From assembly GCA_949751835.1 (NCBI GenBank), contig CATKHK010000027.1:248001-312000 (forward strand): 64,000 bases of DNA, in the 5' to 3' direction. Source of the stretch: Blepharisma japonicum. Its lineage: Eukaryota > Ciliophora > Heterotrichea > Heterotrichida > Blepharismidae. This document shows positions 1-64,000 of the stretch, in pieces (position 1 is the stretch's first letter; every line of letters begins with the position of its first letter). The notes under the pieces are model-generated. The model worked only from the letters and a program-made list of their open reading frames with translations, searched no databases and had not been told where the DNA came from. Made by a program: the position numbers and the translations under genes.

Positions 1-1120
1 CCACACTTCCTACTTTATAAAGTGGGAACACAGGACCGAACGTTTCTTCTTTCATCACAGGCATGTGTTGTGTAATATTAATCATCACAGTTGGCTCTAA
101 TTGTGTACTTGACAAAACTCTTCCGCCATAGACAACTTGCGCACCCATGTGAACCGATCTTTCTACTTGTCCTGCTATATTCGTCAAAATGTCTTCCCTT
201 GCTAATGGGCCTAATTTTGTGGCTTCATTTAAAGGATCGCCAAATTTCCAATTTTCAAGCTCTTGTATAAGCTCACGATAAAATTCATCAAATACTGGCT
301 CTTCTATAATAAATCTTTTTGGAGCAATGCATACTTGACCGCAAGCATTTAACCTTCTAATTACTGCTGATTTCACAGCATTTTTTATATTACAGTCTCT
401 TAGGACTATAAAAGGGTCACTTCCTCCTAGCTCTAAAACACATTTTTTTAAATTTCTCCCTGCAATTTCAGCTACAGATCTTCCAGCCCTTACCGATCCT
501 GTGATATGGACTCCTTGTACTCTTTTATCAGCTATAACTTGGCCTATTTGTTCGATAGTAAGCCTTACGCATTTAAACTCGTGCTCTAACCCTGCATCTG
601 TAGTAATTTGGTCAATTGCTGCAGAGACTTGTGGCATATTTTCATCATGCTTTAATATGATTGTGTTTCCTGACATCAAATGAGGGACTACTGCTTTAAA
701 TGGGGTCCAGTAGGGGAAATTGAAAGGCATTATTACAAGTAGCGGACCAATTGGTTCAAATCTTACATATGAGCGGCCATCAGGAAGATCATAGGTAATT
801 GGATGCAAAAGCCTTTCAGCATTTTCTGCATAATAGTCGCAACATTCTGCGCATTTTAAAATTTCTGAAATTGAGTGAGTGATTGGTTTACCCATTTCAA
901 TTGTCATAAGTCTTGCGAGATCATTTTTTCTTTCTCTTATGAGGTTGCCTAGGAGCCTGATTTTCTCAGCACGAGCTTGGAAGGAAAGTTTTGAAAAGGA
1001 CTGAAATGCAAGCTGAGAAGCGTTGAGAGTGTTTTCTAGCTCTTCTGAAGAGGTGAATTCATAAGTCTCTAAGAGTTCATGGGTATATGGATTTTTTGAA
1101 GCATAAACTCTTTGAGCCAT
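1..1120 (-). CDS. Aldehyde dehydrogenase, succinate-semialdehyde dehydrogenase-like (partial, C-terminus off window)
   Basis: This would oxidise an aldehyde, probably succinate semialdehyde, to the acid with NAD(P)+. The start is ATG at 1118-1120 (MAQRVYASKNPYT), and the frame stays open to the window edge, so the last quarter of the protein is missing. Family landmarks appear in order: EMGKP, the MPFNFPYW cofactor-domain motif, HITGS, the general-base Glu in LELGGSDPF, and the nucleophilic Cys in GQVCIAPKRF. The LELGGSDPF and CIAPKRF forms fit the bacterial-type SSADH group better than ALDH1/2. A glutamate or GABA catabolic role is inferred from the family only. It lies 190 bp downstream of a DYRK kinase gene on the same strand. 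All Trp codons seen here are TGG. Confidence 0.85.
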   Translation of the reverse strand, partial: MAQRVYASKNPYTHELLETYEFTSSEELENTLNASQLAFQSFSKLSFQARAEKIRLLGNLIRERKNDLARLMTIEMGKPITHSISEILKCAECCDYYAENAERLLHPITYDLPDGRSYVRFEPIGPLLVIMPFNFPYWTPFKAVVPHLMSGNTIILKHDENMPQVSAAIDQITTDAGLEHEFKCVRLTIEQIGQVIADKRVQGVHITGSVRAGRSVAEIAGRNLKKCVLELGGSDPFIVLRDCNIKNAVKSAVIRRLNACGQVCIAPKRFIIEEPVFDEFYRELIQELENWKFGDPLNEATKLGPLAREDILTNIAGQVERSVHMGAQVVYGGRVLSSTQLEPTVMINITQHMPVMKEETFGPVFPLYKVGSV

Positions 1121-1310
1121 ATTGTATAAAAATGAGTGCAGAGCGTTTAATGTTTAAAAAAGAATTTAAAAGAGATGATTTAAGTTGGAAATAATAAAAA
1201 TTGACTTAGAACTATTAGCATTTGCTGATAAAATTTTATTTTAATGTAAATAAGGAAAAATTAGCTATATTAAATATAATATTCAAAAATAGCACACTAA
1301 GGTGTCGGGA

Positions 1311-2657
1311 TTAAATACGTGAAATCCATGAATGTTCTAGCCCTTCTTTTGCGGTAATTCTTAATTCTGGATCCCAAACTATGCATTTTTTAACAAAATC
1401 TACAAATTCTTCATCACAACTATCAAGAAGATTTTCAATACTCTTCGAAGTAGGCTTTTTATATCTTCTTTCCAATAATTCCAAAAATTGGCTATTGCCT
1501 CTCAATTGCTTGCTCTCATCTTTTACTTTCCTCAAAAACTCTGCTGAAGGAGTCCCAAGAGCACACATAATCAAATTTAATAAATCATTTTGATCTCTCG
1601 CAGGAAATAGCGGTAATCCTGTATAAAGCTCAACAATCACACATCCAAGAGATCAAATATCTATAGCTGCAGATATTTTCCCCCTGAAAACAACTTCGGG
1701 TGCTCTATAATATCTACTTTGTATATAAGTTTCAAACGTGCTCTCAGTTATTTTGCACGAGGACCCAAAATCTATAATTTTTATGTGTAAATTTTCTTGA
1801 TTTTTGAAAAGAATGTTTTCAGGTTTTAAATCACAATGAATTATCATGTTCTCGTGAATATGGTTAAGAGCCGTAAGAATCTGCTTTGTAATGATTTTAA
1901 TTGTGTTTAAATTTAATTTCTCATTGCTTGATCGAATAAATTGATAGAGGTTATCACCAAGGAGTTCTTGCGACAAGCAAACATGGTTTCGAAAATCAAA
2001 TCTTTTTTGAATTTTAATAATGCATTTGCTATCTGATAAATCAAGATTGTTGAGAAAGCCAAGAAGCTTTGCTTCTTCATTTCCTATTTTTTTGAACTGA
2101 ATATGACGCTTAAGAATTTTGATTGCAACAAAATTATTGGTTTTGTGATCAAAACATTTGAAAACTTGTCCAAAGCTTCCTGAGCCGATTTTTTTAATGA
2201 TTTCATAGCGATAGCGAATATGATCTTTTGAAGTTCCGATATAATTTCCATCTTTATCATAATATTTTGGCAGGATTTTTCTCGTAATAGGAAAATAGTA
2301 AATTTTGTTATAAAGAGCTAATTCTTTTTTTTCTGTAGCACTTAATTGCTTTAGAGATATCGAAGAATTCACAGATGAGGGAGATATATTTGTATCAGTT
2401 TTTAAAATTTTTAGCTTTGTGGATATATTTGGAGTGCTATCTATTTTATTATCAGCTTTTGAAATGTTTATATCAGAACTTTTTTCTGTGTCGCTATTTT
2501 TTGATCAATCCTTTGCTTTATAATTACTGAAAACAAAACGATTTGTTATTAAAGAGCAGGTACGTTTTCTCATTGGTCTCTTTTGATTAATGACTGCATT
2601 TTCGACGTTTATATCTTTATTTTCAATATCTACCCCTTCCTCGTTAAGATAATTCAT
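1311..2657 (-). CDS. DYRK-family dual-specificity protein kinase
   Basis: This is a 448-aa kinase. An N-terminal tail of about 95 residues is followed by a DYRK-homology stretch (YFPITRKILPKYYDKDGNYI) just before the kinase domain. The domain holds the G-loop GSGSFGQVF, VAIKILK, the DYRK-typical catalytic loop HCDLKPEN (Cys in place of Arg), DFGSS, and the activation-loop signature YIQSRYYRAPE. The second Tyr of that loop is autophosphorylated in DYRKs. Two TGA codons read as Trp: one near residue 44 and one in DIWSLG of subdomain IX, a Trp conserved across kinases. The start is the first in-frame ATG after a TAA stop. It ends in TAA. Which DYRK subgroup it belongs to is not resolved. Confidence 0.9.
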
Positions 2658-2936
2658 CTTCGGTTAAATAATATTTCAACGACATTTTTAAAAAATCTGT
2701 TGTTTGCTATCTTAATTTTTAATTTAATCAAATCCAATACTAAAATGCGACTTAAATTAAGGATTTTTACAAATTATTATTTTCTTTTTCACACACATAA
2801 GCATTAAATTTTAGAGTTAAACTATTATCTCTCTAGTTTTTATATAAACTTTAGTTTTTTTCATAAAAAAACATATGAACAATTCTTTCATTCTGGCCAG
2901 AAGAATTTATCCATTTATTTTTCATATTATTTTTTT

Positions 2937-3851
2937 ATGCTGACACCTGATATAACCTGCCAAATTTTTAACAAGCTTAAAGAAGACCCTGAAAACTTAA
3001 AGTGCTTTGACTGTAACAAACCAAATCCTGACAGTTGCTTAATAAACAACGGTATCTTTTTATGCTCAAACTGTGCTGGAAAACACTTATTCGTCTTGCC
3101 TGAGCTTACTCTCATAAAGCAAATGTCAATCGATCATTGGACTAATAAAGAAATCAAGAGAATGATTGTAGGAGGAAACGCAGCATTTCGGGAATTTTTG
3201 AATTTTTATGACATAAAGCCAACAACCCCTATAAACATAGTTTTTAGGACCAGAGCAGCCGCTTTTTACAGAGAAATGCTATTAACATTTGTGGAAAAAT
3301 TGCCATTTAAAGGCACTTTCCCACCCAGAGACACAGGAAAATTAGTTTTTGAAGAAGAAGCTAAAGGGGTCTACCCAGAACTAGCCCCTAGATCAATGTC
3401 AGCGCCTGAGATTACAGAGCAGATAAAGGCTTACAATATGGAACAAAAGGCAAAAACATGCCAAAAAGAAGGAGGAAAATTTTCAAAGGTCTACGGAAAA
3501 ATCACAAATGCTGGAAACCAAGCTTTTGCAAAGGTAGAACAATTCGGCCAAACCCCAAAAATGAAAGAAATTGAAGCTAAAATGCTGAAAATTGTGGACA
3601 AAGTTGGAAAAAATGTTACAAATTTTGTAGACGTTATCACTGGGAGACCTAAGACTCTTGATTTAACAAAGGTAATGTATTTAGAAATAGCAAATAGTCC
3701 TTTGCATACTTATGATAAAATTAATGTTGATCAGAAAGCACAGCAGATTAAAGTAGAAGCAATGACTTCTTTAAATAGGCTTACCGCAAATGAGGATGAA
3801 GAAAGGCAAATGGCAGAGTTTCCTGAGCCCCGTATTCAAATAAAGGGATAA
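2937..3851 (+). CDS. ArfGAP zinc-finger protein lacking the arginine finger
   Basis: This 304-aa protein carries an N-terminal ArfGAP domain. The zinc ligands are C23, C26, C43 and C46 with the canonical C-x2-C-x16-C-x2-C spacing, followed by the family-typical GGNAAFREFL and a segment like ArfGAP1 'RAAAFYRE'. Known ArfGAPs have the catalytic arginine in a C-S-G-x-H-R context; here the order is C46-A-G-K-H50-L51, so the arginine position is leucine. The fold should be kept, but GTPase activation on Arf is doubtful. The C-terminal two thirds is Lys-rich and contains an amphipathic-looking segment (about 170-230), which could be an ArfGAP1-like membrane-curvature sensor. That last point is inference. 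Confidence 0.85.
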   Translation: MLTPDITCQIFNKLKEDPENLKCFDCNKPNPDSCLINNGIFLCSNCAGKHLFVLPELTLIKQMSIDHWTNKEIKRMIVGGNAAFREFLNFYDIKPTTPINIVFRTRAAAFYREMLLTFVEKLPFKGTFPPRDTGKLVFEEEAKGVYPELAPRSMSAPEITEQIKAYNMEQKAKTCQKEGGKFSKVYGKITNAGNQAFAKVEQFGQTPKMKEIEAKMLKIVDKVGKNVTNFVDVITGRPKTLDLTKVMYLEIANSPLHTYDKINVDQKAQQIKVEAMTSLNRLTANEDEERQMAEFPEPRIQIKG

Positions 3852-4818
3852 TAAATGATATTAAAATATTAGTAAAATAAATTGTGACTTTGCCCTCAGT
3901 TGACATGCTTAACATCGAAACTTAAATGCAGAATGATAGCATATCGATAATGGTAAAAAATATATGAGCATCCTGTTTCTATTTTGCTTCCAGATTCAGT
4001 AATGGAAGTTTCTTAGCTTTTGATAGATAAAGCACATATCTATTAGCAGAAAGCTTAAATATGAGTAATTATATCGAATTTCACTCCAAGTAATTAGACT
4101 AGAAATCAATTTAGTGTGGTTTAGAATATTAAGGTAAGTTATGAAAATTTTACCGTTTTGATTGTAATCGAATGAGTTTAAAACTTACAGTATGCGAAAT
4201 ATTAAAACGAAAAAGCCTATCTGCAATTTAATAGGCTAGACATTTTTTATGCTAAAAATATTATCATTTCTTTCAATAGAATCAGTAAATAATAAGTGTA
4301 ATAAAAATGACTTACTCTATTTTATTTTTAAAACCTTAACTAAAGCTGCTCCCTAAGCATTTAATGCTCAGGCACACAGGGCCCGCAAGCATTTATGTCT
4401 ATGGCTGAATTATAAATATTTATAAATGGAAGGAGCTTGATTCTCAGTTTAGCAAAAATTTAATAACTTTTTAATCAATAAGTTTGCTATAATTGGTAAT
4501 AAGATGCACATTAAACAATAAAAATTTAAGCAAAAATATATTACATTATTAAATATAATTAAACATCGCTCAGATTTGTATTACCTTCAGTTTACCATTT
4601 TCCAACTTATTCGTAATTCGACCTCTTGCAACTTATCAGCTGATCAGTTCATATTTATTGGCTTTTTATTAGACTATTCGTTTCACAATTACACTTTAAA
4701 TTTCTAGCTTATATAAATATATCACAAGAATACCTGAGCTCTCTTTAATAGGTTAGGCCAATAATTACTTTAAAAATTTTTATGTATATTAGAGATTAAA
4801 ATTAAAGTTTTGTGATTA
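3852..4818. other. Intergenic region, AT-rich
   Basis: No convincing gene is seen on either strand. The stretch is strongly AT-rich, except for a short GC-richer patch around 4345-4390 that contains the small inverted repeat agcat-tta-atgct and two copies of aagcattta (about 4355 and 4387). This patch is the only candidate for a structured RNA here; it has no tRNA A/B boxes and I could not assign it. Confidence 0.4.
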
Positions 4819-5052
4819 TTATTCTTCGTCAATTGTACTTGCTCTAGATATAGATTTCTTATGTTTAACTCTTTCATTTAGAATTTTGTGATTTAGGATA
4901 ATTGACTTGAACATTTCTTTTTTGGTGTTACCCTTGATGCTGTAGTCTGCCTTTTTTATATTTGTATTTGATGATCTTAACCATTCAAGCATCTCTTCAT
5001 TTGGGTTTTTATAAGTTGTGTCTATTTCTTCTCTCTCTGCGCAATTTCCCAT
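4819..5052 (-). CDS. Small protein with N-myristoylation/palmitoylation motif
   Basis: This is a 77-aa open frame starting MGNCAERE and ending in TAA. Gly2 followed by Cys4 fits N-myristoylation plus S-palmitoylation, so membrane attachment is likely. The rest is hydrophilic and Lys/Glu-rich with no recognised domain, and the C-terminus is Ser-rich and acidic. It stands alone between two intergenic stretches of more than 800 bp. Support rests on the acylation-type N-terminus and on the ATG-to-TAA frame; conservation cannot be tested here. It could also be the terminal part of a larger rearranged gene. Confidence 0.5.
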   Translation of the reverse strand: MGNCAEREEIDTTYKNPNEEMLEWLRSSNTNIKKADYSIKGNTKKEMFKSIILNHKILNERVKHKKSISRASTIDEE

Positions 5053-5879
5053 AGCTAATAAATGCTTTTTTTTAATTATAGCTGTTGATGAAATATGTCT
5101 GAATTCTGGATTTTGTTAAAAATTAAAATAGACTTTAAAATTAAAGTGTCAGCAACTCTCACTGGACTATTGGATGGCTTTATTAATGAAATATGGATAA
5201 TACTAGAAGTCTAGTTGTATTAATTGAGTAAATTATTCCAAAATATAATTTCTCTCTTTAGCTAATTTATTTTTTGAAAGCGAAACTTTATATGAAAAGA
5301 GTATTCAGATTAGGTAAAATATTTTGAACGCTGCTATGAGTTTTCTGTATTGCAATCACTAATAAGCACAGAAATTAATGGAATTTGATGATTATACAAA
5401 TACTTTCAAAAAAAAATTAAACTTTTCTGCAAAACTTCCTTAGAAGAATTTTTGATCGAATTGTATGAGATGAGTAATTTATATTATCTTAATTTAAACT
5501 TAGACGATTACATTTATTTTCTTCTTATCTTAATTTAATGACCCTTAAAGCTTTAGAATATCTTCAGAAATGAAACTCAAATAGCTAGACTTCCAATCTG
5601 AAATTACTGGATTCGAATTGCTTTTTATTTGTAATTTGATGAGAGTAAACAACAATTTTATTTATATTCTTCGCATAATCTTAAGATATTGCTCACAAGG
5701 ATATCATAATATTATTTGCCCAATTGACTCTACATACAATATGATTTCTATAGAAACCTATTAAAGTGGCTCAATTTCTCAGTTACCCTTGCCAAGCAGG
5801 TATAAATTATTTTTTTGCATATCTTTTTAATAAAACTTTATTTATTTTATAAAATTGTATATCAAAATTAATACTCGAT
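5053..5879. other. Intergenic region, AT-rich
   Basis: I see no supported gene. A frame of 74 codons (5314-5535, plus strand, containing two TGA) is open but has no early ATG, and it is not unusually long for AT-rich DNA with only two stop codons. The left end serves as the upstream region of the small MGNC gene. Confidence 0.4.
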
Positions 5880-6416
5880 TTATTGTTTCTCTATTTGATC
5901 ACTCACTTTCTGCTTTTTATTTTTCTTATTTTGTATTTTTAACTTATGCTTCTGCAAATGTGATCTAACTTGAATTTTTGTTCTTGTCCCAATATGCTTT
6001 GCAATCTCATCCAGATCGCTTTCACCAAGCTTTTCCAAGGCTTCTAAAAATTTGGACTCTTCCTCTTCTGTTCACCTACATTCTTGACGTGATTTTTTCG
6101 GAGGCGAAGGCTTTTGATGCTTTTGTGCAGATTCAATCATCAATTGAAAGTATTCGCCAGCAAAAGCTTCCTGCAATCTTTCTAAGCTATTAATTTTCTT
6201 TTGGTCGCTAGATGATATCGGAATATAATGCTGAAAAAGCATATTTGGAGTATCTGGCAGAGAATCTCCTATTTGAGTCAAAGTTAAAATATTATTGTAC
6301 AGCTTATTTAGCGCTTTGATGTCAGGGACAAAGGGGTTTTGATTTTGAGTTTTGATTATTCCTGTAATCAAAGATTGATTTTGCGCTAAAATTCCATCTA
6401 TATTAGGTTGTTCCAT
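5880..6416 (-). CDS. Myb-like SHAQKYF-type DNA-binding protein
   Basis: This is a 178-aa protein with an N-terminal region of unknown function and a C-terminal Myb/SANT domain. The domain begins RWTEEEESKFLEAL, where the first conserved Trp is encoded by TGA (6072-6074), and ends TRTKIQVRSHLQKH, which matches the plant and protist SHAQKYF class of single-repeat Myb proteins. A Lys-rich tail follows and could be a nuclear signal. The start ATG (6414-6416) lies only 13 bp after the TAA of the upstream CAP-G gene on the same strand, so its promoter must overlap CAP-G coding sequence or the two genes are co-transcribed. A transcription-factor role is inferred from the domain. Confidence 0.85.
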
Positions 6417-6429
6417 TTTATTACGATTT

Positions 6430-9400
6430 TTATTTAGAAGATTTAAAGCGCTTTTTCGCTGGAGTTTGATCAGATGAAGAAATAATTCTTTTCGCTGGCA
6501 TATCGTAGTCTTCTGAAGAGCTTTCAATTGGGTCATCAGATTCTTCAGCCTTTTTGGTTGCAGATTTAAATGGTGTTAAAATCTTATTCGGATCTTGAGA
6601 GTGCAGTTTCTGTATAAAGCTTGCTGCTAAGTTTATGCTTTCTTCATATAAGTCTTCCATATGCTCTTCCAGTTCAGGATCAAGCACTGCTGCAAATTTC
6701 TTATCTTTCTCTATAGTGATTTCAATTGCTTTTTGTATAGAATTCAAGCAAGTCTTATCTTTAATTTCTTTAGCAAGCTTATTTAAAAGCTTAGCAGCTA
6801 GATAAGTCTCTTTAGGAGTGAAAGAATAAAAGTTTGATTGTGCGATCATTCTTGGATAAATTTTGGCTTGGGAAAAGTTCAGATTATTCAAGGTCTCTTT
6901 GCTTAAATAGTAAAACATATTGAAGTGCAGATTAACTGTTGGAGTAAATTTTGCGTGCTCTCTTAAGTAGTCAGGGTTGAGATATAAAAATACAAAGCTG
7001 AAAATTCTGTTTAAATTTACTTGGGATAGGTCTAAAGTTTGGAATGAGCCAATTTCAGTTTTATTTAATTGATTTGTTATGACGGAAAGAACCATTTTGA
7101 AAGATTCAGCCAAACACATAGCATTTTTCTCACAGAGAAGAGAGTAATGAGTGAAAAATACATGCAAAACCTGCTTTATTGAATCAGGTGAATCTTGGTC
7201 GAAAAATAATAACAAAAGTTTAGTAAGAACAGGCTCTCCGCGTTTGATTTTTTCCAATAGCAATAGTTTGCACAATCCTTCACACGTCAAAGCTTGCATG
7301 TATGGGTTATTAGAATCCAAATAGCTTGCAGCAATAGCAAATACAGTTTGTCCTGAGCATGAAAGGTCTTCATCATTGTCTTGAATCATCTCATCTTCAT
7401 CTTCTTTCAGTATTTCAAAGACCATAAAAAAGTCTAAAACAGCTCTCAATGCTAAAAATTCAATTAAGGTGTCTTCTTTTTTGTCAAGAACTGTTTTAAA
7501 AATATATAAATATTCTCTACACCTGTCATATTTCAGCAAACAATGCAGTCCTAAACTTTCAATTGCCAGGCATGGGATATAAGTATCAGTGAACTTAAAA
7601 GCAGGATATATTAAAGTATTTATGATTTCCGAAGCGTCTGCATCAATATCGCCTTGTTTTGAGTTTCTCAGCATTTCAGAATGCAGCATAAGCGATCTAT
7701 ACAAAATCAATAAAATTTCGTGCTCTAAATGGTTGAGCTCTTCTTCCATTTTATTGACCTGCTGCAATACTTCTTCATACTGTTGTTTTACTTTGATGGC
7801 GTCTGAATATTCTCCTCTATCAATTAGTCTTTCTTTTTCATTTTCCAAAGCTTCAATTTCATCATCTAGCTCAGTGATTTTCCCTAATAAAGCTTCTCTT
7901 TTTTCAAGCATAGAAGGTGGTCTTTGGGTGTCCTCCACAAACACCCTTATATTTTCGTCTTCTATAGGAGCAATTAATGGGTCTCTAATTTCATTGATAA
8001 TTTCTATCATAATTCTGCAAAATTCAGTCTCATATTCTTTTTGAAGCTGCTTTATTAAGCTAACAGTAAGGCTTAACACATCTTGGGCACGATAATAAAA
8101 ATAGTCAGTTTGGCCGACACAGTTATAGGCATCTTCAATTTGTGCTGAAGCGTTTATTTCTGGCACAGCAAGTGGAAGCTTAAAACAAACTTCTCTATAA
8201 GTGTCGAGCAATTTTTGACGAGAAAACTCCTCACCTCGGTCTATGCAATAAGATATTAAGATCATGTTTTGAGCGAAAAATAAATCAGGCTGATGCTGGT
8301 AAAATAATACAAGTTGGCATAAAAGGTCGACGTCTGGAATGACCTTTTCTAACACTTCTTCATGGCTTCCTTTGAGGTATTCTGTAATAACTCTTAAAAG
8401 GAGCATTTTTGTTTTTGTTATCGATGACTGGGTATTTTTTCCGGGGGTGTTTATAACTGAGCATAAGCTAGGGAATAAAACTTGCTTAAGAAGTTCGCTT
8501 AAGTCTGCTGGGGAAACTATAGTTTCACATACAAGTTTAATGCATTTGGTGACTTCTCTTTGGTATTTCTTATCTAATGTATTGATTTCAAGCAAAGTTG
8601 TAAAATATACAATGGCTTCGTATTCCTGTGCTTCTTCTTTGTGGGCTTCTTGTTTGAACCAATTGAAGAAAGAGGAAATTATTTTTCTGGCTTCGTCCCT
8701 GATTTTTTCACTTCTGTCTTTGACTGATAAAGATACAATTTCTCTTCGGATTTCTAGGGGAAGTTCGCTGAATAGGACTTCTTGCAGTCTTTTGCAAGCT
8801 GCTTGCCTTACGCTTTCTTCTTTATCACAGAGTCTTCCTCCTATGCAAATTTTTGTTTTTTCATTCATTGGCATCAAATTTACAGCTTGCTTTCTGACAT
8901 CTTGTAAAGGATCATAATTCATGACTTTTTCTATCTCTTCTAGCATATTAAGCTTTGCTGCTAAATGTATTGAAAAGTATCTTACAGGAGAATATTTATC
9001 TTTCAAAAGCACTTTTGTGTTTTCAATCATCTTAGTGAAAATGTGGTCGGGGATATCTAATACATCACAAAAGTTCATTGCAATAAGCCTTTCAAGCATC
9101 CATACACAACCTAATCTTGTAGGCTTTTCTTTAGCTTCACATCCTTGTAGCATAAGTTTCATTATAGCAACGACAGTTCTGAGTATATTTTTGATATCAT
9201 TTTCACTGTCAAAGGTAGAGACTTTTTTCTTGAGTTCATCAAGGACGGCTACAATTACTTTCATCCCTCGTTCTGAGGCAGGATCTCGACGAAATTGAGG
9301 AATCAACTGTAAAGCGACATTTTGAATGGCTCTACTAAAGCCTACTGGATCAGCGTCGAAATGAGTGACAAGCTCATTTACGTAGCGTTTTGGAACTGAT

Positions 9401-9465
9401 TTGTATGTGACAGCTTTAGTTAGAGCGATATGACATAAAGCAAAGACATTATCGGCAGCAGCCAT
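6430..9465 (-). CDS. CAP-G: Condensin complex subunit CAP-G (HEAT-repeat, subunit 3)
   Basis: This is a 1011-aa HEAT-repeat protein of condensin, the SMC2/SMC4 complex that compacts chromosomes. The order of features matches the CAP-G family: an N-terminal HEAT array (RDPASERGMKVIV, LMLQGCEAKEKPTRLG), then an IIEIINEIRDPLIAPI segment. A short coiled coil follows at about 510-575 (EALENEKERLIDRGEYSDA), equivalent to the coiled coil known in animal CAP-G, and then more HEAT repeats. The C-terminal tail is Lys/Ser-rich and acidic (about 960-1011), plausibly phosphorylated. No in-frame TGA is used in 1011 codons, unlike many neighbours. Its start faces the PreP-like gene across 275 bp. Confidence 0.93.
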   Translation of the reverse strand: MAAADNVFALCHIALTKAVTYKSVPKRYVNELVTHFDADPVGFSRAIQNVALQLIPQFRRDPASERGMKVIVAVLDELKKKVSTFDSENDIKNILRTVVAIMKLMLQGCEAKEKPTRLGCVWMLERLIAMNFCDVLDIPDHIFTKMIENTKVLLKDKYSPVRYFSIHLAAKLNMLEEIEKVMNYDPLQDVRKQAVNLMPMNEKTKICIGGRLCDKEESVRQAACKRLQEVLFSELPLEIRREIVSLSVKDRSEKIRDEARKIISSFFNWFKQEAHKEEAQEYEAIVYFTTLLEINTLDKKYQREVTKCIKLVCETIVSPADLSELLKQVLFPSLCSVINTPGKNTQSSITKTKMLLLRVITEYLKGSHEEVLEKVIPDVDLLCQLVLFYQHQPDLFFAQNMILISYCIDRGEEFSRQKLLDTYREVCFKLPLAVPEINASAQIEDAYNCVGQTDYFYYRAQDVLSLTVSLIKQLQKEYETEFCRIMIEIINEIRDPLIAPIEDENIRVFVEDTQRPPSMLEKREALLGKITELDDEIEALENEKERLIDRGEYSDAIKVKQQYEEVLQQVNKMEEELNHLEHEILLILYRSLMLHSEMLRNSKQGDIDADASEIINTLIYPAFKFTDTYIPCLAIESLGLHCLLKYDRCREYLYIFKTVLDKKEDTLIEFLALRAVLDFFMVFEILKEDEDEMIQDNDEDLSCSGQTVFAIAASYLDSNNPYMQALTCEGLCKLLLLEKIKRGEPVLTKLLLLFFDQDSPDSIKQVLHVFFTHYSLLCEKNAMCLAESFKMVLSVITNQLNKTEIGSFQTLDLSQVNLNRIFSFVFLYLNPDYLREHAKFTPTVNLHFNMFYYLSKETLNNLNFSQAKIYPRMIAQSNFYSFTPKETYLAAKLLNKLAKEIKDKTCLNSIQKAIEITIEKDKKFAAVLDPELEEHMEDLYEESINLAASFIQKLHSQDPNKILTPFKSATKKAEESDDPIESSSEDYDMPAKRIISSSDQTPAKKRFKSSK

Positions 9466-9740
9466 TTAAAATTATTAGCCCGCCAGAAATAAGAGGAAAG
9501 ACGAGTTAAGAAATAATGAGGTTTATTGCCATAGGATAGAATAGGGATTCAGGACAAATAGGCTATCCATCATATTTGTGCTTGTATTTTGAATTTTAGA
9601 ATTTTCATAATTAACATTGAATAAGAAGGATTTATTATGAATTTAATTAATATTAATTTTTCATTTTATGTTAGCTGATTTTTATGCATAAAACTTACAA
9701 TCTTTGCAGTTAATTTCTTCCCATTGATTTTCATAATAAA
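9466..9740. promoter_or_regulatory. Shared 5' region of divergent CAP-G and PreP genes
   Basis: This is 275 bp of AT-rich DNA between two divergent start codons, so it must hold the upstream elements of both genes unless they extend into coding sequence. I recognise no defined promoter motif. Confidence 0.35.
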
Positions 9741-12695
9741 ATGCTTAGAGGCCGAAGATCATTTTCTTGGAAACTTTTGCAGACCAAAGAGCATCCTGAC
9801 TTCAAAATTGTCTCTAACATTTACACACATGATCCATTAGGATCAAAAGTTATCCATCTCAAAACAGCAGACAATCACAAAGCATTTGCCTCATTATTCC
9901 GCACTACTCCAGACAACAGTAAAGGAACTCCTCATTGCTTAGAGCACATCACCTTATGTGGTTCTGAGAAATTCCCCGTCCGAGACCCATTTTTTAAAAT
10001 GATAAGCCGATCATTAAATTCCTATATGAATGCATGAACAGGGCCAGACTTCACAATGTATCCTTTCAGCACACAAAATGATAAAGACTTTTCCAATTTA
10101 TTGAGCATCTACTTAGATGCTACTTTTTTCCCACTTATAACCTACCCGAATTTCCGTCAAGAAGCATGGCGTACAGAGTTTGAAGAAGGAAAATTAGAAT
10201 ACAAAGGTGTTGTTTTCAATGAAATGAAGGCTACTATCACAGACTCAAACGATTTCTTTATTCATCTTATAAATAAATATCTATTAGAAGGCACCACTTA
10301 CCAGTATAACTCAGGAGGAGATCCTACCGAAATCCCATCGCTATCTTATGAGGAGTTAAAAGAATTTCATAGAAAGTTTTATCATCCTTCCAACGCAACT
10401 TTTATGTTTTATGGGGATATGGACATACAGAAATATCTGCAAGAGCTAGAAGAAAATGCTTTGAATAAATTCCAAAAATTAGAAATGGATACCAGTGTAG
10501 GTTTAGCTGTAAAAAGAAGTGAGCCACTTAGTATAAATGAGAAGTTTCCTGCTGATGAAGTATCAGTTGACCCAGATAAACAAGGGAAATTCTCAATGTC
10601 TTATTTGTGCCCAGAGATGTCAAAAGATCCTTATTTTAATTTTTGTATGAGTGTGTTGAGCTCGTCTTTAATTGATGGTCAAAATACCCCACTTTATAAG
10701 GCTTTGTTAGAAACACAATTAGGAAAATCATTTCTTTCTGGGACTGGATTTGATGCATCATCAAGGGAGTCTACTTTTACAATAGGTTTAAATGGGATTA
10801 AAGAGTCAGACAAAGAAGCTATAGAAAAAGCTATTCTCCAGACATTAGAAAACTGTGCAGAAAATGGAATTGATAGAAGTTTGATTGATTCATCAATTCA
10901 TCAGATAGAAATTAGGGTAAAACAGGTAAAATCCAATTTTGGGCTGATGCTAATTTCCTCTATGGTACCTTTTGTGCTTCATAATGGTGATCCATTAACT
11001 CCATTATATATAAATGAATATGTAAATAGACTAAGACAAGATTTAGCTGAAGGAAAACCTGTTTTCCAAAATTTAATCAAAGAGCATTTATTAGGAAACA
11101 GCAATAGAGTTACAATTTTAGGAGTTCCTGACACAAAATATGCAGAAAAATTAATTGAAGAAGAAAACAATAGACTAAAATCACTTGAAGAAAAGCTTAC
11201 AGAAGAAGAGAAAAAAAATCTAGAGGAAGAAGCCAAAACTTTATTAGAAGACCAAGAAAAACCACAAAATGTTGATTTGCTTCCTACACTAATGGTTAGC
11301 GATATTGATCCTAAAATTGATTTAATTGATTATGCATTCCAAACAAAAGTAAACGAAATTCCTGTCAAGTTTATAGAACAGCCTACAAATGGAATAAGCT
11401 ACATTCGTCTTAAAATCGACATCTCAAATTTGCCTGAAAGGATAAAACCTTTCCTTCCATTATATAATCGTCTTGTAAACCAAGTTGGCACTAAAAAACA
11501 CTCCCATGGCGATTTTGACAATTTAAAAGATATGTACACAGTTTCAGGAGTCTCCTGCTCTTCTATAGTCGCTTGTGAAAACGATTCACTTGATAGCCAT
11601 ACTGAGCAGTTATCCTATAAAATCGCATTTTTAGATAGAAATATTGACAAAGGATTTGAAATTTTTTCTGAATTTTTAAACGATATTATTTTTTCTGAGC
11701 ATGACCATATAAGCAGATTAATACAAAGAAGTGTAAAAAGTAGAACGGATGAGCTAAATAATGAAGGAATGAGCTATGCAACAAGTATTTCATCAGCTTC
11801 TTTAAGCCCAGCAGGAAATGCATATGAAGGATTAAAAATACTCCAGCATGACTGTTTAATAGCGAATAGTTTATTAAGCCAAAATACTTCCGAGCACACT
11901 TTGTCTGGTATTGCAAGCAAGCTTAATGAAATTCACCAGTTTTTGATGCAGAGAAAAAATATGGAAGTGCTAGTTCACACATCAGAACTGAACAACCTAA
12001 AAGAAATTTTCATTCAAAAGATTGAACAACTGTCAAGTGGATTCGAGCTGGAAAATAGAAAGTTTTTATATGAAGGAAGCTATAAGCTACCATTTTCTCC
12101 ATCATTAATAAGGGAATATTACACTCTACCAATGCAAGTAAATTATGTAATTGAAGCAGTCAAAGGAACTTCATTACTAAGCGCAGATCATGGCCCACTT
12201 AGTATTTTATGTGAACTGCTGTCAATGAATATGTTTTTGAGAGAAATCAGAGAAAAAGGTGGAGCATATGGAGGAGGGATAAAATCAAACACAAATACAG
12301 GAGTCCTTACACTTTATTCTTATAGAGATCCAAATAATTTGAAAACTTACCAAGCTTTTGAAAAATGCATCAATGAAGTTTGTAGGGCAGAATTTGGCCA
12401 GAGACAGATAGATGAAGCGAAATTAAGTGCATTTTCGAAAATCGATAAGCCTATTCCAGCATTTGATAAAGGATTAGGGTTATTCTTCCATGGTCTCACA
12501 AATGAATTAAGACAAAGTATTCGAACTAAAGTTTTAGAAGTCAATAAGAGTGATTTGTTGAGAGTAGCTGAGCAATATCTGCTAAAGCCATTACAAAGCA
12601 AGCAGTCATCAAGAGTGATTTTTGGATCAGATTCAATAGATAAAAATTTGCTTGCTGAAGAGAATTTCGTAGTAAAAAGACCAATCAATAAATAA
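9741..12695 (+). CDS. Presequence protease-like M16C metallopeptidase
   Basis: This is a 984-aa M16C peptidase of the PreP type, which degrades mitochondrial targeting peptides and other short peptides inside the organelle. The inverted zinc site is H65-C-L-E-H69. It is followed by SRSLNSYMNAWTGPDFTMYP, in which Trp99 is encoded by TGA (10035-10037) at a position inside the conserved block, and by GVVFNEMK, which carries the distal Glu. The C-terminal half has the REKGGAYGGG substrate-binding motif. An internal Glu/Lys-rich linker (about 460-510) joins the two halves, as in PreP. The N-terminus MLRGRRSFSWK is basic and could be a short mitochondrial targeting sequence. Length fits PreP (about 1000 aa). 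There is no intron. Confidence 0.93.
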
Positions 12696-12794
12696 TTGAA
12701 TAGATTTTTATAAGAAAATAAATTTATGCGTTAAAATACTGCTGATTAATAAGCCTCTTTGATAAAAAATTCTATCTTTTCCAGCATTTCATAA

Positions 12795-13892
12795 ATGGAA
12801 AATCGCTCCAAATGTGAGATAGCAAAATCCCACCCAAATCATGAGAAAAAGAAAGAGACCCGTTGCATAAAACACTTACCTTCACCTACTAAGCAAAAAA
12901 ATATAAAAAAAGCTAAAGAAGATTTGGCTAATAAAAAACCCTTAGTTGGGATTCCTAATTTAAAATTCGACAATCATAAAAGCTCCACAAATCGATCTTG
13001 CATTACAATTTCGACTTCACAAAGCTGCAAAGCTTTAAGTGATCGTAATAATGCATCAAGCCAAAAGCCAGTTAAATCAAGAAGTGTAAAAAAGAAAAAT
13101 TTAATTACTCCTAGAAGCACAAAATCTAAAAGGTCAGGCTCTTCAATTTCTAAAACCACAAACGAAAGTTCAGCAATTACTCACCCAATTTCTTCTGAGA
13201 GGATAAGGTCAAATTGCGAAAGTCAAATGCCCATCCACTCAGATTTGTCTAAATCTTTTACCCATTTAAGCCAATCTGACTTACAAAATATAATCCTTAA
13301 TAAAACTTTTGAATTTCAAGAAATCCTTGAAAATGAATTAAAAGGCAAACCAAAGACACCTTACCAAATCTCAAAAGAGCAAAGATTAAAGGCAAAAAAC
13401 CAAGCTTTAGCTAGAAAAAGAGATGAAATTAAGCAAAAGCTTGAAGAAGAGGAGCTAGAGCGAGCTAAAAAATCAGCTGAGCTTTTCCACAAATCATGTG
13501 AATTCAGGCTTAAAAGAGCTATAGAAAACAGCCTTAAAAAGTACCAAACAGCATTACATGTAGAAGATGCCAAAATGATAAAAGAGCAGCAAAAAACTCT
13601 TGAAAAACAAAAGCAAGTTGCTATCGAAAGCATTCAGAATTTTTATAACGACAGAATCCAGCTCCTCAAAGAAAAAATCGATGAGCAGAAATTCTATCAG
13701 AAAATAGTAGAGTACGACCAAAAGAAACGACTTTCTGAAGCAGAGAAACTTCATAAGGCAGAGCGAAAAAAGCACTTAAAAGATCAAACAAGCCTCTTGC
13801 ACTGCGATGATTCAGATTTTCTTTCATTAGAAGCTAAAGAGTTTGAAGAAAGAATAATTGAGAGGTACAAAAAGGAATCCTTCATATCATAA
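12795..13892 (+). CDS. Coiled-coil protein of unknown function
   Basis: This 365-aa protein has no recognised family. Residues 1-170 are Ser/Lys/Asn-rich and probably disordered. Residues 190-340 form a long, highly charged helix rich in Lys, Glu and Gln, typical of coiled coils in ciliary or cytoskeletal proteins. Cytoskeletal function is only a guess. It lies 99 bp after the PreP gene, and its TAA is 23 bp before the ATG of the glycogen debranching enzyme on the same strand. Confidence 0.75.
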   Translation: MENRSKCEIAKSHPNHEKKKETRCIKHLPSPTKQKNIKKAKEDLANKKPLVGIPNLKFDNHKSSTNRSCITISTSQSCKALSDRNNASSQKPVKSRSVKKKNLITPRSTKSKRSGSSISKTTNESSAITHPISSERIRSNCESQMPIHSDLSKSFTHLSQSDLQNIILNKTFEFQEILENELKGKPKTPYQISKEQRLKAKNQALARKRDEIKQKLEEEELERAKKSAELFHKSCEFRLKRAIENSLKKYQTALHVEDAKMIKEQQKTLEKQKQVAIESIQNFYNDRIQLLKEKIDEQKFYQKIVEYDQKKRLSEAEKLHKAERKKHLKDQTSLLHCDDSDFLSLEAKEFEERIIERYKKESFIS

Positions 13893-13915
13893 TACTGCTA
13901 TTTAATCCAATAATA

Positions 13916-16900
13916 ATGGTTAAAAAGGTGATTTGTAAACTTGATGGGAATGACGGCAGCTTTCCTCAGCCTTCTAAGTCAAGCTTTATTTATCGAGTCG
14001 AGCCAGGGACGACTGTAAGCTTTCAAGTTGAAGCCGGGTCAGTTGTAAACACAGAGAACACGGTTCTTATACTTGATATTCACCGAGGAACGCATCCAGA
14101 AATTCAAGCAACTCCAGGCTCTTTAAGTCCTCTAGGTCATTGGATTTGTGATGTCACTTTTTCAACTCCAGGCAACTATAATATCTTCATAGAGTACACA
14201 GACAAAGTCTCAAAGGAAAAAATCCAAGGATCAGTAAATTATCTCATTGTCGACCCAGAGATCAAAATTGGAGGAAAAGTGATACCCATCAATGGAATTT
14301 GCATGCAAAGTGTCTTGTCGCGCTCTCTTGGACCTATAAATAGATGGTTTGAGGTATTGAAACACCAGAATGGGCTGGGATATAATTTATTTCACTTGAC
14401 GCCTATACAGGAGCTAGGACCATCACAAAGCTTGTATAGCATTAATGACCCTAATAAATTAAATCCAGAGCTGTTCCCGGGGCTTGAAACTGTAAATATT
14501 ATATAGGAAGAGGCAAAAATTCAGGTTTTGCAAAATGTTTTGGGACAGCTAGAAAATGAAGGAGTAGGGTGTATTCAAGATGTCGTGCTTAATCACTCAG
14601 CTGATGGCTGCCAATTTTTAGAGGAGCACCCTAATGCGACTTATAACTTGAAAAACTGCCCATATCTGACTGTAGCTTATGAGCTGGATAAAGCTTTGTG
14701 TGAATTTTCTACATCTTTATGGAAAAGATGTGTGAAAAACTACGGAAACCGCAATAGGATAGAAAATGAAAGAGATCTAAGCAATATTATAAGAATTTTA
14801 AGAGTTGAACTGCTACCTTCATTGAGGCTACAAGAGTATTTCCAAATTAATACAGAAAAGGCTTACCAAGATTTTCTAAATAATGAGACCCATAAGACAC
14901 TAGATATTAACTTAGCTCAAGAATTGCTCTCCAAAGGAACCGAATACTTTATGAAGAAATATGCAGTAGCTGGTGAAGGAGAAGGAAGATTTTTAACTAC
15001 AATTAACGGCGAACTTGTTTGGAGAGCTTTCAACACACTCAAAATGAACAGAGACACCATCTTATCTGAAGCCAGAAAGCTGATTAACGGAATAAATTCA
15101 TACTTATTAGGAAGATATGAAAGACACCAAGGAGAAATCATAAGCAACATAGAAGGAGATATAAGATACCATAAGATTGAACAAAATAACGTAGAAATAA
15201 CCCCTGCAAATCCGCTTGTGAAGCCTTATTTTTACCAGCTTAGAAGTGGAGATGTAGCATTGTTTAATGGATTTATTATTGGCTATAACGAAGTATTAAA
15301 AGATTTCGCTGATAAAGAAGGCTGGCAATATTTCAGAAGAAATGTAGTCATTTGGAGTGACTGCATTAAGCTAAGATATGGAAGCTCTCGATATGACTGC
15401 CCTGAGCTTTGGGATAGAATGGAAAACTATGTCACAAATGTAGCCAAAATTTTCAAAGGAATTCGTCTTGATAACGCGCACTCAACTCCTCTTCATGTCT
15501 CTGAATATTTACTATCTAAAGCTCGTTTGGCTAATCCTAATCTTTTTGTAATAGCAGAACTGTTTACAAGTGACCAAAACACAGACTCTTTATTTGTCAG
15601 AAGATTAGGAATTAATTGTCTTATACGTGAAGCTATGATGGCTAATAACCCAAGGACGCTGGGGAGGCTTGTTTATGAGTTCGGAAATGGAGAAATTGCA
15701 TCTCTAGGGAGTCTTGAAGAAACTGATCTTAACAACAGCAGCTTACTTGGGATACACCCTGAATCAGGAGCAACCAAACTTATTGCATGGCCTGTTCCTG
15801 CAATTTTTTATGACTGCACACATGATAACGAAACTCCAGCACAAAAAAGAACAGCTCAGGACGCATTGCCAAATGCTGCAATGGTCGCTTTATGCAACTG
15901 TGCTATTTCTTCTACAAGAGGATACGATGAATTAATTCCTAAACAGCTATCAGTAGTTACTGAAAGAAGACTTTATAAATTGCCAGTTATTGAAGAACAA
16001 AAAGTAAATGAAATTAAAGTACTTGAAGGAGAAAATGAAGAATATATAAAAGTCTTTGTAGAGTATACAAGAGGAGAGCCGGCCAGAGAAATCTTTATTA
16101 AAGGAGAATGGGATGGATGGGCAAAACCTATACATTTAGAAAAATCTGGAGAAAATAATATGTGGAAATCGGCTTTATTGTTCCCAAAATCATATGCTGG
16201 GAGAGAATTTAATTATAAGTATATAGTTGATGGAGTGTGGCTACATGATCCAAAATTCAGATTTTCAGGCACTGGAGCTTATACTAATAATATTCTATCA
16301 GTAAATCCTCAAGTAATCAGCCCAGGAAATTCAGAAAATCTCTGCCCTGCTAAAAAATATCTTAATTATCTCCATACCTTTTTAGCCGAAAATGGCTATA
16401 ATGAATTGTATGTCCATCAATGTACAGAAGATATGGCAATGGTTATTAGACAAAACCCTAAAACGCTTGAAAGCTATGTCTTGGTTGCTAGGTCTGCTCA
16501 TTATAACTCCAACGATGCGATTTCTTTTAATGGGCTAAAATTGCCAGGATTATTAGACAGGGTTGAGTTTATAGCCACTTTGGCTATGAAAAGTACCAGA
16601 TTTGAAGAGCATCACGATCTTGTCAACGGGCTAGCTGGTAACTTAGAATTTACCACAAATTTAGCCCAATTTTGCAACGTTTCCAGAGACAACAGTGAAA
16701 ATGTTGATGTGCTGAATTTCTTTAGAATCCCACAAGCTTTCATAGCCATTGTGAAGACAAAACTCAATGCAGAAACCTTAGAAGGGATTGAAAAAGGATA
16801 CGAATTTTTAGCAAGCTTCCACAATTGCAGAGAAATTTTTGAAGGATTAAGCTTACAGCAGGTAAATCATATACTTTGGAGATGCAGCCAAGAGGAGCTT

Positions 16901-18682
16901 GATGCTTCTGGAGGAAAAAGAGATGTGTATGGGATACCTGGGTATAAAGCATTTAATTATGCAGGATTAGGTGGACTTATTGCCGAGTTTCTGCCGCTTA
17001 CGATTGGAAATAAACTTGGGCATGAAATATTCAATAACTTGAGACAAGGAAGCTGACTTATTGATTACAATGTGGCTAGGCTGCAGCAATATGAAATACC
17101 TGCTAGGCTTCAACAATTCGTTCATGATCATTTTGGCAAAATCAAATCTTTGCCAAGAGGAGTGATCCCTAAGCATTTTGTAAAGACAGTATTCTTATTA
17201 TTCAGGAACATAAAGCTTTATGTCCTAAGAGACTTATTCAAGGGAAGCAAACTTTTCAATGACTCAGATGATAGTTTAGTGGATTACTTAGGAGTTGCAG
17301 TATCACAGTTTTGGGGAAGAGTCCCAAGTGCAATATCTCACATAGGAGCAGACTCGCTTTCAGCAGGTCTTCCACACTTTTCTGTAGGCTTTATGAGATG
17401 CTGGGGTAGAGATACTTTTATTTCTCTAAGAGGATTATTATTATGCACAGGCATGTGGCAAGAAGCAAGAGAAACCATTATCACATATGCATCTGTCATG
17501 CAAAATGGCTTAATTCCAAACTTGCTAGACTCTGGAAATAACTCGCGCTATAATGCAAGAGATGCAACTTGGTTTTTCATGCAAGCCATTCAAGATTATA
17601 TTAAAATGTCTCCTGAAGGCGCTGCTATTTTGCAAGAAATGGTAAAACTTCGCTTCAAAAATGGTGAAATTGACCATTCAGATACCCCACCAATTCACCT
17701 TGCAGAAATAGTTCAAACAATTTTGCAAGCCCATGCAAGAGGAATTGAATTTAGAGAAAGAAATGCTGGAATAAGAATAGATGCACACATGCGTGATGAA
17801 GGCTTCAACATAAAGATAACATTTGATCCTCAGACAGGATTTATTTATGGAGGAAATAGGTCGAACTGTGGAACCTGGATGGATAAAATGGGAAGCTCTC
17901 CTAAAGCAGGCAACAAAGGAGTCCCTGCGACACCCAGAGATGGGGCCTCAATTGAAATTATTGGACTTTTGTACTCCAGCGTAGACTTTTTCGCTAAATT
18001 ATTCGAAGAAGGAAAATTCCCGTACCAAGGTGTGACCCTCTCAGACCATACACATTTAAGCTACAATGAGTGGAAAACTAGAATTGAGCAGTCTTTTGAA
18101 AATTATTTCTTTATCCCAGAAAATGGGGATTCTCCACATGTAAACAGGAAGCATTTAGGAATTCCTGGAATTTATAAAGACACACTAAGAAGCTCGAATG
18201 ATTATACTGACTATCAGCTAAGACCAAACCAATGCATTGCAATGGCAGTTGCCTCAAAACTTTTCAATCCAGAGCATGCAGCTTTTGCACTCAGCCAAAT
18301 AACAAAATATTTAATGCCAGGGGTTGGGAAAGGACAAGTTGGAATAAGGACTTTGAATGAGGAAGATAGGGATTATAGGGCATTTTATGATAATTCTAAT
18401 GACTCAAATGATTATTCTATCGCACAAGGGTTTAGCTATCATAATGGACCTGAATGGGTCTGGCCTGTTGGGTATTACTTAAGAGCGCTGTTAGCATTTG
18501 ACCCATCTAAAGTAGATTTTGTAATGAAATGTCTTAAGGAGCATAGAACTTACATAGAAAACTCAGCTTGGATGTCAATCTGTGAGCTGACAGATAAAGG
18601 TGGAAAAGAAAACAAATTTTCAAGCATGGCTCAAGCTTGGAGTGTGTCGACACTTATTGAAGTCCTTTATGAATTACGCTAA
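13916..18682 (+). CDS. Glycogen debranching enzyme (AGL/GDE type) with internal CBM48-like module
   Basis: This bifunctional eukaryotic-type enzyme combines 4-alpha-glucanotransferase and amylo-1,6-glucosidase, 1583 aa, made of two exons split by a 15-nt intron at 14492-14506 (phase 0). In order: an N-terminal beta-sandwich; the transferase domain with DVVLNHSADG, RLDNAHSTPLHV, VIAELFT and HDNETP; an unexpected CBM48/AMPK-beta-like module at about 700-795; then the GH133 glucosidase domain with MRCWGRDTFISLRG, NARDATWFF and YGGNRSNCGTWMDK. Trp in RQGSWLIDYNV is TGA (17054-17056), where the animal enzyme also has Trp. Cytosolic glycogen or starch-like reserve breakdown is inferred. The CBM48 insertion is not a feature I know from animal or yeast enzymes. 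Confidence 0.95.
14492..14506 (+). other. 15-nt spliceosomal intron in the debranching enzyme gene
   Basis: The sequence gtaaatattatatag has GT...AG ends and A at position 10. Removal joins ELFPGLET to EEAKIQVLQNV in frame (phase 0) and restores a continuous debranching enzyme. Retention would insert an in-frame TAG. Confidence 0.93.
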
Positions 18683-19012
18683 TTTAACCATAAGCTTATT
18701 TAATTTATAATTATCTATTTACTAATTTGTGTATTTTAATACACAATTATCAAGAAAACTCAGAAAGAAATAATATCATCATAAAATATTTACTTTAAGT
18801 ATTTACCTAAATATAAACTAATTTCCATTCAAGTCAAATATTTTCACCTATTTGTTCTGTTAGGTTGTCTAAAAGTTCCATTTACAATATTAAACTTTTT
18901 ATCAATAAAAATTATTCACCACATCCAAGTAATTTGTATAATACTTTGCTTTATCTCTACATAATTTCCAACATTCTAATATTCCTGATCACTTTTTATA
19001 TCAATAAAATTA
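18683..19012. other. Intergenic region, AT-rich
   Basis: This is 330 bp between the debranching enzyme stop and the aconitase start on the same strand. I see nothing beyond AT-rich sequence; the 3' part must contain the aconitase promoter and leader. Confidence 0.4.
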
Positions 19013-21682
19013 ATGGAAGGAAACAATCCATTCAACTCTCGCTGCCTTCAAGAGCTTCAAGCTAATGGTCAAACTTACAAGTATTACAGTCTCCCATCTC
19101 TCAATGACGCTCGTTTAGACAAACTCCCATACTCCATAAGAATTCTCCTTGAAAGTGCAATCCGCAATTGTGATGAATTCTCGATCAAGTCTTCTGACGT
19201 CGAAAACATCTTGAACTGGGCAACTACAAGTCAAATGGACATTGAAATTCCTTTCAAGCCTGCACGTGTTGTTTTGCAAGACTTCACTGGAGTCCCAGCT
19301 GTTGTTGACCTTGCTGCTATGCGTGATGCAATGCTGCGAATGGGAAATGACCCACAGAAAATCAATCCTCTGTGTCCTGCTGATCTCGTAATTGACCACT
19401 CAATCCAAGCTGATATAGCAAGATCTCCAGATGCTCTAAGAATGAACGAAGAAATCGAGTTCAACAGAAACAAAGAACGCTTTGAGTTCTTAAAATGGGG
19501 ACAAAATGCTTTCCAGAACTTTTTGATTGTCCCACCTGGCTCAGGAATTGTCCATCAAGTCAACTTGGAATATCTTGCAAGAATTATTTTTAATTCTAAT
19601 GGATATTTGTACCCAGACTCAGTTGTCGGAACAGATAGCCATACCACTATGATTAATGGAGCTGGAGTTGTAGGCTGGGGTGTTGGAGGAATTGAAGCAG
19701 AAGCAGTCATGCTCGGCCAAGTAATTTCAATGGTTTTACCACAAGTTATAGGATTTAGACTAACTGGAACTCTCCCACAAACAGCAACTGCAACAGATTT
19801 AGTCTTGACAGCAACTAAGATGCTCAGACAAAGAGGAGTTGTAGGAAAATTCGTAGAATTCTTCGGACCTGGTGTTGAAGGCTTATCCATTGCAGACAGA
19901 GCCACAATAGCTAATATGTCCCCTGAATATGGTGCAACTATGGGATATTTCCCTATGGACCACAAGACTTTGGATTATTTAAGATCATCTGGAAGAACTG
20001 ATGAACAGATTGCATATATTGAAGCTTATTTAAGAGCTCAAGGCTTATTTAGAGATTTCAATGGTCCTGATCCTGAGTTTTCAGGCGCAGTTTTAGAGCT
20101 CGACTTAAGCACAGTTGTGCCTTGTGTTGCTGGACCTAAAAGACCACATGATAGAGTCCCAGTCTCAGACTTAAAGAACGATTTTTTGACTGGACTTACA
20201 GGACCAGTGAATTTCAAAGGATTCGGAGTTCCAAATCCAGATGCAGCAGTCAACTTTGACTATCATGGCCAGCAGACCACCATTAAGCACGGCTCAGTTG
20301 TGATTGCAGCCATCACTTCATGCACAAACACTTCAAATCCTGATGTTATGCTTGCTGCTGGCTTATTAGCTAGAAATGCAGTTGCCAAAGGATTAACAGT
20401 TTCCCCTCATATCAAGACTACTTTGTCACCAGGCTCAGGAGTTGTTACTAGATATTTAGAGCTTGCAGGCGTTTTACCACATTTAACTCAGCTTGGTTTT
20501 GCTTTGGCAGGCTATGGCTGTATGACTTGTATTGGAAACAGTGGAGATCTTGATGAAAGCGTCCAAAAAGCAATTCAATCAGAAGATTTAGTAGCTGCAG
20601 CTGTTTTATCAGGCAACAGAAACTTTGAAGGCAGAGTAAATCCATTCACTAGAGCCAACTATTTAGCTTCTCCTCCTCTTGTGGTCGCTTACGCTTTGGC
20701 AGGAAGAGTTGACATTGATTTTGAGACTGAACCTTTAGGCACTTTTGAAGGTGCCCCTGTGTTCTTGCGTGACGTCTGGCCGACCCGTGATGCTATTGCT
20801 CAAACAGTCTCAGAAGTAATTAAACCAGAAATGTACAGAGAAGTTTATACAAGAATTGCCCAAGGCACCCCATCATGGAATTCTTTACAAGTATCAGAAG
20901 GGTTTTTATATGAGTGGAAAGAAGAGTCCACTTATATCCACAATCCACCTTTCTTCCTTGGCCTAACTGCAGATGTTCCAGCAATCAGAGATATCACTGA
21001 TGCATATGTCCTTCTTAAGCTTGGAGACTCAATTACAACTGACCATATTTCTCCAGCAGGAAACATTTCTAAGAACTCCCCAGCTGCAAGATATTTGACA
21101 TCTAGAGGAGTCCAGCCTAAAGACTTCAACTCATATGGTTCCAGAAGAGGAAATGATGAAGTCATGGCAAGAGGAACTTTTGCTAATATCAGACTTATCA
21201 ATCAACTTGTTCAGAATCCAGGCCCTCAGACGGTACATTTCCCAACTGGTGAGACTATTGATATTTTCGATGCAAGCCAAAGGTATCAACACGATGGACA
21301 ACAGCTCATTGTGATTGCTGGAAAAGAATACGGCTCAGGGTCTTCTAGAGATTGGGCTGCTAAAGGACCATTCCTATTAGGAATTAAAGCAGTCATTGCA
21401 GAAAGCTATGAAAGAATCCATAGATCTAACTTAATTGGCATGGGAATTTTACCACTGCAGTTCAAGCAAGGAGAAAATGCAGCAACTTATGGGTTGACTG
21501 GAACTGAGAGATATACAATTGCACTTGGAGGACAAGTTAAAGTAAACCAAATGATTGAAGTAACTACAAGTGATGGAAATAGATTTGAAGTCATGACAAG
21601 AATTGATACTGATGTAGAAGTGGAGTATTTCAGACATAACGGCATTCTGAATTACGTCTTAAGAAAGCTTAATAAAGCATAA
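19013..21682 (+). CDS. ACO1: Aconitate hydratase, cytosolic/IRP1 type
   Basis: This is an 889-aa aconitase that interconverts citrate and isocitrate through a [4Fe-4S] cluster. The three cluster ligands are Cys437 (TSCTNTSNP) and Cys503 and Cys506 ([12 protein letters not shown]), the same residue numbers as in human IRP1/ACO1, which is also 889 aa. Other family blocks are [43 protein letters not shown] and [17 protein letters not shown]. There is no clear mitochondrial presequence, so a cytosolic location is more likely. Whether it also binds iron-responsive RNA elements cannot be told from sequence. All Trp codons are TGG, unlike the TGA-rich neighbours, and GC content is visibly higher, as expected for strongly expressed metabolic genes. 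Confidence 0.97.
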
Positions 21683-22718
21683 AAACATTTTATCATATTG
21701 TGCTGTAATAGGAAATAATTAAAAATTAAATATGAATTAATTACTGATCAACTAATTTTACATAAATCATAAAGATATGATAATTTTAAAATAATAAGAA
21801 AATTATAGAAAACAGAAAACCAAAAATCAATTTTAAAATTAATGCATGAAAAATATTATGCACGTATAAACACTTATAAAATTTTCTGATTTGTGAGCAA
21901 AAATAAAAAAATTGTCTCTTGAAGCTCTTTCTGCTGCTTGAAATAATAACGAAAATTAAGAAGAATTTGCAGTGACCCAAGTTCATAGAATAATATAAAA
22001 ATTGAGAATTTCATTAGATATATCGGGATGATAGTTTTGATTTCATCCTCAAAAAAATCTATTTTGTGTATATAATTAGCAGCAAAAGCATAACTAGGAT
22101 ACAAATTTATAGCAACATTCCATTTATGCTCTATTACTCGTCACTATTATTTGGATAATCAAGAATTGCACATCAAAGGCGACAATTGAATCATAATACT
22201 TTAAATTCAGAATCAAACAATTTTTAAAAAAAATTCTAGAGATTGCGAGGCTAATTTAAGGTTTTCTTATGCTAAATCTTTAATCATGGTATCATAATTT
22301 TAATCAGTGTAAATACCTACAAATTTTTATTGTGTATAATTCTTCTATAATTTTAGATAAAATATAGGGTTGCTAATTCATTGGTTTCTCAAAAGTCTAT
22401 GTCAGTAAGCTTAAGCAAGGCTCTATTATATGAATACTTTATTTTCTGATGTAAAATTCAGTCATATAATTTGATAGCTGGCTAATTAAAATTGATAATC
22501 CCAACTTATTGTGCTTATTAAATTTTCCATTGCCTAATTATTTTCAAGCCCTATTATCCTATGAATTATAAGGATAAAAATAGCTATTTTCACTCTAAAC
22601 TTTGGATCTTAACTTTATCATATACTAAGAACCACTTTAAGTAAATACTTTGCTAATCAACATTTATTATTGGTACTTCTTTTTGAAAGTTAAAATTTCA
22701 GTATTAAAAAATTATAAA
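21683..22718. other. Intergenic region, AT-rich, about 1 kb
   Basis: I find no supported gene. On the minus strand, 21874-22143 is open for about 90 codons with one TGA, but it has no ATG near its start and its peptide is hydrophobic and composition-driven. It is treated as chance. The right end is the upstream region of the orphan gene at 22719. Confidence 0.4.
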
Positions 22719-23492
22719 ATGTTGCCATCTATGGATCAAGTGATAGCCAAAACTATTCCACCATTTTGGAGCAACCCAAGTCGGAAATCCAGGCATGAAT
22801 CTTACGTGCTTTCGCTATTTTACAACCCCAAAAGTCCTATTTTCAAGCCACCGAAAAAAGAATACTTGCGCTGCAAATTAATCAGAGGCCACAAGCGTAT
22901 TCTTAGGCAGATAAAAAAGTGTATAATACCAGCAAAAACACTGAATAGAATTGACCCCTCCAACCTCAGTGCACTTCGTCAGTATGAAGAACTCAGAAAT
23001 TGCTATTACAGAAATGCAGAAGTGCTAGATCCATTGATTGAGACCATAAATGGACCAATTACTGACGGGAAGGCAAAACGCAAGCCAACTTCGTACGAGG
23101 ACATTGAAAATAGTTTTAACATGTCTTTCTGCAGGTCTTACTTCGCTCCAAACTCTATACGAGAATCCTACTTTTTGTATGTTGAGCTAATCTTTATGGA
23201 GCTTGACGCTGAAATTCTATGCGATAAATTTGATTTTTACTGCTGCAGAGAAAAGAATCATTCCGGTGAGTGCATTGAAAAGTGACTTCTCATGAAAAAT
23301 ATTATACAATTCGATATGATCAGAGAACTGGATCATGAACCTTTTGTTTCTTCAGGCATCATTCTCCCCAGCTATGGCTTAGATAAGCTCAGAGAAGCAC
23401 GCTCTGAAATGATTAGCCAAGTTAATATGCAAGAAGAAGGTGAGAAGAAAGAAAATCGTGACTTGGAGACCTTAAATAGCCAACTATGTTAA
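22719..23492 (+). CDS. Orphan protein, basic N-terminus, Cys-containing centre
   Basis: This 257-aa protein has no recognised family. The N-terminal half is basic (KLIRGHKRILRQIKKC), the middle is aromatic-rich with a CDKFDFYCCREKNHSGEC cluster of Cys and His, and the C-terminus is acidic and Gln/Glu-rich. The internal TGA at 23283-23285 reads as Trp and joins the frame to its real TAA stop. ATG at 22719 (MLPSMDQ) is preferred over the in-frame ATG at 22650, because the extra 23 residues look like translated AT-rich leader. The Cys/His cluster could bind metal, but the spacing does not match a zinc-finger class I know. A lineage-specific gene is likely. Confidence 0.7.
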
Positions 23493-23974
23493 TAAGTAAA
23501 TAGGATGTTAATATGATGTAAAAATTATTCAGAAATCCATTCCAAAAAAGAAAAAAAGAATATTTTGTAAAAAAAGTTTTTGAACTATCAGTGAGTTCAC
23601 ACGCTCGATGGAAATTAGTTATTATATTTGAGCTGATTAATTCGCAGTGCTAAAATCCTAAAAAAACAATTATTTTTAAAGTTGATTATTGTCATTTTTT
23701 ATAAAAATATTTAAAATTAATTCTTAAGTTTACAGTTTTATATACTTTAAATAAAAGAGAATTGCCTGTTGATCAATGAGTCAAAATGTTTTTTCACAAA
23801 AATATTCAAAAGATTGACTTTGAATTTAAATATTAATTCTCAAAGAACTCAGAGACAAGGGTTTGCTTGATGTTTAAATATAATCAATATAAAAGTGTTG
23901 AAATATGTTATATAATAACTTAAGAATAATTTATACATATTAAAAAAAATTTGAGGTTTAATATATTTTATACA
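23493..23974. other. Intergenic region, AT-rich (convergent genes)
   Basis: This lies between the 3' ends of two convergent genes. I see only AT-rich sequence with A and T runs, and no RNA gene or repeat. Confidence 0.4.
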
Positions 23975-26674
23975 TTACTGGGAAAAATCTTTAAACGACC
24001 TATTTCCTAGCTCAAATGAATGTTGCTTCATTTCATGATGAATAGGCCTTTTTTTATTAGCATTCGTCTTCGGGTTTGATGAAAGCTTATGCTCTCTGAC
24101 GGTGTCTTTAGCAACTTTGAAAATAAGCTTTCCATTAGTATATTGATGAGAACTATCATGAATAGAAGTTATTATAAAGCCCCTATCCTTTGGAAACTTC
24201 AATCCCATTGAATCACATCTGTTTCTGAAATTCTGTTCTGCGTTGTATATTGTTTTAATCAAAGGAAAATTCATTTGGTAGTCTTCTTTATGGTCTTGAG
24301 GAATTTTTATATGTGCTTCCTGTGTTGCATAGGGCTTACGAATACTTATTGGAGCTCTTACATAGTTAGGCATAGGTACTGATTTTTTTCTGATAAAAGG
24401 CTTAGTGCTCGGTAAGGAATAGCTTTCATTTAGGGGATCAATTTTTTGGCTTTCGTTAAAACTTGCTTGCATAATATTAGCAGACGGCGGCCTTTGAAAG
24501 GTATTATTCATTAATTGATTAGACTGTCTTTTTTGGAGATGCTTGGATTTTGATCTCTCGAACGCGTTTTTATGCTCAATTTTCAAAACTTTATACTCAA
24601 TTTTTTTATCATCATTATCTGATGAATCTGAGTCAGATTCCGAGATTTCAATGTCTTGATCTTCTTCATGAGCTATTTGCTCATTATATATAACACCAAC
24701 TTCATTTAGCAATTCTTTTATTTCTATATTTTCTGTATTTTCTTCATCATAATTATCTTCAATAACAAGAGTATTTATTTCTTCAGTTAAGCAAACATCT
24801 GAAATGTTTCCAAACTCTGATTTGTTTTCTACTCTATCAAAAGAACTATAAATCTCCCTTATATCTGTCTTAGACTTAACAAATTTAAATTGCCCATAAA
24901 GAAAATTGCAAAGCTCTTGCAATTTTTTACGAAAAAGACTTGGACAAAAAAAAATCATGAGCTGCTTGCATAAATCTTTTCCAATAGTTTCTAGGTTTTC
25001 TTGTGATATATGAGATTCTTCAATTACATTCTTTTTAGATGGACCAAAAAAGGAAGACTCTAGCGTAAAACTATTCATAATCCCAAACTCTCTGAAAAAC
25101 ACTATTCTTGAGGTCTTTTCTTTGTATTTTTCCATTCTGAAGCGTGAATTCTTATAAGAAATTAGTCCATTTCTCTTTGCTAATAAAAAAGGAAATAATT
25201 TAATAAATAAATTATTTCTAGTGTCATATAAATCGCCAATAGACTTACAAGCATATATAAATATATCTTTTTTGGTTGAATGGCCATGCATATCGCAATG
25301 TAAAACGATTTCTCTTTCTTCTGATAGCATTTGGACAATTTTTTTTGAATAATAAATAGTCGGGTGCATATATTTATTAGGATTTATCCATCGTCTATTT
25401 AAATCTACTCCAAGAAGACTGCATCTATAATTTCCATATATAACACCATCAGGATTTAGCATAGGAATTATTTTGAAAATATATTTTCTCCTTAAATTTA
25501 TTGCTTCCTTTGAATTTCCTAATAAAAATTCAATTGCCCCTTTCATCATATATGAGGAATTTGATTCTCCTGGATGAACCCGTGCAGTTAAAACTACTCC
25601 TTTTTTATTCTTATGCTCATTTGTATTTTTACTATCATCATTTTTTGTTTTACTTTTATATTTTTCGATAAGTTTTATATTGGCTTGCTGCCTTAGAATT
25701 CTCTGCCTTAAAAGCTTTCTTGCTGCAGCACTTTTTTGAAGGTTTTTATATTCTTGTTCTCATGGTGTATACGTGCTGATATTTTCTGTTATAGTTAAAA
25801 CTGGGCAAATATTTCCTGCAAGAGTCCTGCATAGTGGATTAACTCTCAAATATTGATTTGTATTAAGATTCGAAGAATAGGAAGATAGGTCATCCATTAG
25901 CTGAGTATAATTATAAGGAAAACTATAAGCAAAATATACTAAATCATTTTCATATTTAAATGTGTAGGTAAATGTCAATGTAAAATAATAGCGAATTTTA
26001 CTTTTTTCATATGATGGTCTTTGGATATTATTTTGAAAATAACTTATCATAGTCCCATCTCTAAATCACTCTTTTCCAGTCAATTCATATTCTTTTTTTG
26101 AAAAAATCAGCGGTTTCATTCCATCATTGAATAAAGACTTTCGCTTCATTAAATTGACGATATTAAACCTTACTTTGTGGTTTGCTTTATAGGTTTCTAC
26201 AGAAAAATAAAATCATTGTGTGTGCCCTTGTGTTTCCATGTCGAATTCTAATTGTAAATCATATAAATCTTCACTGTGTTTTATTGCTTTTCTTAAATTT
26301 CCACTTTCGAATTTTGAATTAAATTTTAAGGTGTTTTCGGCTGGAATTACAATTGTATACTCCTGAGGAAGCTGCTTAAAGGGAGTGTAACTTTTCATGC
26401 CCAAAAACTGTTGGTAGTCTGATTAATGAATACCATAATCATGTGATAAAGCAATTTCATTACGAATTTCGAGAGGAATTTCTTTTTTGGGGATTTGGTT
26501 GTGTAAATTTGAATCTTCATCGTAAACTCGTGCCCGAGAGTCGTATACAATGATACCATCCATTTCGTAGCGGTATAGATTTGATTGGCCTGCGTCTTCT
26601 TTCGATCTCATGAATGCTCAAAAGTCATCATTTGAGTTTTGAGCATTATTACTTGAGTTAATAGAAGATTCCAT
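23975..26674 (-). CDS. Cytosolic carboxypeptidase (M14D, CCP/AGBL family)
   Basis: This 894-aa metallocarboxypeptidase is of the class that trims polyglutamate from tubulin tails and other proteins. One 15-nt intron (26419-26433) is removed. The CCP N-domain is complete: ESGNLRKAI, GHTQWFYF, LFNDGMKPL and KEWFRDG. The catalytic domain has ARVHPGES (zinc His and Glu), MLNPDGVIYGNYRC, VDLNRRW, LHCDMHGHS (third zinc His) and FTLESSFFG (catalytic Glu). Four Trp are TGA, including QWFYF and KEWF, positions conserved as Trp in CCPs. The C-terminal 300 residues are an acidic, Ser-rich, probably disordered tail. A role in ciliary microtubule deglutamylation is inferred from the family. It starts at ATG 26672-26674. 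Confidence 0.93.
26419..26433 (-). other. 15-nt spliceosomal intron in the CCP gene
   Basis: Read on the minus strand it is GTATTCATTAATCAG, phase 1, with A at position 10. Removal joins LSHDY to DYQQFLGMKSY in frame. Retention gives an in-frame TAA. Confidence 0.88.
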
Positions 26675-26930
26675 AAAAATATTTTAAATTAATATAAAAA
26701 AATATAGGTTTTGTAAAAGTACATAAAAGCTATAGATATTAAAACATCAGTCCGATATAGTTTTTACCTAATAATTTTCCTGCACAGATTAAGTATTATT
26801 TGATTTATTTTTGTTACACACAATATGTTAATCACTCGTTTTTTTGGTTTTTATTTGAATAGAATATTTTGAATAAATAAAAATTATACGATTAAAATCA
26901 AAATTCATTAGTTACTTAAATTTGACTATA

Positions 26931-28376
26931 ATGGATGAGTCAAGCCATTCTTGCAAGCTATCTCCAAAATGCGTTTTGGTATTTATGACTGCAATAAGCA
27001 TAGTCATCTACATTGATCGTGGCGCTTTATCAGCTATCATTCCAATACTCCAAGAAGACTCAACATTAAATCTTAATCCAATTGAAGCGGGCTCATTAGG
27101 CTCTTTATTTATGCTTGGCTATATGGTAACTTGCCCAATATTTGCCCATGAAGCTCAATTCATTCATCCTTTATACTTGATGGCTATTGGACTTGTTATA
27201 TGATCAATTGCTGTATTATCAATTTCTATGATAAGCTCATTCTGGCCTTTAGCAATTGCAAGAGCATTTACAGGGATTGGAGAAGCATCATTTATCTCTT
27301 TATCTCCGCCTTATATTATGGAAGTAGCTCCAGAACAGCACAAAAGTATGTGACTTGCTATATTTTTTGCATCAATGCCTATAGGATATGCAATAGGATT
27401 TGTATATGGAAATTCCACATACGAACTATTCAATGCTTGGTATGCACCTTTTGCTATTGAAGGTATTGCAATTATTCCTCTAATTATTATTTCACTGCTT
27501 GCTTATAAAGATCCCAGTATGCTTGCAAGGAAGCAAATAGGAGAAAGCAGTGAATATGCAACACTGACAATATGTCAACAATTTGAAAAATTGGCCAAAA
27601 ATCCTATATTTATTTGCTTGTCACTTGGATATGGAGCTTATGCATTTACAGTAGGAGGCATTTCTTATTGGGTGAGCTTTATGTAGGGTCCTGATTTTCT
27701 GCAAAAATATTTTAATTTAACTGCAAACTCTTCAACATTGTGACTAGGAGGAATCACTATTTTTTGTGGACTAGTTGCAACTATACATGGCTCTTGAATT
27801 TTAGACAAAAGGCTGGTAAAAGAAAATAAGCTTTTTCACGATGGCCTGGCTACCGAAGAAGAAATCGAAAATACAAGGACTAGAGAAGCTACACTTATTC
27901 TTCTCGTTTCTATGACTATAGGGACGATAATCGGGGTAATTGGTTCACTTACTGATGATTTTTATCCCTTTATTATTTGTTTAGGAATTGCGGAATATAT
28001 GATATTTTTGTAAAACTAATTTAGGGGTCATGGACCAATTGGAATTGCGTTGATGACTTGTGTTTCAAAAGAAATGAGAGGACAGTCTAATGCGATTTCT
28101 ATATTTATTACACATTTAGTGGGAGATTTTCCTTCTCCTTTTTTAATTGGGGTATGATTTGAAACAATTGGATTATATTGGGGAATGTTTTGTGTTACAG
28201 CTTGACTGAGCTGATCATCTCTTTTTATGGGATTAGCGTGAAATTTTGCTGTAATATACATGTAGAGGTATCAAGGGCAGAGTGTATTTTTTGTATTGTC
28301 TCATCTATTTAAACGTAGTAAAGAAGGCTTGAAAAATAGTGCTAGAGAAGTGAAATTTGAAAAATTTCAAAATTAA
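26931..28376 (+). CDS. MFS transporter, Spinster-like
   Basis: This 471-aa, 12-helix major facilitator protein is assembled from three exons with 15-nt introns at 27672-27686 and 28010-28024. It opens MDESSHS, and the first helix ends in the MFS signature VIYIDRGALSAIIP, followed by SLGSLFMLGYMV and ARAFTGIGEASFISLSPPYI. Late in the protein come SKEMRGQSNAISIFITHLVGD and PSPFLIGVW. These match the Spinster (lysosomal lipid or lysophospholipid exporter) group, so an endomembrane location is plausible; the substrate is unknown. At least eight Trp codons are TGA, one of the highest densities in the window. It starts 256 bp from the divergent CCP gene. An in-frame ATG slightly upstream was not found. 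Confidence 0.88.
27672..27686 (+). other. 15-nt spliceosomal intron 1 in the MFS gene
   Basis: The sequence gtgagctttatgtag is phase 0, with A at position 10. Removal joins GISYW to GPDFLQKYF. Retention places an in-frame TAG in the message. Confidence 0.9.
28010..28024 (+). other. 15-nt spliceosomal intron 2 in the MFS gene
   Basis: The sequence gtaaaactaatttag is phase 2, with A at position 10. Removal joins AEYMIFL to GHGPIGIALM. Retention gives TTG-TAA, an immediate stop. Confidence 0.88.
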
Positions 28377-28729
28377 AAATTATCTAATAATTTAAATTAA
28401 TAGTAGTAATTAAAAATAGGATTGAAATTATACAAAAATAATTTAAAAATAAATTTTTTATTCAATCAAAAATTATGATTTTTCGTAATAATTCTTAAAG
28501 ATCTATTTTTGATTATTTTCTATCAAAAATTAATGATTTTTGTAATAATTTAACTAACCCATATCAGTTTCCTATTTAATTTTTTTAATAAAATTCTCAA
28601 CATATATAAACCTTTTTATCATCCTAAGGTTCTATTCTCATTTTCTTTGAACATTTTTAACCATACAGATAATCTTAAAACTAACTAAAAATGCAGCTTT
28701 TCACTTTATAAACCAAATAATAAGATTGA
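28377..28729. other. Intergenic region with short repeats
   Basis: This is 353 bp of AT-rich DNA between two plus-strand genes. It contains an imperfect direct repeat (28465-28493 and 28522-28550) and a 9-bp inverted repeat. Otherwise nothing is recognised. Confidence 0.45.
28465..28550. repeat. Imperfect 29-nt direct repeat plus 9-bp inverted repeat
   Basis: Copy 1 at 28465-28493 and copy 2 at 28522-28550 both read atcaaaaatta-tgattttt-gtaataatt with a few differences. Between them, atttttgat (28505-28513) and atcaaaaat (28522-28530) form a perfect 9-bp stem with an 8-nt loop. It lies 3' of the MFS gene and 5' of the kinase gene. AT-rich composition makes chance a real alternative. Confidence 0.5.
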
Positions 28730-30460
28730 ATGGGAACATGCTGTTCAGCCAGGCCAAGAGGAAAAGAACTTGATATAATATCAACAAATCGAAATATAAC
28801 ACAAAGATTGCTTAAAACAGCCAGAGTGGAAACTCGCGAAGTAGGAGTTCTTGTGAACTCAATTAGCTTAGAAGGCTACTATTCATCTTCTTGCAGTTCT
28901 AGAAGAGATCTAAATTCAACCAAAAGAAGTGGCTATGACATAGAAAGCAATAAAAGCGATTCTAGAAGATCAAATGTCCCACAAATTCCTATAAATAAAA
29001 CATTATTCACGAAAGAATCAGAAAGTCAAAGTCAAAGCCAAAATTCTCTTATGCATTCTTCAAGAAATGAAGAAGTAATTGAAAATTCTAGGAGTTTTTC
29101 AGAAAATCCTGACAGCAAACCACGAGATTTACTGAGTTTAATTAAAAGTCGAAATTCAAGTGTCGAAAGCATTCAATCATCAATTGTAAATAAACCGCAA
29201 TTACCTTTAGAACGAAATTCAGTAAGTGAAATCAAGCTTTCACCTTCAAATTCAATCAGCGTTATTCAACTGTCTCCAGATAGCACTCCATACAGTAATC
29301 CTCGAAATCTGCTGACAAAGAAGTCATCATTTTTAAATATTCCAGTAAAAACCTATATGCGCCAAGAATCATTGATAAGTGAAGACTCAGCAGTGTTTTC
29401 TGATGACAGTGTTGACTCAGACAGAGGTGGTATGTCGCCTGTAGATATTCTTGCACCATGAAAAGACCCTGCAAAGGATTTCCAAAGCGCCAAAACAATG
29501 AAAAAGCATGTATCTATAAGAAGCCCTTCAAAAGAAGACCTCAGTATCGAAAAATCAACTCTTAAACCTACAGCAAGAAACTCACTTATGATTACAAAAA
29601 ACCTTCAAGTTATCCACACAAAAGAAATAAATAGAGTCAAGCTCACCAATGACAAATTTCAACTGAACCAATATACTGCTGACTGTATGGTAGGGCAAGG
29701 AGCTTTTGGCAAAGTTTACCGAGCGAAAGACAGTTCTGGAAATTTAGTAGCAATAAAAATATATAATAAGCAGCAATTAAAACACAGATGGATAGGGAAA
29801 GCAAAAACTGCACTTTTTGCAGTGAAATGTGAAATAGAAATCATGGAGAAGCTTGAACATCCTAATGTTTTGCAGCTTTATGAAGTAATTGAAAATGATG
29901 TATGCAACAAAATTTATATGATTTTAGAATTCGCGCCAGGAGGAACTTTGAATGAAATATCGCCTATGGAAGAAAAAGAAGCTCTTTATTACTTCAAACA
30001 GCTGATTTTTGGGCTGGAATATCTCCATGAAAAGGCACTTGTGGTGCATAGAGATATTAAACCGCAGAATTTGTTGTTAGATGAACACAATAATCTAAAA
30101 ATATCAGATTTTGGGTCCGCCCAAGAAATGGCAAATGGAAGAGACGAATTTTCTAATAGTGCAGGGACTTGGGCATTTATGGCACCTGAATTGCATGGAG
30201 GAAATGGATCATTTAAGGGAAGACCTGTAGATATATGGGCAGTCGGAGTAACCTTGTTTTATATGCTGGAAGGGAAAACCCCATTCAATGGGAGAAGGCT
30301 GATTGACCTGTATGAAGCTGTAAAAAATCAAGAAGTGGTGGTCCCTGAAAAATATAACGATGACTTGAAAGATCTGATTTTGAAAATGCTCAATAAAGAT
30401 CCAGACCAACGAGCTTCCATAGAACAAATAAAATCCCATCCTTGGGTAAAACATGTATAA
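28730..30460 (+). CDS. Ser/Thr kinase, CaMKK/LKB1-like, with acylated N-terminus
   Basis: This 576-aa protein starts MGTCCSARPRG: Gly2, Cys4, Cys5 and Ser6 suit myristoylation plus palmitoylation. Residues 15-300 are Ser/Asn-rich and probably disordered. The kinase domain (about 313-574) has GQGAFGKVYRA, VAIKIYNKQQL, VHRDIKPQNLLL, SDFGSA and SNSAGTWAFMAPEL. The insert before the alphaC helix and the AGT-x-AFMAPE activation segment resemble CaM-kinase-kinase, yeast SNF1-activating and LKB1-type kinases, which phosphorylate AMPK/SNF1. Trp at 29459-29461 is TGA. No calmodulin-binding segment follows the domain, which ends at the C-terminus. AMPK-kinase function is inferred. Confidence 0.85.
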
Positions 30461-30742
30461 ATTAAAATATTTTAATATGTAATCGTAAAGTATTGGTATC
30501 TGAGCACTTTTATTAGTAAAATATGTGATTATTAAACGATAATTTTTGTCCTATATAAAATAAATTACCATTATGTTTTATTTTATAATAGTTTGAACTA
30601 ATATTGATAATCATATATAATATAATTAGTAATAATTAATAGGCATGGACTCAAATTTTATTAGCAAAATATGTTATAGTTAAATACTTATTCTCTCCTT
30701 GGAGAAATTTGTTAAAATTTTACAAAGTTGAATAATTAAAAT

Positions 30743-31423
30743 ATGGAAGGACCAAGAGTGCAATTATATGGAATCCTTTTATCACAACCTACAAGGACTC
30801 TCTATGAATTTTGCTCGTTGTGTAACATTCCATTTGATTTTGTAAGAGTCGACCTACTTAAAGGAGAGCACAAAACTGAGTGGTACTCTCAAATAAACCC
30901 AGATCAATTGGTCCCAGCAATTGTTCATGGAGACTTCAAGCTTGCAGAGACTTTTGCAATTATTCCTTATCTAGCTGAGTATTATCATGTTGATAATCAA
31001 TGGTACCCTCAAGATCTCCATAAAAGATCCCACATTAATGCTTTTTTCCATTGGCAGCATAACACTATACGGAAGAGCATTCGTTCCTTAATCTTAGAAA
31101 AAATTCTTGGTCCCATGCTTAGGGGAATGCAACCAATAACAGCTGAAAGAGAAGCAGAATTGAGAGTTGAGGTAATAAATAAATTGCAAGCTGTAACTCA
31201 AATGCTTGACAAGTGGAACTTTATTGCTCAAACATCTGCATTAAGCGCAGCAGATCTTGCATGCTATAACGAAATTGTTCAATTAAAATTCCTTGATTTT
31301 GATTTCAATGAGTGGCCAAAGATCAAATCATGGATAGAAGATATTGAGAGACTTCAAATTGTTCAAGAAACTAATGGAGAACTATTAGCAATTGTCGAAA
31401 AGTTTGCTGCACCACAAGCTTAA
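30743..31423 (+). CDS. Glutathione S-transferase, theta-like
   Basis: This is a 226-aa soluble GST. The N-terminal thioredoxin-like domain begins VQLYGILLSQPTRTLYEF, where the Ser in the LSQPTR stretch is in the place of the theta-class catalytic Ser. It continues with INPDQLVPAIVHGDFKLAET, which carries the glutathione-binding cis-Pro and the Glu/Thr pair. The all-helical C-terminal domain includes SAADLACYNEIVQL. Length fits the family. It would conjugate glutathione to electrophiles or act as a peroxidase. The gene stands alone, 282 bp after the kinase gene. Confidence 0.88.
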   Translation: MEGPRVQLYGILLSQPTRTLYEFCSLCNIPFDFVRVDLLKGEHKTEWYSQINPDQLVPAIVHGDFKLAETFAIIPYLAEYYHVDNQWYPQDLHKRSHINAFFHWQHNTIRKSIRSLILEKILGPMLRGMQPITAEREAELRVEVINKLQAVTQMLDKWNFIAQTSALSAADLACYNEIVQLKFLDFDFNEWPKIKSWIEDIERLQIVQETNGELLAIVEKFAAPQA

Positions 31424-31989
31424 TTAAATATTTTTTGAACAATATCCTAGGTAGAAAGGAGATAATTGTGATATTTTTCATCCAAAGAATAAATAATTGT
31501 CTGGCATAATTAGGTATATCCTGTTAACATAGGATAATAAATAATAACTTAGATTAATTATCAAATACTTATATTTAAAATAATTATAGAATCTATGCAG
31601 TTATATAATTTTATTTTAATGTTTTAAATAGTCTGCTTATAATAAAGATTAATTCTGTAGGCAAAAATAATCATATAAATATGAAATAAATATTAACAGC
31701 AAAATCCCAATAATTACGGCTAAAATATAAATAGAAAATTGCAAATTAAATGTGTTTATTCTCTACGCACTTAATATAAGTTGAGTCTATGCTAATAATT
31801 GATAGATTCAAACTCAATTCTTATAAAATCGTATGAAACCCAGAATATTGTCTTTCAGAAAAATCAGCTACAATTCTGAAAATTGAAAAAAATTAAAAAA
31901 TGAAAATACAATAAATCCAAGTTTCTCTTCTCATAGCACAATAAATTAATAGTCAAATATCTTATAAAAGTTAAAACTAAATTATTATT
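31424..31989. other. Intergenic region, AT-rich (convergent genes)
   Basis: This lies between the 3' ends of the GST gene and the first CDPK gene. I see nothing but AT-rich sequence. Confidence 0.4.
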
Positions 31990-33450
31990 CTAGATATGAT
32001 TTCTTGGTATTTTCCCCTCAATCACATTTTCAAATTCTTCAAAATCAATCTCCCCATCACCATTAGTATCAAGTTCTGATAAAATATCCCTCCAGATATT
32101 ATCCAGCACACGCCCGTCTTCTACAATTGCATCTTTCAGCTCCTTTTTAGTAATCGTTCCATTTTTATCTTTATCAAACAAGGCGAAAGCAGCCTTAAGA
32201 TTGCTAACTGACATAAGTCTTCTTTGGTCCATAGTTGCCTTCAAAAATTCTGTATAATCAATAAATCCACTTTTATCAGAATCAACCTCTTTCATAATTT
32301 TTTTAACTTCTTCTTTAGCTTCTTCTTGGCCCATAAACTTTATATATTGATCCAATAGCTCCGATTTGCTTAATTTTCCATCTCCATTCTTGTCGATTGA
32401 TCTGAAAACTTCTTTAAGGCCTTTCGTGTCATCATTAGAAATGCACTGTAAGGTTATAAATGTACTTAATGCATCTCTGAGCTTTCCTCTACTTTGAAAA
32501 CCCCTTAAATTGTCAAGAGCTGGCTCTAATGATTGAGCATTTTGAATTTCTGGACAGACTCTTTGGATCCATGGGTGCGCTAAGGCTTGTTTTGCATTCA
32601 GCCTTGTTTCCATTGGGCTCAATAGTGCTGAAATTAAATCTTTTGCGTGTCTAGAAATGTCAGCCCAGATTGGCTCTCTAAATGACCAATCTCTTTTAGA
32701 AATTTTCTGAAAGAGTTCTTCTTGGTTTCTTGCTTGAAAGGGAGGATGCCCAGAAAGCATCATATAAATAATTACACCACAGCTTCATAAATCACACTTG
32801 GAATCGTATTTTCCTGAAATAACTTCTGGAGCCATAAAATAGGCAGTTCCGATGACTTCATTAAGTTTTTTAAACCTTCTTGACACTTTTGCGATTCCGA
32901 AGTCAGAAACCTTGATATTATTAATATCTCCTCTATTTTCTAGAAGGATATTCTGTGGCTTTAGGTCCCTATGGATCACATTATGCTCATGCAAATAGTC
33001 GACAGCTGAAAACAATTGCTTTGAAACTGAAGCTGCATCATCTTCTGAAAATTGGTGCCTTTTGATGATTTCGTCAAATAGCTCTCCTCCTTTGCATAAC
33101 TCCATCACAATATAAGCTTTTTTCGGGGAATCGAAATATTCAAAAATTCGGACAATGTTAGGATGATCAATTGACTTCATCACATTTACTTCGTTTAAAA
33201 GTTCAGCTTCTGAAATAGCGTTGGTGTTTTCTTTAGTAAGAATCTTCACTGCACGTTGCATGTGAGAATCTCTATGAGTAGCTTCTCTAACTTCTCCATA
33301 ACCACCCTGACCCAAAGACCTCCCAACTTCATAGACTTCAATAAATTTAAGTGTATTCGCAGTTACAAAAAGACCAGGCTCAATGTCAAAATCATCCTTA
33401 CCAGAATGCTTTTTGCGAAAATTTGCTTGCTTTCCAAAACAACAACCCAT
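31990..33450 (-). CDS. Calcium-dependent protein kinase (CDPK), copy 1
   Basis: This 486-aa CDPK has an N-terminal Ser/Thr kinase, a junction autoinhibitory segment and four EF-hands. The N-terminus MGCCFGKQ is suited to myristoylation and palmitoylation. Kinase motifs are GQGGYGEVREA, HRDLKPQNILL, SDFGIAKV and GTAYFMAPEV. All four EF loops are canonical: DKNGDGKLSKSE, DSDKSGFIDYTE, DKDKNGTITKKE and DTNGDGEIDFEE. Trp after SKCDL is TGA. It ends in TAG, one of only two TAG stops in the window. It is the last of three tandem CDPK genes, 79 bp downstream of copy 2. Direct Ca2+ activation at membranes is expected from the family. Confidence 0.96.
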
Positions 33451-33529
33451 GATTTATTTGAAAATTCCATGGTTATACTAGCAAAATAATATGATTTATA
33501 TTTATAGATTATTGACCATAATTTTAAAA

Positions 33530-34972
33530 TTATAGCTTGCTCATCACTAAGGCCTCGAATTCTTTAATGTCAATTTCGCCATTGCCGTTCGAATCAACTT
33601 CTCTTAAAATCTCGTTCCAAACATCATCTGGTGTACTTTTCCCATGGCAAAGAATATTCCTAAGCTCACTCGCATTAATTGTCCCACTTTTATCTGTATC
33701 GAATATGTTGAATGCAGCTCTTAAGTTTTCCTTTGAAATAAGCATTTGACTATTGAATGTAGCCTTAATGAATTCATTATAATCGATATAACCACTTTTA
33801 TCAGTGTCTACTTCTTTCATAATTCGTTTTACCTCACTTTTCGCTTCATCCTCCCCCATCATTTCTATATATTTCGCCATCAGTTCTTTTTTGCTTAATT
33901 TTCCATCTCCGTTGGAGTCAATTGAAACAAAAACTTGTCTTAATTCTTTAGTTTCTTCTGATGTAGCCATCTGTGAGGTGAGGAATGAGGTTATAGCGTC
34001 TTTTAACTTGTTTTTTCTATGGAAAGTTTGCAAACTTGAAAAGGCGCCTCTCATTGCATTTGGATCCTGAGGTACTGCTGACCTCCTAGTTATCCAAGGG
34101 TGCTCCAAACAGTCTTTTGCTGATAAACGAAATTTAGCAGGACAAATGAGTTCTGAAATTAAATCTTTGGCTTCAGAAGAGATATGAGACCAGTATTGGT
34201 CTTCAAATTTTAGCTCGCATTTCGTAATTTCAGCAAAAATTTCTTCGTTTGTATTTCCATCAAAAGGTGGGCGGCCAGCTAGCAAAACATAAAGAATAAC
34301 TCCACAGCTTCATATGTCGCATTTTAAATCATATTCCCCTGCTACTACTTCAGGGGCTAAAAATAAGGCAGTGCCAATAACTTCTTTAGATTTATGCTTT
34401 GATAGTGTAGCGGTCCCGAAATCAGAAACTTTTATACTTGTTATATCGCCTTTGGTCTCCAAAAGCATATTTTGCGGTTTCAGATCTCTGTGAGCTATAT
34501 TTTTATCATGTAAATATTTGACTGCAGAAAATAACTGTTTCATTATACAAGCTGCATCTTCTTCGCTAAAAATTGATCTCCTTAACAATTCTTCAAATAA
34601 TTCTCCTCCTTTGCAAAGCTCCATAACCAAATATGATTTTCTTGGAGTGTCAAAATATTCGTAGATTTTTACTATGTGAGGATGGTCAATTATCTTCATC
34701 ATATTGACTTCGTTCAAAAATTCTTTTGTTTGAGCTTGAGAGTCTAAGTCTTTGGGTAAGATTTTTACTGCTCGCTGGGCATTCGTTATTTTGTGTGTAA
34801 CCACCCTGACTTCGCCAAATGATCCCTTACCGAGGGAAGCACCAAAATCATAAACATCCACAAACTTCATGTTATTCTGTTTAATAAAAATACTTGGCTC
34901 TGAATGGAGATTATTGTGGCTTTGATTGTGGAGAACTGAAGGTTTCTTTGCTTTCGATGAAACGCAACCCAT
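33530..34972 (-). CDS. Calcium-dependent protein kinase (CDPK), copy 2
   Basis: This 480-aa paralogue shares the layout of its neighbours: MGCVSSKAKK acylation start, kinase with GKGSFGEVRVV, AHRDLKPQNMLL, SDFGTATLS and GTALFLAPEV, then a junction and four canonical EF loops (DSNGDGKLSKKE, DTDKSGYIDYNE, DTDKSGTINASE, DSNGNGEIDIKE). ATG at 34970-34972 is chosen over an in-frame ATG 54 bp upstream, because MGC gives the family-typical acylation site and the upstream 18 residues are hydrophobic leader-like sequence. Trp after KCDI is TGA. It is closest to copy 3 in the EF-hand part: both end ALVMSKL. Confidence 0.95.
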
Positions 34973-35176
34973 TTTTATTATACTGATAAAACCAAATAAG
35001 AAGACATAATTGAATTTTTCTGCCAAAAATCTTAACTATAAATAGACATACAGGATAAAATTATTATAAGTGATAATACTATATTAAAATAGTTATGGTT
35101 TTTGTCTTTATCTATTAAAAGACCCTCTTAATTAATTCTTCAAAAGTATTATTTAAATTATTTTGTATTTTATGCA

Positions 35177-36622
35177 TTATAATTTACTCATAACTAAGGC
35201 TTCAAATTCTTTAATATCAATTTCTCCATTTTGATTGCTATCAGCCTCGCCCAAAATTTCGCTCCAGACATTATCAGTAGTATCTAGACCTTCCCCAAGA
35301 ACAGACCTTAATTCACTAGCGCTTATTGATCCACTATTGTCTTTATCAAACACATTAAAAGCAGCTGCAAGATTTTCTCTAGAATTCATCAATCTTTTAT
35401 CTAGAGCAGCTTTAAGAAATTCATTATAATCAATAAAACCATTTTTATCAGTGTCGACTTCGTTCATGATCTTTTCTACTTCACTTTCTGTTCCAGATTC
35501 TTTCATTATGCTAAGGTACTTATCTCTTAATTCATCTTTGCTTATTCTTCCATCTCCATTTGTGTCTATAGAAATAAAGACTTCTTTTAGCTTACTGATT
35601 TCTTCTGCAGATGCAACCTGAGAAGCAATATACATTTGAATTGCACTTTTTAATTTACTTTTGCATTGATAAGCCTTTAAATTTATTAATACATTTTCAG
35701 TTCCTTCTGAATCGCCATATGGTCTGGATCTTTTAGCAATTCAAGGATGCTCTAAGCAGCCTTTTGCCGAAAGTCTTATTTTTTCAGGGCAAAGAAGTTT
35801 TGAAATTAAATCTTTTGCGTCTGCTGATATATATAATCATTGTGGTCCACTAAAAGTATAGTGTCCAGTTAAAATAGACTTAAAGATTTCATCATTTGAA
35901 TTTCCTGAAAATGGAAAATTGCCACTTAGTAGTAGATAAAGAATAACTCCACAGCTCCATAAGTCGCATTTCGAAGTATAATGTCCTTTAATTACTTCAG
36001 GTGCTAAAAATAGTGGAGTTCCAATTATTCCTGTGACATTACGAATATTTTCATAAATCATTGCAGTTCCAAAGTCTGAAATTTTTATGTGGTTTGTATT
36101 TCCCTTACTCTCTAATAAAATATTTTGTGGTTTTAAATCTCTATGTATAATTTTTCGACTATGCAAATAATTGACTGCTGAGAAAACTTGCCTCATAACT
36201 AGCACAGCATCGTATTCATGAAAATGGTTTCTTTCTAGAAGTTCATCAAGTAGCTCACCTCCTTTGCATAGTTCCATTACTAAATAGAACTTTTTTGGAC
36301 TTTCAAAATATTCGTAAATTTGAACGGTATTTGGATGACCAAGAATTTTCATCATTTTTACTTCATTTAAAAACTCTTTATTTTGGAAATCTCCTTCTTT
36401 AGGTATAATTTTGACAGCTCTTTCGATTTTAGTTCCTTTACGAGTTACAACTCTGACTTCACCATAAGCTCCATGTCCTAAAGTCTTGCCAAATTCATAA
36501 ACATCTTCAACAGCACTTCTATTTAATTGAACAAAGATTCCTTGTTCTGTAAAAATGTCCCGACTGCTTGTGATTTTTATACTAGCATTGACTTTATTTT
36601 TCGATGACGTGCAACAGCCCAT
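35177..36622 (-). CDS. Calcium-dependent protein kinase (CDPK), copy 3
   Basis: This 481-aa CDPK starts MGCCTSSKNK (acylation type). Kinase motifs are GHGAYGEVRVV, IHRDLKPQNILL, SDFGTAMI and GTPLFLAPEV. EF loops are DTNGDGRISKDE, DTDKNGFIDYNE, DKDNSGSISASE and DSNQNGEIDIKE. Two Trp are TGA, after FSGPQ and in EHPWIAKRS, whereas the Trp of KCDLWSCG is TGG here and TGA in the two other copies. The C-terminal EALVMSKL is shared with copy 2. It is the first gene of the tandem array, 204 bp upstream of copy 2. No intron is seen in any of the three. Confidence 0.95.
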
Positions 36623-37511
36623 AATATTTATTATTATTACTTGTTACATGAAAATTAAATTCCAAGAAAATTCAAATAAAATCTCAAAATTTATTTATTT
36701 AACTTTTCAAATTTTATATCAAGTTTGTTATTAAAACCTTACTCTCTTTAATTTGATTAATAGTGTAGGGTAGTAATAATCAATCTTATCTTAGTGAAAA
36801 ATATTTAATAATTTTTAAGAGTCAAATTTATGCGTTTCATTTTCAAATATTTTTCTTGATTTAAATTTTAAATTTAATTAAGATTATATAAGGTCATGCT
36901 TGTTTTCTGCAATTTAAGAGAATTATTTGCTAACATCAAAATTAAATTTTCATCAAAAATATATGCAAGTACCATCTCCCTATATGTAATTTTAATAATG
37001 ATGATGCAAAATAATTATTGATTACTATGAAATCTCAAACCAGAAGTAAATTATCATTTGCTCTGCTTGCATTTATTGCTTTATCTAATTTGTTTCCAAA
37101 TCTTCCATTTTTATATTACTATGAAATCTGATTAAGGCTCTTATAACGTAAATAAATTAATTTCTTTCTTTTAAGATTATCAAAACAATTAAATTGCTTT
37201 TTGCAGTAAAGAATCTATTGCTAACTTTTAAGAGTCTCTAATTGTATAATTATAATTGCAGAGTAATTTCTCTATGAATAAATTAATTATTCCATATTTT
37301 TGGGGATTTTATGGAAACTATTTATTTATTCTTTAAGAAATTTAATCTTAAAACAAAAATTAGATTTAAAAACCCATTATTTGCATCTTAGATCAAGATT
37401 GCAAACTTTTAAATATTTATCATTTTTAGTAAATTGAATAAAATACTTCTAACTGAGTAGATACTAATTAACTAAAGATTTATAATTTTATACATCCTTG
37501 AATATTAAAAA
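36623..37511. other. Intergenic region, AT-rich, with a 15-nt direct repeat
   Basis: This is 889 bp with no supported gene. The 15-mer attactatgaaatct occurs exactly at 37021-37035 and 37115-37129. A 39-codon frame (37027-37146, one TGA) includes both copies and would encode a short hydrophobic peptide; it is too short to support. The left part is upstream of CDPK copy 3. Confidence 0.4.
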
Positions 37512-38984
37512 TTATTGTTTTATTTGCAATAATGGCTTTCCACCTACAGAAGATTTTCTCTGCTGCATTTGCGGCGCTTTAAGTGAATCATTAGATTTTC
37601 TAACATCTCCAAATATATTTGGCTTATCAAGATTTAGCTTTGGCAAACTTTTATCTCTTTGGTTTTTTCCAGCAAAAAGAATTCTATTATTCGGTTTTGT
37701 TAGAGGATTTTGTTTAAACCCAGAGCTTTTTCTGTTATTGTTTAAAGTTTGCTCGATAGATGGAGTTCTTTTTTCCATGCTTACGATTCACAAATCTTTC
37801 AAAGATGCGATTTCATCTAGCTTTGTAGGTTCCTTATAAGATCCTTGCGATTTTTCTTCAGAAGTCTTTCAAAACTCATATTCTTCAGGAAGCATAGGTT
37901 TTGAATTAAATTTTTTTTCAATGTGCTGCTGAGAAGGTGTAGAAATTTGCGAGGAAATCCTATATAAAATTTACTCAATTCTGCTTGCAACTTCTAAACT
38001 TTCCGCTTTTTTCTCACGGAGCTGCTTTCTTAAATTTTCGAGTTCATGATTTTGCTTTTTAAATAGCATTTCATATTGCTTTAGCTTTAATTCGAGCTCT
38101 TTAATTTTTTGATCGTTGTGAGATTCTTCTGATATTGATTGCACAAGATCTTGTGAAGGAAATTCCACTTTTCATATCTCATTATCAGAAGCTGAAGATT
38201 CTGAAGGGGCAAGATTAGGCTTTTGTTTAGAGAATCTATTGCTCTGATGTTTTTTAGGTAAATTTTTCTTTTCGTTTAAATTTTTATCTTCAAAGACTGG
38301 CTGAACAATTTCTTGAATAATTTCTTTTCCAAATTCAGCTGTTTCAAACTCATTGAATTTTTGTTCTAAGTTTTCACCTTTCTTATGTTTATGATCATTC
38401 TCAGCTTTAGATTTCTCTTTATGCTTATGCTCAGATGGCCCTCTGGCATGTGATTTCTTTATTGGCTTATCTCTTATAGATTTTAGGTCTTGATTAAACT
38501 CTTTTTGTTCAAGTTCTCCCATTTCAGAGTCAAAATTAGTAGGATTGACTTCTTCAGTTACAGGAATTTCAATTTTTTCTTCGAGTTTTGACGAAGCTCT
38601 TGAATAAGATTTTTGTTGAGGTATTTGCTCGTTTTCATACACATTTTCTTCAGGGTTTTTATCTTCACCAAAATTTTCAGTTCCTTTTAATTCGCTGATT
38701 TCTTTTTCTAAATTCTGGAAAGCCTGTTTTTGAGGCTCTAAATTATTTGGGTTTTCGCTTTCGAAATTGCCGAATTCGTTAAAATTTTCGTCTTCTACAA
38801 TATCAACAAGATTCCCTCCAAGCTGCTCGATTAAGCCTTCATTAGCTAGTTCATCGCCTTTTTCTATTTCACTTTCTGTAAAGCCAGGCTGATTTTGAAA
38901 TTGATCTTCTGGAGGAATATCTTGTTGAAGATCTGCACTCAAAATATTTCCTTGCTCTGGATCAAAGTTTTCGGGTGTTTCCAT
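37512..38984 (-). CDS. Acidic low-complexity/coiled-coil protein, unknown function
   Basis: This 485-aa protein is formed by removing a 15-nt intron (37960-37974) and reading three TGA as Trp. Residues 1-270 are very rich in Glu, Asn and Gln, with a basic patch KHKHKKG-like in the middle. Residues 290-340 form a coiled coil (KIKELELKLKQYEMLFKKQN). The C-terminal 140 residues are basic and Ser/Pro/Asn-rich. No domain is recognised. The compositional halves suggest a scaffold or cytoskeleton-associated protein, but this is a guess. Without the intron the frame would stop at 37971. Confidence 0.78.
37960..37974 (-). other. 15-nt spliceosomal intron in the acidic coiled-coil gene
   Basis: Read on the minus strand it is GTAAATTTTATATAG, phase 2, with A at position 10. 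Removal joins LEVASRIE to ISSQISTPSQQHIEKK and opens a further 150 codons. Retention gives GAG-TAA. Confidence 0.85.
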
Positions 38985-39168
38985 TCTTAATTTATTTTTA
39001 TAAAGGAAATAGCATTAAAATATATTAATCCAGAGCTATTCAGGAAAAACTATGATTAATTACTTGTCACTGTCAATAAACTTATAAACATTTAATATTC
39101 TTTTAACAAAAATAATTCAATATTTAAGCTTTTTATTGATTTCAAGCTTAATATATATCCATTATTTA

Positions 39169-40818
39169 TTACCAAAAGAAATTGCATTTTTCCTTAATAT
39201 GTCTGACACCTCCTTCTAACGGCCTGTCTCTCCTCCATTTTCTGCACATTTCAGTCAATTGATGAGGATTTTCAAAGCTTACAAAATTCGCCATAAGCTC
39301 TTCTTTCGCTTCAGTGGGTTGCCATTCTCCAATCCATCTGCTCTTCGTTATCCAAAGTTCCTTTGCGCTGTCTAAATTAGGGATCACAGTCCCTCCAACC
39401 CACATTAAATGGTCAGGTTTTATGTGTTCTTTATTTCCATCACTATCAGAATGAGTGACACTTGCCTTGACTTCGACTCTATCTACCCCAGCATCTTCAG
39501 GAAACCTATTTATCAGCCTATCTTCTAATATATCGACTATATCAGGGAACATTCCTCCTCCCCCAGTCAATAATATACAATTGGCCATTTTCTTTCGTGC
39601 ATCTGCTTGATCATATGCAGAGATTGATCTTATAATCATTTGATCTAAACTTAAAACTTTGTCAACTACAGGGTGGGTTGGAGATTCTAATTTTGTTTCT
39701 ACCAAGTCATCTAAATAGTCATCTGTATCGTAAGAAAAAGCTGGATGCAAGACTAGTGGTATTTTTGGCGGGCCTGAAGAAATTTCTAATAGAGATGTGT
39801 GGAATAATGAATGAGCCCCGACAATAAGGGCTGGATTATTGGAACTAACACGTAATGAGCCACTTTCGCTTGAACATGCATAAGTGATGCTGTTTTCTTG
39901 TTGAAAAAATCTGCAGGCTTCTTTTTTTAAAGTTTCAACCATGCGTAGCTGGTCAAGCCCGTCAGCGTCTGGCCTAATTAAGACTCTCATTAAAAGAATA
40001 TCAATATCTCTCCCAGCATAAAATTGCCTTACATGAGTTTTTGGGTTGATGACACCTTCATCAACACATATTACATTTATATGTGAAGCTCCTATATCAA
40101 CAACGCAAGCACTTGGAACTCCAGCACCAAAAATGGCTGAAACACTTTCTTGATGCAAAAAAATGCTTCTAAATCCTAAAGTTCTCAATAAAATATCGAC
40201 AAGGGCTTTGACTTGCTCTTTATAAAATGCGTCCGGGATGATAAGGACAACTGAAAACTGATGAAACATTTCTCTTGGAATTCTTAATATTCTTACAACT
40301 GTGTATTCTAAAATTCTTTCTAAATCACTAATAACAGTTCTTAATGATTGTGATTGGCTAATATTGAAATGCCCTCTTAAAATAGGCCAATGTTTTATAT
40401 AAGGCTCTCCTGGTCCAAGATTATAAGCTTCATCCCCAACAAGATAAGGTGGATTATGAGAAGCTTCAGTTCTTCTTGGCAATGGCTCAAGCGCTGTTTC
40501 ACTTTCCCCTTCATTTTCTTCTTCAATTTGCATGTCTGAAGCATTTCTTTTGCTTTTTGATTTTTTCTTTGGAAGTACAATTTTCGGAATGTGATCTTTA
40601 AGAAAGCCAGTGCTTTGTAAGTAATTTTGTACCATTGAGTAAGCCTTAAATAAAGTTTCTGCATCGCATGGTGGTAATGCTGATTGCAACTGAGCACCAG
40701 GTTGGCGATAAGCGATTACATTGGGAATTGTATAAGGCTGCATTTGATTAGCAAATCCAACTCGCAAATAAAGGGATCCTAAATGAACTACAATAGTCTC
40801 TGTAGGTTTAATATCCAT
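39169..40818 (-). CDS. ARP8: Actin-related protein Arp8 (INO80 complex)
   Basis: This is a 549-aa actin-fold protein of the Arp8 type, a nuclear subunit of the INO80 chromatin remodeller. It begins with a strand typical of actins (TIVVHLGSLYLRVGFAN) and has an Arp8-specific Lys/Glu-rich insert at about 105-140. It then shows EPYIKHWPILRGHFN, the Arp8-type HQESVSAIFGAG and CVVDIGASHINVICVDEG phosphate-binding strands, FYAGRDIDILLMRVL and a C-terminal LLTGGGGMFP block. Human Arp8 is somewhat longer (624 aa). No TGA Trp codon is used. Identification rests on these blocks; Arp5 and Arp4 fit less well. Confidence 0.9.
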   Translation of the reverse strand: MDIKPTETIVVHLGSLYLRVGFANQMQPYTIPNVIAYRQPGAQLQSALPPCDAETLFKAYSMVQNYLQSTGFLKDHIPKIVLPKKKSKSKRNASDMQIEEENEGESETALEPLPRRTEASHNPPYLVGDEAYNLGPGEPYIKHWPILRGHFNISQSQSLRTVISDLERILEYTVVRILRIPREMFHQFSVVLIIPDAFYKEQVKALVDILLRTLGFRSIFLHQESVSAIFGAGVPSACVVDIGASHINVICVDEGVINPKTHVRQFYAGRDIDILLMRVLIRPDADGLDQLRMVETLKKEACRFFQQENSITYACSSESGSLRVSSNNPALIVGAHSLFHTSLLEISSGPPKIPLVLHPAFSYDTDDYLDDLVETKLESPTHPVVDKVLSLDQMIIRSISAYDQADARKKMANCILLTGGGGMFPDIVDILEDRLINRFPEDAGVDRVEVKASVTHSDSDGNKEHIKPDHLMWVGGTVIPNLDSAKELWITKSRWIGEWQPTEAKEELMANFVSFENPHQLTEMCRKWRRDRPLEGGVRHIKEKCNFFW

Positions 40819-40925
40819 TTAGGTCTTATTATTTATTTAGTTAATACCTAACCTTAAAATGAATCATAGCTTTCAGTGTTAATAAGAAAAGAGATTACTA
40901 GCCCCCAGATAATTATTATTAACTA

Positions 40926-42065
40926 ATGAACTCTTCAAAACAAAATGACATTCCTCAAGATCATATCAGTTTATCAGACTCTTCAGATTTTTCTATTGAT
41001 TCTCAACAATCCAAAATTTATAATAACAAAATACTTGGAAAAGCTTTTACCCCGCCAAAACTTACGTTTAAAGACTTATTGGATATCAAGAGAAGTAGCG
41101 AATCAAGCTCAGATTTACCTAACGATCTTCCAATTTATCATGCACCTACAGAATCAGTGACTCCATCTCTAGAGTTTCAAAATGAAAGAAAAATAAACCT
41201 AGATTCTGCAGCTAAAACTTCTAAAAAGAAAGCAGCCAAAATTCATGTGCCAAAACTTATCAAATTCAATAAACTTATTGATGATATTGCTATTCCAGAG
41301 GAACCTATCAGAGAGTATCAGTTTTTAAGAAACGAACCACTTATTTTACCAAAAAATGAAAAGAATTCATTAGATTTGAATGAAATTTTATTGAAGTGCC
41401 AAAAAGAAAAGCAAGACAAAGGAAGCTATTTTTTGGCTAAAAATGTTTTGACGGATGCTGATGATAAAGATAACTTTGTGATTGAAGCTCCAGAAAGAGT
41501 GGAAGGATTTATTTCTAAAAAAATATCAATTGATCCAAGGGAAATTATGAGAGAAAAACTGAAAAATGCTGCAAATGAAAGAAAAACAAGCAAAATTAGT
41601 AATGAGATGCTTTTTAATAAACCCAAAACAGAACTGGAAGGAAGCGATTTTAAAGATTTGAACTTTGGTTCTAGAGATTGGCAGCCTGAAGTAAAGGAGG
41701 CTGAAGGAGAAATTGACAGCTTTCATGAAGATCATGCAAAAATAATTCCTGAAAAAAATTTGTGTACTCAAATCAACGAGAAAATCAAAAATGCAGCTAA
41801 ATTGCATAGAAATGAAATAAAGCCAAGGACAAGGAATGGGCTCTGCATATTAAGCGAATGGCATCAAGAAATAGGAGATTTGGATCAAGAAATTGATTTG
41901 AATATTAACACAAATTTATCAAAAAATGATGGAGAAGAATCACTTAAAAGAAAAATTAACAAAACCAGGGAAGATGTGCATGGTGCTGGGATAAAAAGGA
42001 TAAAAGGCGTTAATGGAATACCTAAAATCGTATGAGAACGAAATCTGGTAGATCTTTATTTGTAA
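40926..42065 (+). CDS. Hydrophilic protein of unknown function
   Basis: This 379-aa protein has no recognised domain. It is rich in Lys, Glu, Asp and Ser, with several short predicted helices and a Ser-rich N-terminus. The TGA at 42033-42035 reads as Trp, and the frame continues for ten more codons to TAA at 42063-42065, so the C-terminus is WERNLVDLYL. The divergent Arp8 start is 107 bp away, so the two genes share an upstream region. A nuclear role would fit the charge pattern (KKKAAKIHVPK, SLKRKINK) but is not supported further. Confidence 0.72.
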
Positions 42066-42234
42066 ATTACATTTTTAATATAATAACAACTAAAATGTTA
42101 GGATTCATATTATTTTTATTTTTTAAGTTCATTAATATTATAATAGTTTGTCATAATTTAAAAGGCTTGCATTTTTAACAACCTCTGCTACTATAACAAC
42201 ATAAAGAGATTTATGTAAATTTTCAAAAAAGAAC

Positions 42235-42705
42235 TTAAGTTGGAGTTCGTTCTGGCTCAAGCTTAGATATTTGCTTGCTTTCTATTTTTGCTGTGTATAC
42301 ATCTTCGTTTTCGCTTCTTTTCTGCACTTTTATATTAGATTTAAATGAAAAGTCAGATTTAATCCCTTTCATAACTTTTTCTAATTTACTTCATATCTCG
42401 TTTTCTTCTTTGTCAGCTGCTGAGAAATCAAAAAGTGGATCAAGAGGTCGTTTAACTGGTGCCCCATGAGCACTTGGGAGTGAGATACGGGGATAATTAA
42501 ACAAATCATAAAAGGCCCTTGACCTATTATCATAAAGTGTATGATAAGCAGTTGATATTTCTTCGTATCTTATAGGTGATTCTGTTGATTTATTTTTATC
42601 TGGGTGCCATAGAATCGCTAATTTATAATAAGCTTTTTGTATTTGCTGCCTTGATGCAGTCTTCGGAAGACTTAAAATTTTGTATAGATCTCGCTTTTCA
42701 TCCAT
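42235..42705 (-). CDS. J-domain protein (DnaJ/Hsp40 class C)
   Basis: This 156-aa protein has an N-terminal J domain at residues 1-70 (DLYKILSLPKTASRQQIQKA, then the HPD motif in ILWHPDKNK). J domains stimulate Hsp70 ATPase. There is no Gly/Phe region, zinc finger or membrane segment. The remaining 85 residues are charged and unassigned. The TGA at 42391-42393 reads as Trp and extends the protein by 52 residues to a TAA. The start ATG is at 42703-42705. The client process is unknown. Confidence 0.88.
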
Positions 42706-43323
42706 ATTTCTGATTATAAATCATAAACCAAATTTTATTCTTTAAAGATATTTAGAAAAATCTGGAATCTCCATCTTTATTTTCATATCGCAGATAAATC
42801 CATGTGAAAGAAAACTTTTAAAACGATATGTTTATGGGTAGAATTAAGTAAATTTAAGAATCTTCAAATTTTGGCAGCTAAATAATGTGCGAAAATTCTT
42901 ACAATAAAGAAATAAATAGTAAAAAATTATTTTTAAAATTATAATAAGGGATTATCAATATAAATATGTTAAGACCGATAAAAGTTATATCGGAAATATA
43001 AAAAATATTATGACAGAAAAAACAATAAACTATCTTTTCTAAATGATTCAGGCTAAATAAATTTATTATACTTACTTAATGGTATGGTCTGTATTGGAAT
43101 TATAAAACATTTATGCAGCTTTGCTGTAAATTCACAGTATTCATATAATTTTAGGATTTTACGAAAGCAAGTGGAGTTGAAAAAAATTACTCGAAGATTG
43201 AATACTATTTAGCTTTCTAGCTACATATAAGTAGAATAATACTCATTAATTTTTATTCTAAAGTTTTGTGTGAGTCTTATGTTATTTATTCAAAAATATG
43301 ATAAATTTACATTAATTATCGGT
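42706..43323. other. Intergenic region, AT-rich
   Basis: This is 618 bp between two minus-strand genes. It is AT-rich with no supported gene, RNA or repeat. The left end carries the upstream region of the J-protein gene. Confidence 0.4.
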
Positions 43324-44034
43324 CTAATCGCGGCTTCTTCGTACTATTGGTGAGAGATCTATAGTAAAATTTTCGGTCAAAGGAGATTTATTTTCCAGCT
43401 CTCTTGAGATTTCTCTATCAAGCATTGAAATGTCATCATTTAAAATTGAATTTTGTAAGCGCAACTGCTCAAGAATATTTAGAGTAGTCTCACTGAAATT
43501 ATTTGATTGAGATCTGGTGTGTTTAGGTTTATTTGCTTGAGGCTTAGCTGGCGTTTTCTTATATAAACTTACACTGACGCAGCCAGGAGATCGGCTTCTT
43601 GCAGAAAATTTTGGCTTTGATGCAGCTTTTTGAGTGCTCTTGTCTTTGGTTTTTATGATTTCCGGAAGAGGGGACAACCTTTTAAACTCTTTTGAAACAA
43701 ATTTAATTGGAGGTGGAGGATGAACTTGGGTTTCAGAAACATCTGTTATTGTTTTAAGCTGTTGAGATTTAGGCTCTAGAAATTCTTGGCTATTCGAAAA
43801 TGTTATTGATTTTTCGTCCCTCAATATACTTCGGTCTGTGCCATATCCTGTTGTTACCCCGGTGCTATACTCTTTTCCTTTTAAAATTTCTAAAAGCGTT
43901 AACTCTCTAAATGTCCGGCCATTAACCAGAATTTCGTCTTCTTGTGGCTTTTGGTATTTTTCATCACAGGTTTCAAGTGTTTGAACTCTTTCACTGCAGC
44001 CTCCACACACACTTTTGCTTAGTGCTTTTCCCAT
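43324..44034 (-). CDS. Disordered protein with MGxxxS start, unknown function
   Basis: This 236-aa protein begins MGKALSKSVCGGCSE: Gly2 and Ser6 fit N-myristoylation, with Cys residues nearby. The rest is Ser/Pro/Lys-rich with a His-Pro-Pro-Pro-Pro stretch, and a short coiled coil near the C-terminus (about 185-220). No domain is recognised. It ends in TAG, the second TAG stop of the window. The gene lies 117 bp... downstream neighbour on the same strand side is a myristoylated GRASP gene whose start is at 44738. Confidence 0.68.
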   Translation of the reverse strand: MGKALSKSVCGGCSERVQTLETCDEKYQKPQEDEILVNGRTFRELTLLEILKGKEYSTGVTTGYGTDRSILRDEKSITFSNSQEFLEPKSQQLKTITDVSETQVHPPPPIKFVSKEFKRLSPLPEIIKTKDKSTQKAASKPKFSARSRSPGCVSVSLYKKTPAKPQANKPKHTRSQSNNFSETTLNILEQLRLQNSILNDDISMLDREISRELENKSPLTENFTIDLSPIVRRSRD

Positions 44035-44150
44035 TTATTTTTGTACCTCATCAAAACCTATACTAGTTAATAATTCTTTTCTTTACACAATCATAAGAAA
44101 TCACTATTATCTGCGCTATTTTAAATGATATAATTTTGTGTATTTATTAA

Positions 44151-44738
44151 TTATTTAATTGAATGTAAAGCACCGATTGCTATTTCTAGCCCCAATCTTG
44201 CCTTCTTTTCTGGATATCCTGTGTTTATTGTGACTGATCTCACAGATTTAGAAGTGTTTGAATATATGTATAAATTTACATAGGAATTAGTTTCCGCGTA
44301 TTCTTCTAATTCATCTATATTTTCCATGTCAAAATCTTTGCTTCCAACGATAAAATCCTCATTTGCAATAAGCCCAACTTCTTTTGCTGGGCCATCGTCA
44401 AGTACTTTAGTTATATGAAGAGTATCAGATCATGCTTGAATAGAATTTTCGTATCTTAAAGCAACTCCTAAAACTCCTTCTCCATTTATTGTTCTTGGGG
44501 TTACTTTGATTTCTCTTGATTTTTCTTCAATTAAATTATATACTTCTAGAGTTATTTCACAATTAGCATTTAATTTGATGATGTCATTAAAAGGAATAGT
44601 GGAATCAATAAGTTTGGTTCCGTTTACAGCTACAATAAAATCGATAAAAGGCTGTAATTTTACTTCTTCTGCTGGGAACCCTTCATAGACCTCAATGATT
44701 CTGTGCCCTTGATTAAATTTACTTTCGAAAATTCCCAT
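44151..44738 (-). CDS. GRASP-type Golgi stacking protein (two PDZ-like domains only)
   Basis: This 195-aa protein corresponds to the GRASP55/65 N-terminal region. MGIFESKF gives a myristoylatable Gly2, followed by PDZ1 (HRIIEVYEGFPAEEVKLQPF, FIVAVNG) and PDZ2 (LGVALRYENSIQAWSDTLHI, DDGPAKEVGL, FIVGSKDF). GRASPs tether Golgi cisternae and act in unconventional secretion. Trp in IQAWSD is TGA (44430-44432). The Ser/Pro-rich regulatory tail of animal GRASPs is absent: the frame ends at TAA just after PDZ2. Similar short GRASPs occur in some protists. Confidence 0.88.
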
Positions 44739-45005
44739 ATTATAAAGATATAAATTATAACAACAATGAAATTTTAGGATTACCTTATTTATCTCTTTTG
44801 AAAAGTTTTATTATATTAAAAATCTTCGCACATTCAGGCACTTTAATGTTTGACAAAATCTTAATAATTTGAGCGATAAAGCTAAAAATAATTTCAAAAT
44901 AATCTGGATATCATTGATATAATCTATCCCTTGAGTTTTAAACTGCAAAGAGAAAAGTATTGATAGTTTATACAAAATAATTTATTTTAAATTAAACTAA
45001 TTTCA

Positions 45006-45698
45006 TTATTTTCCATCAAATCTGGTTTCAATAAACACAGGACTTAACTTTGTCCCTATTTTTGTTAGATTTTCCCTTAAAGATGTATGTCTTCTTTGGC
45101 CTTTTCTAGGTGGTAGTTCAACCTTGGCCGCCACAATAACTTGATCAAAAGTATCAGGAGAGCTCAATGGGTCATCAAATCTATTTAGAAACATATCAAT
45201 TGACGAATTTCTATGATTTCCTTTCCTTTTTCTATGATGGCGAGGTTTTGGAATTTCTACTTGTAAGTTAGACCGTGACTTTTTTAAAAGCTTTCTCAAA
45301 CCTTCATTTGAGAATTTCCTTTGGATTTGGTTCTCAGACTGTGGCTCAGTCATAAAGAAAAGATCTCCAGGATCCTGCCTGGATGGCTTTGGAGGACTTT
45401 TCAGTGCTTTATTTTCAAGATCGGGAAACAAGGGCTTACAAATTTTGTGGATGTATTTTTGCGTTTCTTCAAGAAATTGAAGAGTGCTCCTTTTGGATAG
45501 AAGATTTCTATTAATAAATCTATGTCTCCCAGCAAGGTCAATTCAAGACTGTGGGATGGAACTTTCTCACATATAGGATATTGGGGTTGAGTTTGTTTTG
45601 CGACAATCAAGTGTAGATTTGCACTTTTTCATTGATTTGTCGTTAAAGAGATCTTCTAAAGCATCTCCATGATTTGGACGATAACTTAGACCTTTCAT
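45006..45698 (-). CDS. Basic protein of unknown function
   Basis: This 230-aa protein becomes visible only when two TGA codons (in YMWESSIPQSWIDL) are read as Trp; with a standard code it breaks into small pieces. It starts MKGLSYRPNHGDAL and ends in TAA at 45006. It is Lys/Arg-rich in the second half (RHHRKRKGNHRN) and Ser/Pro-rich, with no recognised domain. The open frame with ATG start, in-frame to an upstream TAA at 45723-45725, supports a real gene. Confidence 0.7.
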
Positions 45699-46262
45699 AT
45701 AGTTATATTTATTGACTGTTATTTAATGCATTTATGTTCTTAGAAGCAAAATGAAGTAATAATTTTATTAGACTTAATGCAATAAATTCTTTAACTTTGG
45801 CTATCAATTTAATAAAAATATTTTTAGACAGTGAATATTTTATCAATCAATTAAAAACATAAAATAATAAAATATTTAATCTGCAGCTAAAAATCTTATT
45901 ATAAAATCACTCTCATAATTAAAATTATATTGTTTAGTTTATTTTCAGAGCTTTTAATATTGATTTAAAAAATGACAAAATAAATTATTCTTTGAGGATA
46001 AAAAAAATTTTGGCCAAAGCTATTTATTTTAGAGCACATTTTCAGTAGAAAAATTGAAGAAACTTTAGAAGTTTTATAAGCATCTCGCTTTAAATTTACT
46101 TTAAAATTTCCAAAAATAAATTTAGCAGAGTTTTAGCATTTCATTCACATCTTTATGCGATCATTTTTTTATTTTGCTAATATGTATTTAAATAGCCAAA
46201 AGAAAACTGATATTTCTTTTAATAATAATAAAATATTTGGAATATCATATATTATAAAAAGG
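45699..46262. other. Intergenic region, AT-rich (divergent genes)
   Basis: This separates the divergent basic-protein and CK1-like genes. An in-frame ATG at 46155 would extend the CK1 protein by 36 residues, but these are Asn/Ile/Phe-rich and look like translated leader. Nothing else is recognised. Confidence 0.4.
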
Positions 46263-47525
46263 ATGGTGGAGTTAAATATTAAACCGGAGACAATATTAGC
46301 TCAGAGATTTCAAATTGGAGCACTGATTGGAAAAGGGTCGTTTGGAAAAGTTTATTTTGCTATTGACTTGCAAACAAATCAAGAAGTTGCTGTAAAAATT
46401 GAAACAAAAAGAGCAAAGCACAGTCAGCTCTCAAATGAATCGACAATTCTTCAAGAACTTCAAGGTATGGTTGGAATTCCAAAATATATATTTTCTTCTG
46501 ATCAAAGCGAATATAATATATTAGTGATGGAACTATTGGGAGAAAGCATAAGATCAAAATTTTCTAAGTGTAATAATATTTTCTCGCTGAAAACAACATT
46601 ATTGATATCTGAACAGATGCTGGATCGAATAAAAAATTTGCATGATCATGGGTATATACATAGAGATATCAAACCTCAACAATTTGTTACTCCATATTGT
46701 GACAGAGAAAATATAATCTATTTAATTGATTACGGTCTTTCAAAAAAATATATAAACAAGCTTGGTTTTCATATTCCGTACACTGAAAATTGTCCATTTG
46801 CAGGTACTTATTATTACGCATCTATCAATTGTCATACTGGGATTCAGCAAGGCAGACGTGATGATTTAGAGTCTATGCTTTATTCAATAGCCTTTTTGCT
46901 CCGTGGAGATTTACCATGGATTCCAAGCTCAAAACAAAAGTTTTCAGCTGCTAGAATTCATGTCATCAAACTTAAAACTTCACCGTTGAAGCTTATGAAG
47001 GATGCACCTTATGAATTCTCTGAATTGCTATGCTACGTTAAATCACTTCAATATGATGCAAGACCTGATTATGATTATATTAAAGGAATTTTAGGTGAGT
47101 TAAAAAGGAAAGTTAACGTCAATGACAATGTTTTTGATTGAAATATTCCTATTGAGGCAAATAACAATAGAAAGCCATATAAACAGAATAAAAAGAAGAA
47201 AAAAAATAAAGAAATAGATGAAAGCATGGCAATATCAAAGATGAGCATTTCATTTTATGAGCAAGAAGACCCAGAGTTTTCTGAAGACTCAAAAACTATT
47301 GAGCATTCTAAGCTTCCTGAATTTCATAATAGAAATATTCTTCCCCAAAAGCCTATCCAACAAATAATTGAATCTATTACTTTGCCATTAACTTTACAAT
47401 ACTCAGATAAAAATGAACAAAGTGTGGATGAAAGCCATTTGACGAGAAGACAAAGAGCAAAAAGCTTTGATGTAAATATTCTTGAGTCAGAAATTCAACA
47501 AAAAACGAATTGCATCATATTTTAA
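46263..47525 (+). CDS. Casein kinase 1-like protein with altered catalytic loop
   Basis: This 420-aa protein of the CK1 family starts MVELNIKPETILAQRF. It has GKGSFGKVYFA, VAVKIE, VMELLGESI, a catalytic loop HRDIKPQQF, IDYGLSKKY, HIPYTEN, YYASINCHTGIQQGRRDDLE and GDLPWIP. CK1s normally read HRDxKPDNF, and Asn is the second metal ligand; here it is Gln140. The DFG motif is Asp156-Tyr-Gly. Activity may be reduced or altered. Trp at 47139-47141 is TGA and leads into a Lys-rich, disordered 130-residue tail (KKKKKNKEID). ATG 46263 is preferred over 46155 because CK1s start just before the kinase domain. Confidence 0.88.
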
Positions 47526-47584
47526 AGCTTTACATATTTAATGCAAAGTAAGATTATATTTAATAGATTCCTATTTTCTAATTT

Positions 47585-48994
47585 ATGAGAAAATCAAAAT
47601 TTCCAATTTCAGTCAAAGCAGACAAACTTTACGAGCTGATTTTTGGCTCAGAAAAACTCAAACCACACATTAGTCCAGTGCTTTCGCAGCTTAATATCTC
47701 AATTCACGATATTGAGCCTAAAGCTATAAATGATTTTCAAACGGAAGATTCTATTCAAGAAATCGCTGAACTTCGATACAATCATTATCAAAAAAAAAGA
47801 CTGCAAAAGTTAACTGAACTTTCTAAGATTATGCTGCAAAAATATCCCAATGAAAGCGAATTACAAGATGATTCAAATACAATGAGCACTTGTGATATTG
47901 AGGCTGAAGTACTAAGTCAATTCTCAAGTGAGAAGGCTAAAGAAAAAAGATCAAGCTTGAACGAAATGCAAGAAAAATGAAATAAAGCAAGCAAACTTAG
48001 ACAGAAACGAAGAATTGAAGCAGCAGACAGAGCTGTTAAACTGATAATGGAGCACCAAACACATTTTGTTGAAAAACTCAAAGAAAAAGAGCAAAGAACT
48101 AAAGAACATTTAGAAATGCAATTAGAGGAATTTAATAAAAAGCAAAAAAAACTCAAAGAACAGGAATTAAATAGAAAAGCAAGGCAAGGGTTCTCATCAA
48201 GAGAACAAAGTCAAGAAAATTATATTAATAACTCAAGGTCAATTTCCCCAGTCAATGAAAATTACCATAATGTTTCGTTTAACACGAGATCAAAAAGTAG
48301 GCTTTCCGGTGATGATTTTGATACATTAATCGATGAAAAACTGAAGCAATTTCAATTAAAAATGGACTTAGCGCTACAAAGACATCAACTTTACAATAAA
48401 GAGAAATCAAAGACTCAAGAAAAAAGATGCTACACAGTTATGAAAAAACGAGATGAGTGAGATGAAAAAAGAAAAATTGATGAGGAGAAAACGATGAATA
48501 CGCTTTTTAAGCTGCATGACAGTCTAATGCAAAGCCACTATAATCGTGAAGAAATAAAAAAAAACAAAAAAATTAAATTAATGCTAGATCAGAAAAAAAC
48601 AAAAAGCAAGATGATTCTAGATCAGCAAAACGAAAATTGACTGCAAATAGAAAATCAGATGAATTTGAAAGAAAAAAAGAAGCGGGATAAAGTGGAAGAA
48701 TCAAAAATGAAAAGAATGAAAGAGGTTGAAATCAAAAAAGAAAAAAATCGGCTCATTATGAATGATGTGATTGAAAATAAGAGAAAAAAAGAAAAAATTG
48801 ATGAGGAAAAGGCAAGAAAAATAATTGAAGAACATAATAAAGAGTTGGGAGAATTGATTGAGAGGAAAAAATGGATGGAAACAATTGATCAAATTGCCAG
48901 GATAAAGGAAAATAAATTGATATTAGAAAGCAATAAGGTAAAAACCGAAGTTTCATCAAAAATGATGGAATTGCATAAAAGCCTGATAAATTAA
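47585..48994 (+). CDS. Long coiled-coil protein, unknown function
   Basis: This 469-aa protein has three TGA Trp codons. The first 90 residues are mixed, and from about 100 to the end the sequence is almost continuous charged helix rich in Lys, Glu, Gln and Met. Repeated KxxKxxE patterns are typical of coiled coils in axonemal and basal-body proteins. A Ser-rich gap near 205-240 interrupts it. No family is recognised. It follows the CK1-like gene by 59 bp on the same strand. Confidence 0.75.
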
Positions 48995-49628
48995 CTCGAA
49001 TTAAAACAATAATGTAAAATCAATTTAATTAATATGGTTAAATGGGTAATTAAATAGTTTTAAATTAATTTGAAAAATCATCTTGCTTCTCTCTAATCAT
49101 AAATAAGAAATTTTTTCTCAATATTACTGCATCTCTGTTGAATATATTTATAAATCAGTGAGAAAGTTGCATATAATAATTACTGATCTTTTTTGAAAGT
49201 ATTGTTCTAAAATATTTAAAGTAAAAGTGACTTAAACTTCAATAGCGACACAGAATTTTAAAATATATCGGAATCATCGCTATGCATTAATATTACAAAA
49301 GGAATTAATTATTTTGAAAATTTTCATATTCTTAATTAAGATATTTTAATTTAAAAAAAATAGAAATTTCTGGACTATTTTTTTTGCATCGACTAGAAGT
49401 ATAAATTATTAGTTTAAAATGTGCCAATTTTTATCCTTTAATTTATCACGAACTTTCTTATTTTAATTATTTATTAATAATTTTAAAATAAGTCAATTAA
49501 CTTTATGTCATTCGCTTTATATTCAATATCAAATTTATAGCTTCTTTCCAAGCATATTTTCATATTTCCATATCCAAAATATATCCTTGGCCAGATCTCC
49601 TAATAAGGGAGTTTCATATAGATATTAA
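48995..49628. other. Intergenic region, strongly AT-rich
   Basis: This is 634 bp upstream of the IP3R-like gene. It contains only AT-rich sequence with A and T runs; no gene or motif can be supported. The promoter of the channel gene is presumably here. Confidence 0.4.
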
Positions 49629-52600
49629 ATGGAATCAAGCAGCACATCATCTCAATTCTTGCATTATGGCTCGTTAATTACAATCAAAACCTCCGATAAT
49701 TTTTACCTATACTCTAAAGGCTTTATAGACAACAACCCTTTACTACAAGATGGTCTCGATAGCGTGAGTGACCTAATTGGAGCTGTATTTCGCATAATCC
49801 CTCAATGTATGTTTTCCACCCAAAAAGAAATTCTTCGCTATATTTCTGACAACCGAGGAGGCGTTCAATCATCAAAAGTAAGCCGTCTAGAAGAAGCTTT
49901 AGATGGTGAAATCAAAACCAATATACATACTTACAACAACTTTAAAGGAGAAGCTATAAAATATGGTTCTCTAATCCAGCTTGAGCACATACAAAGCCAT
50001 AAATTCTTGACATTAAATAGCCAAAAAAGCTCAGAAGTGGAGAGGGAAAATCTAAAACTTTCTCTAGAAGATTATGGCAGCGAGTATTCACACTTCCGCA
50101 TTGAGCCAAGCTTTCGGTATCAGAAAGAAGGGAATGGGCTAGTGAGATTGAATGACAAAGTGCATTTTGAAATTGCAATTCCTGAGCTAAATAGAATGGC
50201 ATATTTACACTCCAGCAAAGATACACTGATTTTGCCTCCAATTAGCAGACTGATGACTGGGCTTTCAGCATCAGGAAGTGAGGAGAAACAAAGCTCTTTA
50301 GAAATCAATGTTTCACTTGATAAGAAAACTCGCTGAGCTATCAATTTATATGCTCCTTTTGTAAAAGATAGCAATCAATATTTATCATGTGGAGATTATA
50401 TATGGCTGACTAGAGTTGAAGAGCAAGTATGCCTTTGTGCAAATTTTCGTCAAATGGGCCATCAACGATTGAAAATGATTTTCAATGAAAATTTAAGTGA
50501 TACAAATGGACTTTGAAAAATCGAAGCTGAAAATCAATACCAAGGCGGGCTTGTAAATATAGAAAACCGATATAGACTTAAACATATTTCTTCTGGGAAA
50601 TATTTGACTATAAAAGAAAGGAAAAGTGCTAAACTAGCCAAGGCATCTGCTAAAACCCTTGAATTTCATAAACTTAAACTTGGAAAGATCCTGCATGCCA
50701 ATAACTTATGAAAATTTGTTCCTTTAGAAACTAAGCCAGGAAAAAAATATTTAGAATCTGAAGAACTGTGCAAGTTAGTTAATGCAAATTTAGATGCTTC
50801 ATTTATTGGGAAAGAAGTCTTATCTTCAAAAAATATCACTAAATTTGCTCCAAGAGTGACATTTAATGTAGATGAATTAACATATATAAAACTCTCCAGA
50901 GCAGGAGGTGCAATTGTATGGGAAACTTTATTTTTGCTTAACTGCTATCCGATTTTGTGCAGCTTCCCTGAATATGTCTCAAGGAATTCCTCACTGGTAG
51001 AAATGGATCATAAGGCTGTCAAGGAATATGAAAAATATATGATTCTTATCAATAAATGTATAAATGATTTAGAGCTATTTTGCAATAATAAGCTGCAAAG
51101 TATGGTTGGAATGGATAATCAATATGGAGAGGTCCAAAAGGCAAGGCAAAGAATGCTCAAGGAGCAACAATTTTTTGAAGCTTTAGCACAGATTTTAGAT
51201 TATGCGTTACAAACTGAAAATGAAAAGTCAAGAGTCGAACACTTGCAGTGGAATAATAACATGTATGTAGATTATGGCTCATTAAACCAAGAGCTAACTG
51301 ATTTCTTTTCACCAAGAATTCATGACGCCGATCCAGAAAGTATGAGAATCAAATGCCTGGCACTGGTAATCACAAATACTTATCGACTTATTTCGGTGAT
51401 TTGTCATAAAAACTATGAAAACCAGCTTTATGCTTTCCAGTTCTTCAAAATCTTTATAAAGCATGTAGGAATAAACGTAGGCGCAACAAAATGCATGCTA
51501 GATATCCTGAGAGAAAATGAAAAATTGCTATTGGAAATCCATGAAGCAAAAAATGATAACATCATTGCACACTATACAAATTTATTGAAATTATATCAGA
51601 ATGACAAAAAACCTCAGCTTCTTGATTTCTTGAGAACTATTTGTGTTTATAAAGGAGATAGCATTGCTGTGAACCAAGAAAAAATTTTTAATTATATTTT
51701 TTCCAGCCAGGAAACTAAAGACCAAGTGTTGATTTCTACCAGTATAATAAATGACGAAATTTATATAACTGGAGAAAAGGGAGATGACCCTGTTCCATTG
51801 AAAAGCTGCTTTTTTGAAGGAAAAATTATTGATTACCCAGGAACTATTATTTATTTTATCAAGCTATTGGAATTATATGCAAATTTATGCTTTGGGAGGA
51901 ATTATATGTGCACAGAGTATCTCAAAGAGCAGTTTACTTTAAAGTCTTTACAAATAATGATGGCAAATGAAAATCTGAGCAAGCAGCTTCGAGCTGCATT
52001 AGTTAAATTGTCTTTGTCAATTTATGTTGATACTTATCCAAGAGAAGAATTTGTAAAGCCTGAACTTATTAAAGTGCTTATCTTGAGAGGTGGATATTCT
52101 TCAGGCGAGGAACTTGTACGCCACAATACAAGATTTTTATCAGAAGATTTGAAAACAATTAATTTGACTCCTAAAAGCATGGAGAATATAAGAAAATCCA
52201 AAAAATCCATATTAAGGGGGTTGGGAAAAGCTGCTGAAAAAGTACTAAAATTCAAAGCGACAGGAATTGTTACACCTTTAGCAGAAGAAATTGATAGGTT
52301 TAATGAAGAGGATAGACTTAGCAAAGATTTTCTTCAGACAGTTATTCGCTACTTTGATCATCAGGCAGAATTAACAAATTATGATGTCTTGACATATGAA
52401 ATTCTAAGAGTCGCTAACAAGCAGCTAAGGTTTGAGCTCTTTGGAACAGTCTGCACTGATTTTGTAAACGAATACGTGATCAGAGATCCAAGAAGTGGAG
52501 CTTTTAGAGTGAAAAATATGGATCTTCTCAGATTTCTTACTTCTGTGTCAAAAATCTTTTTGAAGCAGCATCCATCAGTTTCAGAACGATCAAAAATGTA

Positions 52601-55600
52601 TAAAAAAAGAGCTTCAAAATTATTTGCAGAAGAGGAAGAAGACTCGGGAAAAAAGTCAATTAAATCAACATTTCTTACAGGTTTACTGAATGATCCTACC
52701 AGTTTGTCTGATCCTATTATCAGATGTGCAGCCAATTTGAGAAATTTTTTGTATCTCTTAAGGCAATCTGCTTTGCAAAATCCTGATCAAAAAAATTACG
52801 AAAATAGAATAAAAATCAAAATTTGCCGAATGCTTCATTACTACCTTGACTGGCGACAAGAATTCTTAATCAACAACATTACTCAGTGGTTTAATACTCT
52901 TGAAGATACAAAAAGCTGAAAAAATGAAGTAAACATAAAAAATCTCCTTCCAAAAGTCATGAAAATTTCTAAGTCTTCAAATATAACAGCAAGCTTAGAG
53001 AGCATGGTATCAGAAATTTATGATTCAGACTTCAATAAATACTATAACCCCAAAATCCCTGATCTTAATGCAATTTCTGAGAAACCGATCCTTTATCAGC
53101 TCTTAAAAGTGTTTGTTTCGTCTACAGATCATTTGCTTCAATCTCTAACATTGAAGCTAATAATCAGATGCTTTAAACAAAGAGAAGAGTTTTTGTTATC
53201 AGTTAAGCGGCTCTATGTTATTAGCAGTGAAGGTGATAAATTATTATTGAGATGGGTCAAAAAGAGCCTTACTAGCTTCAGACAATATAGCGAGCAAAGT
53301 GAACTGTGACTGAATTATTGGAAACAAAATGATTATCTGAAAGTAAAATATTGGGAAAATTTCCAAAGTGTTATGGATTTCCTTGTCAAGCTTGGCAATA
53401 TTTTTTATGAGGATACTTATATAAAAGATGGAGAGCCAAGCATAGGGAATAAAGGGACAATTTCTAAAGCAAGACAAGATATGCTTTACTATTTAGGTGC
53501 CCATAATCTTATTATAAGACTACTTAAAGATGGGATGCATACACTTGCTGATTTATATGAAGCTCCTAATGAACATATACAAGAGCCCAGACTTCATATA
53601 AGAGAACTATTTACACAATGCCACAAAATACTTAGAAGATTTGTATATATGCATACTCGAAACCAAAAAAGATTACATAAACACATTCATGTATTTTTAC
53701 AGCATTTAAGGATCGATGTAGACCAAATCCCTTTAATTTGCGAAATTTATAAGGACAACTATAGCTTACTGTCACAAATAAATAAAGATATATTAAAAAG
53801 ATTCAAAAAAGTCATATACTCTGAAGGGAGAAGACCCATATATTTGGAATTTTTAGATGTCATTCAGACCTCTAAAGGAAAAGCTCTATCTCAAAATCAG
53901 AGATATGTTATAAACTTTTTTGTTAAAGAAGAATTTAATAGATTTTTACTGTATATGAATAATGAGCCTGAGCCAGAATTTATTTTTGAAGCTGAAAGAC
54001 CGAAAAATGCCAGTTGGTCATATCAGGATATTCCTTATGAATATCACGGAAAGCTGCTAGCAGTATTATCAAAATGTGGGTTTGGAGTGAGCGGTATGTA
54101 TTTAAACGAAGCAAAATGCCAGAAAATATTTAGACTGCCAAGTATTTTCCGGTTACTTGAACAAGGAGAAAATAAAAGCAACCCTTTTTATAGACTGAAA
54201 ATTCCTATCCTGGACTTTTTATTCAATATTTATATTGACTGCGAAAAAACGAATGATGATGTAAAAGAATCAGCTGATTTTATTTCCTATATGAAATCAC
54301 AGGTAGAGCTTGTTTCAAAAATATCCACTCTTGACAGCACTTATGTGATGTTTTTACAAATATGAGTAAAAATCCTTACAAAATATTGTAATTCTCACTT
54401 AAACACCAGAGAAGCATATATAGAAACTAAAGAGGATTTCCTAGCAATACAAGCCTATACACAGGCTTTATTTGACAATCATAAGATTTTCTACTCAAGA
54501 AAAGTTCCAGAATCATTGATTCAAAACGTTTCGATCCTTTGTAGTAAATTTGGGCTTGAATTTCCTATAATCGAATATGAAGAATATCATGACATTGCTA
54601 TGGATCCCTTTGATTCTTTAGTTTTACTTCGAGATGACTCAAAATATGAACTTAAAGACTATTCAAGTGAAGCAATAGAGTGCTGAAACCAAGTAAAAGA
54701 AGAGTTACTTTATGATGATGGGATAAAAGAATACCTGAAATTAGAACAAAAGGCTTTAAACATAGCAATATATAGAGCTGAGGATTTAGGAGAAGGCCTA
54801 ACCTTTGAAAATATTATCGAATCTCTTATCAATTTTATCAGATCGAGCAGGTCCCAGCAAGACGAAATAGACACTATTGTTAGTGCTATTGAATTATTGG
54901 CATCATTAATAGAAAATCCTATATGCAACCCATACGATGATGCTGAAGAAATAAAGATAAAAATTCAAGATCAACTGAACAGCTTTGGGGTTAGCCGAGT
55001 TGTGCTCGCTCTTATGTGCGACCCTGAAGTCAATAAACAAGTTTTTCACGCTCTGCTTGAATTGTCAATTCAACTACTTGACGGAGGCAATGATAAAGTT
55101 CAGCAAGAATTTTACCAGTATTTTATAGGAGTTGCTGGGTCTGAGTATTTCTTTGAAAAAATCCACAATACTTTGCTAGAAAATGTCTCAAAGCTTGCCA
55201 GTGGGCATATTTCTGAAATAACAAGAGTTCCTGTTTATAAGTCGAAAAAAGTTCAAATGAGACGAATTCTAAGAGTTTTGCAGCTTTTTTGTGAAGGCCA
55301 CTTTACTAAGCTGCAGAACTATATAAGGCATCAAGAAAAGTCAAGAGCTAGCTATAATATTATTGATGATATTGTATCATTATTAGACATGTTGCTGAAA
55401 AAAATGTATTTCAAACACTTTTTTGAAATTTCTCAATGTTTTGACACCCTCACTGAATCAATTCAAGGCCCTTGCCAAGAAAATCAAGAAAATATCATTG
55501 ACGGCAAATTTTTGGAGCTTGCAGCATATTTATTGTCTCTTGACGAAAATAGTGGTGGAGTCCAAGTTTATGAAGCTCTTAAAGGAGATCGTGATTTTAT

Positions 55601-57680
55601 TCATTTAGAAAGCATTAAATCATCTCAGTCAGCAGAGCAGCTGGACACTATCAGTGGATGGATGATTTCTCACTTGAAATATAAATGCATGATTACTCTG
55701 CTTAGTCTTCTTGAAGGTCGTAACGATAATTACGTTATATCCAGAATCATTCGTGCATTTAATGTTGAAATTTTCAAAGAAAACTTGACCAGTATTTATG
55801 ATGGATACACAAAGCTCTACAAAAAAGTAATCTACACTGACGAGATCTTTAGCCATCATGCAAAAAATGATAAATATCAGTTTGGATTCCCTGATAATCC
55901 TCAAGATAAAAATCCTGAATATTTTACTGTAATCATAGAGGTGGGATTTATGATTTTTCACCTAATGAAAAGTTTTCACGATAATGATGATCCTGAAAAC
56001 CGTGAAGTTGTAGATGAAGAACTCCCAGAGCTCGAGCTTGAAGAAGACACAAATGTTTTTTTTGCAAAAAAGATTTTGGGAGATTTAGGAAAAGTAGGCT
56101 TTGCACTTGTTAAGGATACCATGAATACTGTTGCAAAAGCAACTGATATGCTATCGCTAAGAGATTCAAAAGGTCCTGCTTTAGAGAAATCAGGGATTTT
56201 AGAAGCTGCTTATGAATTTTTTGGAAAATATACAGGAAATATTGAAGTCGTTTTCAATGGATCATTGACAAAAGTATATTTCTCGCTTCCTCCTGAATTT
56301 GTAGGTCTAAATAAAGAAATCAAAGAAAATTTCCATAATGATGCTGATAGAACATCAGACCAAACCAAGCTTCGATACTTAATGATGAAGGCAGATGGAA
56401 TAGTTGAGCAAATCAAAAATAATCATAAGATGGAGATGCTGTTTCAAAAGTACCCATTTGTGTCTGTGCTTACTTCGAATGTTACATTATGGGGAGAGTT
56501 GGTATTTTACTTGACACTTATTTTGAATTTTTTTATCATTTTTTCATATGCATATTATGGGAATATGACTCTATATAAGCCTTCATTATTTTATGAAGAA
56601 ACTGGAAGTGATGTAGATGGTGGGCTTAATTCTGATGATACTAAGCAGGCAATACAAGCAATTGGAATAGTACTGGTTGTGTGCACCGTTTTTATAGTTG
56701 GAGTTTTCTTATTGAAAACAGGTCCAGTTCTTGCAAAGCGTGGCTGAAATAAAAATGCGCCAACTATTGAGTTTTGGAAAAGCAATCCATCAAAAAGGAA
56801 AATTGCTTTAAAAAGACTGAAACAATCACTATGAACTCTTTTATATGTATGAAGCAACTGAAATGTGATTTACTATTGTCTTTACTTTGCTATTGCTTTA
56901 TGTGGAGTAGTTGTTCATCCTTTCTATTTCTCCCTATTGCTGCTAGACATGCTTTATCGTTATCCTGCATTGCAAAATGTTATAAAATCTATCACAATGC
57001 CTAAGAAAGCATTAATTTTGACCTTCATTTTTATGCTTGTTATTGTCTATATCTTTGGATTAGTTGGTTTCTGGAAATTTTCAGAGTACTTTAACGGTAA
57101 CTGCCCAAGCTTATTTTTCTGTTTTCTTAATGTCTGGGATAAAGGCTTCAAAGCAAACGGAGGAATAGGAGGATACTTAAAACAATGGACTGACGGTTCA
57201 ATGAACACTGGTAGGCTTATTTATGATAACCTTTATAATATCATTATTATGATCATTATGCTAAACATTGTGCAGGGTATCATTATTGATACTTTTGCAA
57301 TATTAAGAGAAGCTCATGAGCGAAACACATCTGACAGAGAAAATAAGTGCTATATTTGTGGGATGGAAAGAGATTTGATAGAAAGAGTTACAAACAAACC
57401 TTTTAGATATCATACACTTAGGGAGCACCATGAATGAAACTATATTCTTTATATAGCTTATTTGAGAGCAAAAGAAGAAACTGAGTACACAGGTATTGAA
57501 AGCTATGTGAGAGAGCAGATTGATAATAAAGATTTTCAATGGTTTCCACAGCACCAAGCACTCTCAGTGAAAGAAGAATCAAATACAGAAGAAAAAAGGC
57601 TGCTGGATAGTGCATTGAGAATGGAAGAAAAATTAGCACTGATGGAAGAAGAGATCAAGAAATTTAAGAACATTTATTAA
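49629..57680 (+). CDS. IP3 receptor-like intracellular Ca2+ release channel
   Basis: This 2683-aa protein is encoded by one uninterrupted frame of 8052 nt with 12 TGA Trp codons. Layout: an N-terminal Ins145/MIR-type beta-trefoil region (about 1-390), large helical RIH regions and an RIH-associated region (about 420-2000), then a C-terminal channel with membrane segments near 2287, 2342, 2412, 2460 and 2540. The pore helix and filter are at about 2495-2515 (N-G-G-I-G-G at 2510-2515). After the last helix come IIDTFAILRE, CYICGMERD (the Zn-binding Cys pair), a downstream His pair, EYTGIESYV and DFQWFPQHQAL, all typical of IP3Rs and absent from other channels. Length is close to animal IP3Rs (about 2700). 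ER or vacuole-type store release is expected. IP3 binding itself cannot be judged. Confidence 0.93.
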
Positions 57681-57788
57681 GCAATGTTCCTATAAAAGCT
57701 AAATTGATAAATTAATTTTATTCGAATTTTTTTGATTATAAAATTTAATTTAAAATATTAATAGCTTATAGAAAACAAATCATTATTA

Positions 57789-58487
57789 TTATTGGTTTCC
57801 AGTTTTTTGTTCTTCGATATGATTGGCACTTATTTTCTCATCAGCAAGCTTTTTCAAAAAATTCCGTCATCCTTTTGCTTCAAGAAGTGCTCCTTTCTCA
57901 TAATTGCAAATTGTATTTATTCAGTTTTCTTCACTCACCTTCTCTCCAAATCATTCAGCAACTTGATCAACACAAGGTCTTTTAGCTTTCTTTAACTCTT
58001 CTATATAAATTCTATTTTTTATTTCATTTGCATGAATGCTTTGACCACTAACAACAAGACCTCCTAATTTTTCTAGCGAAATATCAATAATTTTCTCAAC
58101 TTTTTCTCTTATTATTTCTACTTCTATACTATTCTGAGATTCAACATCAAAAATTTGAAAAAATAATCTTGCCTTGATCTCTGGTTTTCCTTTACTTAGA
58201 AGTATTCCTATAATCAATACATCTTCTAAACTGATTTCTCCATCCCGACTCCTTAATTTATTCCACAAGTCACTGATTTTTAAATTCAAACCATAGTTAC
58301 AGATTCGAAATCCCAAAATTCCTGATGTTCTTTCAAGTTGTCCTTGGTTAAGTTTGTTGTTATAACTAAACTTTCTTAGTACCAAATCTACTTGCAAAGG
58401 ATTTACTTTATCAAAGCAAAGTCCTAGCTCAGCATTTTCTATCGCAGATTCTTCACTGTTTGAAGGTCTAGCTTCTATGCATCCCAT
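57789..58487 (-). CDS. Acylated EF-hand-like protein
   Basis: This 232-aa protein starts MGCIEARPS (Gly2, Cys3, acylation type). Its middle resembles calcineurin B/NCS-type EF-hand proteins: a helix LFFQIFD, then the loop-like D-V-E-S-Q-N-S-I-E and a following helix, but the Ca2+-ligand pattern is degenerate. A second candidate loop (SRDGEISLEDV) keeps D-G-E-I. Three TGA codons read as Trp extend it by 54 residues beyond residue 178 to TAA at 57789. Its start codon is 3 bp from the start codon of the divergent PsuG gene. A membrane-bound regulatory role is inferred from the motif only. Confidence 0.78.
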
Positions 58488-58490
58488 ATT
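58488..58490. promoter_or_regulatory. 3-bp divergent start-codon junction
   Basis: The minus-strand ATG (58485-58487) and plus-strand ATG (58491-58493) are separated by 3 bp only. Promoters and 5' leaders of both genes must therefore lie inside each other's coding sequence. Confidence 0.6.
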
Positions 58491-59390
58491 ATGAATACTT
58501 TTAGCTACTCTGAAGAGGTAAGAGAAGCTTTAAGTAGAAACCTGCCAATTGTTGCCTTAGAAAGCACTATCATTTCTCATGGAATGCCTTATCCAGACAA
58601 CGTTCAAACCGCAATAGAAGTAGAAAACGTTATCAGAGAGCATGGAGCAATCCCAGCTACAATTGCAATTTTACATGGAATTATTCACATAGGTTTAGAT
58701 AGAGATTCACTTGAAGAAATAGGTAGGGCTGGACTATCATGCATAAAATGCTCACGAAGAAATTTACCTCAGGTAATTAGCAAAAAATTGCATGGATCCA
58801 CAACTGTGGCAGCAACTATGTTTTTAGCTCACAAAGCAGGACTCAAGTTTTTTGTGACTGGAGGGATTGGAGGAGTTCATAGAGGGGCTGAAGACACTTG
58901 GGATGTAAGTGCAGACTTAATTGAGCTTGGAAGAACGCCGGTGACTGTAATTTGTGCAGGAGCAAAAAGCATTTTAGATATACCAAAAACGTTGGAGTAT
59001 TTAGAAACACAAGGAGTTCCTGTAATTGGATTTGGGACTGATCATTTCCCAGCATTTTTTTCACCAAGTTCCGGATGTGAAGTTATGTGTAGATTAGATA
59101 CTCCGAGGGAATGTGCAGAGATGATGAAAGCCAATGAAAGCTTGGGGCTAAATAATGGAATTTTAATTGGAGTGCCGCTACAAGAGACAGATATTGCAGT
59201 GAATTCAGAAGCTGCTATACAGACTGCTTTAGTTGAAGCGAAGGAGCAAAGAATTATAGGAGCGAGAGTGACTCCATTCTTATTGAAAAGAGTAAATGAG
59301 CTCAGTGAAGGGGAGAGCTTGAAAGCCAATATAGCTCTGATTAAAAATAATGCTATGATAGGCGCTCTTATTGCTAAAGCGTACAGTTAA
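58491..59390 (+). CDS. Pseudouridine-5'-phosphate glycosidase (PsuG)
   Basis: This 299-aa enzyme reversibly splits pseudouridine 5'-phosphate into uracil and ribose 5-phosphate, a step of pseudouridine catabolism. Family blocks are VALESTIISHGMPYP, GAIPATIAILHG, KCSRRNLPQ, GSTTVAATM, FVTGGIGGVHRG, SADLIELGRTPV, GAKSILDIPKTLEYLE and GFGTDHFPAFF. The length equals the stand-alone bacterial enzyme. It is not fused to a PfkB-type kinase as in many eukaryotes, and no such kinase gene is in the window. The ATG at 58491 is needed because the conserved SEEVREAL helix starts a few residues later. All Trp are TGG. Confidence 0.95.
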   Translation: MNTFSYSEEVREALSRNLPIVALESTIISHGMPYPDNVQTAIEVENVIREHGAIPATIAILHGIIHIGLDRDSLEEIGRAGLSCIKCSRRNLPQVISKKLHGSTTVAATMFLAHKAGLKFFVTGGIGGVHRGAEDTWDVSADLIELGRTPVTVICAGAKSILDIPKTLEYLETQGVPVIGFGTDHFPAFFSPSSGCEVMCRLDTPRECAEMMKANESLGLNNGILIGVPLQETDIAVNSEAAIQTALVEAKEQRIIGARVTPFLLKRVNELSEGESLKANIALIKNNAMIGALIAKAYS

Positions 59391-59643
59391 CATCTTTTTA
59401 TCGTTGAAAAGGAATATTGCTCTTCTTAGTTTTTATATTTTATTTCTTAAATGAATTGTCTAAATTTATCTAAATGTATGATTAATCCATAGATTGAAAA
59501 ACTAGCAAATGAAGAAAATGGTTTTAGTCAAAGGAATAAAGAGAGAAATATATTAGTTAAATATTATTGGCCAAATATTTCTAATCAATTCTTGCTTTAC
59601 CTCGATCATATAAATTATATTGCAAATTGAAATCGTTTAAAAT

Positions 59644-60168
59644 TTAGCTTGTTATTAATGGCTTTGCAACTTTTCTTGGGAATCTCTGAGAGGATTGAAG
59701 ATCAATCATTTCTTCCCAATTATAAGGCATCAATCTTTCTCCATTATTTCACGCTAAAACAACTCCTAACTCTGTTTCTGCTGTTGACAAATAAAACGAT
59801 TTTGCATCTCCAAGCGAAATGATCCTTGCTTTAACAATATCTCCAGGCTGGAAACATTTATCTATTTGCAATTTTTCAATTTCATGCTTTCTTACATCAG
59901 ATAATCTAATAATTCCTAAAAATGAGCCTTTTAAAGCCCTTTCTTCAACTGCCAAAATATTTGCTTGAGCATTATTAAGTGTGAGTTTGACTATTCTGCA
60001 CAGCACAATATTTCCAATTCTTGGGATTATCTGGCCTTTATTTCTTACAGAAGCATGGCCGTTTTCAATAGAAATATCTCCACACACCGTAGCTCGCAAT
60101 GAATTTTTGTATTTATAAGTCCCTTCACCTCCTTCCATATCAGGTAAAATTGACCCTGGGAAAAGCAT
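59644..60168 (-). CDS. CSL4: RNA exosome subunit Csl4 (EXOSC1)
   Basis: This 174-aa cap subunit of the RNA exosome is needed for 3'-5' RNA processing and decay. It has an N-terminal barrel (LFPGSILPDMEGGEGTYKY), an S1 domain (GNIVLCRIVKL, FLGIIRLSDVR, FQPGDIVKARIISLGDAKS) and a C-terminal region (ETELGVVLAWNNGERLMPYN). The animal protein has the corresponding block at the C-terminus. The Trp after VVLA is TGA (59749-59751), and reading through adds 35 residues that match the family. Confidence 0.9.
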
Positions 60169-60326
60169 TTTTATATTGAAAAAATTTATAGCTTGTCATG
60201 CTTAGAATTAGCAAAGATGTAATATTGAATTTAATTGAAAATATAAATAATTTAATTGTAGTAATGCTATAAACTTTGTAATATTTTTATATTTTTAATG
60301 CGATTTATCTTAAAATTAAAAATTAA

Positions 60327-60749
60327 TTACCTTCTCTTACCCCTACCTCTATCTGCAATGGCGGCTATTTTTTCCCACACTCCATCCATCAAAATTAAGA
60401 TTGCTGACATAAGGGCCAAGTTTGCCAAGCAAATTTTAAATATTTCTTCTGTAGGAGCTGAAAATGGGTTATACACAAAGAAATTTCCAAGAAAAATGAT
60501 ATAAAACAGCATTTCGCCTACTTCTTCTACTTTTAGTAAGAATAAAATTGAAAAAAGTAAAATCGCGCCTCCATAGGCTTGTATAACTATTTTGACATCT
60601 GGAGTATGAAGCGTAATATAGCTCGCATAATAAGTTATTGGATTTTCCCAGATGAATAAATATAGCTCTGGCTTTGTAAGCATTCTTAAGCCTATTATAA
60701 TCAAGATACCCATAAGCATAAACTTCCCAGACTGTTTGCTCAATCCCAT
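60327..60749 (-). CDS. Small four-helix membrane protein
   Basis: This 140-aa protein has four hydrophobic segments (about 10-30, 55-75, 80-100, 108-126) and a basic C-terminus (ADRGRGKRR). The start MGLSKQSGK could accept myristate. The topology is reminiscent of small DoxX/SURF4-like four-helix proteins, but I see no diagnostic residue and do not assign a family. It lies 27 bp downstream of the orphan gene at 60777-61535 on the same strand. Confidence 0.72.
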   Translation of the reverse strand: MGLSKQSGKFMLMGILIIIGLRMLTKPELYLFIWENPITYYASYITLHTPDVKIVIQAYGGAILLFSILFLLKVEEVGEMLFYIIFLGNFFVYNPFSAPTEEIFKICLANLALMSAILILMDGVWEKIAAIADRGRGKRR

Positions 60750-60776
60750 TTTTATTAATTTAGATATTTAATTGAA

Positions 60777-61535
60777 TTATTCAGGCTTTATTCTTTTATC
60801 AAACCAATCTACTACATCGTCTCTACAAGCATCGAGCTCTCTTAAAATTTTATTTTTTGATAAATTAATTTGTTTTTCTAGAGAAGCTTCTTTTGATTCC
60901 TCAAGAGGGATTATTAACCGTTTGGATTTTTGCGGGGAATGCATATGCTTTTCTCTACCTTTTCAGAGCCGAAGAGGTTTTAGCTGCCAACTCATTGCTT
61001 CTTTTTCTTCTTTATATGATTTATCAATAATTCCTGACCTTAGAGAATCTAAAATGGATTCACAATGATCTGAATCAGGCTTTGAAAGCAGAGACTTGGT
61101 TCTCATAAATCTATCTCGTATGTTTTTATAATGAATCTTTTGGGAAGTCTCTATATTTGGTAGTTGAATTGGGTTGCGGTTTTTTATAAGATCTTCTATG
61201 AAAATTTCTTTGTCTGTAAAAGGAGTTGGGGTTTCAGATTTTTTAGAATTTTTGTAGCGGAATGGAGAGCGATATTCTGGATTAGGAAGATCGGATAAAT
61301 TTAAAGTATTCTTTTGAACAGGCTTTGAATGTGCTATAACTTCTTTGTGAGGACTTGGCTTTCGAGGTAAAAGCTTTGATTTGATTTTTTTGATTTTGAA
61401 GGTTAAATAGTCATTTTCAACATCAGTTATTAGAGCTGGAGATAAAGAAAAGTTTATTTCTTGTTTTCGATAAATACAATCGATTGGGTTGAGCTTATTA
61501 CATTTTCATCTTGTGCTTCTTAAATGCAAATCCAT
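60777..61535 (-). CDS. Basic protein of unknown function
   Basis: This 252-aa protein is visible only with TGA read as Trp (in RSTRWKCNK and LRLWKGREK). It starts MDLHLRST and ends DDVVDWFDKRIKPE-TAA. It is Lys/Arg/Ser/Pro-rich in the middle with a helical C-terminus (SLEKQINLSKNKILREL). No known domain is seen. The composition resembles cytoskeleton- or basal-body-associated proteins, without proof. Confidence 0.72.
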
Positions 61536-61878
61536 TATTTTGAGACTAAAGCATTAGGTGTAAATTTATAATAATGTTAACGGAAAATTAAATTATTATC
61601 TGCATAATTTTGAATTTTTGAAAAATTTATTCTTCTTCGTAAGTGTACAATAATAAATTCCTCACTGCTGATAAATTAATATTAAATTTTAAGTGCTTCA
61701 CCACTATTGAAAATAGTGACTTGGTTCTGTAATATTAATTAATGTATTTTAATTTATTTTCTTAGAGGCTTCTTAAATCATAAGAGAAATTGTCTTTTAT
61801 TGATTAAAATAAAATAAAAAGTGTGTTTTTCCTTATTTTTCAATAAATCTTTGTTTTGATGATTACGTATCAATAAAT
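61536..61878. other. Intergenic region, AT-rich (divergent genes)
   Basis: This is the shared upstream region of the divergent orphan and acyl-CoA synthetase genes. It is AT-rich and I recognise no motif. Confidence 0.4.
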
Positions 61879-63903
61879 ATGGACTCATCTTATTTATGGG
61901 TGTCCAAATCAGCCTACAATCAATTCATCCAGCCGGATGGGAAAAATCTTCACTGGACTGATGATATTAATTTTGAACTTCCTATATTCATGGAATCATC
62001 AGGACCTGGGGCTAGTCCTCCAATGACCTTCATAAATATTTTTCAAGATGCTTTACAAACCCATGCCCAGCAGCCTGCTTTACGAGTAAAGCGTGGAGGA
62101 AAGTGGGTCACGTGAACTTACCAGCAATATTACGATGACAGCTTACGGTTTGCTAGAGCTGCAATTAATTTAGGAATTAGATCTCGAGCAGTCACAAACA
62201 TCATTGGATTCAATGCTCCTGAATGGCTGATAAGCTTTGCAGGCTCATTAATTGCTAATTTAGTTCCAATTGGAGTCTATACAACTAACGGTCCAGAGGC
62301 CTGCTTTTATATAGCAGATCATAGTGAGGCTGAATTATTAATTGTTCAAAATGAAATTCAGCTCAAAAAATATCTTGCAATTTGGGATAGGCTACCTCGC
62401 TTAAAAGCAATTATTGTCTATTTGCCTGGGTCAGAATTGGAGTCTTTAAGAGCTGGGAAGCAAATTTTTACTTGGGAAGAATTCATGGCAACTGGAAGTG
62501 ATGCTGAAGGAAAAGAGCTTGCAAAGAGAATGAGAGACATCAGTCCTGCTCAATGTGCAACTGTAGTTTATACATCAGGAACTACTGGGCCTCCTAAAGG
62601 AGTACTGCTTAGTCATGATAACTACATTTGGTGTGCAAAATCCTGCGTTGATGATGCTCAACTGATGGCTGCAGATCCCAATGTTTTGGTATCATATCTT
62701 CCTTTAAGCCATTCTGCAGCACAAATTATTGATATTTTTGGCTGCATGTATAAGAAAGGAATTTTATATTTTGCAGACGAAAACTGCTTGCAAGGGACTT
62801 TGGGAAATACACTTAAAGAAGTTCGTCCAACCTTTTTTATGTCAGTTCCAAGAGTTTTTGAAAAAATTGAGGAAAGAATTAAAGCAATCGCAGCAAGTAA
62901 AGGGTCATTCGCTAAAAAAGTTGGCACTTGGGCTAAAAAAGTTGGATATGAAGGAACTATTGAGCAGCTTCAACAGAAGCCAACTTCTTTCAGTTTTAGT
63001 ATTGCAAATGCTATTATCTTTACAAAAATAAAGCAAGCATTAGGATTAGATAGATGCAAGGCTTTTATTGTGAGTGCTGCACCAATCGCCAAATCAACTC
63101 TTGAGTATTTTTTAAGTCTAAACATACCATTGTTAAACGTTTATGGAATGTCAGAGTGTGCAGCCCCAGAAACTATGAACTATCTTCATAATAACAATAT
63201 ATGGAGTGTAGGGCAGCCTGTTAACGGCACAAGGCTTAAGATTCTAAGCCAAAGTGGAGAAGAATTACCTAGAGGGACCCGCGGAGAAATCTGCATGAAG
63301 GGTCGTAATAGATTTATGGGCTACTATAAGAATGAAACAGAAACCAAAGCAACAATTGATAAAAATGGTTTCTTGCATAGTGGAGATGAAGGATATCTTA
63401 ACGAAAAAGGGTTTCTATTCATAACAGGAAGATTTAAAGAACTTATCATTACAGCTGGTGGAGAAAATATTCCTCCAGTTTTAATAGAGGATACCATAAA
63501 AGAGGAATGCAAAATAATCTCAAACTGTATGCTGGTCGGAGACCATAAAAATTATTTAGCTTTAATGCTAGCTATTAAAACTGAGCCTGGACCTGATTTG
63601 AGCTTGACTAGAGTTTTATCAGGAGAAGTATTGAGGATCCTTGCAGAAATAGGATCCACAGCTAAAACCTATGATGAAGCTATGAGTGACCAGAAAGTAA
63701 AAAAATATATACAGGAAGGAATCGATAGAGCAAATAAAAGAGCTATTTCAAAGGCCCAACACGTGAGGAAATGGGTATTTTTGCCAAATGATTTCTCATT
63801 GCAAGGTGGAGAATTAACGCCAACCATGAAATTGAAAAGGAAATTTGTAGCACAAAAATATGCTAGTCTGATTGAAGAGCTCTACACCAGTCCTAATTTA
63901 TAA
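61879..63903 (+). CDS. Very-long-chain acyl-CoA synthetase, bubblegum (ACSBG) type
   Basis: This 674-aa ANL-superfamily enzyme activates long-chain fatty acids to acyl-CoA using ATP. The block NLVPIGVYTTNGPEACFYI is typical of ACSBG. The AMP-binding P-loop is YTSGTTGPPKGVLLSH, followed by VYGMSECAAPET, SGDEGYLNEKGFLFITGR, KELIITAGGENIPPVLIE and a C-terminal lid with TPTMKLKR. Trp79 in KWVTWTYQQ is TGA (62113-62115). There is no obvious N-terminal signal, so attachment to a membrane through other contacts is likely. The start at 61879 (MDSSYLWVSK) is the first ATG of the frame. Confidence 0.93.
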
Positions 63904-64000
63904 TTAATTATAAAATTTCTCAATTGATTATTATAAGCATTCTGTATATTATTTAGCATTAATTTTTTGGCTTTGTGATAATCCTCTCTTTTGTTGGGTT
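63904..64000. other. 3' flank, AT-rich
   Basis: This is 97 bp after the synthetase stop up to the window edge. No feature is recognised. Confidence 0.4.

Follow-up and report, generated by a model that had tools for sequence, protein, structure and literature searches.

Reading frames in the window (the whole 64,000-nucleotide stretch of Blepharisma japonicum DNA that was analysed) are broken by five segments of 15 nucleotides, which raises the question of whether elements so short are spliceosomal introns and what the adenine shared by all of them does. The preliminary description took them for introns bounded by GT...AG, with an A at position 10 (A10); its coordinates, the 15-nt length and the GT...AG ends on the coding strand proved exact for all five in the window sequence, and A10 is present in every one, an outcome with a probability of about 0.007 by chance, given a background A frequency of 0.37. 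Three of the introns are on the plus strand and two (26419-26433 and 37960-37974) on the minus strand; the minus orientation of these two was absent from the description. The 15-mers are very probably (about 94%) U2-type spliceosomal introns of a heterotrich ciliate in which UGA encodes tryptophan.

Five introns and their host genes

The introns and the genes that they split are as follows.

13838..18682, plus strand: glycogen debranching enzyme gene, interrupted by the 14492 intron; the spliced frame has 1609 aa from stop to stop
14492..14506, plus strand: intron GTAAATATTATATAG, phase 0, A10; in-frame TAG if retained
23975..26683, minus strand: cytosolic carboxypeptidase (M14) gene, interrupted by the 26419 intron; the spliced frame has 897 aa from stop to stop
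26419..26433, minus strand: intron GTATTCATTAATCAG, phase 1, A10, ending in CAG; in-frame TAA (positions 9-11 of the intron) if retained
26877..28265, plus strand: gene for a Spinster-like MFS transporter, containing two 15-nt introns; a third would extend it to about 28376
27672..27686, plus strand: intron GTGAGCTTTATGTAG, phase 0, A10; in-frame TAG if retained
28010..28024, plus strand: intron GTAAAACTAATTTAG, phase 2, A10 in CTAAT; retention gives an in-frame TAA (twice)
37512..39014, minus strand: gene for a charged protein without a Pfam match, interrupted by the 37960 intron; the spliced frame has 495 aa from stop to stop
37960..37974, minus strand: intron GTAAATTTTATATAG, phase 2, A10; retention gives an in-frame TAA

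Excision restores the reading frame at all five introns, and each would introduce an in-frame stop if retained (TAG in two, TAA in three), the stop being also the basis of their detection. Homologues of solved structure extend across three of the five joints (14492, 27672 and 28010): an alignment with a solved glycogen debranching enzyme spans the 14492 joint with a one-residue gap adjoining it, and spinster homolog 1 (9boi) aligns without gaps over both transporter joints. No homology was found across the 26419 joint, the main carboxypeptidase match starting downstream of it, or across the 37960 joint, and frame repair and consensus are the whole of the support for these two introns. A coiled coil in the charged protein (37512..39014) was recognized by eye only.

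Intron length

A sample of 344 kb, consisting of the window, 100 kb of C1, 100 kb of C5 and 80 kb of C27, was scanned for excisions that remove an in-frame stop and link the coding frames on either side, the inputs being the end dinucleotides and a codon model. Detection requires an in-frame stop, so stop-free introns are under-sampled. With GT-AG at 15 nt, there were 52 frame-mending matches in 344 kb, 40 of which remained (hereafter, the 40 joints) after 12 lying inside a longer ORF were removed by a filter that was applied to the controls as well. In the same 344 kb, nine other dinucleotide pairs at 15 nt gave 2-8 matches each after filtering, GT-AG at 9, 12, 18, 21, 24, 27 and 30 nt gave 1-10 each, and the strand-reversed pair CT-AC at 15 nt gave 5. 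Among the 12 matches removed, five have A10 and one (C1 sample 12463) looks real.

The first 264 kb, scanned unfiltered with both frames closing, gave 35 GT-AG matches at 15 nt, 2 at 14 nt and 2 at 16 nt, compared with 3-10 for control pairs at 15 nt; a second setting gave 36, 5 and 1 GT-AG matches at 15, 14 and 16 nt, respectively. The counts at 16 nt (2 versus 0-6 for controls, and 1 versus 1-8 in the second setting) reveal no excess of 16-nt introns over controls by frame alone in the 264 kb. A stricter length scan yielded 6 matches at 15 nt and none in seven control pairs, and a looser one was over-permissive at lengths not divisible by three, where overlapping frames pass for joins. The predominant intron length is 15 nt.

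Three individual candidates of 16 nt were noted:

C5 sample 23755-23770: 16-nt candidate
C27 sample 53859-53874: 16-nt candidate
C27 sample 57837-57852: 16-nt candidate

An apparent 17-nt intron at C1 sample 68025-68041 (minus strand), the counterpart of which in a paralogue is 15 nt long (66416-66430), was rejected as part of a decayed copy with a frame of 91 aa versus 406 aa. Three 14-nt candidates were also rejected, two being inside another ORF and one having little downstream coding signal.

Consensus sequence and the A at position 10

When the 40 joints are aligned, A occupies position 10 in 38 (background 0.37, p = 1.4e-14), and likewise in 13 of the 14 joints of the 80 kb C27 stretch, a sample added once the codon model existed. 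The A that had been called fixed is near-invariant but not absolute, one intron-like joint having T10 (C27:220147-220161). The two joints without A10 score 12.6 (intron-like, C27 sample 52147) and 4.9 (not intron-like) when column 10 is left out; their low scores with column 10 included are no ground for taking both to be false. A joint with A10 at C27 sample 37755 scores only 0.9 without column 10 and is probably false.

Conservation among the 40 joints is concentrated in positions 1-4 and 9-15, positions 5-8 being freer; A10 is the most constant internal position, and T9 is found in 32. Contrary to expectation, the textbook donor GTAAGT lacks enrichment; G5 occurs in nine of the 40 joints and T6 in 19. 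Genome-wide, the consensus GTAANNTTTATNTAG has 784 occurrences versus 56 for its reversed form, and GTAAGTNNNANNTAG, tried as a consensus, is not enriched (163 versus 152 reversed). The 38 A10 introns hold approximately 14.8 bits of information over background, and approximately 12.8 bits are needed to specify 38 sites in 269 kb of coding sequence; therefore, the 15-mer alone could nearly specify the introns. A score of at least 11 is attained by 37 of the 40 joints versus four stop-free 15-mers in open frames. A nearly self-specifying 15-mer fits the failure to detect SR proteins in Stentor, as reported in the portions of that study drawn upon here (PMC9505925).

Genetic code, splicing machinery and related systems

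With TAA and TAG as stops, frames of at least 300 aa make up 58-67% of three sampled stretches, compared with 19-46% when TGA is also a stop; UGA encodes tryptophan in this genome, in contrast to Stentor, which uses the standard genetic code. TAG ends 27 of 180 ORFs (those with a coding score of at least 20, ORFs ending in a detected intron being set aside), and the coding signal per 20 codons falls from +3.25 inside ORFs to -2.51 beyond TAG; TAG is a real stop. UGA as tryptophan and the class of introns together appear to fit Blepharisma.

The genome searched for splicing factors comprises 45.2 Mb in 224 contigs, and the window is 67% AT. Genes for U1, U2 and U6 are present, and their motifs are intact (U1 ACUUACCU, U2 GUAGUA, U6 ACAGAGA). 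The donor GTAAGTNNNANNTAG lacks enrichment although U1 carries the canonical ACUUACCU. SF1 has a match above the cut-off, with SF1-HH and KH domains, and Isy1, Cir_N (a domain that we take to be linked to Cwc25), UPF1 (two loci) and Upf2 are also above cut-off in the genome. For the U2AF large subunit there are 95 matches, three of them long, all below the cut-off of 310 bits, the best having 249 bits. U12 snRNA had no match in the genome, and the control genomes gave none either.

The identification of these elements as heterotrich-type spliceosomal introns is thus upheld by UGA as tryptophan, by a length and A position like those of the Stentor class and a length like that of the Blepharisma class, and by the presence of U1, U2, U6 and SF1. 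Stentor coeruleus has 8806 annotated introns, 92.81% of 15 nt and 7.19% of 16 nt, with A10 in 8005 (90.9%), according to the portions of the Stentor study used here (PMC9505925). The two ciliates have in common the length, the GT-AG ends, A10, the T-rich branch region and canonical U1, U2 and U6 motifs, and the commonest Stentor intron, GUAAUUUUUAUAUAG, is also present in this genome (C1:231905-231919, minus strand). Blepharisma stoltei is described in the part of its genome report considered here as having predominantly 15 and 16 bp introns, UGA as tryptophan and a 41 Mb assembly of 64 contigs with 66% AT (PMC9942806); the present genome shares the length class, genetic code and AT content and differs in assembly size and contig number. 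Loxodes magnus, of the sister group of heterotrichs, also has ultra-short introns, but in the excerpt of that study relied upon here they vary in length (mode 17, mean 19.3 nt) and are depleted of lengths divisible by three, unlike those in this genome, and heterotrich introns are put at approximately 95% 15 bp (PMC11441545). Introns of this class have been described before, in Stentor and Blepharisma; what this study adds is a sixth candidate in the window, independent statistics in this genome, and a proposed dependence on reading phase.

Proposed splicing mechanism and alternative explanations

From these signals we infer that splicing occurs at the five sites. Counted from the 3′ end, A10 is the sixth base, with a 5-nt tail after it; it is most likely the branch nucleotide, as its near-invariance suggests. 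The conserved blocks would correspond to a 5′ splice site (GTAA, positions 1-4), a branch site (TTAT around A10) and a 3′ splice site (TAG, positions 13-15); A10, bulged by U2, would attack G1 to form a lariat with a loop of about 10 nt and the 5-nt tail, followed by exon joining. The contacts of U1 or U6 with the donor and those of U2 around the A would both necessarily be short in the pairing registers assumed for these RNAs. The two splice sites and the branch site are packed together with hardly any spacer, which probably explains the constant length of 15 nt. An intron of this size cannot accommodate distinct contacts for the 5′ splice site, the branch site and a polypyrimidine tract, and these introns are therefore near the lower limit for a spliceosome.

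The alternative that survives best, though still improbable, accepts true introns but supposes that A10 is conserved for some other reason, such as protein binding, and that branching takes place elsewhere or without a fixed site. Its appeal is that the TTAT context of A10 pairs poorly with U2 GUAGUA (T9 would face a U in the register that we assume) and that one intron-like joint carries T10. The 16-nt candidates listed above cannot serve to test the anchoring of the A: the profile that selected two of them presumed A at position 11, and in the third both position 10 and position 11 are A, so that they are no proof of an A anchored to the 3′ end. What makes branching away from A10 improbable is the greater constancy of A10 than of any other internal position, together with the pattern in Stentor, where the A is given, in the portions of the study cited, at position 10 of 15-mers and mostly at position 11 of 16-mers (442 of 633) (PMC9505925).

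Paralogues bear on whether the 15-mers might instead be ordinary coding insertions or stop-codon readthrough sites; the translated spliced joints were used as queries against the same 344 kb. A relative was found elsewhere for 16 of the 40 joints, and for 15 of these 16 a relative has an insert roughly five codons long at that point, frequently of differing sequence (GTATATGCTATATAG versus GTATTTTTTATATAG, GTAAATGCTAAATAG versus GTAGTTTTTATATAG); GT...AG and A10 are kept between paralogues while the other letters vary. In several kinases of more distant relationship, window ORFs 33530-35035 and 35177-36643 among them, the insert is missing and the alignment passes the joint ungapped; other distant kinases have gaps there, and for the 70290/67947 kinase pair the gap is split in one of two alignments. 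Four inserts were seen via paralogy alone, a route that depends on neither stops nor the A; each is 15 nt long with GT-AG ends and A10, and three have an in-frame stop. Coding insertion or readthrough would account for a length that is a multiple of three, such that retention preserves the frame, and for the few intron-like 15-mers inside open frames, but this reading is very improbable given the in-frame stops in all five introns, the constancy of GT...AG and A10 among paralogues that vary otherwise, and the insert-lacking paralogues that are ungapped at the joint.

Least probable of all, to a nearly negligible degree, is that the 15-mers are unexcised germline segments (IESs) and not RNA introns: the germline IESs of Blepharisma number some forty thousand and about 70% lie within genes, but their median length is 255 bp versus 15 nt here, as given in the part of the IES study drawn upon (PMC9942856), and the present elements are bounded by GT-AG on the coding strand, with only 5 matches for the reversed CT-AC.

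Reading phase and in-frame stops

For spliceosomal introns of this length, failed splicing would cause no frame shift because 15 is a multiple of three. The consensus would usually provide a stop instead: TAG in phase 0, and TAA from GTAA in phase 2. Retained copies could then be caught by translation-coupled mRNA decay, and we infer that decay removes them. In Paramecium, Tetrahymena and others, introns with lengths divisible by three are enriched for in-frame stops, which the portion of the source cited here explains by nonsense-mediated decay (PMC5014332). Such introns are underrepresented in those species, according to the same portion, whereas nearly the whole class is divisible by three here; therefore, phase would have to replace length.

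The 40 joints are distributed as 27, 2 and 11 in phases 0, 1 and 2, stop-based detection disfavouring phase 1, and the 38 A10 introns, found through stops, as 26, 2 and 10. When these 38 are read in each frame, a stop is present in 37 in phase 0, 30 in phase 2 and only 7 in phase 1, and the two phase-1 introns detected both have an internal TAA. The 27:2:11 split is no proof of selection for stops, because stops were used in detection. A test free of this bias counted intron-like stop-free 15-mers inside 235 ORFs (269 kb) relative to a codon shuffle. At a score of at least 11 there are 4, compared with 6.5 by shuffle (few introns being involved), divided among phases 0, 1 and 2 as 3, 1 and 0 versus 1.7, 3.6 and 1.2. 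At thresholds from 6 to 10 the totals go from 52 versus 57 by shuffle down to 10 versus 11, phase 0 being above the shuffle and phase 2 below it.

Without selection for stops, the stop-bearing counts lead one to expect 14.4 to 20.3 stop-free 15-mers scoring at least 11 overall, a figure that includes background, with 7.5 to 10 of them in phase 1, expectations that depend on the assumed stop frequencies and, for phase 1, on an estimate from two introns. The probability of observing only 4 overall under this model is between 1e-5 and 1.3e-3. The shortfall of stop-free introns relative to the model expectation is suggestive only. It may be a new observation that stop-free intron-like 15-mers in ORFs are no commoner than chance and that phase-1 introns are few, within a small number of introns to which there are exceptions. 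Stop-free introns do seem to exist: one at C27 sample 68283-68297 (GTAAAAAATAATCAG; C27:236283-236297) is at the site of a paralogue's stop-bearing intron, another at C1 sample 35645-35659 scores 16.3, and there is a small phase-0 excess over the shuffle among stop-free 15-mers.

It is conceivable, although the odds are somewhat against it, that the fixed 15-nt length moved the surveillance of splicing onto the reading phase, introns persisting chiefly where their consensus gives a stop. On this proposal, the stop would be the TAG in phase 0 and the TAA of GTAA in phase 2, and phase 1, mostly stop-free, would be nearly empty. The two stops that remain after the reassignment of UGA are exactly those of the intron ends. 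The Results and Discussion of the Stentor study, in the portions used here, do not discuss phase and in-frame stops (PMC9505925), and a limited survey of the literature, covering passages of selected papers, found no published statement about intron phase or in-frame stops in heterotrichs, which is a weak indication of novelty. If the link to phase is true, the fixed length would allow the influence of nonsense-mediated decay on intron position to be tested cleanly.

A candidate sixth intron

The five introns of the preliminary description all stand as real by frame and consensus, but as a list they are probably incomplete, a further 15-mer in the transporter gene having been missed.

28251..28265, plus strand: candidate sixth intron GTAATATACATGTAG, phase 0, A10; third in the transporter gene

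This 15-mer contains the TAG that otherwise terminates the transporter, and its excision would add a tail of 36 aa. The coding signal is positive in the added 36 residues and slightly negative just upstream, and no homology was found across the joint. Without the excision, a plausible last helix lies at the end of the transporter. The odds that 28251-28265 is a true intron are well above even, although of the six sites this one is the least secure. When both window strands were scanned with the profile, six matches scored at least 11.5: four of the five introns (the 26419 intron being below this threshold), 28251-28265, and 23518-23532. The last of these is a 15-mer outside every called ORF.

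Presence and absence of 15-nt introns

31990-36643, minus strand: three adjacent protein-kinase-like ORFs
C1:266239-296442 (C1 sample 66239-96442): aspartic-protease-like gene family, name assigned by eye
23518-23532, plus strand: intron-like 15-mer GTAAAAATTATTCAG, profile score 13.8

All three protein-kinase-like ORFs are single, uninterrupted open frames, whereas each of their relatives elsewhere in the same genome (C27 sample 67578-70643) has three 15-nt introns or insert sites. The aspartic-protease-like genes of contig C1 have one 15-nt intron position in common, and one decayed copy in this family carries a 17-nt version of the intron. The 15-mer lies within no called ORF, its position being shortly past the end of ORF 22641-23492, and no convincing gene model makes use of it.

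Additional U1-like and U2 snRNA genes

C17:419159-419319 (L005, the excerpt around this locus, 1501-1661): second U1-like gene, 61.8 bits
C33:149801-149993 (L003, likewise, 1501-1693): third U2 snRNA gene, 130.8 bits

The U1-like gene scores below the family cut-off of 69.5 bits. The third U2 snRNA gene scores lower than the other two copies (161.2 and 156.9 bits). Its sequence departs from theirs in the stem-loop I loop and within the 3′ half; its branch-binding GUAGUA is kept unchanged.
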